The notes under the pieces are model-generated. The model saw nothing but the letters and a program-made list of their open reading frames with translations. It was not told the DNA's origin and searched no databases. Source: Ceratodon purpureus (lineage: Eukaryota > Streptophyta > Bryopsida > Pseudoditrichales > Ditrichaceae). From it: 64,000 nucleotides of DNA. The position numbers and the translations under genes are program-made. Shown in pieces: positions 1 to 64,000 of the stretch. The stretch is from assembly GCA_014871385.1 (NCBI GenBank), contig CM026426.1, positions 42,117,613-42,181,612 on the forward strand, written 5' to 3'. How positions within the stretch are numbered: position 1 is the stretch's first letter; each line of letters starts with the position of its first letter.

Positions 1-214
1 AAATGATTGTGTTGGTGGTTCAACTCCATGTGGGGTGTTTATGGCGTGTTGGTATTGTTTCCAAAGCCATCTTAGTCTGTTTGTGGAATCCTAGTGAAGT
101 GTCTTCCATTATCTTCATAAATATGCGTAGCATCAAATTGTGTTTGGATAGTATTAGTGGTTGTTTCAATGTCATTTTCCAAGTTGCATTCATTAACGGA
201 TGTTAGTCCAGGTT

Positions 215-935
215 ACACCATGGAGATGCTAAGAGTAGGGCTGGTAGTTAAAGGAGGGGTGGGGGGCGCAGGGTGACTAATAGGGAGTAGTGGTTATAGG
301 GTGTGACCATGGAGGCCACGGTCATAGCGGCTGGGGTATCCCTGGCAGCGGACTCAGACAGTTGGGAGGAGGGAGATCAAGGGAGGCCATGGAGATTCTC
401 AAGGCACGACTCAAGCTGGGAGATCCTTGAACAGGGTGTGTGTGTGCGCCTTGAGGCCTGCAACGCGTTGTTGGAGTAAACCAAGGTACCCAAGGCAGAC
501 CAAAGAGTGAGTGAAACCAATGATGATCAGACATAAGAGAGTAGCAAAACCGCATACATGCCTAGGGTTAGAGTCATACATGCACACTGTCACCAAGGAG
601 AAAGATAGACATAACCTGAGACAGCAAGGAGGCAAGGAGTTTTAGCAAGGAATAGTCTGTGATAATGGGAGTGCCAAGGTCTCCAAGAGCAGTGCTCAGG
701 CATACAAAATGGCGGCCAAGTGACCTAGACTATGATCCGACTCAACTACGAGAAAATGAAGAGTGTAAGTCCCTGTCTAACAACCTTGCTTATACTTTCT
801 GTTTCCTAATTTCTAGCTATTCACTACTAGTTCGCACCCCTTTGGTGTCCCTGACTGCCGAGGCTGGGCAAGGTAACAATGGAAATATGCGCTAATGGTA
901 TAGTTCTCGCAGGAGTGACGTATCTAGTGTCTTTT
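215..935. other. Foreign ~0.7-kb insertion inside LINE copy 1
   Basis: Similarity to the second LINE stops near 212 and resumes near 940, so about 0.7 kb is extra here. The stretch has balanced composition, unlike the G/T-rich LINE around it. I see no long reading frame, RNA gene or clear terminal repeat. A possible splice donor follows GAAGAGT near 765. It could be a captured gene piece or a non-autonomous element. The junctions are approximate because the LINE is diverged. Confidence 0.45.
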
Positions 936-1297
936 GATTGTTCGGTAGAGAAGTAGGCTTGTATTAAATTAGAGAATTATTTATGTTGATTTTTGGTGTA
1001 TTATCAAATGAGTATTTCTGTGTTATGGTTGCAAATGGTGGTGTTGCTCCAGGGGAATAAGTCTCTTTGTGGAAGCCATTTATTGTAAGTATTGTTGTTT
1101 TGTGTAATCCATTGGCATAAATATGTCGTATGTGCTTTTTTAGTACATTTGGTTCATTGTATTGTCTGTGTTTGTGATCAAGTATTGTGTGTATGGGAAA
1201 TTGTCTGGGATTTTTAAGCATATTAGTAGATGGTGGTGGTTGGAGTTGGATGGGGGGTTTGGTGGATGTGTGTGTGTGTAGGGGGGGTTGTGGGGGC

Positions 1298-1399
1298 AAC
1301 ATGTTGTGGTTGAATAGTATGTAGTCGTCTTTAAGGGTTTGTGGAGGCAACATATTGTGGTTGAATAGAATGTAGTCGTCTTTAAGGGTTTGTGGGGGG
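1298..1399. repeat. 51-bp tandem duplication inside LINE
   Basis: Two adjacent copies of a 51-bp unit differ at very few bases. Each encodes the same 17-residue run on the minus strand, beginning LPPQTLKDDY. The duplication keeps the reading frame. It looks recent relative to the decay of the surrounding LINE. Confidence 0.75.
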
Positions 1400-1837
1400 G
1401 CCATGGTATCGACAAGGGAAACGGCACCGTGGTCAACAATGTGGGTGACAGATTAATTTTTTGGCAATGTTTAATGCGACGATGATGAGTTTGGAGGGAG
1501 TTGCATGGTATCTTTTAAAGTCACTTGGAGTCATAAGGTGGATACCATTGGGCAAGGTGAGTTGTTCTAGTGTTGTAATGTTGTAAGTTAATAGTTTTTG
1601 TAGTAGTTGAAGTGATGTGTTGGAGTGTAAACCATGTAAGTTTTGTGCTTTGTTCATCCATGTGCTTTCAAATGCAGATGTATTTAGTAGGAAGGTGTTG
1701 ATTGTACTTTTTAGATGGACTCTGGCATGATGTTTGAGTAAAAGCAGTGTTCTTGTGATAGGTTATCGCACACAGTGGTGCTATTTGATGGGAGGTATTT
1801 CTTCTGATCCACCGAATTTTGCAAGTATATACTGTAC

Positions 1838-3250
1838 CTAGGCATAGTAAATTTTTGCCAGTCTGCCTTTGTCGTTGAGGGCGTTTTGAAGTTGTTCCCC
1901 AATGCATCTTAAGTAGGCATTTTGTAGTGAAAATGCTTCAATACCAAATAGGTCATGAGGAAGTTGTGTGGCAATATTAGATGTACATTTTGGTATTCCG
2001 TATATTGTTTTATGTAGGGCTATAATCTTTTTGTCAAGTTTTTTGATGGCCGATATAGAATATGGTACGGCATAAAAGCTGTAGGCAATGCCTGCACGGA
2101 TTACTATATCTATCATATTCATTTTTTGTTTCATAGTGGCTCAACAAGTTACAAGGGCTCAGCATTGTTTGATGACTTTGGTAGTGATGGTGATTATTTG
2201 TGTTTTTCAATTAAGTGATGGTGCGAGGTTTATTCCAAGGTATGTGTATGGTTCATGTTGGTCTAGTACGGAGATTGTTTGATTTCTATAGTTTATATTA
2301 GTGCCTTGTATCTGGGCTTTAAATGCTATAGGATTCATTTTGGACTTGTTTGGATAGCCAATTACTTCACATTTGGAGATCCCGAGATCCAATCTGGGCC
2401 CATTCTCAAAATTTATCTAATTTATTAAGTTGGATTTGCAGCGATACTAGTTTGTTGGCAATTGCCGCAGAATCGTCTGCGTAAGCTGCGGAAGATATTG
2501 TTACTTTGGATGTACCAAAGGTGTAGCCATTGTCACCTTTGTTGTAGCCATCTAAAGTTTAGGTTCAAGGAATATGATGAATAGATAAGGGCTGAGAGTA
2601 TCTCCTTGAATTGTGCCTCTTTGTATCGAGATTGGTTGGACTTTCCCAAAATGTTCTTTGGAGAAGATGGTGGTAGATTGTGAATAGATATTTCCAATAA
2701 GATTTATGGCATCCGTAGGATATCCGAGGTCTTTTATTATGGCTAGTAGTCTAGCGTGGTCAATTGAGCCAAAGGCATTTTTGAAGTCAATTTATAAAAT
2801 GTATATATCTTGATTTGTAAATCAGGCGTCTTCTAGTGCAGCTATAAGGAGTTGTAGTTGTCTGGATGTTCCTCTTTCTAATATGAATCCTTCTTGGCTA
2901 TCGTGTAATATTTGGTGTTTTTCACCGTAAGCCGAGAGGATGGAGGTTAGCGTACTAGTATAGAGTTTGTATATGGTTTTAGCTAATGCAATTGGTCTAT
3001 GGTTGGTCAGTTGTGATGGATCGCCTTTTTGTAGAGTAAAACCGTCAAACTAGTTTTCCACGAAGTAGGAATTTGTTTTTGTTTGTAATAATGTTTAAAG
3101 AATAGAAAAAGTAGTTTGTGGAATCGTGGTGGCATATTTTTCAGAATTGAGTTGGAAATTTTGTCTGGGCCTGGGGCTTTGTTGTTTCCTAGGTTTTTAA
3201 GGCAGAAATCATATGTTTCTTGGTCGAAGTATGTATGTAAGGGGATTTGT
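1838..3250 (-). pseudogene. LINE reverse transcriptase, broken (copy 1)
   Basis: Reverse translation of this stretch gives the RT core in several frames. Motif B/4 appears as RGTIQGDTLSPYLF near 2,580-2,630 and the active-site block as AAYADDSAAIAN near 2,449-2,490. Next comes the KCEVIGYPNKSK...YLGI segment near 2,230-2,380, and the thumb with PHDLFGIEAFSLQNAYL near 1,920-1,970. In the family this enzyme reverse-transcribes its own mRNA at a nicked target. No single frame stays open beyond about 100 codons, so the copy is dead. The homologous segment of copy 2 lies at 24.6-25.6 kb and carries YIDD instead of YADD. Confidence 0.85.
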
Positions 3251-5585
3251 TATTCTCCACGTTTGTCAATTGTAAATCCGTCTAGATAATGCTATGGGTA
3301 TTGTCTAACGCTACATGTACAGTGTAGTGGGTGTTTATTTTTATGGTGGCATGTAGGAATTGTTGGACAATTACTGATGGATTGTTGAATGTATATTTCT
3401 TGGGCAATATCATCTAGGTTGGTTAGAATATTATTGTGTCTATCAATGATGGAATCTAGAGGTGAAGTCTCGAAATTTTTGAATACTAATCTATTTACTT
3501 TCTTGGGGCTTTTTTCATATAATTGCTAGTATCTTGAGACTGCTTTATGAATACAGTCTTTAATGTATTTGTCGTGATTTTTCTAGCTTCTTTGTAAGCA
3601 GTTTTAGCAATGGCTGCTATTATGTCGATCCATTCATTTAGAACGGTGTCTGTTATTGGTGGATGAGGGATTTGGACAAAGTGATGATTGCGTATGTCGT
3701 TTAGTATTGGGTGTGTTGGCTATTGAGGATCATTCTTTGCAATGTATATGGTTTTTCTAATGAGATGATATGTGGAGAGGTGTTTTTTCCATTCTTTAGC
3801 TAGTTTTCAGGGTAGAAAACCACCTTGTTGTGTTGTTCGATTTGTGAGATTTGGTAGTGGGGATGCTATGCATGTTCTTTCTATGGTTTCTGATATTTTG
3901 TCTACAATTTTGTCAAGTCCCGTACATGTTGTTTTCCGTTGTTCAGAGGAAAGATGGTCGTGGTCTTCTAATAATTTATTTAATTCATTTATTCTAGTAG
4001 AGTTTCCTTCAAAAAATTCTATATTAAACTTTTCTAGGTTTTCTGCTGATATTGGATTTAATATTCTAATTTGTGGAGTATTTCTTGCAAGTAGTGTATT
4101 TTAGGGGATGTGAAGAATAATTGGATAGTGGTCTGAATTTAAATTCATGTTTATATTTGTTGTAGAGGAATATCTGTTGTTATTTGGGGAATTGATGTAG
4201 AAGTCATCTATTAAGCTAGTTGATGTATGGTTGTATCCACCTTGTCTAGAAAATGTGGTGTTTGTTGGAATGTATTCAAGATTTAGGGATAGGATAAAGT
4301 TTTTCCTTTGGATGTCTTTGTCTTGTGGTGGCGTATTTGTGTATTTGTTTTGTCTACCGTGTAATGCTATATCTCAGTTAAAGTCTCCACATAATGTGTA
4401 TATATGATTTGGATGTGCTGAGATTTTATTGGTGATGGTGGATTTTATGTGAGGGATGAGACAAATGTCTTCTACGTGTGTGGGCATATACATATGTATA
4501 ACAAGCCATTATTGCAATGGTTGATTATCTATGCGTATTAATTGGAGGTATGGTGAAATGTTAGCCAGGGTGGGGATTTTGGTGATATTTCTTGGAAAAG
4601 CATATTTGTTGTGTATTAGAGTGAGTAAGGCATTCCCTTTGGATACATCTTGTAATAGCGTGGGTATTGTTGAAAATAAGTTTATAGTTGGGAAAAAGGT
4701 TTTGAACCTATTTAGTAGATTTTGTTGCTGTGAGTTTGGTTTCTTGAATGTTAATGATTGCTGTGTTTAATGATGTGTTAGCTATGAAGCTTTGTAGGTT
4801 TGGTAATGCTTTATTTAGAGATGATGCGTTTTATGTAATTATGTTTGTTTCATGGTAATAATTGTTATTTACTCTTGGCTGTGGGGCAGAGATGTTTAGA
4901 AGTGGGGGGGATGTGAGTATTTGTTTAGGCTTTCAAGGCATCTGAAGGATTCAGTGAATAGTTTCTGTGGAAGAATTGGAAATTTTCTTTTAAGTTCTAT
5001 TGCGGTTTGCGGTGTTTCTTGGTTACGAATGTAGTTATAGATTTCATTGTGAATTGAGTTTTTGGGGTGTATAATATCTTGGTGGTTTTCAAGAAATGTG
5101 GTGTACGGGTGTTTTGTTTTGTCGCTCAAGGAGGGTTGCGAAGGTTGATTAGTCGTATTAGTAGTGTATTGGTCCATCTGTCATTAAAATCGTGGGTTTG
5201 AGGTTGTGCAAATGTATCGTCACATATATCTAATGATTCATTGATATTAACAATTAGGCATAAATTATGTGGAAAGGTAGGGGTTGATTTTGTGTTTGTA
5301 TGTATTGGTATAAATGTAGGTGTGTATTAGTTGTTTGAAGATGTAGTATGCGAGAGAATATATATGCAATTTGTTGATATTCAGGTTGGAATTTTATTGT
5401 ATTAAGGCTAAAGTATAATTTGGCTCTTTTCTTATGTATGGCAGGGTGTGTACGTAAGATATTAGGCATTAGGCTAGGGTTTAATTCTATGTCACCACAT
5501 TGTAATAGAGCTAGTGTATTAATGAAAAGGTAGCCATAGTATTTGGGACTTTTAGGTTTTTTCTTATTTAATTTTACGTATTTTG

Positions 5586-6290
5586 TTAAGGTGTAAATTG
5601 TTGAAGTAAAAAGATTAGGTAAGGCGGGTATTTTTTTTCTAATTTTAGAGTTGAAAAGTGAGGATTTATGTAAGTATTTATTGGTGTATGATTTTTTATA
5701 GTAGTCGGAATAGGATTATTTATAATTTGGTATTTGTGTTTTGTAATTTGGCAAGACCGGTAGGTCGAGGCCGTTTTATGGTTGTGTTTAATAATAATAT
5801 AATATGGTACTAAGAGATGATATTTGATACAAGGATTATATGTGGAGTTATAACGGTGTGGAGAATGAGTTTTAAGTTTTTTATTAAGTTTGGTTTTTGA
5901 GTGAAGTGTGAATTTTAGATGATATTTGCATTTTGGATGAAATCTAAATTTTGGATGGGATCTAAATTTTAGATGAGATCTAAAGTTTGGATGAAATTTG
6001 AAATTTGGATGAAATCTGAATTTTGGATGGAATCTGAGTTTTTGATGAAATTTGAATTTTGGATGAAATTTGAGTCTTGGATGAAGTTTTGGTTGGATTT
6101 TGTATTTGTACACGTCTGAGGTAGAGTAATTATATTTGTATTTCAAAGAGTATTCAAAACATTGTATAATATGGTAATATTCCATATTTACTCTAATATA
6201 TTCTAAATGCCTTATACCATTTCTAAGTAAAAATACGTATACAAAATAGTATTTAAGTACATACTTTTTACCTCGGCAGTTCGTGGTCAA
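5586..6290 (-). CDS. Unrecognised 234-residue ORF with 6-residue repeats, 5' of the LINE
   Basis: This open frame of 234 residues lies just upstream (minus strand) of the LINE endonuclease region and has the same A/C-rich, G-poor coding strand. Its middle, roughly residues 65-135, is a run of six-residue units of the type HPKFRF / HPNFKF / HLKFRS, giving a very basic, aromatic-rich segment. The C-terminal third is rich in H, N, T, P and K with no motif I recognise. By position it could be a LINE first ORF (an RNA-binding protein in other families), but no RRM or zinc knuckle is visible. The repeat alone could also keep the frame open by chance, since an 18-bp unit cannot shift the frame. Confidence 0.35.
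   Translation of the reverse strand: MTTNCRGKKYVLKYYFVYVFLLRNGIRHLEYIRVNMEYYHIIQCFEYSLKYKYNYSTSDVYKYKIQPKLHPRLKFHPKFKFHQKLRFHPKFRFHPNFKFHPNFRSHLKFRSHPKFRFHPKCKYHLKFTLHSKTKLNKKLKTHSPHRYNSTYNPCIKYHLLVPYYIIIKHNHKTASTYRSCQITKHKYQIINNPIPTTIKNHTPINTYINPHFSTLKLEKKYPPYLIFLLQQFTP
5890..6105. repeat. 18-bp minisatellite
   Basis: About twelve imperfect copies of an 18-bp unit related to TTGGATGAAATCTGAATT run through this stretch. They encode six-residue HPKFRF-like units on the minus strand. Variation is mostly single substitutions, so the phase is kept throughout. Confidence 0.85.
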
Positions 6291-6299
6291 TCCTCATTT

Positions 6300-7250
6300 G
6301 GCTTATCCTTGAGTAAATCAAGACTTACCAAGCCGGTAATTTGCTACATTCCACTAAGAGCCAAAGCCAATGTATCTTGAATAAGCATTTGCTTATTGAA
6401 TTTCTCATTGATTTCATCAGCATAGTTGTAAGCGTCCTTAATTATATTATCCTTCAAAGTCTTCATATCCTTGTGCAACTCACCATAAGCTTCTTGTTGC
6501 CTACTTCAATGTCTTCCTTCATCAAGGTAAAAACATCACCTTTTACACTTACCTCACCTTTGGTTTGGTTTTGAATTGCCTACATAATATTGACCAAACA
6601 TGAGTTAGTATCTTCAAGACCAAGCTTTACTAGCAAATCCTTGGAAGGTTTTTCACTCTAAGGCTCCTACAATATGGAGTAATATCAACATAGTAAACTT
6701 CAATTCTCTCCACTTTGCCTACAAACTTTCTAAAGACAAAAGGATTGACACGCTGTACATTTGCACTATCATCATGTCTAACTCCATCTCCTCCATGGTA
6801 CCAAATAGACACTACATTCTTGATGCTAAGATTTCTGCAATACATAATGGAGGTGTTATCAACCCTCAAAAGAATGGAAAGGTTGTAAAAAGTATTAGAG
6901 TTTTTTTCCTTTGCCTTTTACTCCAAGGTCAGAGATGCACTTTTACTTGTTTGACCCTCCAAAATCTTATATTGAATTGAGATTTGGTGGCGGGTTTGAA
7001 TCTTCTTGCCTTGAACTGGTAGAGGTGCTCTTTGAATGATTGTTAGAGGTGCTCTTTGACAACTATACAATTTCAAAATTATAACCTCTCCTAAAGCCAC
7101 TCTGTAATATATCTTTGAAGAAAGAATGGGAGAAGACACCAACAATGTTATTACTTGTAATTTTAATTGAGAGGTTAGTGGTCTAGCAATAGAGTGGTAC
7201 AATTTGAATACCTTGTCAATGGTGCCTTTGGGATAGTGGAAGCTCCAATT
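6300..7250. other. Decayed low-complexity coding remnant, unrecognised
   Basis: There is no reliable gene. Short minus-strand frames run next to each other (about 6,918-7,202 and 6,630-6,869, then scattered pieces to 6,320) and read like one eroded K/E/N-rich protein with several stops. I cannot name the family. No RNA gene or clear repeat is seen. Confidence 0.3.
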
Positions 7251-7259
7251 ACAGAATAA

Positions 7260-8780
7260 AAGATTTAAGCCCCTTCAACAATGCCACTCGATCAATTTCA
7301 GGGTGGAGAAGGTGGAGTTTGGCAATTTCAACCCAAACTCCTTTCTCTCCACCCCACTTAACTCCTTTTGCATTCTATGCCTGGAATGGCCTACGTGACT
7401 CATTGAACAGCTCGAGAAGGTGGGAAGGATGGCGCAATTCTAGTCCGGGTTAACTACAATGTTGTGAGCAAGATGGTAATCTAAATTGTGATATTTTTTG
7501 GTGAATTAATGAACATATATCGCGACCTATGGATCAAAAAGTATGTGGATTTCCCTGTATTCTGGTGCCAGCAGTACGAGAGGCAGGGTCTACAGAGCTA
7601 CCATCGAGGCGTAGAGTACAAGGAAGAGACGTGGCAATGGGTTACCTGAGCGGAAGGTCAGAAAGCGGTTAGGTTACGTCAGCTTATGTTTCCATCATCA
7701 CGTCCTCTTGGATGCCGGATACGGTGAATCGCTGGGAGGGATTGTGGGGGAGTTGTTCAGCAATTTTTAACAATTTCTAGTTTCGTGTTGGGATTGGCGG
7801 CGCGGAGTGGGCGGAGTGGGGGTCCGGAAGAGTCCCAATGGAGAGCAATGGGTGGAGCAGTACATGGGAGTGGAGGCGGAATCAGTTTCAGCGGCGTCTT
7901 CAAGCGTGAGAGAAGGTTTAGGACTCTGAGGGATTAAAGGTCTTACTCTGCATGGAGAATTGCCACATTGCCGCATTTGTCATGGACGATCCCAGTTTGC
8001 CATCAAGAGAACACAAAGTGCAGGAGTTTAGAGGAGTAGAAGCGGAACTGTTTTGGTGGTTTAGGGTTGAAGGGGCATCGTTGGAGGGGAGCAGGAGAGC
8101 CATCGCATTGCTGAATTCCACATATCTGCAAGCACAGCCGCGACCTAGTAGGTGAAACCGGAAGGGAGATTTTGGGCACCAAGAGAGGTGCAGATATCTG
8201 TGGTATTGGCACGCAGCCATAATACTCGGGTGGTGTGATAGGAAACAATTCCCAGGCTTCGTGAGGGAACTGCTTCGTGAGCAATACTATCCGTCGATAA
8301 CAATCGCAGGCGATGAAGAGACTCGCGAGGGAAGCAATGTCGACCAGGTCCAACTCCACACAGGAGGGCCAACAACGCGCGGGCACAGTGATAATGCCGC
8401 AATCGACAGAGGAGCGTGACTTCGGTTTAGGGCATCATGGCCATAACTGGGAAGAGTTTAGGGGTTCTGGGCAGAGGGTGGTGAATTACTTCTATACGAG
8501 TGCACATGTGAATTGAGCTGGTCTTCCTTATGTAATGGCCTGATCGGGATGGTGCTGAATGCAATACAGAGTGCTGGATTGCAGAGACCCCCGCTAGAAG
8601 AGATTGGAGTCAATATCTCCATGTCAGCGAAGCCAAGGGGGAAGCAACCAAGGGACAAAGCAGTGGTGAGACTGATTGTTGTACTTCACAGAAATGAAAC
8701 TCGTGCATTTGCTTTCTCATGTGCATGTGCTTCGATAGGATGTGTGTGTACTTCCTTCTCATGTGTGTGTGCGGGATAAT
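7260..8780. other. Gene-poor GC-richer stretch
   Basis: Composition changes near 7,250 from AT-rich to roughly balanced. Only short frames of up to about 127 codons occur, and they overlap on both strands with no recognisable domain. A short TG/CA-rich run lies at 8,720-8,775. The stretch may be the 5' part of the exon array that follows, but I see no exon I can defend. Confidence 0.3.
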
Positions 8781-8787
8781 GTACCAG

Positions 8788-9450
8788 GAGTCGCTGCTCG
8801 TCAACACTCCAGGCGAGCAGGTGCAAGGTGTGGCCCCGGTGGAGACAATCCAGAAGACAACCCCGAAAAGGAAATCGAGAGCGAAACCCAAGGTACATTT
8901 GGGGCCTTTTATCGCAGTCCATCGAAGGTTGTCTTCAGAAAGATTGCTGGAGAGCACGTTGGAGGGAGTGAGGGTGTTGCGTGGAGGGGCTTCTCGTTCT
9001 CAGAACTGAAACTCTGTTTGCAATCTATGCATCGCAGGTTGCAACAGCACGGGACGAGGTGGAAGTCATCGGAGCAATGCCACCCTCGACACATGGAGGG
9101 TGCCATCCCAAGGCGCCCCCGAAGTGGAAATCACGGGCGAAGAGTCAGGTGAGAACTACGATGTTGTGATCCACTTATGAGCCACATGCTGAGGAGGCCA
9201 AGAGAGGGAGCAAAGAAGCAGGTAAGTATGGATTTAGGGTTGCCATGGAGATCGTATGGCGATTCAATTGTGACTCAATGGGCGTCCATGGCTCAGAGTA
9301 TGACCCGGGTGGGATTTGCGGGTCCATGCGCAGATGCCAGTTGCAGAGATAGAGGTCCCGGACTTCAACATCCATTGCGGGCAGGTGCACCCGATGGAGG
9401 TCTCAAAGGAGAAGATCGTCAGGCGCAGGAAACCGAGAACAAAAAAACAG
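8788..9450 (+). CDS. Predicted gene segment with three similar phase-0 exons
   Basis: Three segments each follow an AG, stay open, and end at a GT donor: 8,788-8,892 (35 codons), 9,038-9,148 (37 codons) and 9,334-9,450 (39 codons). All three are phase 0 at both ends. Each ends in a basic run: PKRKSRAKPK, PKWKSRAKSQ and RRRKPRTKKQ. The second and third also share a VA-x(2)-(D)E-(V/I)-E-V start. This is what serial exon duplication looks like. The basic tails resemble nuclear-localisation or AT-hook-like sequences, but no domain is recognised. Further possible exons lie at 9,464-9,493 and 9,505-9,640. Start and end of the gene are unknown; the boundaries are splice-signal inferences. Confidence 0.4.
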
Positions 9451-9812
9451 GTACAGGTTACAGGGAAGAAGACCCTCGGGGCAGAACATCAGGTGCAGGG
9501 GCCGATATCATTGCAGAGTCATCCATGCGAGGTAGTAACGGTACCAGGAAGAGGGCTGCTCCAAGAGAAGGACGTTGCAGTTGGATTCCAGATCCATGGG
9601 CAGGCCACGGAAGGTGCAAAGCGGGTGCGCATTGCCCTGCTTCATGCCGCAGTCGAACTCCCCGGGAGCAATCGGGCCCCCACCGCCGCCCTCGCGTACG
9701 CCAACGCCAGGTACTGTCACGTACCTTTGGAAAAACATTTTTGTTCTATCTTTTAGAAATGCTGTTCACCGCCATTAAGGGGTGAGGAACCGGCTACCTA
9801 GGATTTGACTGT

Positions 9813-10412
9813 GTGGAGGGGTGGGGGTTTGCATGCGCAATTCGGGGGAGACGGGGGAGGTTCGCACGGGCGGCTAAGGGTAAGGCGCAGAAAGTCAACC
9901 ACAGGAAGCCTAAGGGCTGGGCCCTTGAGCAAATCACGCCCAATCAGACCGCGGGATGCATCACCCGGCGTGCATGGTGGAAGATCGCGGCGTATAGGCA
10001 GCAAGAAGAGACCGACACTGCGATAATGGAGGTGCTGGCGGATATTCACGCCCAATCAGATGCAGAAGGGATTGCGGAGATCATGGCGCCGGAGCTGCAG
10101 CACACAGTGGACACCATGGAGACATGCGATATTAGCCTGTATGATCATGTTTTCAGGGATGAAGTTTGGAGGACTTTCGAGCCCATTCGGAAGGCGAGTG
10201 GCTTTGAGGCAACTCATCCGGGGGGATCATTGCAACGACGGGTGAGCACAATGCCGGTAGAGCACGTGCCAGAGCACTTCGCGACCGTTTACAGTAGTTG
10301 GAGTTCCGAGAGAGAGGGCAGGGCTGTATTAGTGCTGAACAGGAAACCTCTCAGAAGCTTCGTTCCACACGAGGGACACGCCTTCATGGACCCAGGGGGA
10401 CATTATAGGTGA
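9813..10412 (+). CDS. Open frame of 199 codons, unrecognised
   Basis: An uninterrupted frame of 199 codons starts with a basic segment rich in R, K and A and continues into a mixed acidic region containing AEGIAEIMAPELQHTVDTME. It matches no family I know. It stands upstream of the piggyBac frame and downstream of the duplicated exons, on the same strand. A possible donor occurs at CGACGG|GTGAGC near 10,240, so part of the frame may be intronic. It could be a real 5' exon of a longer gene or a chance frame in GC-rich DNA. Confidence 0.3.
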   Translation: MEGWGFACAIRGRRGRFARAAKGKAQKVNHRKPKGWALEQITPNQTAGCITRRAWWKIAAYRQQEETDTAIMEVLADIHAQSDAEGIAEIMAPELQHTVDTMETCDISLYDHVFRDEVWRTFEPIRKASGFEATHPGGSLQRRVSTMPVEHVPEHFATVYSSWSSEREGRAVLVLNRKPLRSFVPHEGHAFMDPGGHYR

Positions 10413-10440
10413 AGGAATCTGCATTGCGACAGGGAAGAAG

Positions 10441-12706
10441 ATGGTGGTCGTCGACCTAGGGGGCTACAACTGCGAGAGGCATATGGAGGAGGAAGACGTG
10501 CGGATCGCGAAGGGAGCAACAATCCGGGCAGTTGGGAGTGAAGGGGGACATGGCTACGGTTGGAGCAAACGCCAACACTGCTTCAGCCCCTGGTCTCCCA
10601 TTCTGATGGCGAGTGGAGATCCGAATGCGAGCACGGATGACAACGGAAACGGGGGCCGCAGAGGAGGATCTTCAAGTGCAACGGGGCAGCCTGGAGGAAC
10701 AGAGCACATTGGTGATAATGGAGAGCCTGTGCAGTGGGGGTCGCAGCCGCAAGGTGAACCAATCACAGACTACAAACTGCCCGATGACGAAGAGGGAGTT
10801 GATGGGACGCAGAATTCGACTGCAAGGATGACATTCCCTAAGGTGAGTAATAGCCTTCCAGATTACTTCCTTCCTCGTAAGAAGAAAGTCGTCGCTGAGT
10901 CAGACGATAGTGAGGAGGAATCGGAGGAGCCATCTGAGGTGGACGTGGGGGTCAACTCCAGTGACTAGGAGTGGTTCCCGGAATTTGAAGACACCGTGGA
11001 GTCTTCAGCTTCTGAACTTGAGGTTGACTGTGACGATGGAGACTGCCTTTTCGACGACGACTTTGAACCCTGAGGGATGGAGGCGTGGTGCATGCGTGAG
11101 GAGGCATTCAGGCCAGTGCCTATGGATATGGCTCAGCTGGCCAGACACTACCGGCCAGAGTCGTGGAGTTCAGATAGTGTTGACTTCATCGGCACATGTG
11201 ATAATTTCACTGGTCCGAAGCCAGGGCTCAAGACTTTGAATCAGGAGGGAGTTCCTCATCCCCATAGAGTATTCAACCTTTATTGGAGCGATAGCACAGT
11301 CGACCGCATCGCAAAGGAGACAAACAGATATGCAAGAGCAATTGTGAGTCCTGCTGGGGAGGCACTGCCGAGGACAAAGGGCGGTGTTACGTGGAGAGAT
11401 GTGGACAGGTGTGATATCCGCGGATGGCTTGGGATATGCATCCTTATGGGATGCAAGAGGCTACCAAGTGTGAAGCATTATTGGATGGTCGAAGAGCCAT
11501 TCATCTACTACCAACTGATTAGCTAGGTAATGAGTCTCAAAAGATGGCAGCAGATATTGAGGTGCCTGCACCTTGTTGATAATGCTGAGGTGGTTCGGGA
11601 CACTAAGGACAAGCGCTTCGATAGGATAGCAAAAACGCGTTGGCTAGTGGAGAAGTTCGTTGAAGTCTCTGAGGCCATCTATAATCTGGACTCTGGAGAG
11701 GGAGATCACAGTCGACGAATGTGTTATCGCATACAAAGGGAAGTACTGTTTTATCAGGCAAGTCATGCCTGATAAGCCAATACGTCTTGGAATTAAATGC
11801 TGGCTCCTTGCTAGTTCGAAGAGCCGTTTTGTCTGGAGGATAGAAGTATACTTTGGAGAGGGAACCTATATGGGCGAGCACGGCCTCGGTTATCACGTGG
11901 TCCAGGGTTTGGTCCATGGGCTGGAGGGCCGTGGCCACTGTCTGGTTGTAGACAATCTTTTTGCAAGTGTGAACCTTTTCCACGACCTCATGGTGAAAGG
12001 TATTTGGGCGACTGGGACTGTGAAGATGAGATTTTAGAACCTACCAGCTGGTCTCTATTGGAAGTGTGAAGACAAGGAGGAGCGGGGGTCCATGCTAATA
12101 CGGACCCATGTACATCGCCAGATGGGTGTACTGTCTTGGCAAGACTCAAAGCTTGTCAACATCCTCAGCACAGCTGCTTCCCTATGGGCTCCGAATCTCT
12201 CTGTCCTGCGCCGTGAGAAGGGTCGACGGGAGCAGCTAATCGTTCCCTCCTCATCCATGCACACACAGTTTGTTGAGTATATGAGGCGCGTCGATGTGAC
12301 GGACGAGCTGCAGGGTAGTTATTTGAGTCAGCTAAGGTGCCACAAATGGTGGCTTAAAATATTCCATTTCATCGTTGACCAGAGCCTAGTGAATGCTTAC
12401 GTGACGTGGGTCCGAGAGATGGAAGAAATGGGGCTAAGAGCCAAGCCTCACCTCGCCTTTAAAATCTCAGTTGGTAGACATCTGGTCGAGGGTGCCATCC
12501 AGGCCAGGGGGAAAGTCAGAGGAGGTCCCGTTTGAAGATACCGACGACCACCTCCCACACATGCTCACTTCACATCCCATCTCAAGAGGCACTGCGTTGT
12601 CTGTGGACATGTCCAGCGTTGGCACTGCCCTGCATGTGGCCCGAAGTGGATGTGCAGTGAAAACTGCTACCTGCACCACCACGCGTCCTTGGATTCAGCT
12701 GTCTGA
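10441..12706 (+). pseudogene. piggyBac-type transposase, broken
   Basis: The protein is recognisable across 2.2 kb. It has an acidic N-terminus (SDDSEEESEE), then FTGPKPGLK, the WRDVDRCDIRGWLG block, FIYYQL, and the DDE_Tnp_1_7 core. Catalytic-type aspartates are VDEC (Asp codon at 11,714), VVDN (11,951) and the RRVDVTDE block (12,293 and 12,302). The C-terminus keeps the cysteine-rich finger CVVCGHVQRWHCPAC...CSENC near 12,593-12,670. In-frame stops stand at 10,966 (TAG), 11,071 (TGA), 11,524 (TAG), 12,035 (TAG) and 12,533 (TGA), and one frameshift lies near 11,690. The first Met could also be 10,606. The piggyBac family cuts and pastes at TTAA; I found no convincing terminal repeats or TTAA pair. 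Family identity is strong; this copy cannot make full-length protein. Confidence 0.88.
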
Positions 12707-12709
12707 CTG

Positions 12710-13890
12710 TATCTCACCTTCTCTGTTTCACCATGCAAGATCGCGGCATGCCATCTACAAAGGAGATGCAATCAAGGTGGCCGTTTGCTCCTCGCGTCCA
12801 TAGACTGCCCCCAGCACATGATGGAGAGCTGCCATCAAGAAACCGTCGCTACTCCATTTGACGTTTCTGTTTCCCACAAGATCTGGATCTTTATTCCGTA
12901 ATGTTAGCATGGAGTCCCGAAGGAACTGTCATCTTGAGTTCCAGCTGATATTCTCAGATGATACCCAGTCGTAGAGTCTTAGCCCTTTAGAGACAAGTAG
13001 CATGTATGATTTATTTTTTGAAACACTTGGATAGGGGTCTTGAACTATGTGGCTGTGTAGCGCCCCCACCCCCCCCCCCTTTTTTTTTCTGTGTTTTCCT
13101 TGTTGCTACTCGTGGGGTGATGAGGTTGACAGACAGTGAGAAATCCAGAGAACTCTCGGGGTGTTGTGCCCCCAGGTGACAGTTTCCCGTGGCCTGCACG
13201 TGACGTTGTGATCGGCCAAGGCCGCGGGAATTTTTCTCTGTTTAATTTTAAGGTTGTTGCTGGCAGTGCCAAAGTGACATTAGGCCATCTACAATTGTAC
13301 CAGTGTTTCTTTCTTCGTTACCAACTCTGGCGTTCCCTCTCCGATGTTTGCCTCAGGGGACTTTGGATGGTCTGGTTTCTCTTAAGGGTGCGTTAGAGGG
13401 GCTCACCATGCGCCATTATGGAGGTTTACTTTCCCATTAGAAAATCCTTTTCATAACGTGAGCTGGTTTTCCTTATGTGCAGGTACATTAGAAGGGGGCT
13501 TGCTCCGCATAAATTGGAGGCCCCATTACCAACAATTGGCCCCCCACCGTCCCCTCATCATCAAGTACGCACGTCCTGTGACCTAGTGTCCATTCATTGC
13601 CTTGGAGATCGGACTCGCACTCTCAATTTTTCTTAATTTGCAATCGAGTGTGCCAATCATTCGAAATCCAGTAGCCAGAAGAAGAATCCAGATTTGATCT
13701 GCACTCATCATCCTACGAGTCACTCCTTGTACCTCCACCGTGTTATTATCCGATCCTTCTAATTAAGTCTAGATACTAATGACTGTTTTTTTTTTTTAAG
13801 TGCCGCAGGCCATGCGTGCTATTTCCTATCAGTGTTGAGAGGATGGTCTACGAATTGAACAGCTCTTATGGATCCACTCTCACTTCGGTC
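12710..13890. other. Intergenic stretch with homopolymer runs
   Basis: No gene is seen. A C-run directly followed by a T-run lies at 13,062-13,089, and a T-run at 13,786-13,798. The last few hundred bases are pyrimidine-rich and may be promoter or leader of the B3-domain gene that follows. Confidence 0.4.
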
Positions 13891-14163
13891 TAATCCATGG
13901 CTGCCTCTGGTGATCAATGCCGTCGACGGGCATTCATGTGCCGCTTCCTCTCATTAATTCACTCTTCTCCTACACTCTGGTACGTAGTGAATCTCCTTCC
14001 CCTACACTCTGGTCTTCCACTTCCCTCTCACTTGTCATTACCCGATTGCCTCACCTCACCCGCGCATTCGCACACTCCGGTCTCAGCGCTCACTCCCCTT
14101 TACATTCTTTGTGTGTGCAGGTCTTCGGATTGCATCGTCCCTGAAACGACTGTTAGGACAGCC

Positions 14164-14870
14164 ATGGCGGACCACTTCGGGGCTGAGATCATCCGGGAGA
14201 TGGAAGACGTGCGAGTCCCGTACTTCACCGTCAATGTCAGCACCAAGGCTCATAGCCGCCGGCTGGTGAGTTCCCCCCTTCCTCTTGAAAGTTTCGGCGA
14301 CATCGCATTGCTTTGGTCCCTGCCCAGTATTAGTTGTCAATCGCCACGAAAAGGAAATCCTACTAATCAGCTCTTCGTTGCTTTCTAATTGTAGGACATC
14401 CCGACGAAGTTTACAACCCGCACAGGCTTCCTGGCTTCTCGTGACTGCACCTTCGTCACCGGCGCCAGCTTCCGTGAGTGGGCAGTGCAATTCCGCACTC
14501 AGAGCGTGACTGACCCCCGTTATTCTGCGTTCACTGTCCACGATGGCTACCGCCGGTTCGTGAAGGAGGCCAACGTCGCCTACGGGTTGTTGCTTGTTGT
14601 AGAGGCCGCAAACGCCCGCTGTTTGGTGATCACCATCCACCGGCGCGAAGATGGGACTGCGAAGCCTGTTACACCCCCACCATCCCTCCAGACAGAACTC
14701 CGTCCGCTCTTCCGGAAGACCATGCGCGCGCGCCATGTTCAGCCATTCAAGTCGACGAGACTGGTAAGCCACCCTAAACCTTCCCGCATCCCTCCATATT
14801 TTCGCTTGTCGTCCCCCCTGCCTGGGTTATTGTGGTCTTCCTTACGTGCCAGATCTTTGAGAGGTGCTGA
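14164..14870 (+). CDS. B3 DNA-binding domain protein, short
   Basis: Predicted exons are 14,164-14,265, 14,395-14,763 and 14,853-14,870, giving 162 residues. The intron borders are CTG|GTGAG...TGTAG|GAC and CTG|GTAAG...GCCAG|ATC, both phase 0. Residues about 18-120 form one B3 fold: PYFTVNV at the start, then RRLDIPTKFTTRTGFL, a FREWAV strand, DGYRRFVKEANVAYG and LVVEA...LVITI. This order (strand, IP-x-K-F, W-V, GW/Y-x-x-F-x-x-x-N) is the plant B3 pattern, closest in style to REM-type members. B3 proteins bind DNA in the nucleus. I chose ATG 14,164 because it follows a likely leader intron ending at TGTGCAG (14,120) and leads straight into the domain. The third exon is only five codons, so the end is tentative; a decayed second B3 lies downstream. 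Confidence 0.7.
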
Positions 14871-14984
14871 GTCTCACGTGGGTGGGGGTCATTTGCGCAA
14901 GATATCCCCACACCCTTCTGGCGTAGCCTTGGCGAGGAGCATTTCGTTGGCCAGTCGTACACTTTGTAGGGGCCCCTACAGACT

Positions 14985-15119
14985 CTACTCGTCAAATCTG
15001 CTACATACAAGTCTGAGAAACAAACTTTCAAGCACTTCATGAAGGGGTGGATCGACTTCGTTGCCGTCAATCAGCTCAAGTTGGGCGAAACACTCATGTT
15101 CACGAAAGTGGGCGTATAG
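14985..15119 (+). pseudogene. Remnant of a second B3 domain
   Basis: One frame reads LLVKSATYKSEKQTFKHFMK, then GWIDFVAVNQLKLGETLMF and a TAG at 15,117. The GW-x-x-F-x-x-x-N-x-L-x-x-G pattern is the C-terminal half of a B3 domain. Upstream the frame is closed by a TAG near 14,970, and after the terminal TAG it would continue EFEV, as a B3 strand should. The gene probably once encoded two B3 domains, and the second half has decayed or is spliced in a way I cannot see. Confidence 0.55.
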
Positions 15120-15249
15120 GAGTTTGAGGTAACTCGGGTCTAGAGGATGTCTTAGGCGAATTGATCCCAATGCGAGTCAGGGTGGTTGCTGCGAGGTCTG
15201 TCTGGGTTTTGCAAAGGTGTGGCCTCCGAAGGGGCATGGAAAAGCAGTG

Positions 15250-15480
15250 GCGATAGGGATACTCTGTATATATTCCACATGTTTTTTGTATACATTCCGC
15301 ATGTTTTTGCAGTAGCAATTGACATTATAGGGGATGTGTAGGATGTAGCAGTTCAGGAAGAGTTTATGCCACAGAGTTTGCGTAGTTGCTTACTTCTTAT
15401 ACAGATCTGGAACTTGTAAGCAGTAGCTTCAAGTAGTTTCTGGAAGCTCTAAGCTGTAACTTCAAGTAGTTTTTGTGGAC
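15250..15480. repeat. Two small tandem duplications
   Basis: Around 15,265-15,310 an ATTCCACATGTTTTT-like unit occurs twice about 26 bp apart. Around 15,420-15,475 the unit CTTCAAGTAGTTT occurs twice, about 38 bp apart. They lie in the otherwise featureless tail behind the B3 remnant (15,120-15,530). I see no function. Confidence 0.5.
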
Positions 15481-16412
15481 ACACAGTAACCCCCTACCCT
15501 TGTCGCTTGATGCGTGTTGCAACACAACTCTATAATTAAATCTTTGTAATGATTGAATGTATTACATTGTGTGTATGCGCGAAAGGAACGTACTCTTCTC
15601 CCCGCTCAGGAGCGGTTGCTTGCCCATGTCTTGGAACAGTGGATACCCGCCTAAACTCCCACTCGTGAACCCCAATTTTCGGCCTGCTCCACAACGCAAT
15701 GACTTTAGAAGCCAAGTCTGAACGGGCAACGTCAATCACATTCCCACGAGAAATATCCCGCGACTGCGTCACTTCATGACGCGGGTAATACTCCCCGACA
15801 GTACCAGCTCAGGTTGTGCAGGCCTCCGCATATGCAGGCCCCCTAAAAATCCCAGATTTCATGTTTCCAGCAAGCCCCCCTCAATTCGAATTCTGTGGAA
15901 AATTATATATTTCTATTTTTTTACATCTAATTCCTGGGTTATGTCACCGAACTCGCTATCTCCCCTCACAAAAAAGGGCGACTTCAAACTAACTCTTATG
16001 CGACCCTTTACACCCTCTGTCGTCAACATGTATACTAAAAACAGTGCCATCTGAGTTCTGTATCCGAAAGGTGAAGCTGCAAAAGGGGTTAATACTTCTA
16101 CACAAGATGGTAATTGGTTCAATTAGGCTAGTTCCAAGGACAATGTCCATGCGTATTAATCTTTTCTTAACAAAATCTCTAACATGATTGTGAAAGAGAA
16201 GGGTATTCGGCAATTGAAAGGGAATAGCAACATGGAAATCAAGTGACAGAACTGTTTTGGGTCGGTGGAGGTGTCACAAGAAATTTGCGTGAGATTAAGG
16301 TGCTGGACTAACAGGCCATAACCCCGCTGAGCTAGGTACCGGAGTTGAGGCACTCGAGGAAAGGACATCGATGCAAAGTTGAGCACCTCTGCTTCCCGTT
16401 GTGGCATACCTC

Positions 16413-16960
16413 TCAAGACTCTGTCTGCAGTGGTTCTCCATCCAACAGTGGTTCACGACCTTCGTCTTCGGCTAGTTTCTCCATCACAGCAAACTCCAGC
16501 CACAGCTTGTGGCGGTGAGCTCTGTCTGGCACTGAGCAGATAGGCGGTGGTGCCCGGAGTGGTGAGGGCATTGATGTAGTTGCAGAGTCTCTGGCTCTCT
16601 TTCTGGTGCCGGCAGTGTTGCCGTAGGCCGCATATTTCTCCTTAGCTTTGGCGGCTAGGAGTTTCTTGAGACTCTGGGAGGGACAGTCTACCTCCATGAC
16701 ATCATCTTCTTGGCCGAAGCATTCCTGGAACATCGAGTTGGCAGCCATTCTGCTCCGAAGCTTGTAGGGACAGGACGCCGTTGTGCTTGCGGTGGGGGCA
16801 AGCAGACGATGCCGGGGTAGCGTTGTGAGAGTGGGCGCTGCCGAGAGGGCGTTGTTGGAAGAGCGTTCTTGGAGCAGGTTGACCGCCGTGCACCATATTC
16901 AAGAAACCTCTCCAATTCGGCTGTGGAAAACAAGGGTTTCGGGGGCATAGCGTCAGACAA
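16413..16960 (-). CDS. Unrecognised minus-strand gene pieces
   Basis: Two open frames overlap on the minus strand: 16,688-16,960 (starting MSDAMPPKPLFSTAELERFL) and 16,413-16,748 (containing SLKKLLAAKAKEKYAAYG and TRKRARDS). They could be two exons or one gene with a frameshift. The second has a short lysine/alanine helix and an NLS-like RKRARD, and its composition looks coding. I recognise no domain. Longer overlapping frames at 16,702-17,367 in another phase look like shadows. Between 15,500 and 16,400 there are only short frames. Confidence that a gene is here is modest. Confidence 0.35.
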
Positions 16961-17402
16961 TCGGGAGGCGGTTTTCTAACTCGCTTGAGCCGAGGCGATG
17001 TCGGGCAACGGAGCTTGTTGAGGGGGAGCAGCGCTCGTTGAGTGGAAGTTAAGCTGCAGTGAGGGTTCGGGTTGTGGGGATGAGGGAGTCGGTGCAGGGA
17101 GTGCCGCGTTGGAGAGCCGTTGATGCGTAGGGCAGGCGAGGTGCACAGCAATCGGAGTGAGGAGTGTCGAGGCAAGGAGCAAAACTTCCAAGGTAGTGGC
17201 CCCGCAAGCTCTCCACCGCTGCGGTCCTGCAGCGCTACGGATTCTCCACTACAGTGTATTCTCCACTGCCACTGTTTCGCACTCGCTACCTGCCAGTGCC
17301 GGTCCTTTTCGTGATGTGTCACAGCAGCTCTCGGATCTGGTGTGGAGAGATTTGGCAATTGTGACACTCAATGAATGTTCTACCGTCAAAGAATATATTT
17401 AG

Positions 17403-18018
17403 TCCTTCACATTCGGGACATTCTTCCCGGCACAACTTTGGCAATTTCACCCTTGTGTGTTTTCTTTGCACTAGTTGTCTTCGTTGTAGTACTTTAATTT
17501 CATCATACTATGGTTATGTGACTTTCCAAATTATTCGTTGAATGTAATTCCAATTTTTATATATTTTCTAATTATGCAATATATATAAACTTTTAAAGAC
17601 AATTCAAGTGCATGGCTATTTTTCATAGTTGGATATTCCATGTAGAAATAATGGATTTTCAAAAATGATAGTTTCTATGTCTCTTACTGCAATACTATGG
17701 ATTAATTATACTAGATACATTGAAACTATCATCTTTGAAAAAAATTAATTTATTCATGTACTTGAAGTAATAGGAAAATAAAAAAGTTACAAATTTATTT
17801 TAATTCAAAAGAATTTTAATTGTTATACTAACAACATGATTTTTTTTTTAAACGATTAAAGTGAGCATTAAGCTTCAAATGATTAATTTTTAAATAATAT
17901 TCCGTTTTATATTTGATTAAATTCAAAAATAAATATCATAAAATATTTCAATAAAAACTTATGTAATCAATAAAAAAATTACATAACCATAAGCATAATA
18001 AAATTAATTTAAAAACCA
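17403..18018. other. AT-rich stretch without genes
   Basis: Sharply AT-rich, with poly-A/T runs and no frame worth reporting. It separates the 7-17 kb island from the C-rich repeat and the Harbinger module. Confidence 0.7.
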
Positions 18019-18230
18019 ACACCTACCCCCACCCCAACCCCAACCCCACAAAGCCCCAGCCCCTACCCCCAGCCACTACCCTCAGCCCCAAGCCAATACA
18101 CCAAGCCCCCAGCCCCCAGCCCCAAGCCAATACTCCAAGCCCCCTACCCCCAGCCCCCAACGCCAAGCCAATACACGAAGCCCCCAGCCCCCAAGTCCAA
18201 GCCCCCAGCCCCTAACTCACCCCACGCCCA
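18019..18230. repeat. C-rich, nearly G-free minisatellite
   Basis: Units of the kind CCCCAAGCCAATACACCAAG followed by CCCCCAGCCC repeat imperfectly about every 40-50 bp. The first part is a simple ACCCC/AACCCC run. One strand has almost no T and few G. The edge against the AT-rich DNA at 18,018 is abrupt. Confidence 0.8.
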
Positions 18231-18764
18231 ATTGCCCCCAATGCATCCATGCATCCAGATCACCATGCCCAAAAGTACATGCCCAAATCAGTCCCCAGAT
18301 CACCTGACACCATGCCATTGATGCACAAATCGGTCCCTGTGAACAGTGTTCGCGGGCCCCCACTATCCGACGGCCATGATCCTCCCTTTGAGATCTATGG
18401 CTGAGATGTACTGAGCTCGACCTCGAACTCGAGGCTGCCTATTGACGAGGCCTTCGCACATGTAAGCGGACCCCGGGGTGAGACCGGGCTGCGATGGATG
18501 AGAAAGCTTCCTGGCTCCAGAACGCAGGGGTCCAGGGCTCCAACACAAAAGGGTCCAGCACGTAGAAACCTATCACCTCAGAACTGCACCCCACGACACA
18601 CCCCTGTTCACTTACCCAAATAAAACCCAACTTCCCCTGTTATCAACCTAATCCTTTATTTTGCAGCCACCATGTTGGGGGCTAGTTAGGGCACTAAAAC
18701 ACTAATACAAAGGCAAAACACATACCATTTTCTCCATCTTCTCCATCTTCTCCATTCACTTGCA

Positions 18765-19656
18765 ATGGCTTTGCATGGATTTCCAGGGATACTTGGGCTA
18801 TTTAGAGATGGGGAAGGGGGAGCTTCTTCCACATCGATAGTTGTGCACACATCAACTCTACCACCACCATCACAAGTTTTGGCACCAAAACGCGTACCAA
18901 CAAAGAAGAGGAGGGGGGCCAATGAACCTGTGGAGGGCCAAGCTTGGAGTTCTGGCGCAATACAACTCCTTCTAGATCTGTACAAGGAGAAGTATTTGGC
19001 CATTGGGATGGGGAATCTGAAGAAGGGCTATTGGGTGGCAATGTGTGAGGGGATTCGAGTGAAGTTTCCACGTGAGTCTTCGTACGTGGGAGCAAACGAA
19101 ATCGAAGTGGCAGAAGATGCGTTCACAGTACCACAAAGAGAAAGCTGAACTTGGTACAGGTATGCAAGCTTCTGCATGGCATTGGTATGTTCGAATGGAT
19201 GACATTCTTGCAGGAACCGCTAAGGCTGACGGTGTGCCTCAAGGCATGGACATGGGAGAGGATATTGGCACACGAGCCAATCCTCAAGAGCTGGATGATG
19301 ACAATGCTCCTGGTGCTGAACCTACTTCACCAGCTACTCAAGTTCCAGCATTTGGAGAGCATCCGCGACCTCCAACGACATCGTGCGCCTCCAAGGAGGT
19401 AGGAGGTGCACTAAACAAGCGTCTGAAGACTGCTACTCAAGCTGCAACTGAGGGGGCAACCATCATTGCAGCTGCTCTTGGAAAGTTTGCTGAGGCATCT
19501 TCAAAGATCGAAGTCATGAAGATGGAGGCAAGCAAAGAGATAGCTTTGAAGATGATTGAGCTTGACGACCGCAATGCTGAGCGTCAGTTGCAGATTGCTC
19601 AGCTTTTTGCTGGTGCCATGCGACAGGGCAATGGATCTGGCCCTTCAACAAGCTAG
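18765..19656 (+). pseudogene. Harbinger Myb/SANT-like partner protein, one frameshift
   Basis: The N-terminal part contains a trihelix/Myb-like domain: AWSSGAIQLLLDLYKEKY, then WVAMCEGI, and after the break RTWEQTKSKWQKMRSQYHK. The tryptophan spacing fits Myb/SANT-like domains of Harbinger-associated proteins, which bind the element ends and bring the nuclease into the nucleus. The C-terminal part is an alanine/glutamate-rich helix (SSKIEVMKMEASKEIALKM) that could pair as a coiled coil. The first frame runs 18,765-19,148 and the second is open from 19,072. The shift is +1 near 19,070, so one extra base explains it. Start: ATG 18,765, after a TCTCCATCT-repeat leader. Confidence 0.72.
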
Positions 19657-20521
19657 ATGTATAGCTTGTAGAGTTTTAGTCTTTAGGGATTGTAATACAT
19701 ATAAATCTCGATATATAGTAAAGACTTTTAAACACTCCTTCTGTTTGTAGACACTAGTATGCTTGGCCCAAATACCAAAACACAAAAACACAATTTAAAT
19801 CTACATCACTCATTTTGACCCCGTTCCGCTACATGGTCTCTTATTTCTCCACACCTTACTAAAATGCATTGAAATTTGTTAGTATATGTGCTTAATCTTG
19901 CCTTCAAACTACACCAATTTGTAAAAGTCAAATACATACAAGTTTGAGAGAATGGGAGTTTTTTTTCTAGAAACTACATATTATTGAAACAAAAAAAATT
20001 CAGAATTCAGACCCCCCTTGGCTTTGAAGGACGTCAGTAATTCATGTTACATTCAAATGATACGAAATTTTTACCATACATGCCTATGCTCATCCTTCAG
20101 ATGGTCCACACTACAAAAGTAAAAAATAGTCAAAATTGAGCAAATGGGAAGCACTGTACCGGAACTGCTGTTCAAAACTGCCCCCCAAACTGTAAGTTTG
20201 CAAATTTGGGCACATTAAACCCCCTATCACATTTTCCTTTGCCATTTTTACACCTTGCATCCAAATAACGTGAAATTTTGTAGGTGGATTCTCAACTTGA
20301 TTTTCTAAATGCTCCAATTTATTTCATAATAAATTACTAATTTATGTCTTTTTGAGAATTTTTAAAATAAGAACTGTCGTATTACTTAGATGTGCAACAC
20401 ACTCCATCAACATAATTTGACACATAAATGTAATAAAATCATAATAAAATAGGTATAATCATAAAAACAAGATCTAATAATATGTAGATTTATATGAATA
20501 TATGCATTGCTACATAAATAA

Positions 20522-21890
20522 CTAAACGGCCGGAGGAGGTGTTGGTGCTGCAGGGGCTGCAGGTGCTGCTGCTGCTGCGGCGGGAGCCGGTCGTGCTGGT
20601 GCTGCAGGAGCTGGTGCTGGTGGTGCTGGATGACGCTCTAACCAGCTCTCAAATATTGCCTCCCGTATGCCCTCACTAGCAAGCTTTGCAGCATCGCCCT
20701 CTCGATAACATGGCATACGATTCACTCGCACTCGGTTCCTCCTATCTTCTAATCTCTCCATGCGATCATAATATGGAATCTCCGTACCCATCAACTGACA
20801 ATAGTTGTGTAAAACACAACATGATATGACAATGGGTGGCCCATTGTCTATCTTCGCAGTCAAACTCCTCAGAATCCCCCAACGATTCTTCAAGATACCA
20901 AAGCTGTTCTCAATCAAAACACGCCCCTTGTTCATCGACCGATCGAATCGAATCTTGTCCCTCTCCAATGCTGCATTCCGTGGCTTGAAGTTCTTCAACA
21001 GATATGAGCGGATAGGATAAGCAGAATCTGCAATAATGTATGGAAAAACTTCCACACCCCGAACATCAATAACGGGCTCCTGCAAAATCAACCTATGTCG
21101 GAGAGAACGGTATAAACTGGAGAGTTTGAATGCGCCACCATCTGCACAACCCCCGGGCTGTCCACAATACACATCCCAGAATATACGATCAGAATCACAA
21201 ACAGTCTGCAATAATAATGAATGAAAACTCTTCCGATTCCAAAAATCGGCTGCTGATGGGGTCTTCCGTTTATCAGGTTTCTCGAACAAAGGAATGTGGC
21301 ATCCATCAATGCATCCTACCATAAAGTTGCATCCCTGTTATATCCCTAAATTTCTCCGTAATACTACGAAGACGTTGTCCTGTAGGTGTACGAATATATT
21401 TGGGAAACAAATCACGGGAAAGAGCACTACAAATGATCTTGGTATACTTTCTAATGGTAGAGGCCCCTACATTAAATCGGTCGCACATGTTCTCAGGTGA
21501 ATGACCATGTGCTAATCTAAACAAAACAATTTTCAACGCAGTAGAAGGATCAAGAGGTGGCCTAACCCATCGATTTACCGCATTTGAAACAATATAAGGT
21601 GTCAACTCTAGTAATAAACCCTGAAATGCTAAATAATTCATCCGATAGTTCTCACGGTATTTTCTCTCCAACATCTCTGGGTTTGTAAACCAAACTAAAC
21701 TCTCCACAATCCCTAAGTAAGTTGTCTGACGAGGTTCTACATGCCACAATCTACCCCCCTGTATAGGATACTGATAAGTAATAGCACAAAGAATTGGCAA
21801 AATTCTTTGCATAAGCGATGGCTCATCCAAGGAGGCAATTGCTTGCCACCTACGAGAATAAGAGGGAGGGGTGCACACAAAATAAACCAC
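20522..21890 (-). pseudogene. Harbinger nuclease (DDE_Tnp_4), one frameshift
   Basis: The first part (21,890-21,306) has the helical N-terminal domain with MNYLAFQGLLLELTPYI and a helix-turn-helix-like SPENMCDRFNVGASTIRKYT. The second part (21,322-20,522) has the catalytic core: VGCIDGCHIPL (first Asp), YCGQPGGCADGGAF (second-Asp region, unusual; most relatives have hDs), IIADSAYPIRSYLL, and RVLIENSFGILKNRWGIL (the Glu). The frames join with a one-base shift near 21,310. The C-terminus is a long Ala/Pro run (APAPAAPARPAP type) coded by GCTGCTG-like repeats, which I do not expect in the family. The family cuts DNA in complex with the Myb-like partner encoded 0.87 kb away. Confidence 0.85.
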
Positions 21891-22130
21891 CTAGAATGCT
21901 AAACATAGCACCGCATCCATTTTGGGAATATTCCAAAACCAAAAAAGAAACACCAAAAACCTTGAGAAATACTCACAGCCTAAAAAACTACTCACACCCT
22001 TGAAAACACAGTGCACAAGAAACCTCTCCAAAGAGCCTAGGCAAAACGAGAGAGATGAACCGATAATGAGGAGGGAGAGGCCTTGAGAATAATCAGGAGC
22101 TGAAAATGGGAATAATCAACCAAGTTTACC

Positions 22131-22161
22131 CATGGGTGAGCAGACCCCTTGCTCACCCATG
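22131..22161. repeat. Perfect 12-bp hairpin with 7-nt loop
   Basis: CATGGGTGAGCA is followed after seven bases by its exact reverse complement TGCTCACCCATG. A longer imperfect inverted repeat, around CACATGGCACTG and CAGTGCCACATGTG, follows at about 22,215-22,290. They lie between the Harbinger nuclease gene and the broken end of LINE copy 2, and may belong to the end of the Harbinger element or to a small non-autonomous one. Confidence 0.6.
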
Positions 22162-22496
22162 TGCGCCCACACCCCAAGGTGCACCCCAAAAAATCAAACA
22201 ACCAATCCCGACCTGACACATGGCACTGCGCCCTTGGCTGCGAAGCGCACCCCTGCGCAGTCAGGGTGCGCACAGTGCCACATGTGCCAGGCCCTACAGA
22301 ATGCTCCGGACGCTCCTATCCAACACTGTCGACCAACAGGTAGCTACACTCTCCACAGCCATGGTTCACAAATTCAGATGAGATACAGAGCGAGACACAA
22401 GGCCAGCCTCACTTGTCCTATCGTCTCAGTTTGCGGCTAACTCCTAGAGGCCGTCCTCACCTAGAAATGGGAAGCGATTCAGAGGCTCATCTCAGC

Positions 22497-22850
22497 TCTT
22501 TCCATGGGCTTTGACTTCATATATTGTATTTGGTTGGGTTTGCTTATTTAACAGTTCGACCATTTCTTGTAAAATGGTTTTATCAGGGTGGTTGTTTTGT
22601 TGTGTTGGATGTTTTAATTGGATGTTTACTACATGTATAGATTTGAGGTAGTCTATGAAAATATGTGCATGTTCGTTTATATATCTAGTGGTGATCAGTT
22701 ATAGTGTTTCATGGATGGCCATGACCTCTGCTTGGAAGCAAGTTTGTAGTCCCGGTAGTCTTCTGGATAATTGTATGTCTCGCCTAGCTGGGTTGTATAT
22801 TCCATAGCCGGCTTTTTCTTTTTTCCAATCCCCATCAGCAGCTTCTTGTG
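22497..22850 (-). pseudogene. LINE RNase H domain, truncated
   Basis: On the minus strand: AADGDWKKEKAGYGIYNPAR carries the first Asp, QAEVMAIHETL the Glu, then IFIDYLKSIHVVNIQLKHP (the usual IFTDS Asp position) and TIYEVKAHG at the break. This is the order of RNase H motifs that remove the RNA strand in some LINEs. A TAA falls inside the Glu helix region, and the last conserved part (usually followed by GNE-x-AD) is missing beyond 22,497. Confidence 0.8.
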
Positions 22851-24579
22851 GTAATAGGAAAGAATCATCTGTGTAGTAACTGTATTGAGGTAGATATTTT
22901 AGGGTAGTGTGTATTTCAATTTTTGGGAGGGAATTGACCCACTGGTTTTGTGGGTTGTGGTGGGGTGGATAAATTAGTTTATTCCATTTGTGTTTTTGTT
23001 AACTTTTGTGTTTGGCGGTGTAGGTGGGGCGATTGAGGTGTCATATTGCAAGAGTTATAAATGTTCAATTGTTGATTTTATGTTTTTGTATATATGATTT
23101 GAGGTGCCATTACTCTAATTTTGATGATGAATACACCATATGTAGATTGCAAGTGGTCCTGTTCGGATTTTGTTGGGTTCTAGTGATATTGTTGATTCTT
23201 CATATGCAATGGTGTCGGCAGCAAAAATAATAACGGTGTGTTTATCTAGAAAGGGTCCAGTGTGTGGTGATAAGTTTTGGAACTAGTTGGTGTCTGGGAT
23301 TGTTAGAATGGTGGTTGTTAGAATGGTGATAGTGGCAGGGTCTTGTTTAGTTATGAGTCTTACAGAATGTATTGCTTGTTGTGTTGTTGCTGCGTTATTG
23401 AGGTGGGCATAGCCGATACCTTTCCATTTGTATTGAAAGGCAGTTCCTTATGAACCAAAAACCTTGTCTCTAGCAAATGTTGAGTAAAATTGAGTGATTT
23501 GCATGGGGCATGTTATGGGTGGGGAGAAGTATGACTATATTATATTAAAAGTTGTTATGAGTTTGTTTAGAATGTTAGTTGGGAGGATATAGCAGGTATT
23601 AATTTGTGGGTGTTGTATTTGTTGTTTTATATTGTTGCCATTACCATTTTAGTCTTGTAGCTGGAATGGTGGTGATATATTTACCTATGTTGTTGTAAAG
23701 GTGCGTTTTATCATTTTGTGTTTGAATGGTGCACTTGTCTATAGCTATGTCTCGTTCTAGATTACATTCAATTGTGGATGTTTTAATGAGGGGGGTGAGT
23801 GTTGCGGTTGGGATGTAGGGCATGTCTCTATTTTGTTTGGGAGCAAACTGTGTTTGTATGAGAGTTTGGTAGTGTCGGATTTTATAAACTGTGTAGTAAT
23901 TTGTAAGTAAGTTTGTATTATAATGTATTACTGCCAGTAGGTTCTGTGGGAATAGTTCTTGTTGTGCTAGCCATTTATTGTATGTTATGTGGTTTGAGTC
24001 TATCCATTGACATAAGTAGGTATTGTATGTTTTATGTATTTTATATTTGTCTTTTGTTGTAATGGTTATGAGGTTTATGATTGTGCGAATGGGGAAGCAG
24101 ATGAGATCATTTTTCATGAGTTGTAGTGGGAGTTGGTTGTTGTGGTTGGGGTGGTGAAGGAATTTGTACAAGGTTTATTTGTGGTCTGAGGGTTTTGTGG
24201 GGGGTTATAGATTTTATACTTTTCTTTGAGTGTGCATGGTGGGGAATGTAGGACGCATGTGTTCAGGCAATCTTCAGTGCATGGTTGTTCACAGAAGAGT
24301 TTAGTTGCTAAGTTTGGTGCACTTTTCTCTAATTTAGTTGGATTTCTGTAATACATTTGGAATTCTTTCAATGACATTAGTTTTGTAGCATTGAGGAGGG
24401 TGATATGTCTTCTTGTGTAGATTTTATGTACCATGAGTTTGTACAATAGTTTATTGGAGAGTTGTGGATTTAGTTGTGGTATGTTGTTTGTGACAATAGT
24501 TCTCTATTCTGTTTTAGTTCGGTTTTGTTAAATTGAAAGTTTTCATTAGTGCTTTTTAGGTGTATTCCAGCAGCAATTT

Positions 24580-27254
24580 TTGTGAGGAATAATGTTCGTG
24601 TTGTTGATGATCTTTCGCAATCCTAATGTTCAGTGCTTGAGATGTTTTTGGCAACCATGGCTTTAGCAGGGATGTATTGTATTAGTCCTCTATATATTAG
24701 GCCAAGACGTCCGTCGTCATTAATTGCATTTCGGAGTTGTTTGCAAATATAATGGAGGTAGGCATTTGTTAAAGAGAAGGCTTTTAGTCCGAATAAGTCG
24801 TGAGGGAGTTGGATTATTACGTTTGTAGTGCTTTTAGGTAGGCCACATAATTTTTAGATTGCAATAAATTTTTTGTCAAGTTTTTTAATTGTTGGTTGTG
24901 AGTAGGGAACTGCAAAGAAGTTGTAGGCTATGCATGCCCTGATTATTGTGTCAACCATACTGATTCTTTATTGAATAGTGGCAATAATGTGCTAGTTGGT
25001 TTCATAGGTCTATGATTTTAGCAATGGTGACATGTGTTTGGAGTTTCCATTTAAATGATGGAACGAGTTGAATGCCCAAGTATACATAAGATTCATTTTG
25101 ATGTAGTATTGGTAATGTCTAGTTTCAGTAGCTAATTTTTTGGTTGTTGATATAGGTTTTAAATGTGTTTGGCGCTGTTTTGGATTTATTTGGGCAACTT
25201 GTAACGACATATTTTGTGACTCCCATGTCTATGTTGACCCATTTGTCAATTTTATGTAGTTGCGTTTGTAAGGGTTTAGTATTATTTGATAAAGCTGCAA
25301 GGTCATCTATGTATGTTGCAGAGCTAATTTTTATATTAGATGTGCCAAATGTATAATTGTTGTCCCCTCTTTGTAGCCATCTTAAGAGTAGTTCTAGAAG
25401 GATATGGGCTGAGTGTGTTTCCTTGTATGGTGCTTCTCTGGATCAATATTGGTATAGTTTTTTCAAAGTGTACGCCTGTAAATATGGTGTTGGAGTGGGA
25501 GTAAATGCTTCCAACTAACTTTATTGCATCTGCCGGATATCCAAGGTCTTCCATTATGGCAAGGAGTCTTGCGTTATCTAGTAAGCCAAATGCCTTTTTA
25601 AAGTCTATATATAGTAGATATATGTCTTAGTTTGTAAATTTTGCGTCTTCTATTGCTGATATGAGGAGTTGAAGTTGTCTTGTAGTACTTCTTTCTGCTC
25701 TAAGTCCTTCTTTCTGCTCTAAGTCCTTCCTGACTATCGTAGTGGATTTGGTATTTTTCTCCATATGTTGATAATATGTTTGTTAATGTATTAGTGAAGA
25801 ATTTGTAGATTGTGTTGGCTAGTGGAATTGGTATGTGATTTGGCAATTGTGCACGGTCTCCTTTGTTATGGAGTATTATGGTTAAACTTATTTTCCAAGA
25901 TGGTGGGATTTGTTTTTGTTTGTAGCAATGAGTAAAGAATAAGAAGAGAAATTTATAGAAGCTTTCCGGCGTGTGTTTTAGGATGGAGTTGGGGATTTTG
26001 TCTAGGCCTGGTGCTTTGTTGTTGGATAGGTATTTCAGACATATTTCATATATTTCTTCATCAAAGTGGTTATGTAGTGGTAAGTGTGGGATACCTCTTT
26101 TGTCTATTACAAATCCATCTAGGTCGTGCCAAGGGTATTGTTTGACACCACAAGTACATTGTAATGGATGGTTTGGTTGGTAGTAGCATGTAGGTAATGT
26201 AGGTCTATTGTTAATTGATTGTTGTATGTGGATTTTGTTTGCTATGACTTATGGGCTGGTTATGATGTTGTTGTGTATATCCATATTGTAGTCTAATGGT
26301 GGAGTTTCTTGATTTTTGAAGACTTTTCTTAAATTATTTTCTTTGGGCTTTAGTCGTATAATTGTCTATATTTTGATATTGCCTTTCTTGTGCAAGCTCT
26401 GGATATATTTTGTGGTGAATTGCGGGCTTGTATTTTTGCAATTTTGGCTATGTCTACTAGTGATTGGATCCATTGTTGTTGATTGTGTTCTGGAGTTGGA
26501 AGTAGTGCGATGTTGACATTTATGTGTGTTTGTAATTTTTTGATGATCGGATGTAATTGCCAGTTTTGTATGTTTTTAGTTATGGAAATTGTTTTCTTTA
26601 ATAAATGATAGGTAGATAAGTGCTTTTTGTTGATGTCTGGGTAAGAAGCCTTTTAATTGGGAAGTTTGATTGGTTAGTGTTGGAAGTGGTGGTGCACTAC
26701 AAGTTTCTTGAATTTTGTTTGTTGTTTTTTGGATTATGAGATCTAGCTGTGAACAAGATGTTGCCATTGGGCTTTTGTAAGGTGGTCATTGGAGAGTATT
26801 GTGGTGAGGTCATTTATTTGTAGAGCATTTTCTTTAAAGAATTCAAACTTGAATTTGACCATATTCTCTTATGGTATAGGGCTTAGAATTCTTTTCGGTT
26901 TGTGTGTAATTGGTTTTGGTTGTGCTAGCAAGGTGTTTGGTGGTATATAAAGCCTTACGGTTAGTGGTCCAAGTCAAGGTTGTGGTCATTATTCGTAGTA
27001 GATGTGTATAAAGTGTTATTTGGTGGTTTAATGTAGTATCCATCTATTAGGATGGTTTGGTGATACTTGTGCCCTCCTTGTCTAATGAATGGACAATATT
27101 GTAGATTGTTTGTAAATGTTTGCCATTTAAAGTCCTCTGGTTGTGGTGGGGTTGTTTTGGTTTCATTTTGGCGCCCGATAAGAGCTATATATCTGTTAAA
27201 ATCACCGCAAAGGATATGTGTAGTATTTGGGTGTGCGTTGAGTTGTTGTGTCAT
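24580..27254 (-). pseudogene. LINE endonuclease/reverse transcriptase (copy 2)
   Basis: The endonuclease piece (27,254-26,961) reads HILCGDFNRYIALIGRQN and ends in NNDHNLDLDHYP, the GDFN and DH motifs of APE-type LINE nucleases. The RT piece has DLGYPADAIKLVGSIYS and IQRSTIQGNTLSPY (25,554-25,400), and the active-site block TYIDDLAALSNN with YIDD at 25,302-25,313. The family nicks the target and primes reverse transcription on the cut end. Stops separate these blocks, so no full protein is made. Confidence 0.85.
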
Positions 27255-27479
27255 GGTTTATTAGATTAGTGGTATAAGTCTTCTGCATGAGATGGCATGT
27301 ACATGTGGATAAGTAGCAAAGTTTGTAGTGGTTTGTTGTTAATTTTTATTAGTTGTAGATGAAGGAATATTTGTTTAGAGGTAGGGATTTTAGTGGTGTT
27401 GCGTGGATATGTATATTTGTGATTTAAGAGAGTGATGAAAATGACTGCAATAAGATATTGGATGATAATTGAAAGATGA

Positions 27480-28505
27480 AAGATTTGAATGAAAATGTGA
27501 TAGATTTTGTAATACAGGAGTGGTCACATTGGGTCGTGACACTTTGCATTTAATATGATAGATTTACTACAGTATTGTCAAAAGTAATAAAAGGGTCTCT
27601 TATAACTTATTTTGAGACATTTTATTTCATTCTAAACTCTTTTTAATAGCTACATTTTGAGACATCTTCAAGATTTTTAATTAAGATATTGTTTTTTATA
27701 TGTCCTAATGAATAAAAGATTAAATTGTTATGATATATTTCTACAATGGAATACTATTTAAAAAAAAAAAATCTATTATACATTTTATGGATATCAATAA
27801 AGTGAACTATGTAATATTTAGTTCTCTATTGTAATAAAAACTTGAACACCTTAATTACATATGTACATGACTTTGAGCTATTACAACTAAAAGGTAGGTA
27901 ATTTAAGACATAAATGAATCATTTGAAGACAAAGATTTGTTTGACCAATTCTCTCAAAGTTTTTATTTTAAGATAGATAAATGCATTAAAGGGTGTCTTA
28001 AACTACGCAGTCAAAAAATGTCTAGATGTGTTTCAAATAATAATTTTAGTATCTTCAAGAATGTTGTATATATCTACAAATAATGTTATAAAGAATATAT
28101 TAACAAGAAGTATTTTTAAAATATTCAAAAGCTTATGAGTAGCACATATTATTACATGCTATATTTGTGTTGTTGCTATATGATCATTGTTGGCCTTTTG
28201 CCTCCATCTATCTTAAATACAAAATTGATGAGCCAAATTAACTCATAATGACAAGTTGCAAGAATAGTTGTTAAAACAAAGCAATCTTGTAAGTATCAAA
28301 TATTCATTCTATTTTTATAAAAAAAAAAAAATTACTTTTTCAGAAGACATGGACTTTTAAAGAAGTATGAACTTTATAACGAATTTTTAGTGAGATTTTG
28401 ATAAAAATGACTAATAAATAAAGCATTTAACTCCATGGAATTAAAAGATTCTTCTTATTTCAGATTATTTTTTTATTTTTTCAAAATCTAATAAACTTTT
28501 ATATT
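27480..28505. other. AT-rich stretch, left flank of the 22-kb element
   Basis: Very AT-rich, without genes or RNA genes. The short word TTTTGAGACAT occurs twice near 27,610-27,665, and A-runs lie at 27,760 and 28,320. The base composition changes abruptly at 28,506, where the terminal inverted repeat starts. Confidence 0.75.
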
Positions 28506-28537
28506 CATTAGAGACCATTTCGGGTCATTGGAAGGCC
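28506..28537 (+). repeat. Left terminal inverted repeat
   Basis: Begins CATTAGAGACCATTTCGGGT and is identical for 32 bases to the reverse complement of 50,514-50,545. After that only short words, such as GGGCAGT at 28,553, recur at the other end. Confidence 0.9.
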
Positions 28538-28954
28538 TTTTAAGGGAGGCTTGGGCAGTACTCTCAAGCAAATTTTCACCTCGGGCACGGTGCCACTGTG
28601 AGGCACAATTGAGTTCGGGCAGCCCTTTAGCGTCGCTGTCAGTCCCTGCGTGGGTACAAGAGAGCCTCGAACGTGGCCTGAGTGTCATCGTAGGCCCGCA
28701 CCTTGCTAAACCCATCCTGCTAAATCAATGATGAAAGTGGAATTGGAGTGGTACCCCAGCAGATCATTTTATACTATTTCAGATCATTTTATACTATTTT
28801 GAGGTAGATCAAGTTGGCGCGAAACACTGCCAACGCAGCGAGATGTGGCGGGAGAGCGTGTGCGAAAATGTCGACTAGGAACTTTGTGTAGTCTGAGGCA
28901 ATTGACTTAGATTCAGGGAGGTTAGAGATTGCAGCGGGGTTTAGGTGCTACAGC
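28538..28954. promoter_or_regulatory. Subterminal and leader region of the recombinase-like gene
   Basis: No gene is seen between the left inverted repeat and the first ATG. A 20-bp unit, CAGATCATTTTATACTATTT, stands twice in perfect tandem at 28,760-28,779 and 28,780-28,799. It could be part of the promoter or a binding site for the element's own recombinase; both are guesses. The ATG at 28,955 follows about 150 bases later. Confidence 0.5.
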
Positions 28955-31900
28955 ATGGCGTTGAGAGATGTTACAAACTGTGTTGCTACTCCGTATGTCC
29001 CGCAAATCAAACTGCACCCGAGGTTTGCTCCGTTGATTAGAAGAGGACAAAGGTTAGAAGATCAGCCTACACCGGAGAGCTTTGTAGAGAGGAGAGCAGC
29101 AAATGAGACACATATCGACCTCTGGATCGATGGCAGAATCTACCCATTAGATCCGGCGACGAAGCAACCACCTCTGTTTCGGACAACCAAGCAATACATC
29201 GAATATTGCTGTGAAGGAGAGAATGGTATGTTAGGATACACCAAGCGGTTGAGCTACGGTCACACTGAGGAAGGACAGTTGAATTCGGTAAATCGGCTGC
29301 AGCAGGAGGTGAACAGTCACGAGCGTTGCATCATGCAACTACGTGCGCAGTGTGAGGATTTGCAAGTGAAATTGGACAATATGACCCATGATGAAAACCG
29401 GCACATAGAGGAGCGACTAAAGCTAGAAGGGGACATTAGGACTTTGGAGATATCGTGTACGGAATTGAGGGTGCTAGTGGCCCAATCTGATGTCGCGAGG
29501 GGTGAGTTCAGGGAACGCGAGGAGCAGTTTAGTGCTTTAGAGGCCGAATTGAGAAATCAGAGAAAGGCTTGTGAGAAGCTCCAAGAGAAGATGAAGAGAA
29601 TGGTGAAAACGCCGCTTGGATTTAGGGAGCGTGTCCACAGTCGTAAAATGAAGTGTCTGGATGAGCTTGCTCCTGGCTCCGGCCACGCAAAGCGAAGGAG
29701 AACTGCGCTACGATATCAGATTCAGCCATCGACAGTGTCACAAGTGCAGGAATTCAACAAGCGACAAGGAAGGAAGAGGAGGCTCGGGGGTGATGGAACG
29801 TTGCACAACAAAACAGCTTCAGTTCTTGCTAGTGTATTGTCTGCAGGTGAGGCTCGCAAGCTTGCGGAGCAACCACGAATGAGTCAAGCAACTACAGCGG
29901 CCGCAGTGTGTATTTTCAAGAAAATTAAGAAATCGATAACAGAGGAAGTGATGTTGGGGACTTGTGATGCATCTGGCGTGAGTAATAGAGGATATGTGGC
30001 GATGTGTAATGCCGTAAAACATCGGGTTCAGTTAGTTGCTCCAGAACTAAAGGGTGGTCTTTTGCCATCGAAGCACCGCCTAGCGCTGTTGCGAAAGCAG
30101 ATGAATGAGAAGCTTCCTCAATTTATAGGAGACTACTATCAAATAAAAGGTCGCCGAATAATTCCCGAGGTCAGGGTTGGGAAGAAGATTGTGCGAGGAG
30201 CAAAAGAAGTTATTCTTGATGACAAGAACAATCTCTTCGCGGAGCTGGAGGTTGTGCAGCGGTCGATGGTGCTGTTCTATGACATGACTATGGAAGGTAA
30301 CGTCGTTCATTGTCACCTAAATTTTCAAGGTCTGTGAACTACTATGGGACATTGTGAAGTAAACTGTAGTGAAGTTCGAATGCACCACGAGTTATCGTGA
30401 AGAATTACATTGAAACTCAGAAATTGATGGGAAATGCTGAAGCAAGATTAACTTGGCTGGCTCCATAATTGCCTTTGTAAGAAGAACAAATGAATAGAGA
30501 ATTTGTCAACGATAGGTAACTTGACATGATGCACCGTCCATGGATAATACCAACTGTCAGAATAGTGGTGCATCAACAATTCACGGTGTGGTTTTCCAGT
30601 GGCATTGCTGAAGTTGCTGGATGCTTGTGAAAAAACTCTAAGGGGATCATTGTCTCATAGTGGAACGTGAAACACAAATTTGTGGAAGTGCTGTGCGGTC
30701 AAGGCGTTGATTCATTGTGCAGCTGCAAACAGTCGCTTAATTAATGCCTCATACCAATTATGACCAAAATATTTCAAAATTAATAATTGTGGAACCTGGT
30801 TGCTGTACTACAAACTGGAGTCTGTTCTAATAAGTACACTGTAGATTAATTTGGGGCAACATAGTATTACTTTGTGCTGGGTCTTATTATAAATTCGTAT
30901 TGTGCAGAGTGCAATGGCCGGCCATTGGTCTTCGTGCTAAAATTGGACGAAGCAGAGGTGTTGCGGGAGAAGAAGTTTGAACGTGTGAGCCTGACTCTGA
31001 TGAATAGGGCCCTCGATCCCGAGATTCAACGCAATGATGAGAGATATTTTTCGGTCCAGAGTGAACAGGAGATTTGGCCCATTGGGTGCTTCCAAGTGGA
31101 GAAGGAGTCTCACGAAATCTTGAATTGGGTATTTGAGCAGACAAGATTCCCTGAGGTAATTGCGGCTCAGAATGCAGGCCAGTTGCTGGAGGTACCGGGC
31201 CGTGGATCTTTCACGGTTGAGTGGCACTTGTCAGCGGACATGAAGACAATTAAGTGTATGAACGGGCTGCAGCATGGACCTAGCTGTAAAATGAACTGCA
31301 TTTACTGCGAGCAGAAGCATGAGAGAGCCAAGACCGTGACAGCTGCTGACGCCGAACGTACTGCTACGACTAGAGGGAAGGGTGAATGGCAAGGAGGCTT
31401 GTTCGCATCAAGGATTCGAGCTGAACCAGTTGATGCAGCCACGCACCCACGTTGGAAGCAGGTGCTACCTATCCCTCTATCACGGACCCACATGTGCACA
31501 TTACATGCTTTGGTCCAAATCTGTGAAAAAATATTGCATTTGCATTTTATGTTTATTTGGAACATGCAAGACAACGCTAGGAAAACGGAAGCTATAGATC
31601 TCATGGAGAAGTCACTATCTGCCATTGGCGTGGAATCGGGAAACTGTGTGCTAAAGCAAGATGTGAAAAAATCTGGGAAGTCTGGTAATGTGGTTATGAA
31701 ACCCAGCTTGCGTGGTGGAGTGGCCATAAAGTTATTTGGTCCTAGTTCATGGTCGACTCATACCAGAGTGTGGAAAGACGTCACTATGTCCGAGATGAAT
31801 AATCTAGAGAATGGTCAAGCGAAAATCAAACGACAGAGAGTGTGGGAAACGCTAGAGGACCTGGTGCCGTACTTCACTGGACTAGTGTTGTCACCAGATC

Positions 31901-32699
31901 AGAGACGGGATTGCAAACATCGGATGGATGCTTTCGGAGCAGCATATATCAATGCATTCGGGGAAGGCCACGTCACGCACTACATTGTGAGTTTTTGGTG
32001 CCATGTCCATTGTTAATGAAGTTTTCAAGTAGTTGTGATTGAGATCATGGTACATGTAAATACTGCTGCACAATTGTAATTCGGATGTGTCGAAGGCTTC
32101 GTTGGGATCCATTTGAAATGTGCATGTAGCTGTTCTTCATTCATGCTGAAGCTCGAATCTGGACATTGCAGCATGCTCTTATAAAGCACGGCCCTTGGTT
32201 TGTCGAAAAGTATGGTAGCCTTTCTGTGTGGAGCTGCCAGGGGATGGAGAAATCGCACCACGTGGCCAAATCGTCAAGTCAGGCACATTCTCAGCATGGG
32301 GGGACAAAGGATCGAACTAGTGTAGTTGTTCAACAATATGAATTTTGGTATCGAAACATACAACATAGGTACGATGCAAAGTTGAAGAAGAGGATTGCTG
32401 ATGCAGAGTTAGGCCTTCCCGATGTAGAGGTGCAGGCTGCAGGATCGAGACGGCGGGATGCTTGGCATGCTTCCAATGCTGCGGCAGCATGTCGTGAGTG
32501 GCGAGCGGCGCGCACACGAGAAGGTAGGCGTTATGTGATTGCTTCAACTGAAGGAGAGGCCGTTCAGGCAGAGGATGAAACTTCACCGGGTTCTGGCAAC
32601 AGCAACGACATGGATGAAGAACTGACGGAGTCGTCGCAATGTCCAGATGAGACACAGGATTCTACTCAATCAGATTACGGTGTCACTGATATCACATAG
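28955..32699 (+). CDS. Putative DDE recombinase, RAG1/Transib-like motif spacing
   Basis: Predicted exons 28,955-30,296, 30,908-31,986 and 32,172-32,699 give 982 residues. Splice sites are GAAG|GTAACG...GTGCAG|AGTG and CATT|GTGAGT...TTGCAG|CATG, with phases matching. Residues about 105-215 form a coiled coil; KRRR near 245 and KRQGRKRR near 270 look like nuclear signals. The core has D461 (LKLDEAE), D558 (SADMK), C578-x2-C581 (NCIYC), H808-x4-H813 (HALIKH) and E833 (QGMEKSHH). D-to-C is 20, the H pair spans 5, and H-to-E is 20. RAG1 has 19, 5 and 20 (D708, C727/C730, H937/H942, E962). The D-D and D-E gaps (97, 275) are also near RAG1's (108, 254). The C-terminus is acidic. Overall sequence is not close to RAG1, so it may be a separate DDE family. 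All frames are intact. Confidence 0.65.
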
Positions 32700-32945
32700 G
32701 TACATGGTGCTTGTCAGTATACACTTAGTTGAAAGAGGTAAAGATGAACGGCCACAATTATCATCTCTTCAGAAACCTGATTTAACTGTTGTATAAATTG
32801 AATCTGTGTAATTTGATATCTTGACGCAGCACATGTTATCATTCACCCTAGTGAATGCAATTGTCAAAAACTTCAGAAACTTCCAAGCTGAGTTCTCCCT
32901 AACATATGTGTACGCATGTTGGGCCATCAATTTTGAGGGTGATGG
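32640..32945 (+). repeat. Direct repeat A (3' end of the recombinase-like gene)
   Basis: About 300 bases, starting in the last codons (CCAGATGAGACACAGGA) and running through the 3' flank to GGGCCATCAATTTTGAGGGTG, recur at 35,880-36,178 in the same orientation with only scattered differences. Confidence 0.9.
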
Positions 32946-33253
32946 ATGAGTTGTATTATAGCTTACTGAAGTACATTAAAAAAATGGTTACATGCAGGTG
33001 TGATGCCGCATTCCTCAACAAAAATGAACAATGACTTTACCACGAAGCAACATTCAAATTGTAATCAATCAAAGCAGAGGCAAGAGTGGGTTTTTGTATG
33101 TCATTGTTGACATTTTATGTGAATAAAAAAATTGGGATTCATGCTGAAGCAATAACATGGCAAATGTGTTTATCCTGGCAGTAATAGTTCAAAAACGGAT
33201 CCATGTAGTATACTAAATCCAATTTGACTACAAGGAATATCTGAAGAACTAAT

Positions 33254-35314
33254 CTACCCGTCATTGGTCTCGTCGTCCTCAACCTCTGCGGCCGCATCCT
33301 TTGCAATCGCCAACAGTTCCATGACAAGTTCGTCGTTGGAACTTGACAAGGTAAGTTCCCTTGGTGATTTCGTTCCGATCTGCGAACGGCACGGACTTTC
33401 AGACAGGTTCGGCATGGCTTCATCATCGATGTCCCCTTGTATATCGCTGCTAGCGTCCGAACTGACTACACGCTTTGGAGAGACATCATAGGTTTCATAT
33501 GGGCGCTCCACCTTGTCTACGGTAGTCTCCGAGAGCGTAAAGTCGGAAACTGCGTGGGCACGTTTGGAAGGTCCACGTACTGCTTCAACATTGCAATCTA
33601 GGGCAGTACGCTTCCGCACCTTCAGTCCAGCCTGAACTGCGGCTCCAGGCTTTGCAATCTGCCTGACCAAGTCCTGTGCCTCCTTACGAGAGAGCGGTGG
33701 TGCACATCCCTCCGCGGACATGCATGCACGCCATGCTTCGATACTTGCCTGCATAGTTGCATCATTCGAAACAAGGCCCCACTGCCCCATCCAAACCCCG
33801 CTTGGAACCTCATCACAACAAGGACATTTTGGATTTCTACCGAGCACAATCTTGAACATGCAACAAGGATGAAATAAGCAACCGCATGGGAGATTGACCA
33901 GAGCCATGTCTGCCCAAAAGCGGCCGCACATCCCACAGGGGAGGTCTCCTTTGAGTCTTCTCATTCCTGTCGGTGCAACAGGGAAAGACGAGAAGAATTG
34001 CTGTGGGCGAACACAGCTCTCTTCTATAATAATGACATCGACTTGGCGCTCTATGTCTTGAAGTAAATTAAACAAGGTACGAACCTGCTCACCTAACGAC
34101 TTTACTCTCTCGCTCTTTTCTACCAGTGCCGCCCGGTTCTCCTCAACAGCTGCGCTAGCCTTACCGCATGCGGATGATACAGCTCGCACCTCGTTCTGCG
34201 CCGCAACTCTTGCGGAAGCATCACAACCAACGCCTTTTTTAGCTGATTGTAGCATGGCGAACTTGTCCCAAAGCTCCTCCTCTGCCCTCACGAGCGTCTG
34301 TCCATGCACCTGCTCGTCCTTAAGCTCCAGCTGCCTCCGCTCCAGCTCAACGGTCAGTTTGTCGTGCTCCGCCTGAACATGTGATTTTCTGCGTAGTAAA
34401 CCTGAGACCTTCGATCCCTCTCCGTGCTGACTTGATCCCTTTGAGACCTTCGATCCCTCTCCGTGCTGACCTGATCCGTTTGCTTTCATGGATCTGCGCT
34501 GGCGTGGTGTGGTAACCTGCGTCACTGGAACGTCGACATATGCTGCGGCCGGAACCATGCTCAGTTGCTGCCGTGGAGCTTGCTGAGAATGAAGAACTCC
34601 CGACAATGCGTGATCTATATGAGCCTCTGGGTCCACGCTGACTTTAGCGGCCTGCAGCTGCCGAATCGCTGTCGCATGGGCCAACTGCAAACGACCAACA
34701 AGATGCTGAAAAAAATCTAACAAAGCTTGGATTTGTTCCCGTATGCAGGGCGGCGTCATCTTCTGCGTGGAGTGGCGCATTGATGTCTTCATACGGTGTG
34801 AAGCCAACTCCGCAGCCCCCTCAGCCCAATTCACCTTAAGGTCCCGCGATTCAAGTTCCACTCCACGCAGGAACGCAGTCCCATACTCACCATTATCTGG
34901 ACCACATCCACCATGCACCTTCTGATGCATGCGTTGTATCTTCCAAATGTCAAGTACATTCTCCATCAGTCGCATGGGGTGACGGTTCCCGGTTCGATTC
35001 AGCGGATACTTGCGAGATAGCTCCAGCGTGGTGAGCCCGTGGTTGTTCTTGAGCTTACGAAACGGAATTCCTTCGTTACAGAGCCCTCCAACTTCTGCAA
35101 AAAAAGAACAGGTATACTCAGCCTGCTCGCTACCCATGAGGAATGGTGCACGGCGTGTCATTGCTTTACGCATCGCCGGGAGGAAATGGTCAATGCTGAA
35201 GGCCTCTCTCCAAACAGTGAGGTCCGTTGCAAGTAGCTCTGGATTCTCTCCGTCGCCGCCTGAGTCAACAGGAGAACCACAATGCGAAGCAGGTCTCACT
35301 TTAACACGCGCCAT
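33254..35314 (-). CDS. RING-finger/coiled-coil cargo protein 1
   Basis: A single uninterrupted frame gives 686 residues from ATG 35,314 (MARVKV), or 692 from 35,332. The N-terminal ~200 residues contain SFFAEVGGLCNEGIPF and align with the N-terminus of the RING protein at 41.9 kb. Next come a helix-rich part, a 13-residue tandem duplication (QHGEGSKVS twice, 34,403-34,480), a coiled coil around residues 320-440, and then a RING-type zinc site near residue 466: CGMCGRFW...CGCLFHPCC...CPCC. The tail is acidic. RING proteins usually act as ubiquitin ligases; whether this one does is unknown. It lies opposite to the recombinase-like gene between the two ~300-bp direct repeats. No relative outside this window comes to mind. 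Confidence 0.7.
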   Translation of the reverse strand: MARVKVRPASHCGSPVDSGGDGENPELLATDLTVWREAFSIDHFLPAMRKAMTRRAPFLMGSEQAEYTCSFFAEVGGLCNEGIPFRKLKNNHGLTTLELSRKYPLNRTGNRHPMRLMENVLDIWKIQRMHQKVHGGCGPDNGEYGTAFLRGVELESRDLKVNWAEGAAELASHRMKTSMRHSTQKMTPPCIREQIQALLDFFQHLVGRLQLAHATAIRQLQAAKVSVDPEAHIDHALSGVLHSQQAPRQQLSMVPAAAYVDVPVTQVTTPRQRRSMKANGSGQHGEGSKVSKGSSQHGEGSKVSGLLRRKSHVQAEHDKLTVELERRQLELKDEQVHGQTLVRAEEELWDKFAMLQSAKKGVGCDASARVAAQNEVRAVSSACGKASAAVEENRAALVEKSERVKSLGEQVRTLFNLLQDIERQVDVIIIEESCVRPQQFFSSFPVAPTGMRRLKGDLPCGMCGRFWADMALVNLPCGCLFHPCCMFKIVLGRNPKCPCCDEVPSGVWMGQWGLVSNDATMQASIEAWRACMSAEGCAPPLSRKEAQDLVRQIAKPGAAVQAGLKVRKRTALDCNVEAVRGPSKRAHAVSDFTLSETTVDKVERPYETYDVSPKRVVSSDASSDIQGDIDDEAMPNLSESPCRSQIGTKSPRELTLSSSNDELVMELLAIAKDAAAEVEDDETNDG

Positions 35315-35879
35315 GTCAGGAAAAGAGCGCACTGGTTAGGAAGAGGAGAATGTGTATAGGGTCAATAGATAGAATGTTGAAGCAACTGAAGACTACTGAA
35401 GACTACAGTAGCAAGAAGTGCAACGGAGTTGGCTGCCTAAGCAAGATAAGCTTCAAGCCTGCTTTGGGAGGTAAGTGCGACGCCGTGGTGATGTTTGCTG
35501 CAGTCCACTTCTTGGTTACTGCCTTTGGTTGCAAACATGATTTGATTGAAACACTTCGTTTACGGCAACTGTACATGGTACTAGTGTAGTTATATTTTAA
35601 GGAATTGACTTGCTGAATTCTGTATGGCGCGAGGATTTAACGGTGGATACTCTGAAGTCAAAGGGTAAGCATCGCCGGCTTTAGCCGCCACGCATTCTCG
35701 TAAGTTAGTTAGTGGGGATGTTGTATAGGACGAATTGAGAGAACCTTTATAATTTTGTATTTGAAACCACATGTCGGGAAACTAGAACTACCAATGAGAT
35801 GGAATCCGAGGTCGCAGTTGTACATTAGAGGGACATCGGCGGGCCGACTTGTTTAAGTGTACACAGCATTGTAAAATGA

Positions 35880-36178
35880 TGAACCAGATGAGACACAGGA
35901 CTCTACTCAATCAGATTACAGTGTCACTGATATCACATAGGTACATGGTGCTTGTTGGTATACACTTCGTTGAAAGAGGTAAAGATGAACGGCCACAATT
36001 ATCATCTCTTCAAAAACCTGATTTAACTGTTGTATAAATTGAAGGAAGGATTATTTGATATCTTGACGCTGTACATGTTATCATTCACCTTAGTGAATGC
36101 AATTGTCAAAAACTTCCAAGCTGAGTTCTCCCTAATATATGTGTACGCATGTTGGGCCATCAATGCTGAGGGTGATTT
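35880..36178 (+). repeat. Direct repeat B
   Basis: Second copy of the segment at 32,640-32,945. It keeps the recombinase-like gene's stop-codon region and 3' flank but none of its upstream exons. The copy ends just where the long repeat structure starts. Between repeat B and the RING gene (35,340-35,880) I see no gene. Confidence 0.9.
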
Positions 36179-38329
36179 TTTAGGACAGGAGTTTAATGAA
36201 ATAATATGAATTCCTTTGTTTCCAAGTCAACGGCCTTCCGGTACCCATGTCTGAGCTATTAACGTTGAATAGAGCTAATTGAGGAGCTATATCTCGCACA
36301 GTGATTAAGGTGGAATTAGTTCTTATCCAAGTTCTACTGAAACTCGATTTTTCATTCATCTATTTTTCATCCACCCATCAATGATAACATATGAATGTTT
36401 CCTTTAAAATTCAAGAATCACAAAAACTGTTTTGACCCTTGCAATGCTTCAGCGTCCTATGGTTTAGATGCTTCAAATTGGATTGAGTTCTATGCAACCC
36501 AATTAAGGAGGGATTAATTCTCATTCATGTTTCATTGAAACTTCAATTTTCAGTCATCTGGTTTTCATCCATCCACAAATGATGCACGTGGACTTCAATG
36601 TTTCCTTCAAATTTCAGCAATTACAAAAACTGTTTTAACACTTGCCATGCTTCAGTGTTTTTTTTTTTTTTTTTCTAGTTCTTCTAATTGGATTGAGTTC
36701 TGTGCAAACCGATTGAAGGAAGGATTTGTTCTGATTCATGTTTCACATAACTTCATTTGTCATTCTTTTGTTTTACCTCCATCCATAAAAGAAAAGGTCA
36801 CTGTTATGTTTCTTACAAATTTCGTAATAAGGGACTCCCGTTCTCACCCTTGCCATGCTTCAATGCCTTTTTCTTTTATTTGGTTCTAATTGGGGAGCTA
36901 TATCTCGCACAGTGATTAAGGAGGAATTAGTTCGTATTCATGTTCAACTCAAACTCCAATTTCCATTCATCTATTTTTCATCCACCCTTAAAAGATAACA
37001 TATAAATGTTTCCCTCAAATTTCAGTAATTACGAAAACTGTTTTGACCGAGCCTCCATGCTTCAATGCTTTATTTTTTATTTTTATTTGGTTCAAATTGG
37101 GTTCAGTTCCATTCATACTGAATAGGGGTGTGTTCTTTCTTATTCATATTTCACCGAATCTGGCTTCTTCCGAATGTTTCCTTCAAATTTCAGCAATTAC
37201 AAAAACTGTTTTAACACTTGCCATGCTTCAGTGTTTTTTTTTTCTTTTTTTTCTAGTTCTTCTAATTGGATTGAGTTCTATGGAAACCAATTCAAGAAGG
37301 ATTAGTTTTCATTCATGTTTCATTGAAACTTCAATTTTCAGTCATCTAGTTTTCATCCATCCACAAATGATGCACGTGGACTTCAATGTTTCCTTCAAAT
37401 TTCAGCAAGTATGAAAATTCTTTTGACCCTTGCCTTGCTTCACTGTTTTTTTTTTTTTTCTAGTTCTTCTAATTGGATTGAGTTCTATGGAAACCGATTC
37501 AAGAAGGATTAGTTTTCATTCATGTTTCATTGAAACTTCAATTTTCAGTCATCTGGTTTTCATCCATCCACAAATGATGCACGTGGACTTCAATGTTTCC
37601 TTCAAATTTCAGCAATTATGAAAATCCTTTTGACCCTTGCCATGCTTCAGTGTTTTTTTTTTTTTTCTTAGTTCTTCTTTTTGGATTGAGTTCTATGGAA
37701 ACCGATTCAAGAAGGATTAGTTTTCATTCATGTTTCATTGAAACTTGAATTTTTCAGTCATCTAATTTTCATCCATCCACAAATGATGCACGTGGACTTC
37801 AATGTTTCCTTCAAATTTCAGCAATTATGAAAATCCTTTTGACCCCTGCCATGCTTCAGTGTTTTTTTTTTTTTTCTTAGTTCTTCTTTTTGGATTGAGT
37901 TCTATGGAAACCGATTCAAAAAGGATTAGTTTTCATTCATGTTTCATTGAAACTTTAATTTTCAGTCATCTAGTTTTCATCCATCCACAAATGATGCACG
38001 TGCACTTCAATGTTCCCTTCAAATTTCAGCAATTACAAAAACTGTTTTAACACTTGGCATGCTTCAGTGTTTTTTTTTTTTTTCTAGTTCTTCTAATTGG
38101 ATTGAGTTCTGTGCAAACCGATTGAAGGAAGGAATTGTTCTGATTCATGTTTCATTGAAACTTCAATTTTCAGTCATCTGGTTTTCATCCATCCACAAAT
38201 GATGCACGTGGACTTCAATGTTTCCTTCAAATTTCAGCAATTAGAAAAAACTTTTTTGACACTTGCCGTGCTTCAATGTTTTTTTTCTTTTTTTTTCCCA
38301 TAAAGAAGAAAAAACAAAAAAATGATATT

Positions 38330-38516
38330 TTGGCACTCCAACTGTGCACTAGAAAGCGTGGTGGGGTGGGTGTCGGAGGGTGGATTCGAACCCGGCACCA
38401 GCACCCTGGGGCTGCCACGACAGTTCGAACCCGAAGCCTCGGATCACCAAGCCACCAAGGCTTTGACGAAGAGAATGTTCATCATGAGCATATATATATG
38501 GAACCTGAGTTCCTAA
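38330..38516 (-). repeat. tRNA-derived module, copy 1
   Basis: Read on the minus strand: AGGAACTCAGGTTCC, an A-box-like TGGCTTGGTGAT, a first GGGTTCGAACTG and a second B-box-like GGTTCGAATCC. This arrangement fits a tRNA-derived SINE. It is intact in all boxes. Confidence 0.7.
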
Positions 38517-38667
38517 AAATTGATAAAAAAAATAAAAAATTAGCATCTCCATGAAGCAAGTTCTTGAATTTGTTATTTTCGGTGTCGACCGCTTTTAACC
38601 AGTCACTTTTTTGATTATGTGCACCGCTACTTGAACATGCTTCAGTGGTGTTATGCTTTCTTGTGTT

Positions 38668-38850
38668 TATGCTTGACCCAGGCTTCTTTGTTGTATGCTT
38701 AGGAAAGGAACAATACTACTATAGCATTCAAGTGGGGCTAAAACTCTAGTTTAATTCTGTAATTATGAAACGTCCCTCAAGTACCCCTGAACATCGACAT
38801 CTTAAATACAAGTTAACTGAAATAATCAATCGAATTTTTTTGGCTTAGTC
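38668..38850 (+). repeat. Direct repeat C1
   Basis: The stretch starting CATGCTTGACCCAGGCTTC... matches 41,378-41,545 in the same orientation, and in reverse complement 45,790-45,980. It is a non-satellite spacer that marks the order of segments in the arms. Confidence 0.85.
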
Positions 38851-40872
38851 CGGGATGCACAGTATCTGAGGGTCAAGATTAGTTCAGTTTGATGACAATC
38901 TGAAACCTGGTTTTCCATTTTAATGTTTCATCATCCTTGCCATGCTTCAGCGTCCAATGGTTTAGATGCTTCAAATTGGATTGAGTTCTATGGATACCGA
39001 TTAAGGAAGGATTAGTTTTCATTCATGTTTCATTGAAACTTCAATTTTTCAGTCATCTAATTTTCATCCATCCAAAATTATGCACGTGGACTTCAATGTT
39101 TCCTTCAAATTTCAGCAATTATGAAAATCCTTTTGACCCTTGCCATGCTTCAGTGTTTTTTTTTTTTTTTTTCTAGTTGTTCTAATTGGATTGAGTTCTA
39201 TGGATACCGATTCAAGAAGGATTAGTTTTCATTCATGTTTCATTGAAACTTGAATTTTCAGTCATCTAGTTTTCATCCATCCACAAATGATGCACGTGGA
39301 CTTCAATGTTTCCTTCAAATTTCAGCAATTACAAAATTCTTTTGACCCTTGCCATGCTTCAGTGTTTTTTTTTTCTTTTCTTGTTCTTCTAATTGGATTG
39401 AGTTCTATGAATACCGATTAAGGAAGGATTAGTTTTCATTCATGTTTCATTGAAACTTGAATTTTTAGTCATCTAGTTTTCATCCATCCACAAATGATGC
39501 ATGTGGACTTCAATGTTTCCTTCAAATTTCAGCAATTATGAAAATTCTTTTGACCCTTGCCTTGCTTCACTGTTTTTTTTTTTTTTTCTAGTTGTTCTAA
39601 TTGGATTGAGTTCTATGGAAACCAATTCAAGAAGGATTAGTTTTCATTCATGTTTCATTGAAACTTGAATTTTCAGTCATCTAGTTTTCATCCATCCACA
39701 AATGATGCACGTGGACTTCAATGTTTCCTTCAAATTTCAGCAAGTATGAAAATTCTTTTGACCCTTGCCTTGCTTCACTGTTTTTTTTTTTTTTCTAGTT
39801 GTTCTAATTGGATTGAGTTCTATGGAAATCAATTCAAGAAGGATTAGTTTTCATTCATGTTTCATTGAAACTTCAATTTTCAGTCATCTAGTTTTCATCC
39901 ATCCACAAATGATGCACGTGCACTTTAATGTTCCCTTCAAATTTCAGCAAGTATGAAAATTCTTTTGACCCTTGCCTTGCTTCAGTGTTTTTTTTTTTTT
40001 TTCTAGTTCTTCTAATTGGATTGAGTTCTGTGCAAACCCATTGAAGGAAGGAATTGTTCTGATTCATGTTTCATTGAAACTTCAATTTTTAGTCAACTGG
40101 TTTTCATCCATCCACAAATAATGCACGTGGACTTCAATGTTTCCTTCAAATTTCAGCAATTATGAAAATCCTTTTGACCCTTGCCATGCTTCAGTGTTTT
40201 TTTTTTTTTTCTTAGTTCTTCTTTTTGGATTGAGTTCTATGGAAACCGATTCAAGAAGGATTAGTTTTCATTCATGTTTCATTGAAACTTGAATTTTTCA
40301 GTCATCTAATTTTCATCCATCCACAAATGATGCACGTGGACTTCAATGTTTCCTTCAAATTTCAGCAATTATGAAAATCCTTTTGACCCCTGCCATGCTT
40401 CAGTGTTTTTTTTTTTTTTTCTTAGTTCTTCTAATTGGATTGAGTTCTATGGAAACCGATTCAAAAAGGATTAGTTTTCATTCATGTTTCATTGAAACTT
40501 TAATTTTCAGTCATCTAGTTTTCATCCATCCACAAATGATGCACGTGCACTTCAATGTTCCCTTCAAATTTCAGCAATTACAAAAACTGTTTTAACACTT
40601 GGCATGCTTCAGTGTTTTTTTTTTTTTCTAGTTCTTTTAATTTGATTGAGTTCTGTGCAAACCGATTGAAGGAAGGAATTGTTCTGATTCATGTTTTATT
40701 GAAACTTCAATTTTCAGTCATCTGGTTTTCATCCATCCACAAATGATGCACGTGGACTTCAATGTTTCCTTCAAATTTCAGCAATTAGAAAAAACTTTTT
40801 TGACACTTGCCGTGCTTCAATGTTTTTTTTCTTTTTTTTTTCCCATAAAGAAGAAAAAACAAAAAAATGATA

Positions 40873-41058
40873 TTTTGGCACTCCAACTGTGCACTAGAAA
40901 GCGTGGTGGGGTGGGTGTCGGAGGGTGGATTCGAACCCGGCACCAGCACCCTGGGGCTGCCACGACAGTTCGAAACCGAAGCCTCGGATCACCAAGCCAC
41001 CAAGGCTTTGACGAAGAGGACGTTTATCATGAGCGTATATATGGAACCTGAGTTCCTT
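40873..41058 (-). repeat. tRNA-derived module, copy 2
   Basis: Same elements as copy 1, with the A-box-like and both B-box-like words kept. The first B-box context differs by one base (GGTTTCGAACTG on the minus strand). Confidence 0.7.
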
Positions 41059-41095
41059 AAAATTGAAAAAAAAAGAAAAAAGGAAAATTTTAAAT

Positions 41096-41282
41096 ATGGC
41101 ACTACAACTGTGCACGAGAAAGCGTGGTGGGGTGGGTGTCGGAGGGTGGATTCGAACCCGGCACCAGCACCCTGGGGCTGCCACGACAGTACGAACCCGA
41201 AGCCTCGGATCACCAAGCCACCAAGGCTTTGAGGAGGGGGATGTTCATCATGAGCATACTTATATGGAACCTGAGTTCCTAA
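41096..41282 (-). repeat. tRNA-derived module, copy 3
   Basis: Placed head-to-tail about 40 bases from copy 2. The first B-box-like word reads GGGTTCGTACTG, a one-base change, while the second (GGTTCGAATCC) is intact. Confidence 0.7.
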
Positions 41283-41377
41283 AAATTGAAAAAAAAAGAA
41301 AAATGGGAAATTTAAAATCTGGTGGCTTCATGAAAGTGGACACCATGCGTAAGCAACCGAAGCAAGGCAAATTGACC

Positions 41378-41545
41378 ATGCTTGACCCAGGCTTCTTTGT
41401 TGTATGCTTAGGCAAGGAACAATACTACTATAGCATTCAAGTGGGGCTAAAACTCTAGTTTAATTCTGTAATTATGAAACGTCCCTCAAGTAACCCTGAA
41501 CATCGACATCTTAAATACAAGTTAACTAAAATAATCAATGGAATG
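41378..41545 (+). repeat. Direct repeat C2, inner end of the left arm
   Basis: Second copy of 38,668-38,850. The reverse-complement pairing with the right arm ends just before it (about 41,382 pairs with 43,692), so this copy belongs to the unique centre or to an internal rearrangement. Confidence 0.8.
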
Positions 41546-41931
41546 TGACGTGCTAAGCTCTTGCTTACCTCCAAATTGAATCATAGCTCATTTTTATTGA
41601 CAGTTCTCAATTCTCGCCCAGACGATCACTTCACCTTGATGATCTGTACCTTCCACTCTGAATGTTTGAGCGCTTAAACCCGGGCTGCTTCACCACTTGG
41701 CAGTCAACGTTCACAATCTCACTTTTAAGCTTTGCACAAACAGTATCTGGAAGCTCCTTGTTGCAGCTCGTTGTGCTTCAGGTCTCGTTTTCTGCTTGTG
41801 CCTTTTGTCGTTGACGTTGTGCTGCCCCAGAAGTCTTGATTACTGCACATTGTTTTAGCATTTCACTTATGTTGTGTTCTGACAGTGTGATATCAATTTG
41901 TTTAGGAGCTGCGTAGTTTGGTGTTGTCAAC

Positions 41932-43377
41932 ATGGTGTACCACAAGAAGCGGAAGTCCGGACAGGGTAGCCCTTCAACGCCAAAGCTCCGAAACACGCCC
42001 ACTGTCGAAGACGACGAAGATGCCAGAAGTGGCGACGACGAAGTGGAGGGTCTTGCTGCCGCGTATGACTGGGCCAGCTCCGAGTTTGATGCTCCTTTTG
42101 ACCTCACGGGAATTCCGGATGCTGTGCAGGACAAGCTGCTGGCGGCGGCGCCAGTGCTACGTGGCAGAAACGCTGTGTATGAACACAGCTTCTTCCGCGA
42201 CGTTGTTGGCCTATGCGACCGGGGACCATTGGTGGACGACGTCGGTAAAGCGTACCCGCAAATCACGGAGGCGTCGGTGAAGCAGGTCTGGAGGATTGGA
42301 GCGCAGCCGAACCGATTCGAGGTCGCAAACTGCGCAGACAAGGACCAAGCACACCTCTTCCTCCAGTTCAACTATAAGGTGTATGGAAATCGGCCCGAGA
42401 ACTTCTACTTCGCAATGCGTTTTCTGAAGGCGGCCTTTGCAACCTTTGTCCACGGTTTCGACGTCAATTGGGTTGCTGAAGCAGAGAGACGTCGTTCGAA
42501 GCGCCTGGCGACAGCAACGAAGAACCCAATGAAGCTCGGTCCCGTCGCTCTACGCCGTCAAATTGAGGGACTCTGTGGCATTCTGAAGGAGGTGACCACT
42601 GGAGCTCCAGCGCATCGGTCGGTGCCCGCCTCCGTTGTAGCAGCGCAGAAGATGGTGGACGACGCTGTGGAGTGTGAGGCCAAAGCATTGGTTGTTCTTC
42701 AGGAGATCTCACGCCGACAGGATGACGCCACGCGGAGCTTGATGAAGATCACCATCGACGACATTGGCAGAGTTGAAGCAGAGCATACCGACGCCGTGAA
42801 GGAGCTCCAGCGTGTCTTCCGAACCGGGACGTCGGTGCAGTACAAGGAGCAGGCTGATGCAGCACGTGTCCTGTCGGTGAAACTGACGCAGATGCAGGAA
42901 GAGCATATGTTGGCTCGTGACACCGTCAACTCCCTCACTCAAGCCAATGGACCTGTGGAGCACGCCAAAGCAGAGCATTCGAAGGCGCAGGACATGGTGA
43001 AAGAAGCACAGGTGGAGTTGTGGAGCGCTAAGCGAGAGAATCTCATACTACGTCCTCGACCTGTGTTTAAATTCCCCTTCAATCAGTCTGTTCCACCAAT
43101 CTCCTCGCCGATCCTCCCCGAAATCTGCCCACTCTGCGACAGAGGGTTTGTTGCAAAAGCAGCAATCCTGGGGCCTTGCAACTGCCTCTTCCATGCAGTT
43201 TGCATTGCGGAGATGGTCGATGCTGCTCCAGCTTACATCTGTCCCACGTGTGAAGTGAGGATGGATCCAGCTTGGATAGCACAATTCAACGGCAAGGTCA
43301 CTGAAATTGAAGATGACGAAATTGAAGCCACTCATCGGAAGTTAGAGGATGTCGCAATGTACACATTCGGCTGCTGA
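41932..43377 (+). CDS. RING-finger/coiled-coil cargo protein 2
   Basis: One open frame gives 481 residues. After a basic start (KKRKSG) and an acidic stretch, residues about 75-200 align with RING protein 1: APVLRGRNAVYEHSFFRDVV and GLCDRGPL here, and SFFAEVGGLCNEGIPF there. A coiled coil follows at about residues 210-385. The RING-type site starts near residue 399: CPLCDRGF...CNCLFHAVC...CPTCEVRMDP. A short acidic tail ends in FGC. The gene occupies the centre between the two inverted repeat arms, with its own unique flanks (41,545-41,931 and 43,378-43,650). ATG 41,932 is the first in frame. The link to protein 1 is by order of motifs and shared words; identity is low. Confidence 0.7.
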   Translation: MVYHKKRKSGQGSPSTPKLRNTPTVEDDEDARSGDDEVEGLAAAYDWASSEFDAPFDLTGIPDAVQDKLLAAAPVLRGRNAVYEHSFFRDVVGLCDRGPLVDDVGKAYPQITEASVKQVWRIGAQPNRFEVANCADKDQAHLFLQFNYKVYGNRPENFYFAMRFLKAAFATFVHGFDVNWVAEAERRRSKRLATATKNPMKLGPVALRRQIEGLCGILKEVTTGAPAHRSVPASVVAAQKMVDDAVECEAKALVVLQEISRRQDDATRSLMKITIDDIGRVEAEHTDAVKELQRVFRTGTSVQYKEQADAARVLSVKLTQMQEEHMLARDTVNSLTQANGPVEHAKAEHSKAQDMVKEAQVELWSAKRENLILRPRPVFKFPFNQSVPPISSPILPEICPLCDRGFVAKAAILGPCNCLFHAVCIAEMVDAAPAYICPTCEVRMDPAWIAQFNGKVTEIEDDEIEATHRKLEDVAMYTFGC

Positions 43378-43787
43378 ACTTCCGCACACGCAACCTGATC
43401 TGCTCTGTTCCACAAACTCTAGGACAAGTTTTCTATAAACACTCTTGATGTGCACTCACTTCTGAACTTCACATTTGCTTGTAAATGTTGCTTCGACCGT
43501 TGGTTTCCGTCGCTTGAACTTATTGAAGCCACATTTTGAAAACCACGGTTGTTGCATTCTAAACTTCCAGTTACCGTACCCTTAATGTGTTTAAAAACCA
43601 TCTGAATTTCACTACTTTTGTATTCCAAGTTTATGTGTTAATAGACATCGATGTTTACAAGATGAAATATGCTTCATATTTTCTCAATTTGCCTTGCTTC
43701 GGTTGCTTACGCATGGTGTCCACTTTCATGAAGCCACCAGATTTTAAATTTCCCATTTTTCTTTTTTTTTCAATTTTTAGGAACTCA

Positions 43788-43963
43788 GGTTCCATATAAG
43801 TATGCTCATGATGAACATCCCCCTCGTCAAAGCCTTGGTGGCTTGGTGATCCTAGGCTTCGGGTTCGTACTGTCGTGGCAGCCCCAGGGTGCTGGTGCCG
43901 GGTTCGAATCCACCCTCCGACACCCACCCCACCACGCTTTCTCGTGCACAGTTGTAGTGCCAT
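43788..43963 (+). repeat. tRNA-derived module, copy 4
   Basis: Mirror of copy 3. The A-box-side sequence reads TGGCTTGGTGATCCTAGG, a one-base change against the other copies. The first B-box-like word has the same GGGTTCGTACTG variant as copy 3, supporting that the two arms are true inverted duplicates. Confidence 0.7.
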
Positions 43964-44003
43964 ATTTAAAATTTTTCTTTTTTCTTTTTTTTTCAATTTT
44001 AAG

Positions 44004-44190
44004 GAACTCAGGTTCCATATATATACGCTCATGATAAACGTCCTCTTCGTCAAAGCCTTGGTGGCTTGGTGATCCGAGGCTTCGGTTTCGAACTGTCGTG
44101 GCAGCCCCAGGGTGCTAGTGCCGGGTTCGAATCCACCCTCCGACACCCACCCCACCACGCTTTCTAGTGCACAGTTGGAGTGCCAAAATA
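44004..44190 (+). repeat. tRNA-derived module, copy 5
   Basis: Mirror of copy 2; it shares the GGTTTCGAACTG variant with it. Boxes are intact otherwise. Confidence 0.7.
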
Positions 44191-46129
44191 TAAATTTTTT
44201 GCTTTTTCTTCTTTAAAGGAAAAAAAAAAAACATTGAAGCACGGCAAGTGTCTAAACAGTTTTTGTAATTGCTGAAATTTGAAGGAAACATTGAAGTCCA
44301 CGTGCATTATTTGTGGATGGATGAAAACCAGTTGACTGAAAATTGAAGTTTCAATGAAACATGAATCACAACAAATCCTTCCTTCAATGGGTTTGCACAG
44401 AACTCAATCCAATTAGAAGAACTAGATAAAAAAAAAAAAAAACACTGAAGCAAGGCAAGGGTCAAAAGAATTTTCATACTTGCTGAAATTTGAAGGGAAC
44501 ATTGAAGTCCACGTGCATTATTTGTGGATGGATGAAAACCAGTTGACTAAAAATTGAAGTTTCAATGAAACATGAATGAAAACTAATCCTTCTTGAATCG
44601 GTTTCCATAGAATTCAATCCAATTAGAAGAACTAGAAAAAAAAAAAAAAAACACTGAAGCATGGCAAGGGTCAAAAGAATTTTCATACTTGCTGAAATTT
44701 GAAGGAAACATTGAAGTCCACGTGCATCATTTGTGGATGGATGAAAACCAGATGACTGAAAATTCAAGTTTCAATGAAACATGAATGAAAACTAATCCTT
44801 CTTGAATTGGTTTCCATAGAACTCAATCCAAAAAGAAGAACTAAGAAAAAAAAAAAAACACTGAAGCATAGCAAGGGTCAAAAGAATTTTCATACTTGCT
44901 GAAATTTGAAGGAAACATTGAAGTCCACGTGCATCATTTGTGGATGGATTAAAATTAGATGACTGAAAATTGAAATTTCAATGAAACATGAATGAAAACT
45001 AATCCTTCCTTAATCGGTATCCATAGAACTCAATCCAATTAGAAGAACTAGAAAAGAAAAAAAAAACACTGAAGCATGGCAAGGGTCAAAAGAATTTTCA
45101 TAATTGCTGAAATTTGAAGCGCACATTGAAGTCCACGTGCATCATTTGTGGATGGATGAAAATTAGATGATTGAAAATTGAAGTTTCAATGAAACATGAA
45201 TGAAAACTAATCCTTCTTGAATCGGTATCCATAGAACTCAATCCAATTAGAACAACTAGAAAAAAAAAAAAAAAACCACTGAAGCATGGCAAGGGTCAAA
45301 AGGATTTTCATAATTGCTGAAATTTGAAGGAAACATTGAAGTCCACGTGCATCATTTGTGGATGGATGATGACCAGATGACTGAAAATTGAAGTTTCAAT
45401 GAAACATGAATGAAAACTAATCCTTCTTGAATCGGTTTCCATAGAACTCAATCCAATTAGAACAACTAAAAAAAAAAAAAAAAAAACCACTGAAGCATGG
45501 CAAGGGTCAAAAGGATTTTCATAATTGCTGAAATTTGAAGGAAACATTGAAGTCCACGTGCATAATTTTGGATGGATGAAAATTAGATGACTGAAAAATT
45601 GAAGTTTCAATGAAACATGAATGAAAACTAATCCTTCCTTAATCGGTATCCATAGAACTCAATCCAATTTGAAGCATCTAAACCATTGGACGCTGAAGCA
45701 TGGCAAGGATGATGAAACATTAAAATGGAAAACCAGGTTTCAGATTGTCATCAAACTGAACTAATCTTGACCCTCAGATACTGTGCATCCCGGACTAAGC
45801 CAAAAAAATTCGATTGATTATTTCAGTTAACTTGTATTTAAGATGTCGATGTTCAGGGGTACTTGAGGGACGTTTCCTAATTACAGAATTAAACTAGAGT
45901 TTTAGCCCCACTTGAATGCTATAGTAGTATTGTTCCTTGCCTAAGCATACAACAAAGAAGCCTGGGTCAAGCATAAACACAAGAAAGCATAACACCACTG
46001 AAGCATGTTCAAGTAGCGGTGCACATAATCAAAAAAGTGACTGGTTAAAAGCGGTCGACACCGAAAATAACAAATTCAAGAACTTGCTTCATGGAGATGC
46101 TAATTTTTTATTTTTTTTATCAATTTTTA

Positions 46130-46316
46130 GGAACTCAGGTTCCATATATATATGCTCATGATGAACATTCTCTTCGTCAAAGCCTTGGTGGCTTGGTGAT
46201 CCGAGGCTTCGGGTTCGTACTGTCTTGGCAGCCCCAGGGTGCTGGTGCCGGGTTCGAATCCACCCTCCGACACCCACCCCACCACGCTTTCTAGTGCACA
46301 GTTGGAGTGCCAAAAT
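46130..46316 (+). repeat. tRNA-derived module, copy 6
   Basis: Mirror of copy 1, embedded in the matching spacer. It has GGGTTCGTACTG rather than copy 1's GGGTTCGAACTG, so the outer pair has drifted or been converted. Confidence 0.7.
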
Positions 46317-47640
46317 ATCATTTTTTTTGTTTTTTCTTCTTTATGGGAAAAAAAAAGAAAAAAAACATTGAAGCACGGCAAGTGTCAAAAAAGTTTTTTC
46401 TAATTGCTGAAATTTGAAGGAAACATTGAAGTCCACGTGCATCATTTGTGGATGGATGAAAACCAGATGACTGAAAATTAAAGTTTCAATGAAACATGAA
46501 TGAAAACTAATCCTTTTTGAATCGGTTTCCATAGAACTCAATCCAATTAGAAGAACTAGAAAAAAAAAAAACAGTGAAGCATGGCAAGTGTTAAAACAAT
46601 TTTTGTAATTTCTGAAACTTTGAAGGAAACATTGAAGTCCACGTGCATCATTTGTGGATGGATGATGACCAGATGATTGAAAATTGAAGTTTCAATGAAA
46701 CATGAATGAGAACTAATCCTTCTTGAATCGGTATCCATAGAACTCAATCCAATTTGAAGCATGTAAAGCATAGGACGCTGAAGCATGGCAAGGATGATGA
46801 AACATTAAAATGGAAAACCAGGTTTCAGATTGATGATAAAAAAGTTTAAATTTTTTTTTAAAAAAAAGTAAAAAAAAAGTAAAAAAATGAAATCCTGAAG
46901 TAAAGTTTCACGTTCACATAAAAGCAAACCAATCCTGATCCTCAAATAGTGTGCACGGAACTGAATTCAAAAAAATTCAAATAAAAAAAAGAAAATGAAG
47001 CAAGGCAAGGTGAAAAACAATATCTATAATTATTGAAATTTAAATTAAGGTGAAGTGGTCAATCAAAGGATGGTTGATAAATGGATGGCTGGCAAATTGA
47101 GTTCTATGTTCACTTCGAAGTGAACTACTCTTGACCCTCAAATAGTGTGCACCAAACGAAATCTAAAAATTATCAAGTTATAGAAAACATTGAAGGAAGG
47201 GAAGGCGGTAAAGAATATCTAAAATTATTGAAATTTAAAAAGAACTTCAAAGTGAACTTAAGGAAGGATGAGAAACGGATGGATGAAAAATATTTTTTAA
47301 GTGAAACATCTGGATGTACACTCTTCTGTCAAATACTCAGAGCTCAAAACTAAATCCAATTAAAATCATTTTAATAAAAAAATTGAAGCAAGGGAAGGGG
47401 AATATCAATATGCATAATTTTCAAAATTACCAGAAACTTCAAAGCCTTTGGTAGATGGATGAGAAATGAATGGATGAAAAGAACAGTTTGAGGTTCTCAT
47501 GAAACTGAATTTCTCATCCGTGGATGCATTCGTAATGATGGATTGTTTGCCAAATAGACTTTAATAATTGAAACATCAAAATGAACCAATTTTTCCTGAA
47601 AGGGTACAAAGTTATTTAAAAAAGAACATTGAATAACAGT

Positions 47641-48155
47641 GAGTAGGATTCAATCAAGGGTGGAATAATAAAAAATCCATAAAATTTAACTTCACGTAAC
47701 CAACCTCAAATATATCATGTTCTCAATCTACACTAAGATGTACCCTGACTGGTACACTTCTGTAGAATCTCCGCTACAGCATGTGTAATCTTTGGTTTCG
47801 GCACCTGCTAAAGCAATAAAATCTCCGCTACAGCATGTGTAACCTTTGGTTCATGTGCATCTAAAAGCAACAGCCGTGGCTTTGAAGTGATTTCTTGGTA
47901 GTAGATTTCCATGTTATCACGTACTTTATATAAAATTTATAGCCGAAATTTGTGATAAATACAAGGAAATCCTTGCCTTCTTCATACAAACAGTAGCATG
48001 CATAATCCATATGTTTTTTTTGCACCGACATTCCTCTAAAAGCACCTCTACATGTTGCACGGTCACCAAGCCAACTAAGCACGGCTACTATCAACATTAG
48101 TGCCGTTTTTGCTGCTCTACTCAAGATGTGAAGAAGTTGCTGAAGCACGATTCCT
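47641..48155. other. Spacer between repeat arm and unknown gene
   Basis: No gene is seen. The word AATCTCCGCTACAGCATGTGTAA occurs twice with one or two changes near 47,766 and 47,820, a short direct repeat about 54 bp apart. Confidence 0.5.
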
Positions 48156-49478
48156 AAACCACCATCTTGAACCTCGCTCCCAAGGGCATGACAGCTTGGA
48201 TCTCGGTGCTTCGTTCCAGCCGCTGGTTTATCTGCATAAACACCATATTCAAAATTCAGCAAGCATATTTGGATCACTTTATACATCTTTCAGTGCAATT
48301 CCTCTCCGATGCTAGAAATGAACTACCTTTCTGTCGGGTCGACCTGGCCACTCGATAACAAGGTCATAGAAGTCCGGGATGTCTTCTCGCGATAAGAGAA
48401 TTGCAATCTCGTTCCTAATTTGGGACACTGGCCATGACTTCCCAACCTCAAATGCCGGCAACACTTCACCCCTGAAAACAACCTCTGCCTTGACCATGTC
48501 TGGAATCACAACCTGATCCATTGCCACCAATCGCTGCCCTTCCAGCCGGAATCTTACGTAGCAGAAGGTCATATATAGAGTCTGTCGTGCTAGGTGGTAA
48601 CGGAAACCCACGGTCCCTTCACTGACTACACATTTGATAATGTCTTGACCACTCTGCCACTTGACATTCCAGCCAGGGTCCATTAAGCTAGCCAAAAGCA
48701 AGGAAGATGGAGATCCGAAGGTGTACATTGCTGGAGTCTGTCGAATGTCATCTGCGACCGCAAATAAATCCGCCATTATATGGACTGGCAGAAACCAGTG
48801 CACGTGGGCAACCTTACTCCCTGTGCTACCCTTCATTGCGGCCGTAACATCCTGTGCCATCTTCAAGCGGAAGGCCTCCGACGTATGCATGTCCGGAATT
48901 GGCCAAAACGGATCAGAGAGCTCTGGGAGAGGCAACGCCTCCAAACTCCCATAAAGCTCGGTACCAGACCGAGGTACATACACCGCTCGGAGAAAAAAAG
49001 TTCCATTCTGAAGCAGCTGCCTATGGCTTCTCCCTTGCCGTCCCGATTCTCCAATCTCATGGTGTAGCACCAAAATCACATCGAGAATAGAGGAAGGTGG
49101 AACCAAGTCCTCCCAGTAGGAGGCGTACAGGAAATTGCAAGTTCGAGGCTCAGTGGCCCCTACAGCAGGATCAAGGTCCAATTGGCGACGCTGGTAAGCG
49201 TGTCGCACTTTCACTGCGACAAGCTTTTGGACAACCTTGCCGCGTACCAAGCTCTCAGTGAACTTAAACCTCACCACTTGTGCCTTCCACGCACCGGCAA
49301 AGGATTCCACACCATGTACACGCGCATCCTTTGCCCAAGCTCCGCGCGTTGCTGGTTTGAGTGTAATCCACGAACCTATCTCAATTCTCAATGGTATCCA
49401 CCTCCCTGTCGTAGCATCCTTGTCGTTGAATATGACAACGCTCTGCACCTCACTTGCGGGAGATTCCTCTGTTGCCAT
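48156..49478 (-). CDS. Unknown 409-residue protein, possible BAH-like N-terminus
   Basis: Predicted exons 49,478-48,327 and 48,231-48,156 give 409 residues. The join AAAG|GTAGTT...TGCAG|ATAAAC is phase 0; reading on without splicing gives four other codons and a stop. The start ATG 49,478 lies just inside an exon whose acceptor (TCTTCAG|GCTGAAG) is 13 bases upstream. Residues about 20-125 (GRWIPLRIEIGSWITL, AWKAQVVRF, FLYASYWEDLVP) resemble the strand pattern of a BAH domain, which binds chromatin; this is only a possibility. The rest is not recognised. It is the last gene before the right inverted repeat and points away from it. Confidence 0.55.
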
Positions 49479-49489
49479 GATCTTCAGCC

Positions 49490-50060
49490 TGAAGACACGC
49501 ACACCGCTTGCTTCAGCTCTAAATCACAGCTACAGCATGATATCCACCGGTCATGTTCAAAAACCCACGTACCTTATCCACCTCTTCAGCACTGCCGATT
49601 CCTGAAGTTACTGCGTGGGGACCGTTGGTGACACGCACACTCCTTGCGTCAGCTCTGAACAACAATCTCATTATGCAATTCAGTTATTCCCGATGGGTGT
49701 ACAATTATCAACGTGAAGTTTAGACCTGCAGAATAATGTCAACAAGTCATGCTAAGAAACTAACTTACCTTGTCCACTTCTTCAGCACCGCCGATGTATA
49801 GTAGGCGCCGTTGGTGAACCTGCACAGCAATCAATTTGCAAGGTGAAAAATCAGCTTTATGCTCAAGCACTGCTACGCCAATTTTGAACGGCAAATACAC
49901 ATTCCTCGGAACCCTGCTCATCACCTATCTACAATACTGTCAATTCGAAGGTCCAAGATTTCTAATAGAGTCAAAGCAGAAATCTAAAGTGCAAACCTCC
50001 TCTCGAGCTTGCATCGGCTCTAAACAACAGCAAACTTTCAAACAATTGTTCATGGCATAA
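49490..50060 (-). repeat. Duplicated 5' exon units upstream of the 409-residue gene
   Basis: Two similar exon-like units lie on the minus strand. One ends GAGGTGGATAAG|GTACG near 49,570 and the other GAAGTGGACAAG|GTAAG near 49,767. Both contain CACCAACGG and a GG(C/T)GGTGCTGAAGA-like core, and the second starts after TTGCTGTGCAG. A GCTTGC(T/A)TC(A/G)GCTCTAAA-like word occurs near 49,508 and 50,008, with a third relative near 49,645. They look like duplicated leader or N-terminal exons of the gene downstream. Confidence 0.45.
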
Positions 50061-50513
50061 AATCACCTTGAAGCACGTTACGACCACCTACTGCAGGAGC
50101 ATCTGCGGCCGCGACAGATGGTTAGCCTCCCCGATTTGCAAGCCGTTGGTTGCAGGTGCTGAGTAAGCATCTCTCCCGCCATCGAGATGTCTCTCTCAGC
50201 GGCTTGGCAAATTATATTCTAATCAAGCTAGTTCCATAAAAAATTCTCCTCTGAAATAGGCCGAGTACCATCGCATGCTTCCGGAGTCACAATCAGTTAC
50301 GGCCATGAAGGGGAAAATAAAATTCTCTATTCCAGTTTTGCAAGTGCACACTTGAGACACAAGTGCAGGGATTCCAACTGGATAAAATCAGAAACGACGC
50401 TCATTGGCTTGGACGGTAGAACTTTTGATGTGTTTTGCCAAATGGCATCACTGGTAACAAGTCACTCCGCCCAGTGTCGATGTCCTATGCTTGGGTTTTC
50501 ACTGCCCGGGAAG
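50061..50513. other. Right subterminal region of the 22-kb element
   Basis: No reading frame worth reporting. It holds GGGCAGT in inverted orientation near 50,501, matching a word just inside the left terminal repeat. Confidence 0.4.
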
Positions 50514-50545
50514 GGCCTTCCAATGACCCGAAATGGTCTCTAATG
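50514..50545 (-). repeat. Right terminal inverted repeat
   Basis: On the minus strand this begins CATTAGAGACCATTTCGGGT and is identical to the left end for 32 of 32 bases. Just outside, reading inward, the right side has CACTA before the repeat and the left side has ATATT, so identity starts exactly at the C. Confidence 0.9.
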
Positions 50546-53500
50546 TAGTGATTTGTGTAAATTTTTATATGAGAATTTATAATTTAACAACTTTAGTTTC
50601 CTTTCCTGAAACTAAAGTATACTATTTAGAATCATTTACTACATAAAATCAAACATAAAGCTAAATTTCATTTGAATATATAAAATAATTTTGTTCATTA
50701 TATTCCAATTGTAAGGGTCTTTTAAATCCAAACTATGCTTTGTATTGCCAACTAGAAGAAAGTCTAATAGTTAAAAAAATAAAAAATAAAAAATTGGAAG
50801 CTCAGAGAGTCTCCTAAAGCTAAAAGATCTTTTCTACTACCATTTAGATCTCCTTGGATATGCAAATGGAGAGTTCAAGCTTGTAATTAAACTAATTTTA
50901 CAATATTATCTTAGAAAATAACATGCTTTCATAGAAAACAAAATATTGGAATGCATATATGCATATTTTGAATCAATGATGAATTAATAAATTTTTATTT
51001 AAGATGGTTCAAATTCATTACAAATCAAATGCAAATCATTTAGCTGCCACAATGTCATGCTCAAAGGCTACTTGGGATCAAATGTTTAATGTAAAGGTCT
51101 TTCTTGTTACCAAAATATGTAGGCATTGGTGTGCCTTAGGCTCCTATAGGAAAATTTGTATTGCATGTTCTCCTTCTCTTGGCTTAAAGAACTACCGTAG
51201 GTTACTAACATCTGAGGCAGAAAATAATTATTTACAAATCTACCTAAATTTTCTAGAAATTCTTCCAAAAAAATTAAATTAAATTATAGTGCATGTAGTA
51301 GAATGTGATGGTTTTGAAGAGTACATTGCAAATTGTAAGTTAAAACTTCCCAGCTTTGAGATATCATTTTTTGAATTGCTCAACTACTTTTTGCACTCTA
51401 ATTAAGTATTAGGCAAAACAATGTCCAAGCTGCTAGTAACCTACCGTAACGACTTCTTTCATCCACCGACAATTGAGACAAGGTAGAAGAGAAGGTTTCT
51501 AAAGCTCTTCTTAAAAAGTTGTACATGAAGGCTGGAATTCGAGACTACACAGACTTTTGGAAATGTGGGATGCTAGAAAGTTTGGGGTTTTGATGGAATT
51601 TCCCTCTATGTATTGAATACTAGAATGTAAATACTTGTAGATTTGGAGAAACCTCTTCTTTCCAATTGTGCCACCTTGTTAGAGGGCTTCTAACCTATAT
51701 ATGATTGGAGAGGCATAATTCTAGCACCGTTTTGCCTCATGAGTGAAGGAGACATCATTAGTGAAGATGATGTCCCTAAATCTTATTGCGGCTCCAAAGT
51801 GGCAAGACCAAAGGAGCGCTTGAATTTATGGTGGGATGTCCAACCAAGATCATTAATCCTACTACATTTCTTTGACCTAGATAATTATCTTATCTTATCA
51901 AGAAGAGCATTTTCAGCAAGCAATTTTGAAGCAAGACACTCAGACAATTCAATATCAAATTGTTGGAGCCTAATAATAAATACAAAGACCTCAAGAAGAA
52001 GTATGTGGATTGTTAGGCAGCAACGCAGATCTATAAAGATTGATGTCCAGAACAAGCTCATGTAAATTCTATGGTATAAGCTTGTCCGACAAAAAATACA
52101 AGCCCCTAAGATTTGGAGGATTTCAAAGGACTCTTGAATTGTAGCATTGGCCAACCTTAAAGCTGCAAACCAAACGGATTATAGTACCTTATGTTGCATT
52201 CTAAGATCTAACAGTCTTCTTCACTTTGTTGTTGACTGGTACAATTCTTTGATTAGATAATATAGTTTTCTTCTCACTTTGTTTTTCCTTGACTTGTCCT
52301 AGTAAAATCGTAGATTCCTACATTCTTGCTGTAGGATCACTAATGATGATAAATTGTGACATTTGTTATGATAACAATGCAATCAATTTGTCATTCTCAT
52401 CAGTTCTTGACAATGCATGACTATTCTTTGGATGCTTTTGATCTTGTCCTTGAATGCTAGTATGCTACGCTAGAATTGTGCTACTTGACTATAATTTAGA
52501 CAATACTTGTAGCTTATATATATTTTTAATTTTATTTGTTGTTGATAGTGGAATCTTACAATTGTGCTTCTTTGAGTTTCCTATGTAAGATGTCCAAATG
52601 TTTCATGACTTTACTATTTAAAACCACACAAAGATATAGTTTCTTTACAATGTCAACATCTATTATGTGCTTACATGCCACAATTGTTTCATATTCTAGA
52701 TGCAATATATACATGATCCTTCTTAGACTACTCCAAGTGATTGAAGATGGTAGAATCTTCTCATCATCTATGTTCACAAATACAATTTCATCCAAAAACA
52801 CAAAATAAAGAAAGATTGAAAAACCTTGGGAAGTTTGGAAATAAATGTATCAAAGTTATCAAACATGTATACTTAAAATGAACAAGATAGCTCGCATGTG
52901 AGCGTCGAGCGCGAAGCGATAAGTTTTTCTGGAGGGGGAGAGCATAAACATTTAAAGGGAAAGTTGAAGAAGGGCCTATATTCACACCCTACTCCTAGCC
53001 CTACTCATAGCTCCTCACCTGATCCTTCTCTCCCTCTTCCACGCCCTCCATCTCCCCTACCTCCCATTGGTATAAAAAGGGGGAAGGGAGGGAGGATAAA
53101 ATAAGGTATAATTATAGGCTAAAATTTGCATAAATAGACCTTCATAACAAAACGAAAGTAAGTCAACTTTACAATTCAAAATCTATTCTTCTATTTATGG
53201 ATGTTGTAAGTGTACCACATAAGATTTTTTTGCAAATTTTCATTTTGCAATCTCATCAAAAAATATTCACTATGCTTAATATCTCCATTATAAAAAACAT
53301 ATTCACTATACTTAATATCTCCCGTATAGAAAAAAATTATTATTTTTGTCCTTCTAAATAAGATTATAAATGAATTAAAAAATAAAGAGCAATAAAATAA
53401 AGTAAAACTATAAAAATATAAGTTTATAAAAGAAAAGTAAATTGCTGTACATTTTAAAGGAATAACTCCAAATGTCACCACTTAAATTGACGTAATATTA

Positions 53501-53830
53501 TTGTTCAACTACAAACAGAATGCCTCACCATTAAAGTAAAAGCATTTACTATCATTATAAATTTAGATTCTTTTATCTTAAAGAGTTAAATGTATAATTA
53601 AAGTCAGTAATACAAAAAATGAATTGGAGCTAAATTAAAAATAAAATTAAACTGTAGTGAGTTTATGATTGATGATTGATATTACCAATAAGGTTGATGA
53701 GATTATATTGTTCTCTTAATATAATTATTTTATAGTACTGTATATATCTAAGATTTTTTCTTTAATAAATACCTCTGTTTATATTATTTTCAATTTGAAT
53801 TCCATCTAGGTAAGAAAAGGTTATATAGTT
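50546..53830. other. AT-rich stretch, right flank of the 22-kb element
   Basis: AT-rich DNA with scattered frames of 60-110 codons (for example 51,004-51,282 and 51,739-52,065, plus strand) that I cannot assign; they may be eroded transposon pieces. Near 53,015-53,095 a pyrimidine-rich stretch is followed by GGTATAAAAAGGGGGAAG and a purine-rich run, which could fold back or act as a TATA region. No RNA gene is seen. Confidence 0.5.
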
Positions 53831-53861
53831 TTGTCTCTTGTTTTGGCTATTGCTTATCAAG

Positions 53862-55050
53862 ATGCCTCACAGTACTGAACGTGCTGAGATTATTGAAGAT
53901 CGTGAAAATCAAATAGTGGCTAGTGTTATATCTGATGCTATAAATTTAATGAACACAATTGTTGACTCCTCAGATAGTACAGAAAGTGGTTCTAGTATTG
54001 AAATGACGATGATCTTCCCAATACGTTCATCCTCTATAAGTGTTTGACATCGCAACGGTATTATAAGGAATGACACCATAGAAGACTAGATTCTACACGT
54101 ATGGCACCTGAAGTATTTAAGGTGAAATTTAGGATGTCTCCTATTGCATTTTCAAAGAATATGGGGAATGATTGCAAACCATCGTTCTTTCATTAATAAT
54201 AGCAACTCCCCTCAATTTGATCCAAGATTGCAATTCTTGATTGTGTTATATCGATTCGGGGCCTATGGAAATGGAGCCTCTCGATCTGCTATTGCAAGTA
54301 CCTTTCATATTTCCCCTGGTATTATTGGAAAATTTACAAATCGGGTTATTGTTGCCCTTATCGAGACGCTTGAAGAAAGAGTGATTGAATGGCCTAATGC
54401 AGCTCGAAAGGAAGTCATCAAACAAGAGATTTCCAAGCATGGATTCTATGACGCCATTGGGATGATCGATGGAACGCATATAATTACTTGCTTCCAGGCC
54501 AAGTTTTGAAGGTGAAGGCTATTACAATAGGAAGGGCCGTTATTCCATTCAATGTATGATTATTAAGGATCACAACTGTCGAATATTAAAAATTAATGCA
54601 GGTTTTACAGGTGCTTCACATGACAGCCGAGTATTCATGAACAGTGAAGTATGGAATCATTATACCAAGTATTTTTCCGGACGTGAATACCTTCTTGCTG
54701 ATACTGGTTATCCCCTTACTCAAATTACTATGGCACCTTATAAAAAAACTTCAGCTAATATTGCCGCTAACAAACGATTCAACAACCGTCTTTCTTCTAT
54801 TTGGGTGAAAGCAGAGGATACCATTGTACAATTGAAAGGGCGATTTCAAAGTCTTCGAGGCATCCCAACAGTTATTTCTTCTAGAGCAAACCACAAGTTT
54901 GTTGTGTGTTGGATTTGTGCGCGCGCAATTTTACATAATTTACTTTTGCAGGATGGATATGTCTATGAAAATCTTCTACGTGATCCAGTTGTGGTCCACG
55001 ATGCAAATTCTAGACGACCTAGAGACACTTGCAACAAATCATCCTCGTGA
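53862..55050 (+). pseudogene. Second Harbinger-like nuclease, broken
   Basis: This HARBI1/DDE_Tnp_4-type gene lies in AT-rich DNA. The piece 53,862-54,047 (MPHSTERAEIIED) may be its N-terminus. Then 54,144-54,509 has SRSAIASTFHISPGIIGKF (helix-turn-helix-like) and GMIDGTHI (first Asp). The stretch 54,510-55,050 has GYYNRKGRYSIQC, GFTGASHDSRVFMNS (second Asp), YLLADTGYPLT and LKGRFQSLRGI. A single extra T in the run at 54,503-54,506 explains the frame change between the last two pieces. The acidic residue before the LKGRF block is in KAEDTIVQ, not the usual E-x2-(I/F)G. It is not closely related to the nuclease at 20.5 kb, so this is a different element. Confidence 0.82.
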
Positions 55051-55114
55051 TAGACATAATAGGGAAGTTTTCAAGGTGGAAGTGCTTAGATTGCATAGAG
55101 ATGTTGATAGTTGA

Positions 55115-55560
55115 ACTTGTTATGACTTAAAAACATGATTCTCATCTCCATATTTCATGGTTTAGGTTAGTAACATCAGTTCTTAAGACAATTACTCAAT
55201 TAATTCACTCAATTCTTTAAAATACATTTTGTGAACACGTTAAATTAATAAAATCTATTTAATTATTTTTTTAGCTATGTATGTCATTTCCAGATCTCAG
55301 ACCGCCTCCAGACATGATATGACGCGTCTCAACCCAGAGTTTAAAATAATACATGTTTAACACTTTTGTGTACACATATCATTGTATTCCAAATGAGGAT
55401 GTTGTAAGAAGACAACCAAAACAAGAAACACAAGAATGGATAAAAGCAGAAGATTATACATCATGCCACTTTGACTCACTCGTAGAAATCCACCGATCCT
55501 TCAGGGAAAAATTCCGAGTTCTTTAAAAAGAAAAAAAATTCCAGCCCCGAGCAGAACAAA
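55115..55560. other. Spacer, nothing recognised
   Basis: AT-rich to 55,270, then more balanced. No frame, RNA gene or repeat that I can support. Confidence 0.5.
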
Positions 55561-55561
55561 C

Positions 55562-56285
55562 CTACAACAATCAAATTCCCAAAGGTTCTTGCAAGTTGCA
55601 CCAACGTCCACTAGTCCAGAATCTGTGATATCCATGCAATAGCCCACATTCAAGAATCTCAACCCAGTGAACTTTGCAATAGATTTTAACCCTGTCACAA
55701 AAGCATCTAGTTTCTTTTGCCATCACGTAGCAAGTTTTGGATTCTCCAAAAAAGGTAAATAATAGCGCACTGAAATGGAAATTACTTCCAGACGCCATTA
55801 CAAAGTAAAATACAGCACTTTGAATTTGCAAATACAGGCTAGATGACCTTGGAACACAAAAATCTCTCAGCGAAATAAAATTCTAGAACACTCCCTTACC
55901 TGCTGCTCCTTCACAAAGTATGAAAACAGATTGCAACTACAACAACAAAGTTTGCATGGACAATCAAGCTCACGTTACCATTGTCATTTAAATTGCAATC
56001 TGTAAGGTCGAGCTCCTCCAGGAGAAGACAGTACTTTCCTATTGAAATTAGACCCTCAGCTGTGACTAGAAGACAATTTTCCATTTTCAAGCTCAGTAGA
56101 CCTCTGCAATTTGTTGCAACAGCATCCAAAGCTACATATGTGATCTCGCGGCAACATGTAATGTCAAGTTTTTGCAGACCGGTGTAGGCTGTTACGACGT
56201 CCACAATACCAACATTGGTCACACCGTGACACTTGCTGAAACTGAGCTCTTTCAACCATTTGCACGTGCTTCTGATTAGGTTCAA
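55562..56285 (-). pseudogene. Fragment of an FBL3-like F-box/LRR gene
   Basis: Two neighbouring exons of a cysteine-containing leucine-rich-repeat protein are kept: 56,285-55,979 and 55,691-55,562. The first reads IRSTCKWLKELSFSKC, then LQKLDITCCREIT and LEELDLTDCNLNDNG. The second reads LKSIAKFTGLRFLNVGYC and ATCKNLWEFDC. They join in phase 1 (AATG|GTAACG...GACAG|GGTTA) and the second ends at a possible donor. The order and wording match plant FBL3-type F-box/LRR proteins, the substrate-binding part of SCF ubiquitin ligases. Upstream, DVKLAGSAN continues one frame off to about 56,320. The F-box and all other repeats are missing, so this is a fragment, possibly captured by a transposon. Confidence 0.8.
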
Positions 56286-56619
56286 TTTGCACTACCAGCT
56301 AGCTTGACGTCCGTGACTGATTAATATAGTAAAAAGCGCGCACCGGCGACGTAGAATTGACTCTGCGACCTCCTTCGGAGGGCTCCGATGAAGTAGCGGC
56401 TTGGGCAGTCACTCGGATCACACACGACGAACTCCGGGCCCACGGGATTTCGAATTCACAAAGACGCTAGGAACAGTGATGAAGGGTCTATTCGGCCCTC
56501 CGTGCCATGCTGGCCTGCCTCCCCCGCTGACGTGGATTTCCACTGCTGCTGACTGGGACGAGAAGTTACATACCCCGTGAATTACTTGGAGTTGCTGTAG
56601 CTGTCCGATAGCCATTGCA

Positions 56620-57040
56620 GTGGACGTTGTGATGTGCCTTTTCGAGATGTAGACCCAAGTTTCAGATTTTGGCCGGCATCTGGATGACCGAATGTCTTAG
56701 CGCCACTTCGGCAAGTCCCAGTGGATGTTCATTTCGTTTGGCAGGATGATTTCTTGTCAATGAAATTTAATGGGCATGTTTACTGTCCTCCGGATGAATG
56801 TATTTGGCAGAGCGTTTTTGTGCTAGAGCCGTACGATATCTTCTGTAGTGGACGGTGCGATGGGCTTCTTCGAGGAGTTGACCCAATTTTGAGATTTGGC
56901 TCGGCATCTAGATCAACGAATGCCTTCATGCCGCGTCAGCACGTACCATTGGATGCTCATTTAATTGGAGGGGATGATTTTCTGTAGATGAATCTTTCCG
57001 TGCATGGTTTCTGTTCATTGGATGAATGTTACATGGACTG
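56620..57040 (+). repeat. Diverged ~220-bp tandem duplication
   Basis: Units at about 56,620-56,820 and 56,842-57,040 share GTGGACG-x-TG-x-GATG, TTCGAG..GT-GACCCAA-TTT..AGATTT, GGC(C/T)(C/G)GGCATCT and ATTGGATGAATGT-like words. They look roughly 70% alike by eye. Both have short coding-like frames with WQDDFLS / GGDDFL. Function unknown. Confidence 0.6.
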
Positions 57041-58860
57041 AATTTTCAAAAATCATTGATGGACATAAATTCATTGGTGAAGTACTGCGTAAGAACATGC
57101 GTGTGGTTATCAATTGGGAAATTGCCATGGGGTACAAATCAGTACCATCCCCTCCTACAATTCAAATCAATTATCACTGTGGTTTGGCTACTCTTCTACA
57201 TCGATCATTCTGTCTGGATTCCAATTCCTTCTACTCTACGATTGGCTTCAGACACCTCAATACACAACACTGTCAATATGTACACAGCTGGGATGTCCTC
57301 ATCGCATTCCCCTAACCACACCTGTGATGTAGTATTCCGACAGTCCAGGAACACGCAAAACAGCATCGCCTCCGCCCGTCTGCATGCTTTATTCTACATC
57401 TCCTTCAACATGGACGTTTGCATTCAGCAATTGCCTGAGAGGATTGTTATAAGTGAGAAATGATGAAATCCTAATCATAATAAGAGACAGAACTCCTAGA
57501 ACACATTACAATCATAACAGAGTACATGGAATTAGCAGATTATGACATTGCAGTTATTCGGTTTAATAAATCTTTACGTGCTGTCCGCATTTTCGTATAT
57601 TCTTAAGTGACGGTTATGCCGACTGTACCTCAATGGAAATCTCTACCTTCCTTGTCCTGCAAATTCAACGATTATTACCCTGTTTGGACAACACAGTATA
57701 AGGTTTAGTCTGAAAGTGTAAATTATAAGACAACGTTAGTAGACGAAAGATAACAGTTCGACCATGTATACAAGGGCGTCCTATATGTCAAACGAAAGGA
57801 GCCGTCTGTTCGAACTTCTGCGTCAGAGTACTGCTCAGGCTCTCTCTCCGTATGAAGTGAGAAATGAGAATTACATCCTTGTATACGCTAGACTGTGGTT
57901 TTATTCAGTGTCCTTACCCCATGCAGTAGGGGGGTCAGGTGCTTCTACGACTGCCACACTCCTTCAGTAGTAACAGCAAAAACGGTTAATCATTGTCCTC
58001 TGGAAAAGTGTGGATTCCACTATGACCCTGCAGGACCTACCCATGTATGTGTTTTACATCAATGAGATGGGGATTTCGAAATATTTGAAATGAAACTACC
58101 TTCATCTGATGACTTTACCACTCGCTCTCTTACATCAATCGCGTATAACAATCTTCCATGCACAGAATACACGATTCAAAAACACTGCGAGTCATTGGAT
58201 TCCACATGAGGAACATACTCATAAACTCTCTGTGAGGATTTAAAAATAAAAAAGGCGACTGAGTAATTTTCTTCTGGAAAATACAGAATAAAGCGATTGC
58301 AAATACGGAGTGAAGACTAACCTTAACTCCAGCGACGGGCTTCCCGAGGACGTTGGATGAGCATCCTCATACAAATCATACAACATAAATAAGGACTCTG
58401 CTTTTAACATAGTTCTTGGTTTACATATTCTGACAGAAGATATGTATCCTCTGTCATAATATTAATAGTTTAGTCCATTACAGAGCATTACAGTAGTACC
58501 TGATAATGGACTCACACAAATTTCACAGCACCATATCATTCATAGTGGCAGGTTCAGAACTATAAAATTGTCCACTTTTATTGACGGTTGTCTGCAACAT
58601 CAAGAAACCAAAATTTTGGACAGAAATAAATGCAATGTAACATAATCTTGGCACTTCTAATATAACATTCAACAGGTTTAGGATATGGGTTTCCAATGTA
58701 TGTATTAGGCATATTATCCCGATACAATTGAAAGAGCTCAAGTTCCTCTCTGCAACATTCTGTGATTAACATTATAGCACACATTACAATCATCGCTCGT
58801 CATCTACTGGAAGATAGCACTGCATCTTCACTTCTGGCACTCTTGGTTACGGGTTACTCT
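57041..58860. other. Unassigned stretch
   Basis: Only short frames appear (for example 57,026-57,463 and 57,764-57,970, plus) with no domain, and no RNA gene or repeat. It may hold introns or 3' sequence of the minus-strand gene to its right: an exon-like piece after an acceptor near 58,953 reads SKCGRAFITRTVEGKRKDLE. Confidence 0.35.
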
Positions 58861-59156
58861 CTAGCCAGCAGATTCTAAATCCTTCCTTTTTCCCTCCACT
58901 GTGCGCGTGATGAATGCCCGCCCACACTTCGACAACGTCACTTCGAAATCTGCATCTTCAGCAATTTATCAGTGTTTGAATAAATATCCTATCTGATAAG
59001 ATCATAGAGCTGCAAACGAATGAAATTTTCTAAAGGAATTATAGCAGCGAATCCTCTTCTCGTTTTCCATCAACAATAGAACACTGAATACTCTATTGTA
59101 CACAATCTTCTAAAAGTACTTCATACTGGACTTACTGATCACTTCACCTTGCTGAC

Positions 59157-61203
59157 CTAAACATAGTTGAGGTACCTGCTCTGCCAAAGTATTGTTGCAT
59201 CCTCTGCAAAGTCCCCCTTTAATGCATCGCCGATGGTGTTAATGCCCTCGCGCTGTTGATCAGGATATAGTACTTTGCTTTGCGACCATTCTGGGTAAAC
59301 GTGTTCGACGGTAACTTGCTGCATTCCATGCTCCCACGAAACTCCTTCAACTCCGGGAACCAATTTCTTTGTCTTCGACCTCCAATGTGGTCCACATCGT
59401 CCCAAAGCTATTGTCTTGTACTGATGTTCCGGGTGTAGGATCCACACTGCTTTTGACGGTGTAAGTAGTGAACACTACATACACATTGTAAGTGTATAAG
59501 ACATTGCTCATTGGAATCGAGTACGACAGATTATTAGACTCCAGTGCATTAGGTTTCGGGTTGTCTAGCTTACCATCTCCGCTCTTGGTTTGTTGTTTGT
59601 AGAGGGTACGTAATCAATGTATTTCGACGGCCGCTTCCTCACACGTTTGGGCCGGTCAACATTAGCTTCAACCTCAACCCCTGAAGGTACACTTTCTGAT
59701 CGCACTGTAGTGATACATTTTTTCAATTTTGTAGAAGCTGGCCTACCCCGCTTCAACGGTGGGGGATTAGGGCATGTGACTGTTTCACCTACAACTGCAC
59801 ATACCAACATATCATGACTTAAAACCTAATACAGTTTCAACTAAATATTTATCGACCTCTACTTCGGTATTAATACGTAGGAACAAAAGAAATATGTCTT
59901 ACCTGTTTCACTCGTACGCTTTCCACGCTGTAGTGTCATCTCATTCAGCGGCAAACCGAAGGCTGCCTGCAATCCGCTCCCTACTCTCTCGCGGTTGGCG
60001 TTTGAAGTGTTTCCCTGTATGTTGGTAGGACTGTTCATCATGCTCGATTGTTTCGGGTCCCCTTCTTTTTCAAATAATGTAGTCATTGATGGGCTCATCC
60101 TATGACCGCCATATTCCTAATCGTAACTATCGTCTGCGTATGAGGACAAAAAAACCGAATAAAAACGTTGACATCGATCTGTACGAGGTAAGAAGGCGAT
60201 AATTTACGTGATCAATATAACAAAAACAGGGGATTCAAGCCATACTGACAATTTTCAAACATGAATAGTGAGGACGTATAATTCTTTCCGACCACATCAT
60301 CTGTAATATGAGGATTTTTGTTCATACTTGTACCTTTGGGTGTCTGTACGAGTAGCATTTCTAGTGGTAACATAGAATTCAAGAGCATCGTACCTTGAGT
60401 TAGAACAGAGGGGTTCTGCGTACACATGACTTCCGACACTCCTGAACCACATCCTGTTCCTTCTGTACCAGTATTATGTTGAATGGGGCAATGTTCAAAT
60501 TCCGCCATATTGGAGGTATTTCGCAAGTGGCCCGCGGGATGACTGTCAGGATTACTTAATTCCCCTACCGCTGAAGGAAGGGTGGCCTCTTTCTCGCCTT
60601 TAGGCAACATAACATTCAGTAGCATATCCAGTTTTCTACTTACAGAATCCATGTGAACTCGATCTGCTTCACGCCATGAGGCCAATACCTCAACCGATTT
60701 CTTCACTGCATTGAGCTCCCGTCTTATTGAGCGAGCAACTCCCTCCCCTCCAATTGGTCGCACAATTTTCTCTGTCGCGTGACTCGGTGTGCCTCTCTCT
60801 TCCTGCGCCTCCTACAATTTTTATATTCTGATTATGGTATACTTTGCAGAGCAATATATTTCTCCTTAGAAATGGATACTTCTACAATACAGTATACATT
60901 TAGGGGGGCACCATGCACAATTTCAAAGAAGTTTGAAACGACCAAATTCGTATAAACACGTCCTCTATTTTAATGTGTTTGGAATTCGAAATTAAAATGC
61001 AAATGCGGGATCTACTATACCTGAACAGATGCGTCTCCCACTTTTGATCCCGGAGTGCCATTCCTGGCAACCTATCACCATGAATTCAATGCATTTCATA
61101 GTTAAGTATTAAAAAAGTTCCATTACATAGGGTTACTTCAAAGAAATGTACCTCGAATATAGAGAGAGTGCCACTTCGATAACTACTACTGATGTGCTCA
61201 CCA
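59157..61203 (-). CDS. Multi-exon gene of unknown function, cut by the Copia element
   Basis: Exons inferred from splice signals, 5' to 3': 61,203-61,152 (partial), 61,071-61,021, 60,811-~60,240, 60,099-59,903, 59,794-59,574, and a block at 59,447-59,157. The join SET|VVGETV (ACAG|GTAAG to TGCAG|TTGTA) is phase-consistent, as is ASVQ|EAQEE. The large exon has a helical segment (IRRELNAVKKSVEVLASW). The fifth has KRGRPAS (AT-hook-like) and RPKRVRKRPSKYIDYVP, suggesting a nuclear, DNA-associated protein. The last block (GRCGPHWRSKTKKLVP) is open for 96 codons but its phase is off by one with the acceptor I see, so the end is uncertain. The Copia element abuts the first exon; upstream exons must lie beyond the window. 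I recognise no family. Confidence 0.45.
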
Positions 61204-61488
61204 TGTTGGAGCAACCAAAGATGCTCCACTAATAACCATTATGGCTATTGGCCGTTATCAGTACTTGTACCGGCAGCCATATCAGGAAACGTACCAGTTA
61301 GCCTTTGTATCTGCTGACCAGCGGTACAAGTAGAATGTGGTTACGATTTAGTTAGTGGTCATCAACTCCACTAACTAAGTAGCATTAAGGATCGTAATAG
61401 TGGAGCAGTCAATGCTTAGCATATATATACTGCACTTCCGAATTTTTAGTTTATCTGTTGCTTTAGTTCAAGCCGAGGATCCTCAACA
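61204..61488 (+). repeat. Copia 5' LTR (285 bp)
   Basis: Starts TGTTGGAGCAACC and ends CCTCAACA, so the ends form the inverted pair TGTTG...CAACA. A TATA box TATATATA lies at 61,422-61,429, which would place the RNA start near 61,450. The short length is usual for Copia elements. Confidence 0.88.
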
Positions 61489-61500
61489 TGGTATCAGAGC
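61489..61500 (+). promoter_or_regulatory. Primer-binding site for tRNA-Met
   Basis: TGGTATCAGAGC directly follows the LTR. It is complementary to the 3' end of plant initiator tRNA-Met and primes minus-strand DNA synthesis in most plant Copia elements. Confidence 0.95.
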
Positions 61501-61668
61501 GAGGCTTATCAGGGTAGGCACCTTACTGTGAAGGATAGAGCTAGTTGTGTCAACTTAGTAGTTTTACTTTGAGGATAGAGCCAACTGCGTCACCTTCGTT
61601 TAGGACTACCGTCAGAAACTAGTAGCAACAGCATCACTGTAGAAGGTGACAGATACCTAACTTCCAAA

Positions 61669-64000
61669 ATGACATCTAGAGACAGCCTGATAGGAGATGG
61701 TTCCAAACTTGAAGGCAGTTCAAACTATAGTGTTTGGAGCTTCAAGATGAGGAACATAATGATCAGGGATGATGTCTGGAAATTGGTAGAACCACCTGCT
61801 GGGACTACAAATCCCACCGGAACTGCAGTAGCTCCCGCTGCTGGGACCATCGCTTCCACTACTGGAACTGCAAATCCCGCGGGAACTGTAGTAGCTCCCG
61901 CTGCCGGGACTGTCGCTTCCTCTGCTGGGGCCGCAGCTCCCGTTGATATCGATACTCAGAAAAAAAGGGCTTTGACCATGATAGCCTTGTCGGTTAGGGA
62001 CAATGTTATACCTTATATTGTCAATATTACGGAACCTGATGTGTGCTGGAAGGTTCTGAAAAACCTATATTCCAACACCACCAACTCTCGAAAGCTGATG
62101 CTTAGACGAAAGCTTGCTAATCTTAAGCTAGATGAAGGTGTGTCAATGACTCTTTTCTTACAGCAAGTCAAAGAGCTAGTTAACGAACTTGCATGTGCAG
62201 GCGAAGTAGTTGCAGAACCAGAACTCGTCGAATACGTGCTCATGGCGCTACCTGACAGCTTTGAAGGCCTCGTTAACACCATCATGTACAGACCAGCCCT
62301 TCCAACTGTCGAAGAACTCACGGTCACACTGATGCAGGACGAGATCCGACGTGAACTCAAGAGCACCAAACGTGGAGACGGGGAAGCACTGCTGACCAAG
62401 ACAACCGGGAGATTCATGAGTCGGAAACCAAATGTTGGTGGCGAAGAAGGCCGACACAAGGGAAAGAAGGCTGCTGGTGAATGCCACTATTGTGGCAAGA
62501 AGGATCATTGGATGCGTAACTGTCCCGATTTGGCAGCCGAACTCAAGCGACGCAGAGCAAGCAGGAACGAGAAGCCTTCGGTGAACCTCATCGATAATTT
62601 CGATAGCGACTCTGATGACGATTTTCCCGAGGTAGTAGAAGAGCCAGAGCTCGCTGTAAATGTGACTGAACTTCACCTAGCAGATAGCAATGTGGAGGAA
62701 GATTGGTACATAGATAGCGGTGCTTCACGGCATGTAACTGGCCACAAGCACCTCTTGTCCAACTTAGGGACAGGAAGTCGCTCAAAAATCTGCACAGCCG
62801 GTGGAGAAAAGCTCACTGTCACAGGAAAGGGATCAGTGGAAATTCCCACTACCCTTGGAGAAATAAAATTCCATGATGTTCTCTATGTGCCAGGCGTTAC
62901 CAAGAACCTGCTTTCAGTCGGAACCATGACTGATGGGAGAGAAAAATTCAAGTTACTTTTTGATTCTGGGAAAGTCTGGGTTCTCAAGAACTTTCCTTCC
63001 CCTGATGAGCACCATGTGGTAACCACTGGGAAGCGTGACAAACGCAACGGACTCTACAAGTTCCATTCTCCACAACTCTCGGTGAACAGTGTATCCATTG
63101 ACAGCACCGAGCGAGTTGCTATACTCTGGCATCAACGATTTGGCCATGCAAGCTATAAGACCCTTGTTTTTATGGCTCGGCAAAGCAAAGCAAGTGGTCT
63201 GCCTCCGCTCATTGTTCCACAACACTTCTGCGTAAGCTGCCGCACCGGCAAACAACATCGACAGCGTATTCCACGCAAGTCTCATGACCAGCGACCAAGG
63301 CGCTCCATATCGCTCGAAACACAGGACAACAGGACGACACGACCCCTCGAGCTCATTCATACAGATTTGTGTGGACCACTGTCCAAGAAATCCCTTTCCG
63401 GTTCTAGGTATGTGCTTACCATTACCGATGATTACAGTAGATTCACCTGGCTTTATTTCTTGAAAAGCAAAGATGAAACATTATCTCATTTTCAGAAATT
63501 TAGAACAATGATAGAAGTGCAAGGGGATCTCAAGATCAAAGCAATCCGCTCTGATCGGGGAGGGGAGTACACCTCTCATGCCTTTCAAAAATTCTGTGAC
63601 AACCATGGCATCCTACGGCAGTATACTCAAAGTCATACTCCCCATCAGAATGGGGTAGCAGAGCGTAAGAACCGAAGCTTGCTAGAAAAAGCCAGAAGCA
63701 TGGCTTACGAAAGCCACACACCTGCTCACCTCTGGACAGAGGCTGTTTCTACAGCTAATTATCTCATTAACCGGACGTCCACGAGAGCAAACGCTGGTGA
63801 CACGCCCTATCAGAAGCTCACAGGTCTGCAGCCCTCTGTTAGTCACCTCCGAGTATTTGGCTGCCGCACCTTTGTGTTAGATACAGACCCTGCTCGCAAG
63901 AAATGGGCTCCACGTTCACGTGAGTGCGTGTTCCTAGGATACGACTCTAACTCCCGTGGCTTCAGAAACTACCATAGATCCACACGAAAAATCATCATTT
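61669..64000 (+). CDS. Copia gag-pol polyprotein (partial at the 3' side)
   Basis: A continuous frame of 777 codons has no stop before the window ends. The Gag part starts SNYSVWSFKMRN, the usual UBN2/retrotran_gag pattern, and carries a 21-residue tandem repeat (NPTGTAVAPAAGT / NPAGTVVAPAAGT, about residues 45-90). The zinc knuckle CHYCGKKDHWMRNC starts at residue 272. Protease: WYIDSGASRHVTG, catalytic D349. The GAG pre-integrase zinc motif has WHQRFGH and CVSCRTGKQH. Integrase: D566 (HTDLCGP), D629 (SDRGGEY) and E665 (VAERKN), giving the DD35E spacing. Reverse transcriptase and RNase H must lie beyond 64,000. ATG 61,669 is the first in frame after the leader. All catalytic residues seen are intact. 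Confidence 0.95.
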   Translation, partial: MTSRDSLIGDGSKLEGSSNYSVWSFKMRNIMIRDDVWKLVEPPAGTTNPTGTAVAPAAGTIASTTGTANPAGTVVAPAAGTVASSAGAAAPVDIDTQKKRALTMIALSVRDNVIPYIVNITEPDVCWKVLKNLYSNTTNSRKLMLRRKLANLKLDEGVSMTLFLQQVKELVNELACAGEVVAEPELVEYVLMALPDSFEGLVNTIMYRPALPTVEELTVTLMQDEIRRELKSTKRGDGEALLTKTTGRFMSRKPNVGGEEGRHKGKKAAGECHYCGKKDHWMRNCPDLAAELKRRRASRNEKPSVNLIDNFDSDSDDDFPEVVEEPELAVNVTELHLADSNVEEDWYIDSGASRHVTGHKHLLSNLGTGSRSKICTAGGEKLTVTGKGSVEIPTTLGEIKFHDVLYVPGVTKNLLSVGTMTDGREKFKLLFDSGKVWVLKNFPSPDEHHVVTTGKRDKRNGLYKFHSPQLSVNSVSIDSTERVAILWHQRFGHASYKTLVFMARQSKASGLPPLIVPQHFCVSCRTGKQHRQRIPRKSHDQRPRRSISLETQDNRTTRPLELIHTDLCGPLSKKSLSGSRYVLTITDDYSRFTWLYFLKSKDETLSHFQKFRTMIEVQGDLKIKAIRSDRGGEYTSHAFQKFCDNHGILRQYTQSHTPHQNGVAERKNRSLLEKARSMAYESHTPAHLWTEAVSTANYLINRTSTRANAGDTPYQKLTGLQPSVSHLRVFGCRTFVLDTDPARKKWAPRSRECVFLGYDSNSRGFRNYHRSTRKIII

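Follow-up and report, generated by a model that had tools for sequence, protein, structure and literature searches.

A 22-kb segment of the Ceratodon purpureus genome, probably a complete giant DNA transposon

Is the segment at 28506..50545 of a Ceratodon purpureus contig a single mobile element, and if so, of what kind? The window, that is, the whole stretch of DNA analysed, is 64,000 nucleotides long and lies on a 110.5-Mb contig of the 362.5-Mb host genome that was searched. It was found that bases 28506-28537 agree with the reverse complement of 50514-50545 at 32/32 positions. The left terminal inverted repeat (TIR; 32 bp, 28506..28537, + strand) begins with CATTAG and lies on the transposase side, and the right TIR (32 bp, 50514..50545, - strand) matches it, the termini of the element being CATTAG..CTAATG. 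The 32-base left-end word occurs at two places only in the window and in none of 100 shuffles of the window, which rules out a chance inverted repeat. Over the 500 bp beyond the two ends, the GC content is 0.23 and 0.24, rising to 0.50 and 0.48 just inside. Since the 300-bp flanks of nine other copies read have a GC content of 0.33-0.53, this contrast is specific to the AT-rich site of the window copy. Thus, the identical ends and the sharp composition change described in the initial annotation are both real, the latter as a property of this site.

The initial annotation also took the segment for one mobile unit and suggested a search of the host genome with its end. A 27-bp end word has 37 matches genome-wide, 32 of which face inward in 16 pairs at spacings of 17.8-64 kb; the reversed control gave 0 matches, and no wrong-way neighbours lie within 70 kb. 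Two closer end pairs are 646 bp and 6.6 kb apart. Of the 20 ends fetched, 19 have CATTA 5′ of the word and one, L009, has CATTG instead; CATTAG starts five further element groups besides that of the window copy. A degenerate end pattern has 399 matches in the genome and 0 in the reversed control. The copies of the family are mostly ~18 to 33 kb in length, and all four genes are kept in 9 of the 10 elements read. Five copies, c01, c02, c04, c07, and c16 (on C1, C4, C6, C6, and C8, respectively), show 1.2-2.9 mismatches per kb (0.1-0.3%) against the window copy, and their flanks are unrelated, starting at the same base. The middle of c06 differs from that of the other copies; cargo swapping was considered and rejected, as this middle looks by eye like a nested Gypsy-type LTR retrotransposon with a pol-like frame, plus deletions. 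Some copies are in tandem, one arrangement (A2) is palindromic, and c01 shows a 13-bp direct repeat at -20/+1, which is unexplained.

Most cut-and-paste transposons generate a target duplication of fixed length, which results from staggered target cutting by the enzyme. Does this element do so? In an empty-site search with 18 joined flank pairs, 11 had a usable spanning match, the empty sites used being repeats elsewhere in the same genome rather than alleles. At 8 of the 11 usable junctions, there was neither duplication nor net loss. The query/target lengths were 221/221 for c07 (at 100% identity), 220/220 for c02 (90%), 222/222 for c03 (95%), 219/219 for c04 (94%), 223/223 for c16 (96%), 209/209 for c05 (84%), 220/220 for element C1 (98%), and 218/218 for element D1 (91%). 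Weaker relatives of the c03, c04, c05, and c07 empty sites have gaps of 1-4 nt. The A1 junction has 1 extra base relative to all 39 relatives listed, and the B5 junction has 2 extra bases. The B4 junction is off by 6 bases relative to one relative and by 18 relative to another, which match at only 80% and 74% identity, respectively, and its 6-base difference runs in the opposite direction to those of A1 (+1) and B5 (+2). The right flank of B3 is repetitive, with matches at 38 further places, all of which start at the junction; since none of these carries the left flank, B3 is not a simple insertion. Target duplication is very probably zero or near zero on insertion, a judgement that was lowered slightly by the results on B3 and B4. 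A spanning match was absent at 6 of the 18 junctions searched, including that of the window copy. Thus, the empty sites envisaged by the initial annotation exist for several other copies, and the window copy's own site was not found.

Could all this be an assembly artefact or the segmental duplication of one locus? The tandem copies, the palindromic A2, and the flanks of B3 that do not rejoin might suggest so. However, copies with unrelated flanks from the same base on C1, C4, C6, and C8 and the existence of uninterrupted related sites contradict this explanation, whose probability is practically negligible. Inward end pairs, the same interior in other copies, and empty sites for several of them bear out the one mobile unit, and the segment is almost certainly mobile.

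Which gene may move it? Three exons at the left end splice in frame to encode a protein of 982 aa. Exon 1 (28955..30296, + strand; an ORF with the donor gaag|gtaacg) encodes a coiled coil and a basic region; its Pfam matches were only weak coiled-coil ones below the cut-off (AAA_13, 18.9 vs 36 bits), and relatives are present in groups A-E. Exon 2 (30908..31986, + strand) has candidate catalytic residues D1 (..VLKLDEAE..) and D2 (..SADMKTIKCM..) and zinc-like C-x2-C and H-x-C-x2-H motifs, read from columns conserved among its relatives; 113 such relatives were scored in this genome, with 56-100% identity. Exon 3 (32172..32699, + strand), whose acceptor attgcag|CATGCTC was picked by comparison with relatives, has the candidate catalytic E (..CQGMEKSHH..). 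Among the sequences compared, the candidate D1 is found in 7/7, D2 in 6/7 (N in L058), and E in 6/6. Between groups, the dN of exon 2 is 0.20-0.38, with synonymous sites too changed to correct in 15/15 comparisons, showing that the protein is under purifying selection. Searches of Pfam, NCBIfam, PHROGs, and PDB gave no convincing relative of the gene, and the PDB matches obtained with exon 2 and exon 3 profiles include no RAG1 chain. No exon 2 relative was confirmed in IMG/VR or GTDB contigs by pattern plus tblastn, which misses distant relatives; a viral or prokaryotic origin was set aside on this result. Similar unnamed proteins are presumably present in other green organisms. Judging from its sequence features, the three-exon gene is quite likely the transposase, and its product fairly likely uses DDE chemistry, as the motif order and conservation suggest. 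Thus, the recombinase gene of the initial annotation was found, as one gene in three exons, while the term "DDE-like" stands as a reading of motif order and conservation.

The other genes named in the initial annotation, namely two related RING genes and a further large gene to which it gave no identity, were recovered along with its foldback-like block. RING-like gene 1 (33254..35314, - strand; 686 aa from the first ATG) has no Pfam match of its own and is related to RING-like gene 2 (41932..43377, + strand; 481 aa from the first ATG) with a BLASTP E value of 9e-8. RING-like gene 2 matches zf-RING_2 at 19.5 bits, under the curated cut-off of 27.3, and its C-terminal 274 aa have 141 scored relatives. 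It was revealed that 92 of these 141 are downstream of a listed transposase match at a distance of at most 45 kb, whereas 2 were counted upstream and the mean expected at random is 3.7; the remaining 49 are not within 45 kb downstream of any listed transposase match. Gene 4 (48312..49478, - strand; 388 aa) is transcribed toward the transposase and has 106 scored relatives at 54-100% identity; it was found within elements of groups A, B, C, and D. It has no family match above the cut-off, and further searches were unconvincing; a BAH-like N-terminus suspected by eye lacks Pfam support and is not claimed. The repeat block consists of an inverted, internally tandem left arm (36471..41375) and an inverted right arm (43684..46515), which flank RING-like gene 2 on both sides. 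The inverted arms, up to 894 nt at 98%, are made of ~207-bp and ~221-bp tandem units; a tRNA or SINE nature of the 221-bp units, prompted by a tRNA-like motif seen by eye, was unsupported by Rfam or ARAGORN.

Are these genes merely cargo? The element might be a composite, in which a smaller TIR transposon gained unrelated genes; the internal repeat blocks, the nested insertion, and the end pairs 646 bp and 6.6 kb apart would fit this. Against it, the RING-like genes and gene 4 recur in groups with transposases that share only 56-76% identity with that of the window, and the RING-like relatives downstream of transposase matches are far above chance. The composite is very unlikely, and the partner genes look like core partners rather than cargo, since they recur in other groups.

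Alternatively, the ends may be cut by another enzyme, such as a recombinase of the tyrosine or serine type or some other nuclease, with the three-exon gene as a partner and the lack of duplication reflecting recombinase chemistry. Zero target duplication is indeed unusual for DDE enzymes, and gene 4, itself without a family match, and the RING-like genes recur as the three-exon gene does. However, no recombinase family matched the ORFs scanned, the conserved D/E candidates and zinc-like motifs of the three-exon gene are in a transposase-like order, and 32-bp inverted ends are typical of transposases. This alternative is rather improbable. In the preferred mechanism, the 982-aa product would be a DD(E) transposase of RNase H fold in which a zinc insertion separates the second D from the E; this enzyme would bind the ends and excise the element. 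The element would then be joined at opposite, or nearly opposite, target phosphodiesters, leaving no gap to fill and thus no duplication. Gene 4 and the RING-like pair could serve in target or chromatin choice and in keeping host or transposase proteins in check or removing them; these partner roles are proposed tentatively.

In summary, 28506..50545 is probably a complete member of a family of giant DNA transposons, with the proposed DD(E) mechanism and partners; the family is abundant in this genome and belongs to a superfamily for which no name was found. The finding is larger in extent than the initial annotation supposed. A description of the family was not found in the literature searched, which lay outside Repbase and most subscription papers. 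I slightly favour a new superfamily, whose transposase would belong to no known family, whose RING-like and gene-4 partners would be fixed, and whose integration would be blunt (zero-stagger); it would occupy a noticeable share of the moss genome and pile up on the sex chromosome. The 110.5-Mb contig carrying the window may be that sex chromosome. Many young giant copies without duplication at most junctions make the strand-transfer geometry directly testable. That old groups retain this gene set points to transposition by a multi-protein machine in land plants, and the excess on the putative U/V sex chromosome could be used to examine the effect of giant elements on non-recombining regions.

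How does the moss element compare with known systems? It might be a very divergent KDZ (Kyakuja-Dileera-Zisupton) giant transposon with a changed duplication length. According to PMC12477816, giant KDZ elements reach 30.3 kb and are enriched on Ectocarpus sex chromosomes, and many giant families have extra genes. The KDZ elements of Ectocarpus, Chlamydomonas, and fungi thus share with the moss element a size of tens of kb, TIRs, accessory genes, haploid-dominant hosts, and a (putative) sex-chromosome excess; 78 of the 113 scored transposase matches are on C6, which makes up 30% of the genome. Some Kyakuja have CA..TG ends, as stated in PMC12730594. In contrast, the moss element has other ends, and PF18758 matched 0/7 exon-2 sequences and nothing genome-wide, although it also matched nothing in 14 control genomes and its sensitivity is unproven. 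The KDZ target duplications of 4-8 bp reported in PMC12810828 and PMC12730594 also differ from the zero duplication at 8 of the 11 usable junctions. A KDZ origin is therefore unlikely. The zero duplication at these 8 junctions is shared with Spy of the Spy / PHIS group, and PMC12730594 records Harbinger-related elements with a 0-bp target duplication. The size and the gene set differ from theirs, and Harbinger membership was rejected, as Pfam DDE_Tnp_4 is absent from the three-exon gene but was found, with the same library, in two neighbouring Harbinger-like ORFs of the window.

By eye, the D1 / D2 / zinc / E order and the 97-residue D1-D2 spacing resemble those of CMC (CACTA/Mirage/Chapaev) and RAG/Transib, a likeness that none of the tools used bore out, while the moss element lacks their CACTA or CACTGTG ends and their 2-5 bp duplication. 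For CACTA/EnSpm, neither CACTA termini with a 2-3 bp duplication nor a Pfam CACTA transposase domain was found in the element; RAG/Transib elements have CACTGTG ends and a 5-bp duplication, both absent here. In RAG1 the RING is part of the same chain, whereas the RING-like domains of the moss element sit in separate proteins. A Polinton/Maverick or endogenous virus was rejected, as no Pfam match to a protein-primed DNA polymerase, capsid, or packaging ATPase was found in the 8 ORFs scanned. Starships of fungi are giant and multi-gene, as is the moss element. Starship membership was rejected, as no tyrosine-recombinase match was found for the left-end gene, and in contrast to shuffled cargo, the gene set recurs in the moss groups.

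The ends of the giant element at 28506-50545 (positions 28506-28537 and 50514-50545) agree in inverted orientation at 32 of 32 bases, as the initial annotation had stated, and the 32-bp word has no third place in the window. The 362.5-Mb host genome (G000) was searched with a 27-bp end word, with up to three mismatches allowed. I found 37 matches, while the reversed control gave none. The expected pairing was evident: 32 of the 37 form 16 inward pairs (12 spaced at 17.8-23.1 kb and four at 35.7-64.2 kb), five are unpaired, and no neighbours up to 70 kb apart face the wrong way. I read ten of these 16 elements, including the window copy, c08. CATTAG lies at both ends in nine, the exception being c06 with CATAAA at one end; CATTA precedes the end word in 19 of the 20 fetched ends (L009 has CATTG). 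The 32-bp repeats are perfect in eight elements and imperfect in c06 and c11. The proposed shared interior was also found, since all four genes are kept in nine of the ten copies, several with stops in one or more genes; c06 has lost the middle. Measured on two end segments per copy, the divergence from the window copy is 1.2-2.9 mismatches per kb for c01, c02, c04, c07, and c16, 8-17 for c05, and 13-26 for c03, c06, and c11. It is close to certain that the giant element is mobile and belongs to a family, and it behaves as a cut-and-paste transposon with terminal inverted repeats (TIRs). The sharp composition change reported at both ends is present (GC 0.23 outside and 0.50 inside on the left; 0.48 inside and 0.24 outside on the right) but is specific to this site: it reflects an AT-rich insertion site, because the flanks of the other nine copies have a GC of 0.33-0.53. 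As a separate observation, an insert of about 13.4 kb that resembles a retrotransposon is nested in c06 (G000:C6:23698298-23719463); its two outer repeats look identical by eye and each contain a 734-aa frame with no function assigned.

The exon-2 protein of the putative transposase gave 113 scored matches among 1053 first-look candidates, 18 at 84-100% and the others at 56-76%. For five further subfamilies (A-E), I read the 5′ portion of two copies each. In groups A-D, identity between the two copies is 99.0-99.96% and stops abruptly at a boundary beyond which the sequences differ; in group E, known from left ends, they are 96.8% identical starting from a point inside the end. All five groups begin with CATTAG, the end being shortened in one of the two E copies. 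A degenerate end pattern (at most one mismatch) had 212 + 187 matches, against 0 + 0 for the reversed control. Among the 100 of these 399 matches that were listed, neighbours at most 70 kb apart form 28 inward pairs, two outward, and one same-way. Eight of the nine B-type pairs listed span 27.5-32.6 kb and one spans 51.4 kb. Two short pairs, G000:C6:1413027-1413704 (ends 646 bp apart) and C6:2387755-2394341 (6.6 kb), are possible short non-autonomous derivatives.

Twenty flank pairs were read. For 18 of them (all but B2 and A2), the two flanks were joined and the genome was searched with the product for an empty site, the best candidates being listed. A junction-spanning match was among the listed candidates for 12 of the 18; the c06 junction lies inside a tandem array of about 140 bp and is uninformative, and 11 were usable. 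In eight of the 11 (c02, c03, c04, c05, c07, c16, C1, and D1, the last two from groups C and D), the query and the best listed target are equal in length at 84-100% identity, which may conceal compensating gaps in all but c07, as c07 is identical throughout its 221 nt. Weaker relatives of c03, c04, c05, and c07 show gaps of 1-4 nt. The occupied site of A1 has one more base than all 39 relatives listed, and that of B5 exceeds two relatives at 89% by two bases; B4 falls short of one relative (80% identity) by 6 and of another (74%) by 18, both too diverged to place. The simplest reading is that insertion would occur at a single point with neither duplication nor loss, to within one or two bases. 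A near-zero duplication is supported by these empty sites, which are related sequences rather than true alleles.

No spanning match was among the listed candidates for c01, c08, c11, B1, B3, and A3. In c01, there is a 13-bp direct repeat at -20/+1 without explanation. The right flank of B3 (L069 and L070; G000:C2:15814080-15843481) is a repeat with at least 38 other copies, every match starting at the junction, and the left flank is in none of the 38 other copies listed. Since a second B-type end lies 35 kb away, the B3 flank may have been exchanged by recombination between two elements, or its left side may have been lost. Over about 110 bp, one flank of A2 (L077 and L078; G000:C4:1066142-1089327) appears to be a perfect inverted copy of the other, which would be due either to palindromic duplication or to a fold in the assembly.

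The putative transposase gene consists of exons 1 (28955-30296), 2 (30908-31986), and 3 (32172-32699) on the forward strand, joined in frame into 982 aa. The borders of the three exons are of the GT..AG type; the exon 3 start was placed at 32172, not 32130, by comparison with relatives. A candidate D in VLKLDE is found in seven of seven sequences, another in ADMK in six of seven (copy L058 has N), C-x2-C and H-x-C-x2-H in seven of seven each, and a candidate E in GMEKSHH in six of six. Between groups, dN is 0.20-0.38, with synonymous sites too changed to correct in all 15 comparisons. Against Pfam, exon 2 gave chance matches only and exon 1 weak coiled-coil matches, all below the cut-off; NCBIfam, PHROGs, and PDB (sequence and profile) gave no convincing match. 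Elsewhere in the window, this Pfam library does detect transposase domains (DDE_Tnp_4 and DDE_Tnp_1_7) in nearby elements unrelated to this one. It is likely that the three-exon gene encodes the transposase, and the order, spacing, and conservation of its motifs suggest the DDE type.

Among these neighbours, a PIF/Harbinger-like element (18690-21890) has a DDE_Tnp_4 ORF (Pfam; 20525-21337, reverse strand) and, close to it, an ORF (19063-19653, forward strand) whose Myb/SANT-like match is weak and below the cut-off. A second DDE_Tnp_4 (Harbinger-like) ORF lies to the right of the giant element (54484-55047), and fragments of a piggyBac-type transposase (DDE_Tnp_1_7) lie at 11074-12532. Strand bias is extreme at positions 1-6500 and 22500-27500, where the GC skew reaches about 0.6 and the AT skew is near -0.3. 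Frames in 22500-27500 resemble reverse transcriptase by eye; a Pfam scan of one gave no match.

The two supposed RING genes are indeed related to each other (E 9e-8). The RING match, made by the second, is below the Pfam cut-off (19.5 versus 27.3 bits), and therefore "RING-like" is the right term. A search with the last 274 aa of RING-like gene 2 gave 141 scored relatives (34-100%). Of these, 92 lie downstream within 45 kb of a listed transposase match and two lie upstream within that distance, where random placement averages 3.7. They mark 65 elements, 25 of which have two or more. Gene 4 (48312-49478, reverse strand), transcribed towards the transposase gene in the window copy, has 106 scored matches (54-100%). 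Relatives lie inside elements with both ends among the end matches listed, for example C4:761917-763056 (element 739969-763875), C3:11784792-11785802 (11770648-11800489), C6:39167456-39168610 (39143754-39169170), and C2:17942996-17944147 (17911601-17944846). Judged from sequence, the RING-like genes and gene 4 appear to be core partners in an old lineage, with putative roles. Open frames of 3712 and 3767 aa hold two RING-like matches (G000:C12:16546894 and G000:C7:7694807) and may be fused genes of giant size or tandem repeats without stops. By eye, the inverted units of about 221 bp on either side of RING-like gene 2 (40876-41322 and 43737-44214) contain a motif resembling a tRNA B box; no RNA was detected in them by Rfam or ARAGORN.

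Contig C6, where the window lies (G000:C6:42117613-42181612), has 78 of the 113 scored transposase matches and 30% of the genome; young copies are on C1, C4, and C8 as well. I infer that C6 is a sex chromosome, because its 110.5 Mb (30.5% of 362.5 Mb) agrees with the review PMC8000587, which gives 360 Mb for C. purpureus and puts U and V at more than 100 Mb each, roughly 30% of the total. The excess could arise from preferential insertion or from copies being lost more slowly where there is no recombination, and the data fit both.

The brown-algal giant KDZ elements (PMC12477816) are similar in size, accessory genes, and sex-chromosome excess. However, KDZ target duplications are reported as 4-8 bp (PMC12810828, PMC12730594), against mostly 0 at the usable junctions of this family. 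A KDZ model gave no matches here or in 14 control genomes, so its sensitivity is unproven. The Harbinger-related group, with 0-bp duplications on record (PMC12730594), is alike in this respect, but its domain was not found in the three-exon gene. None of these comparisons placed the giant element in a named superfamily; it is of a known kind, the TIR DNA transposons, and its superfamily appears to be new.
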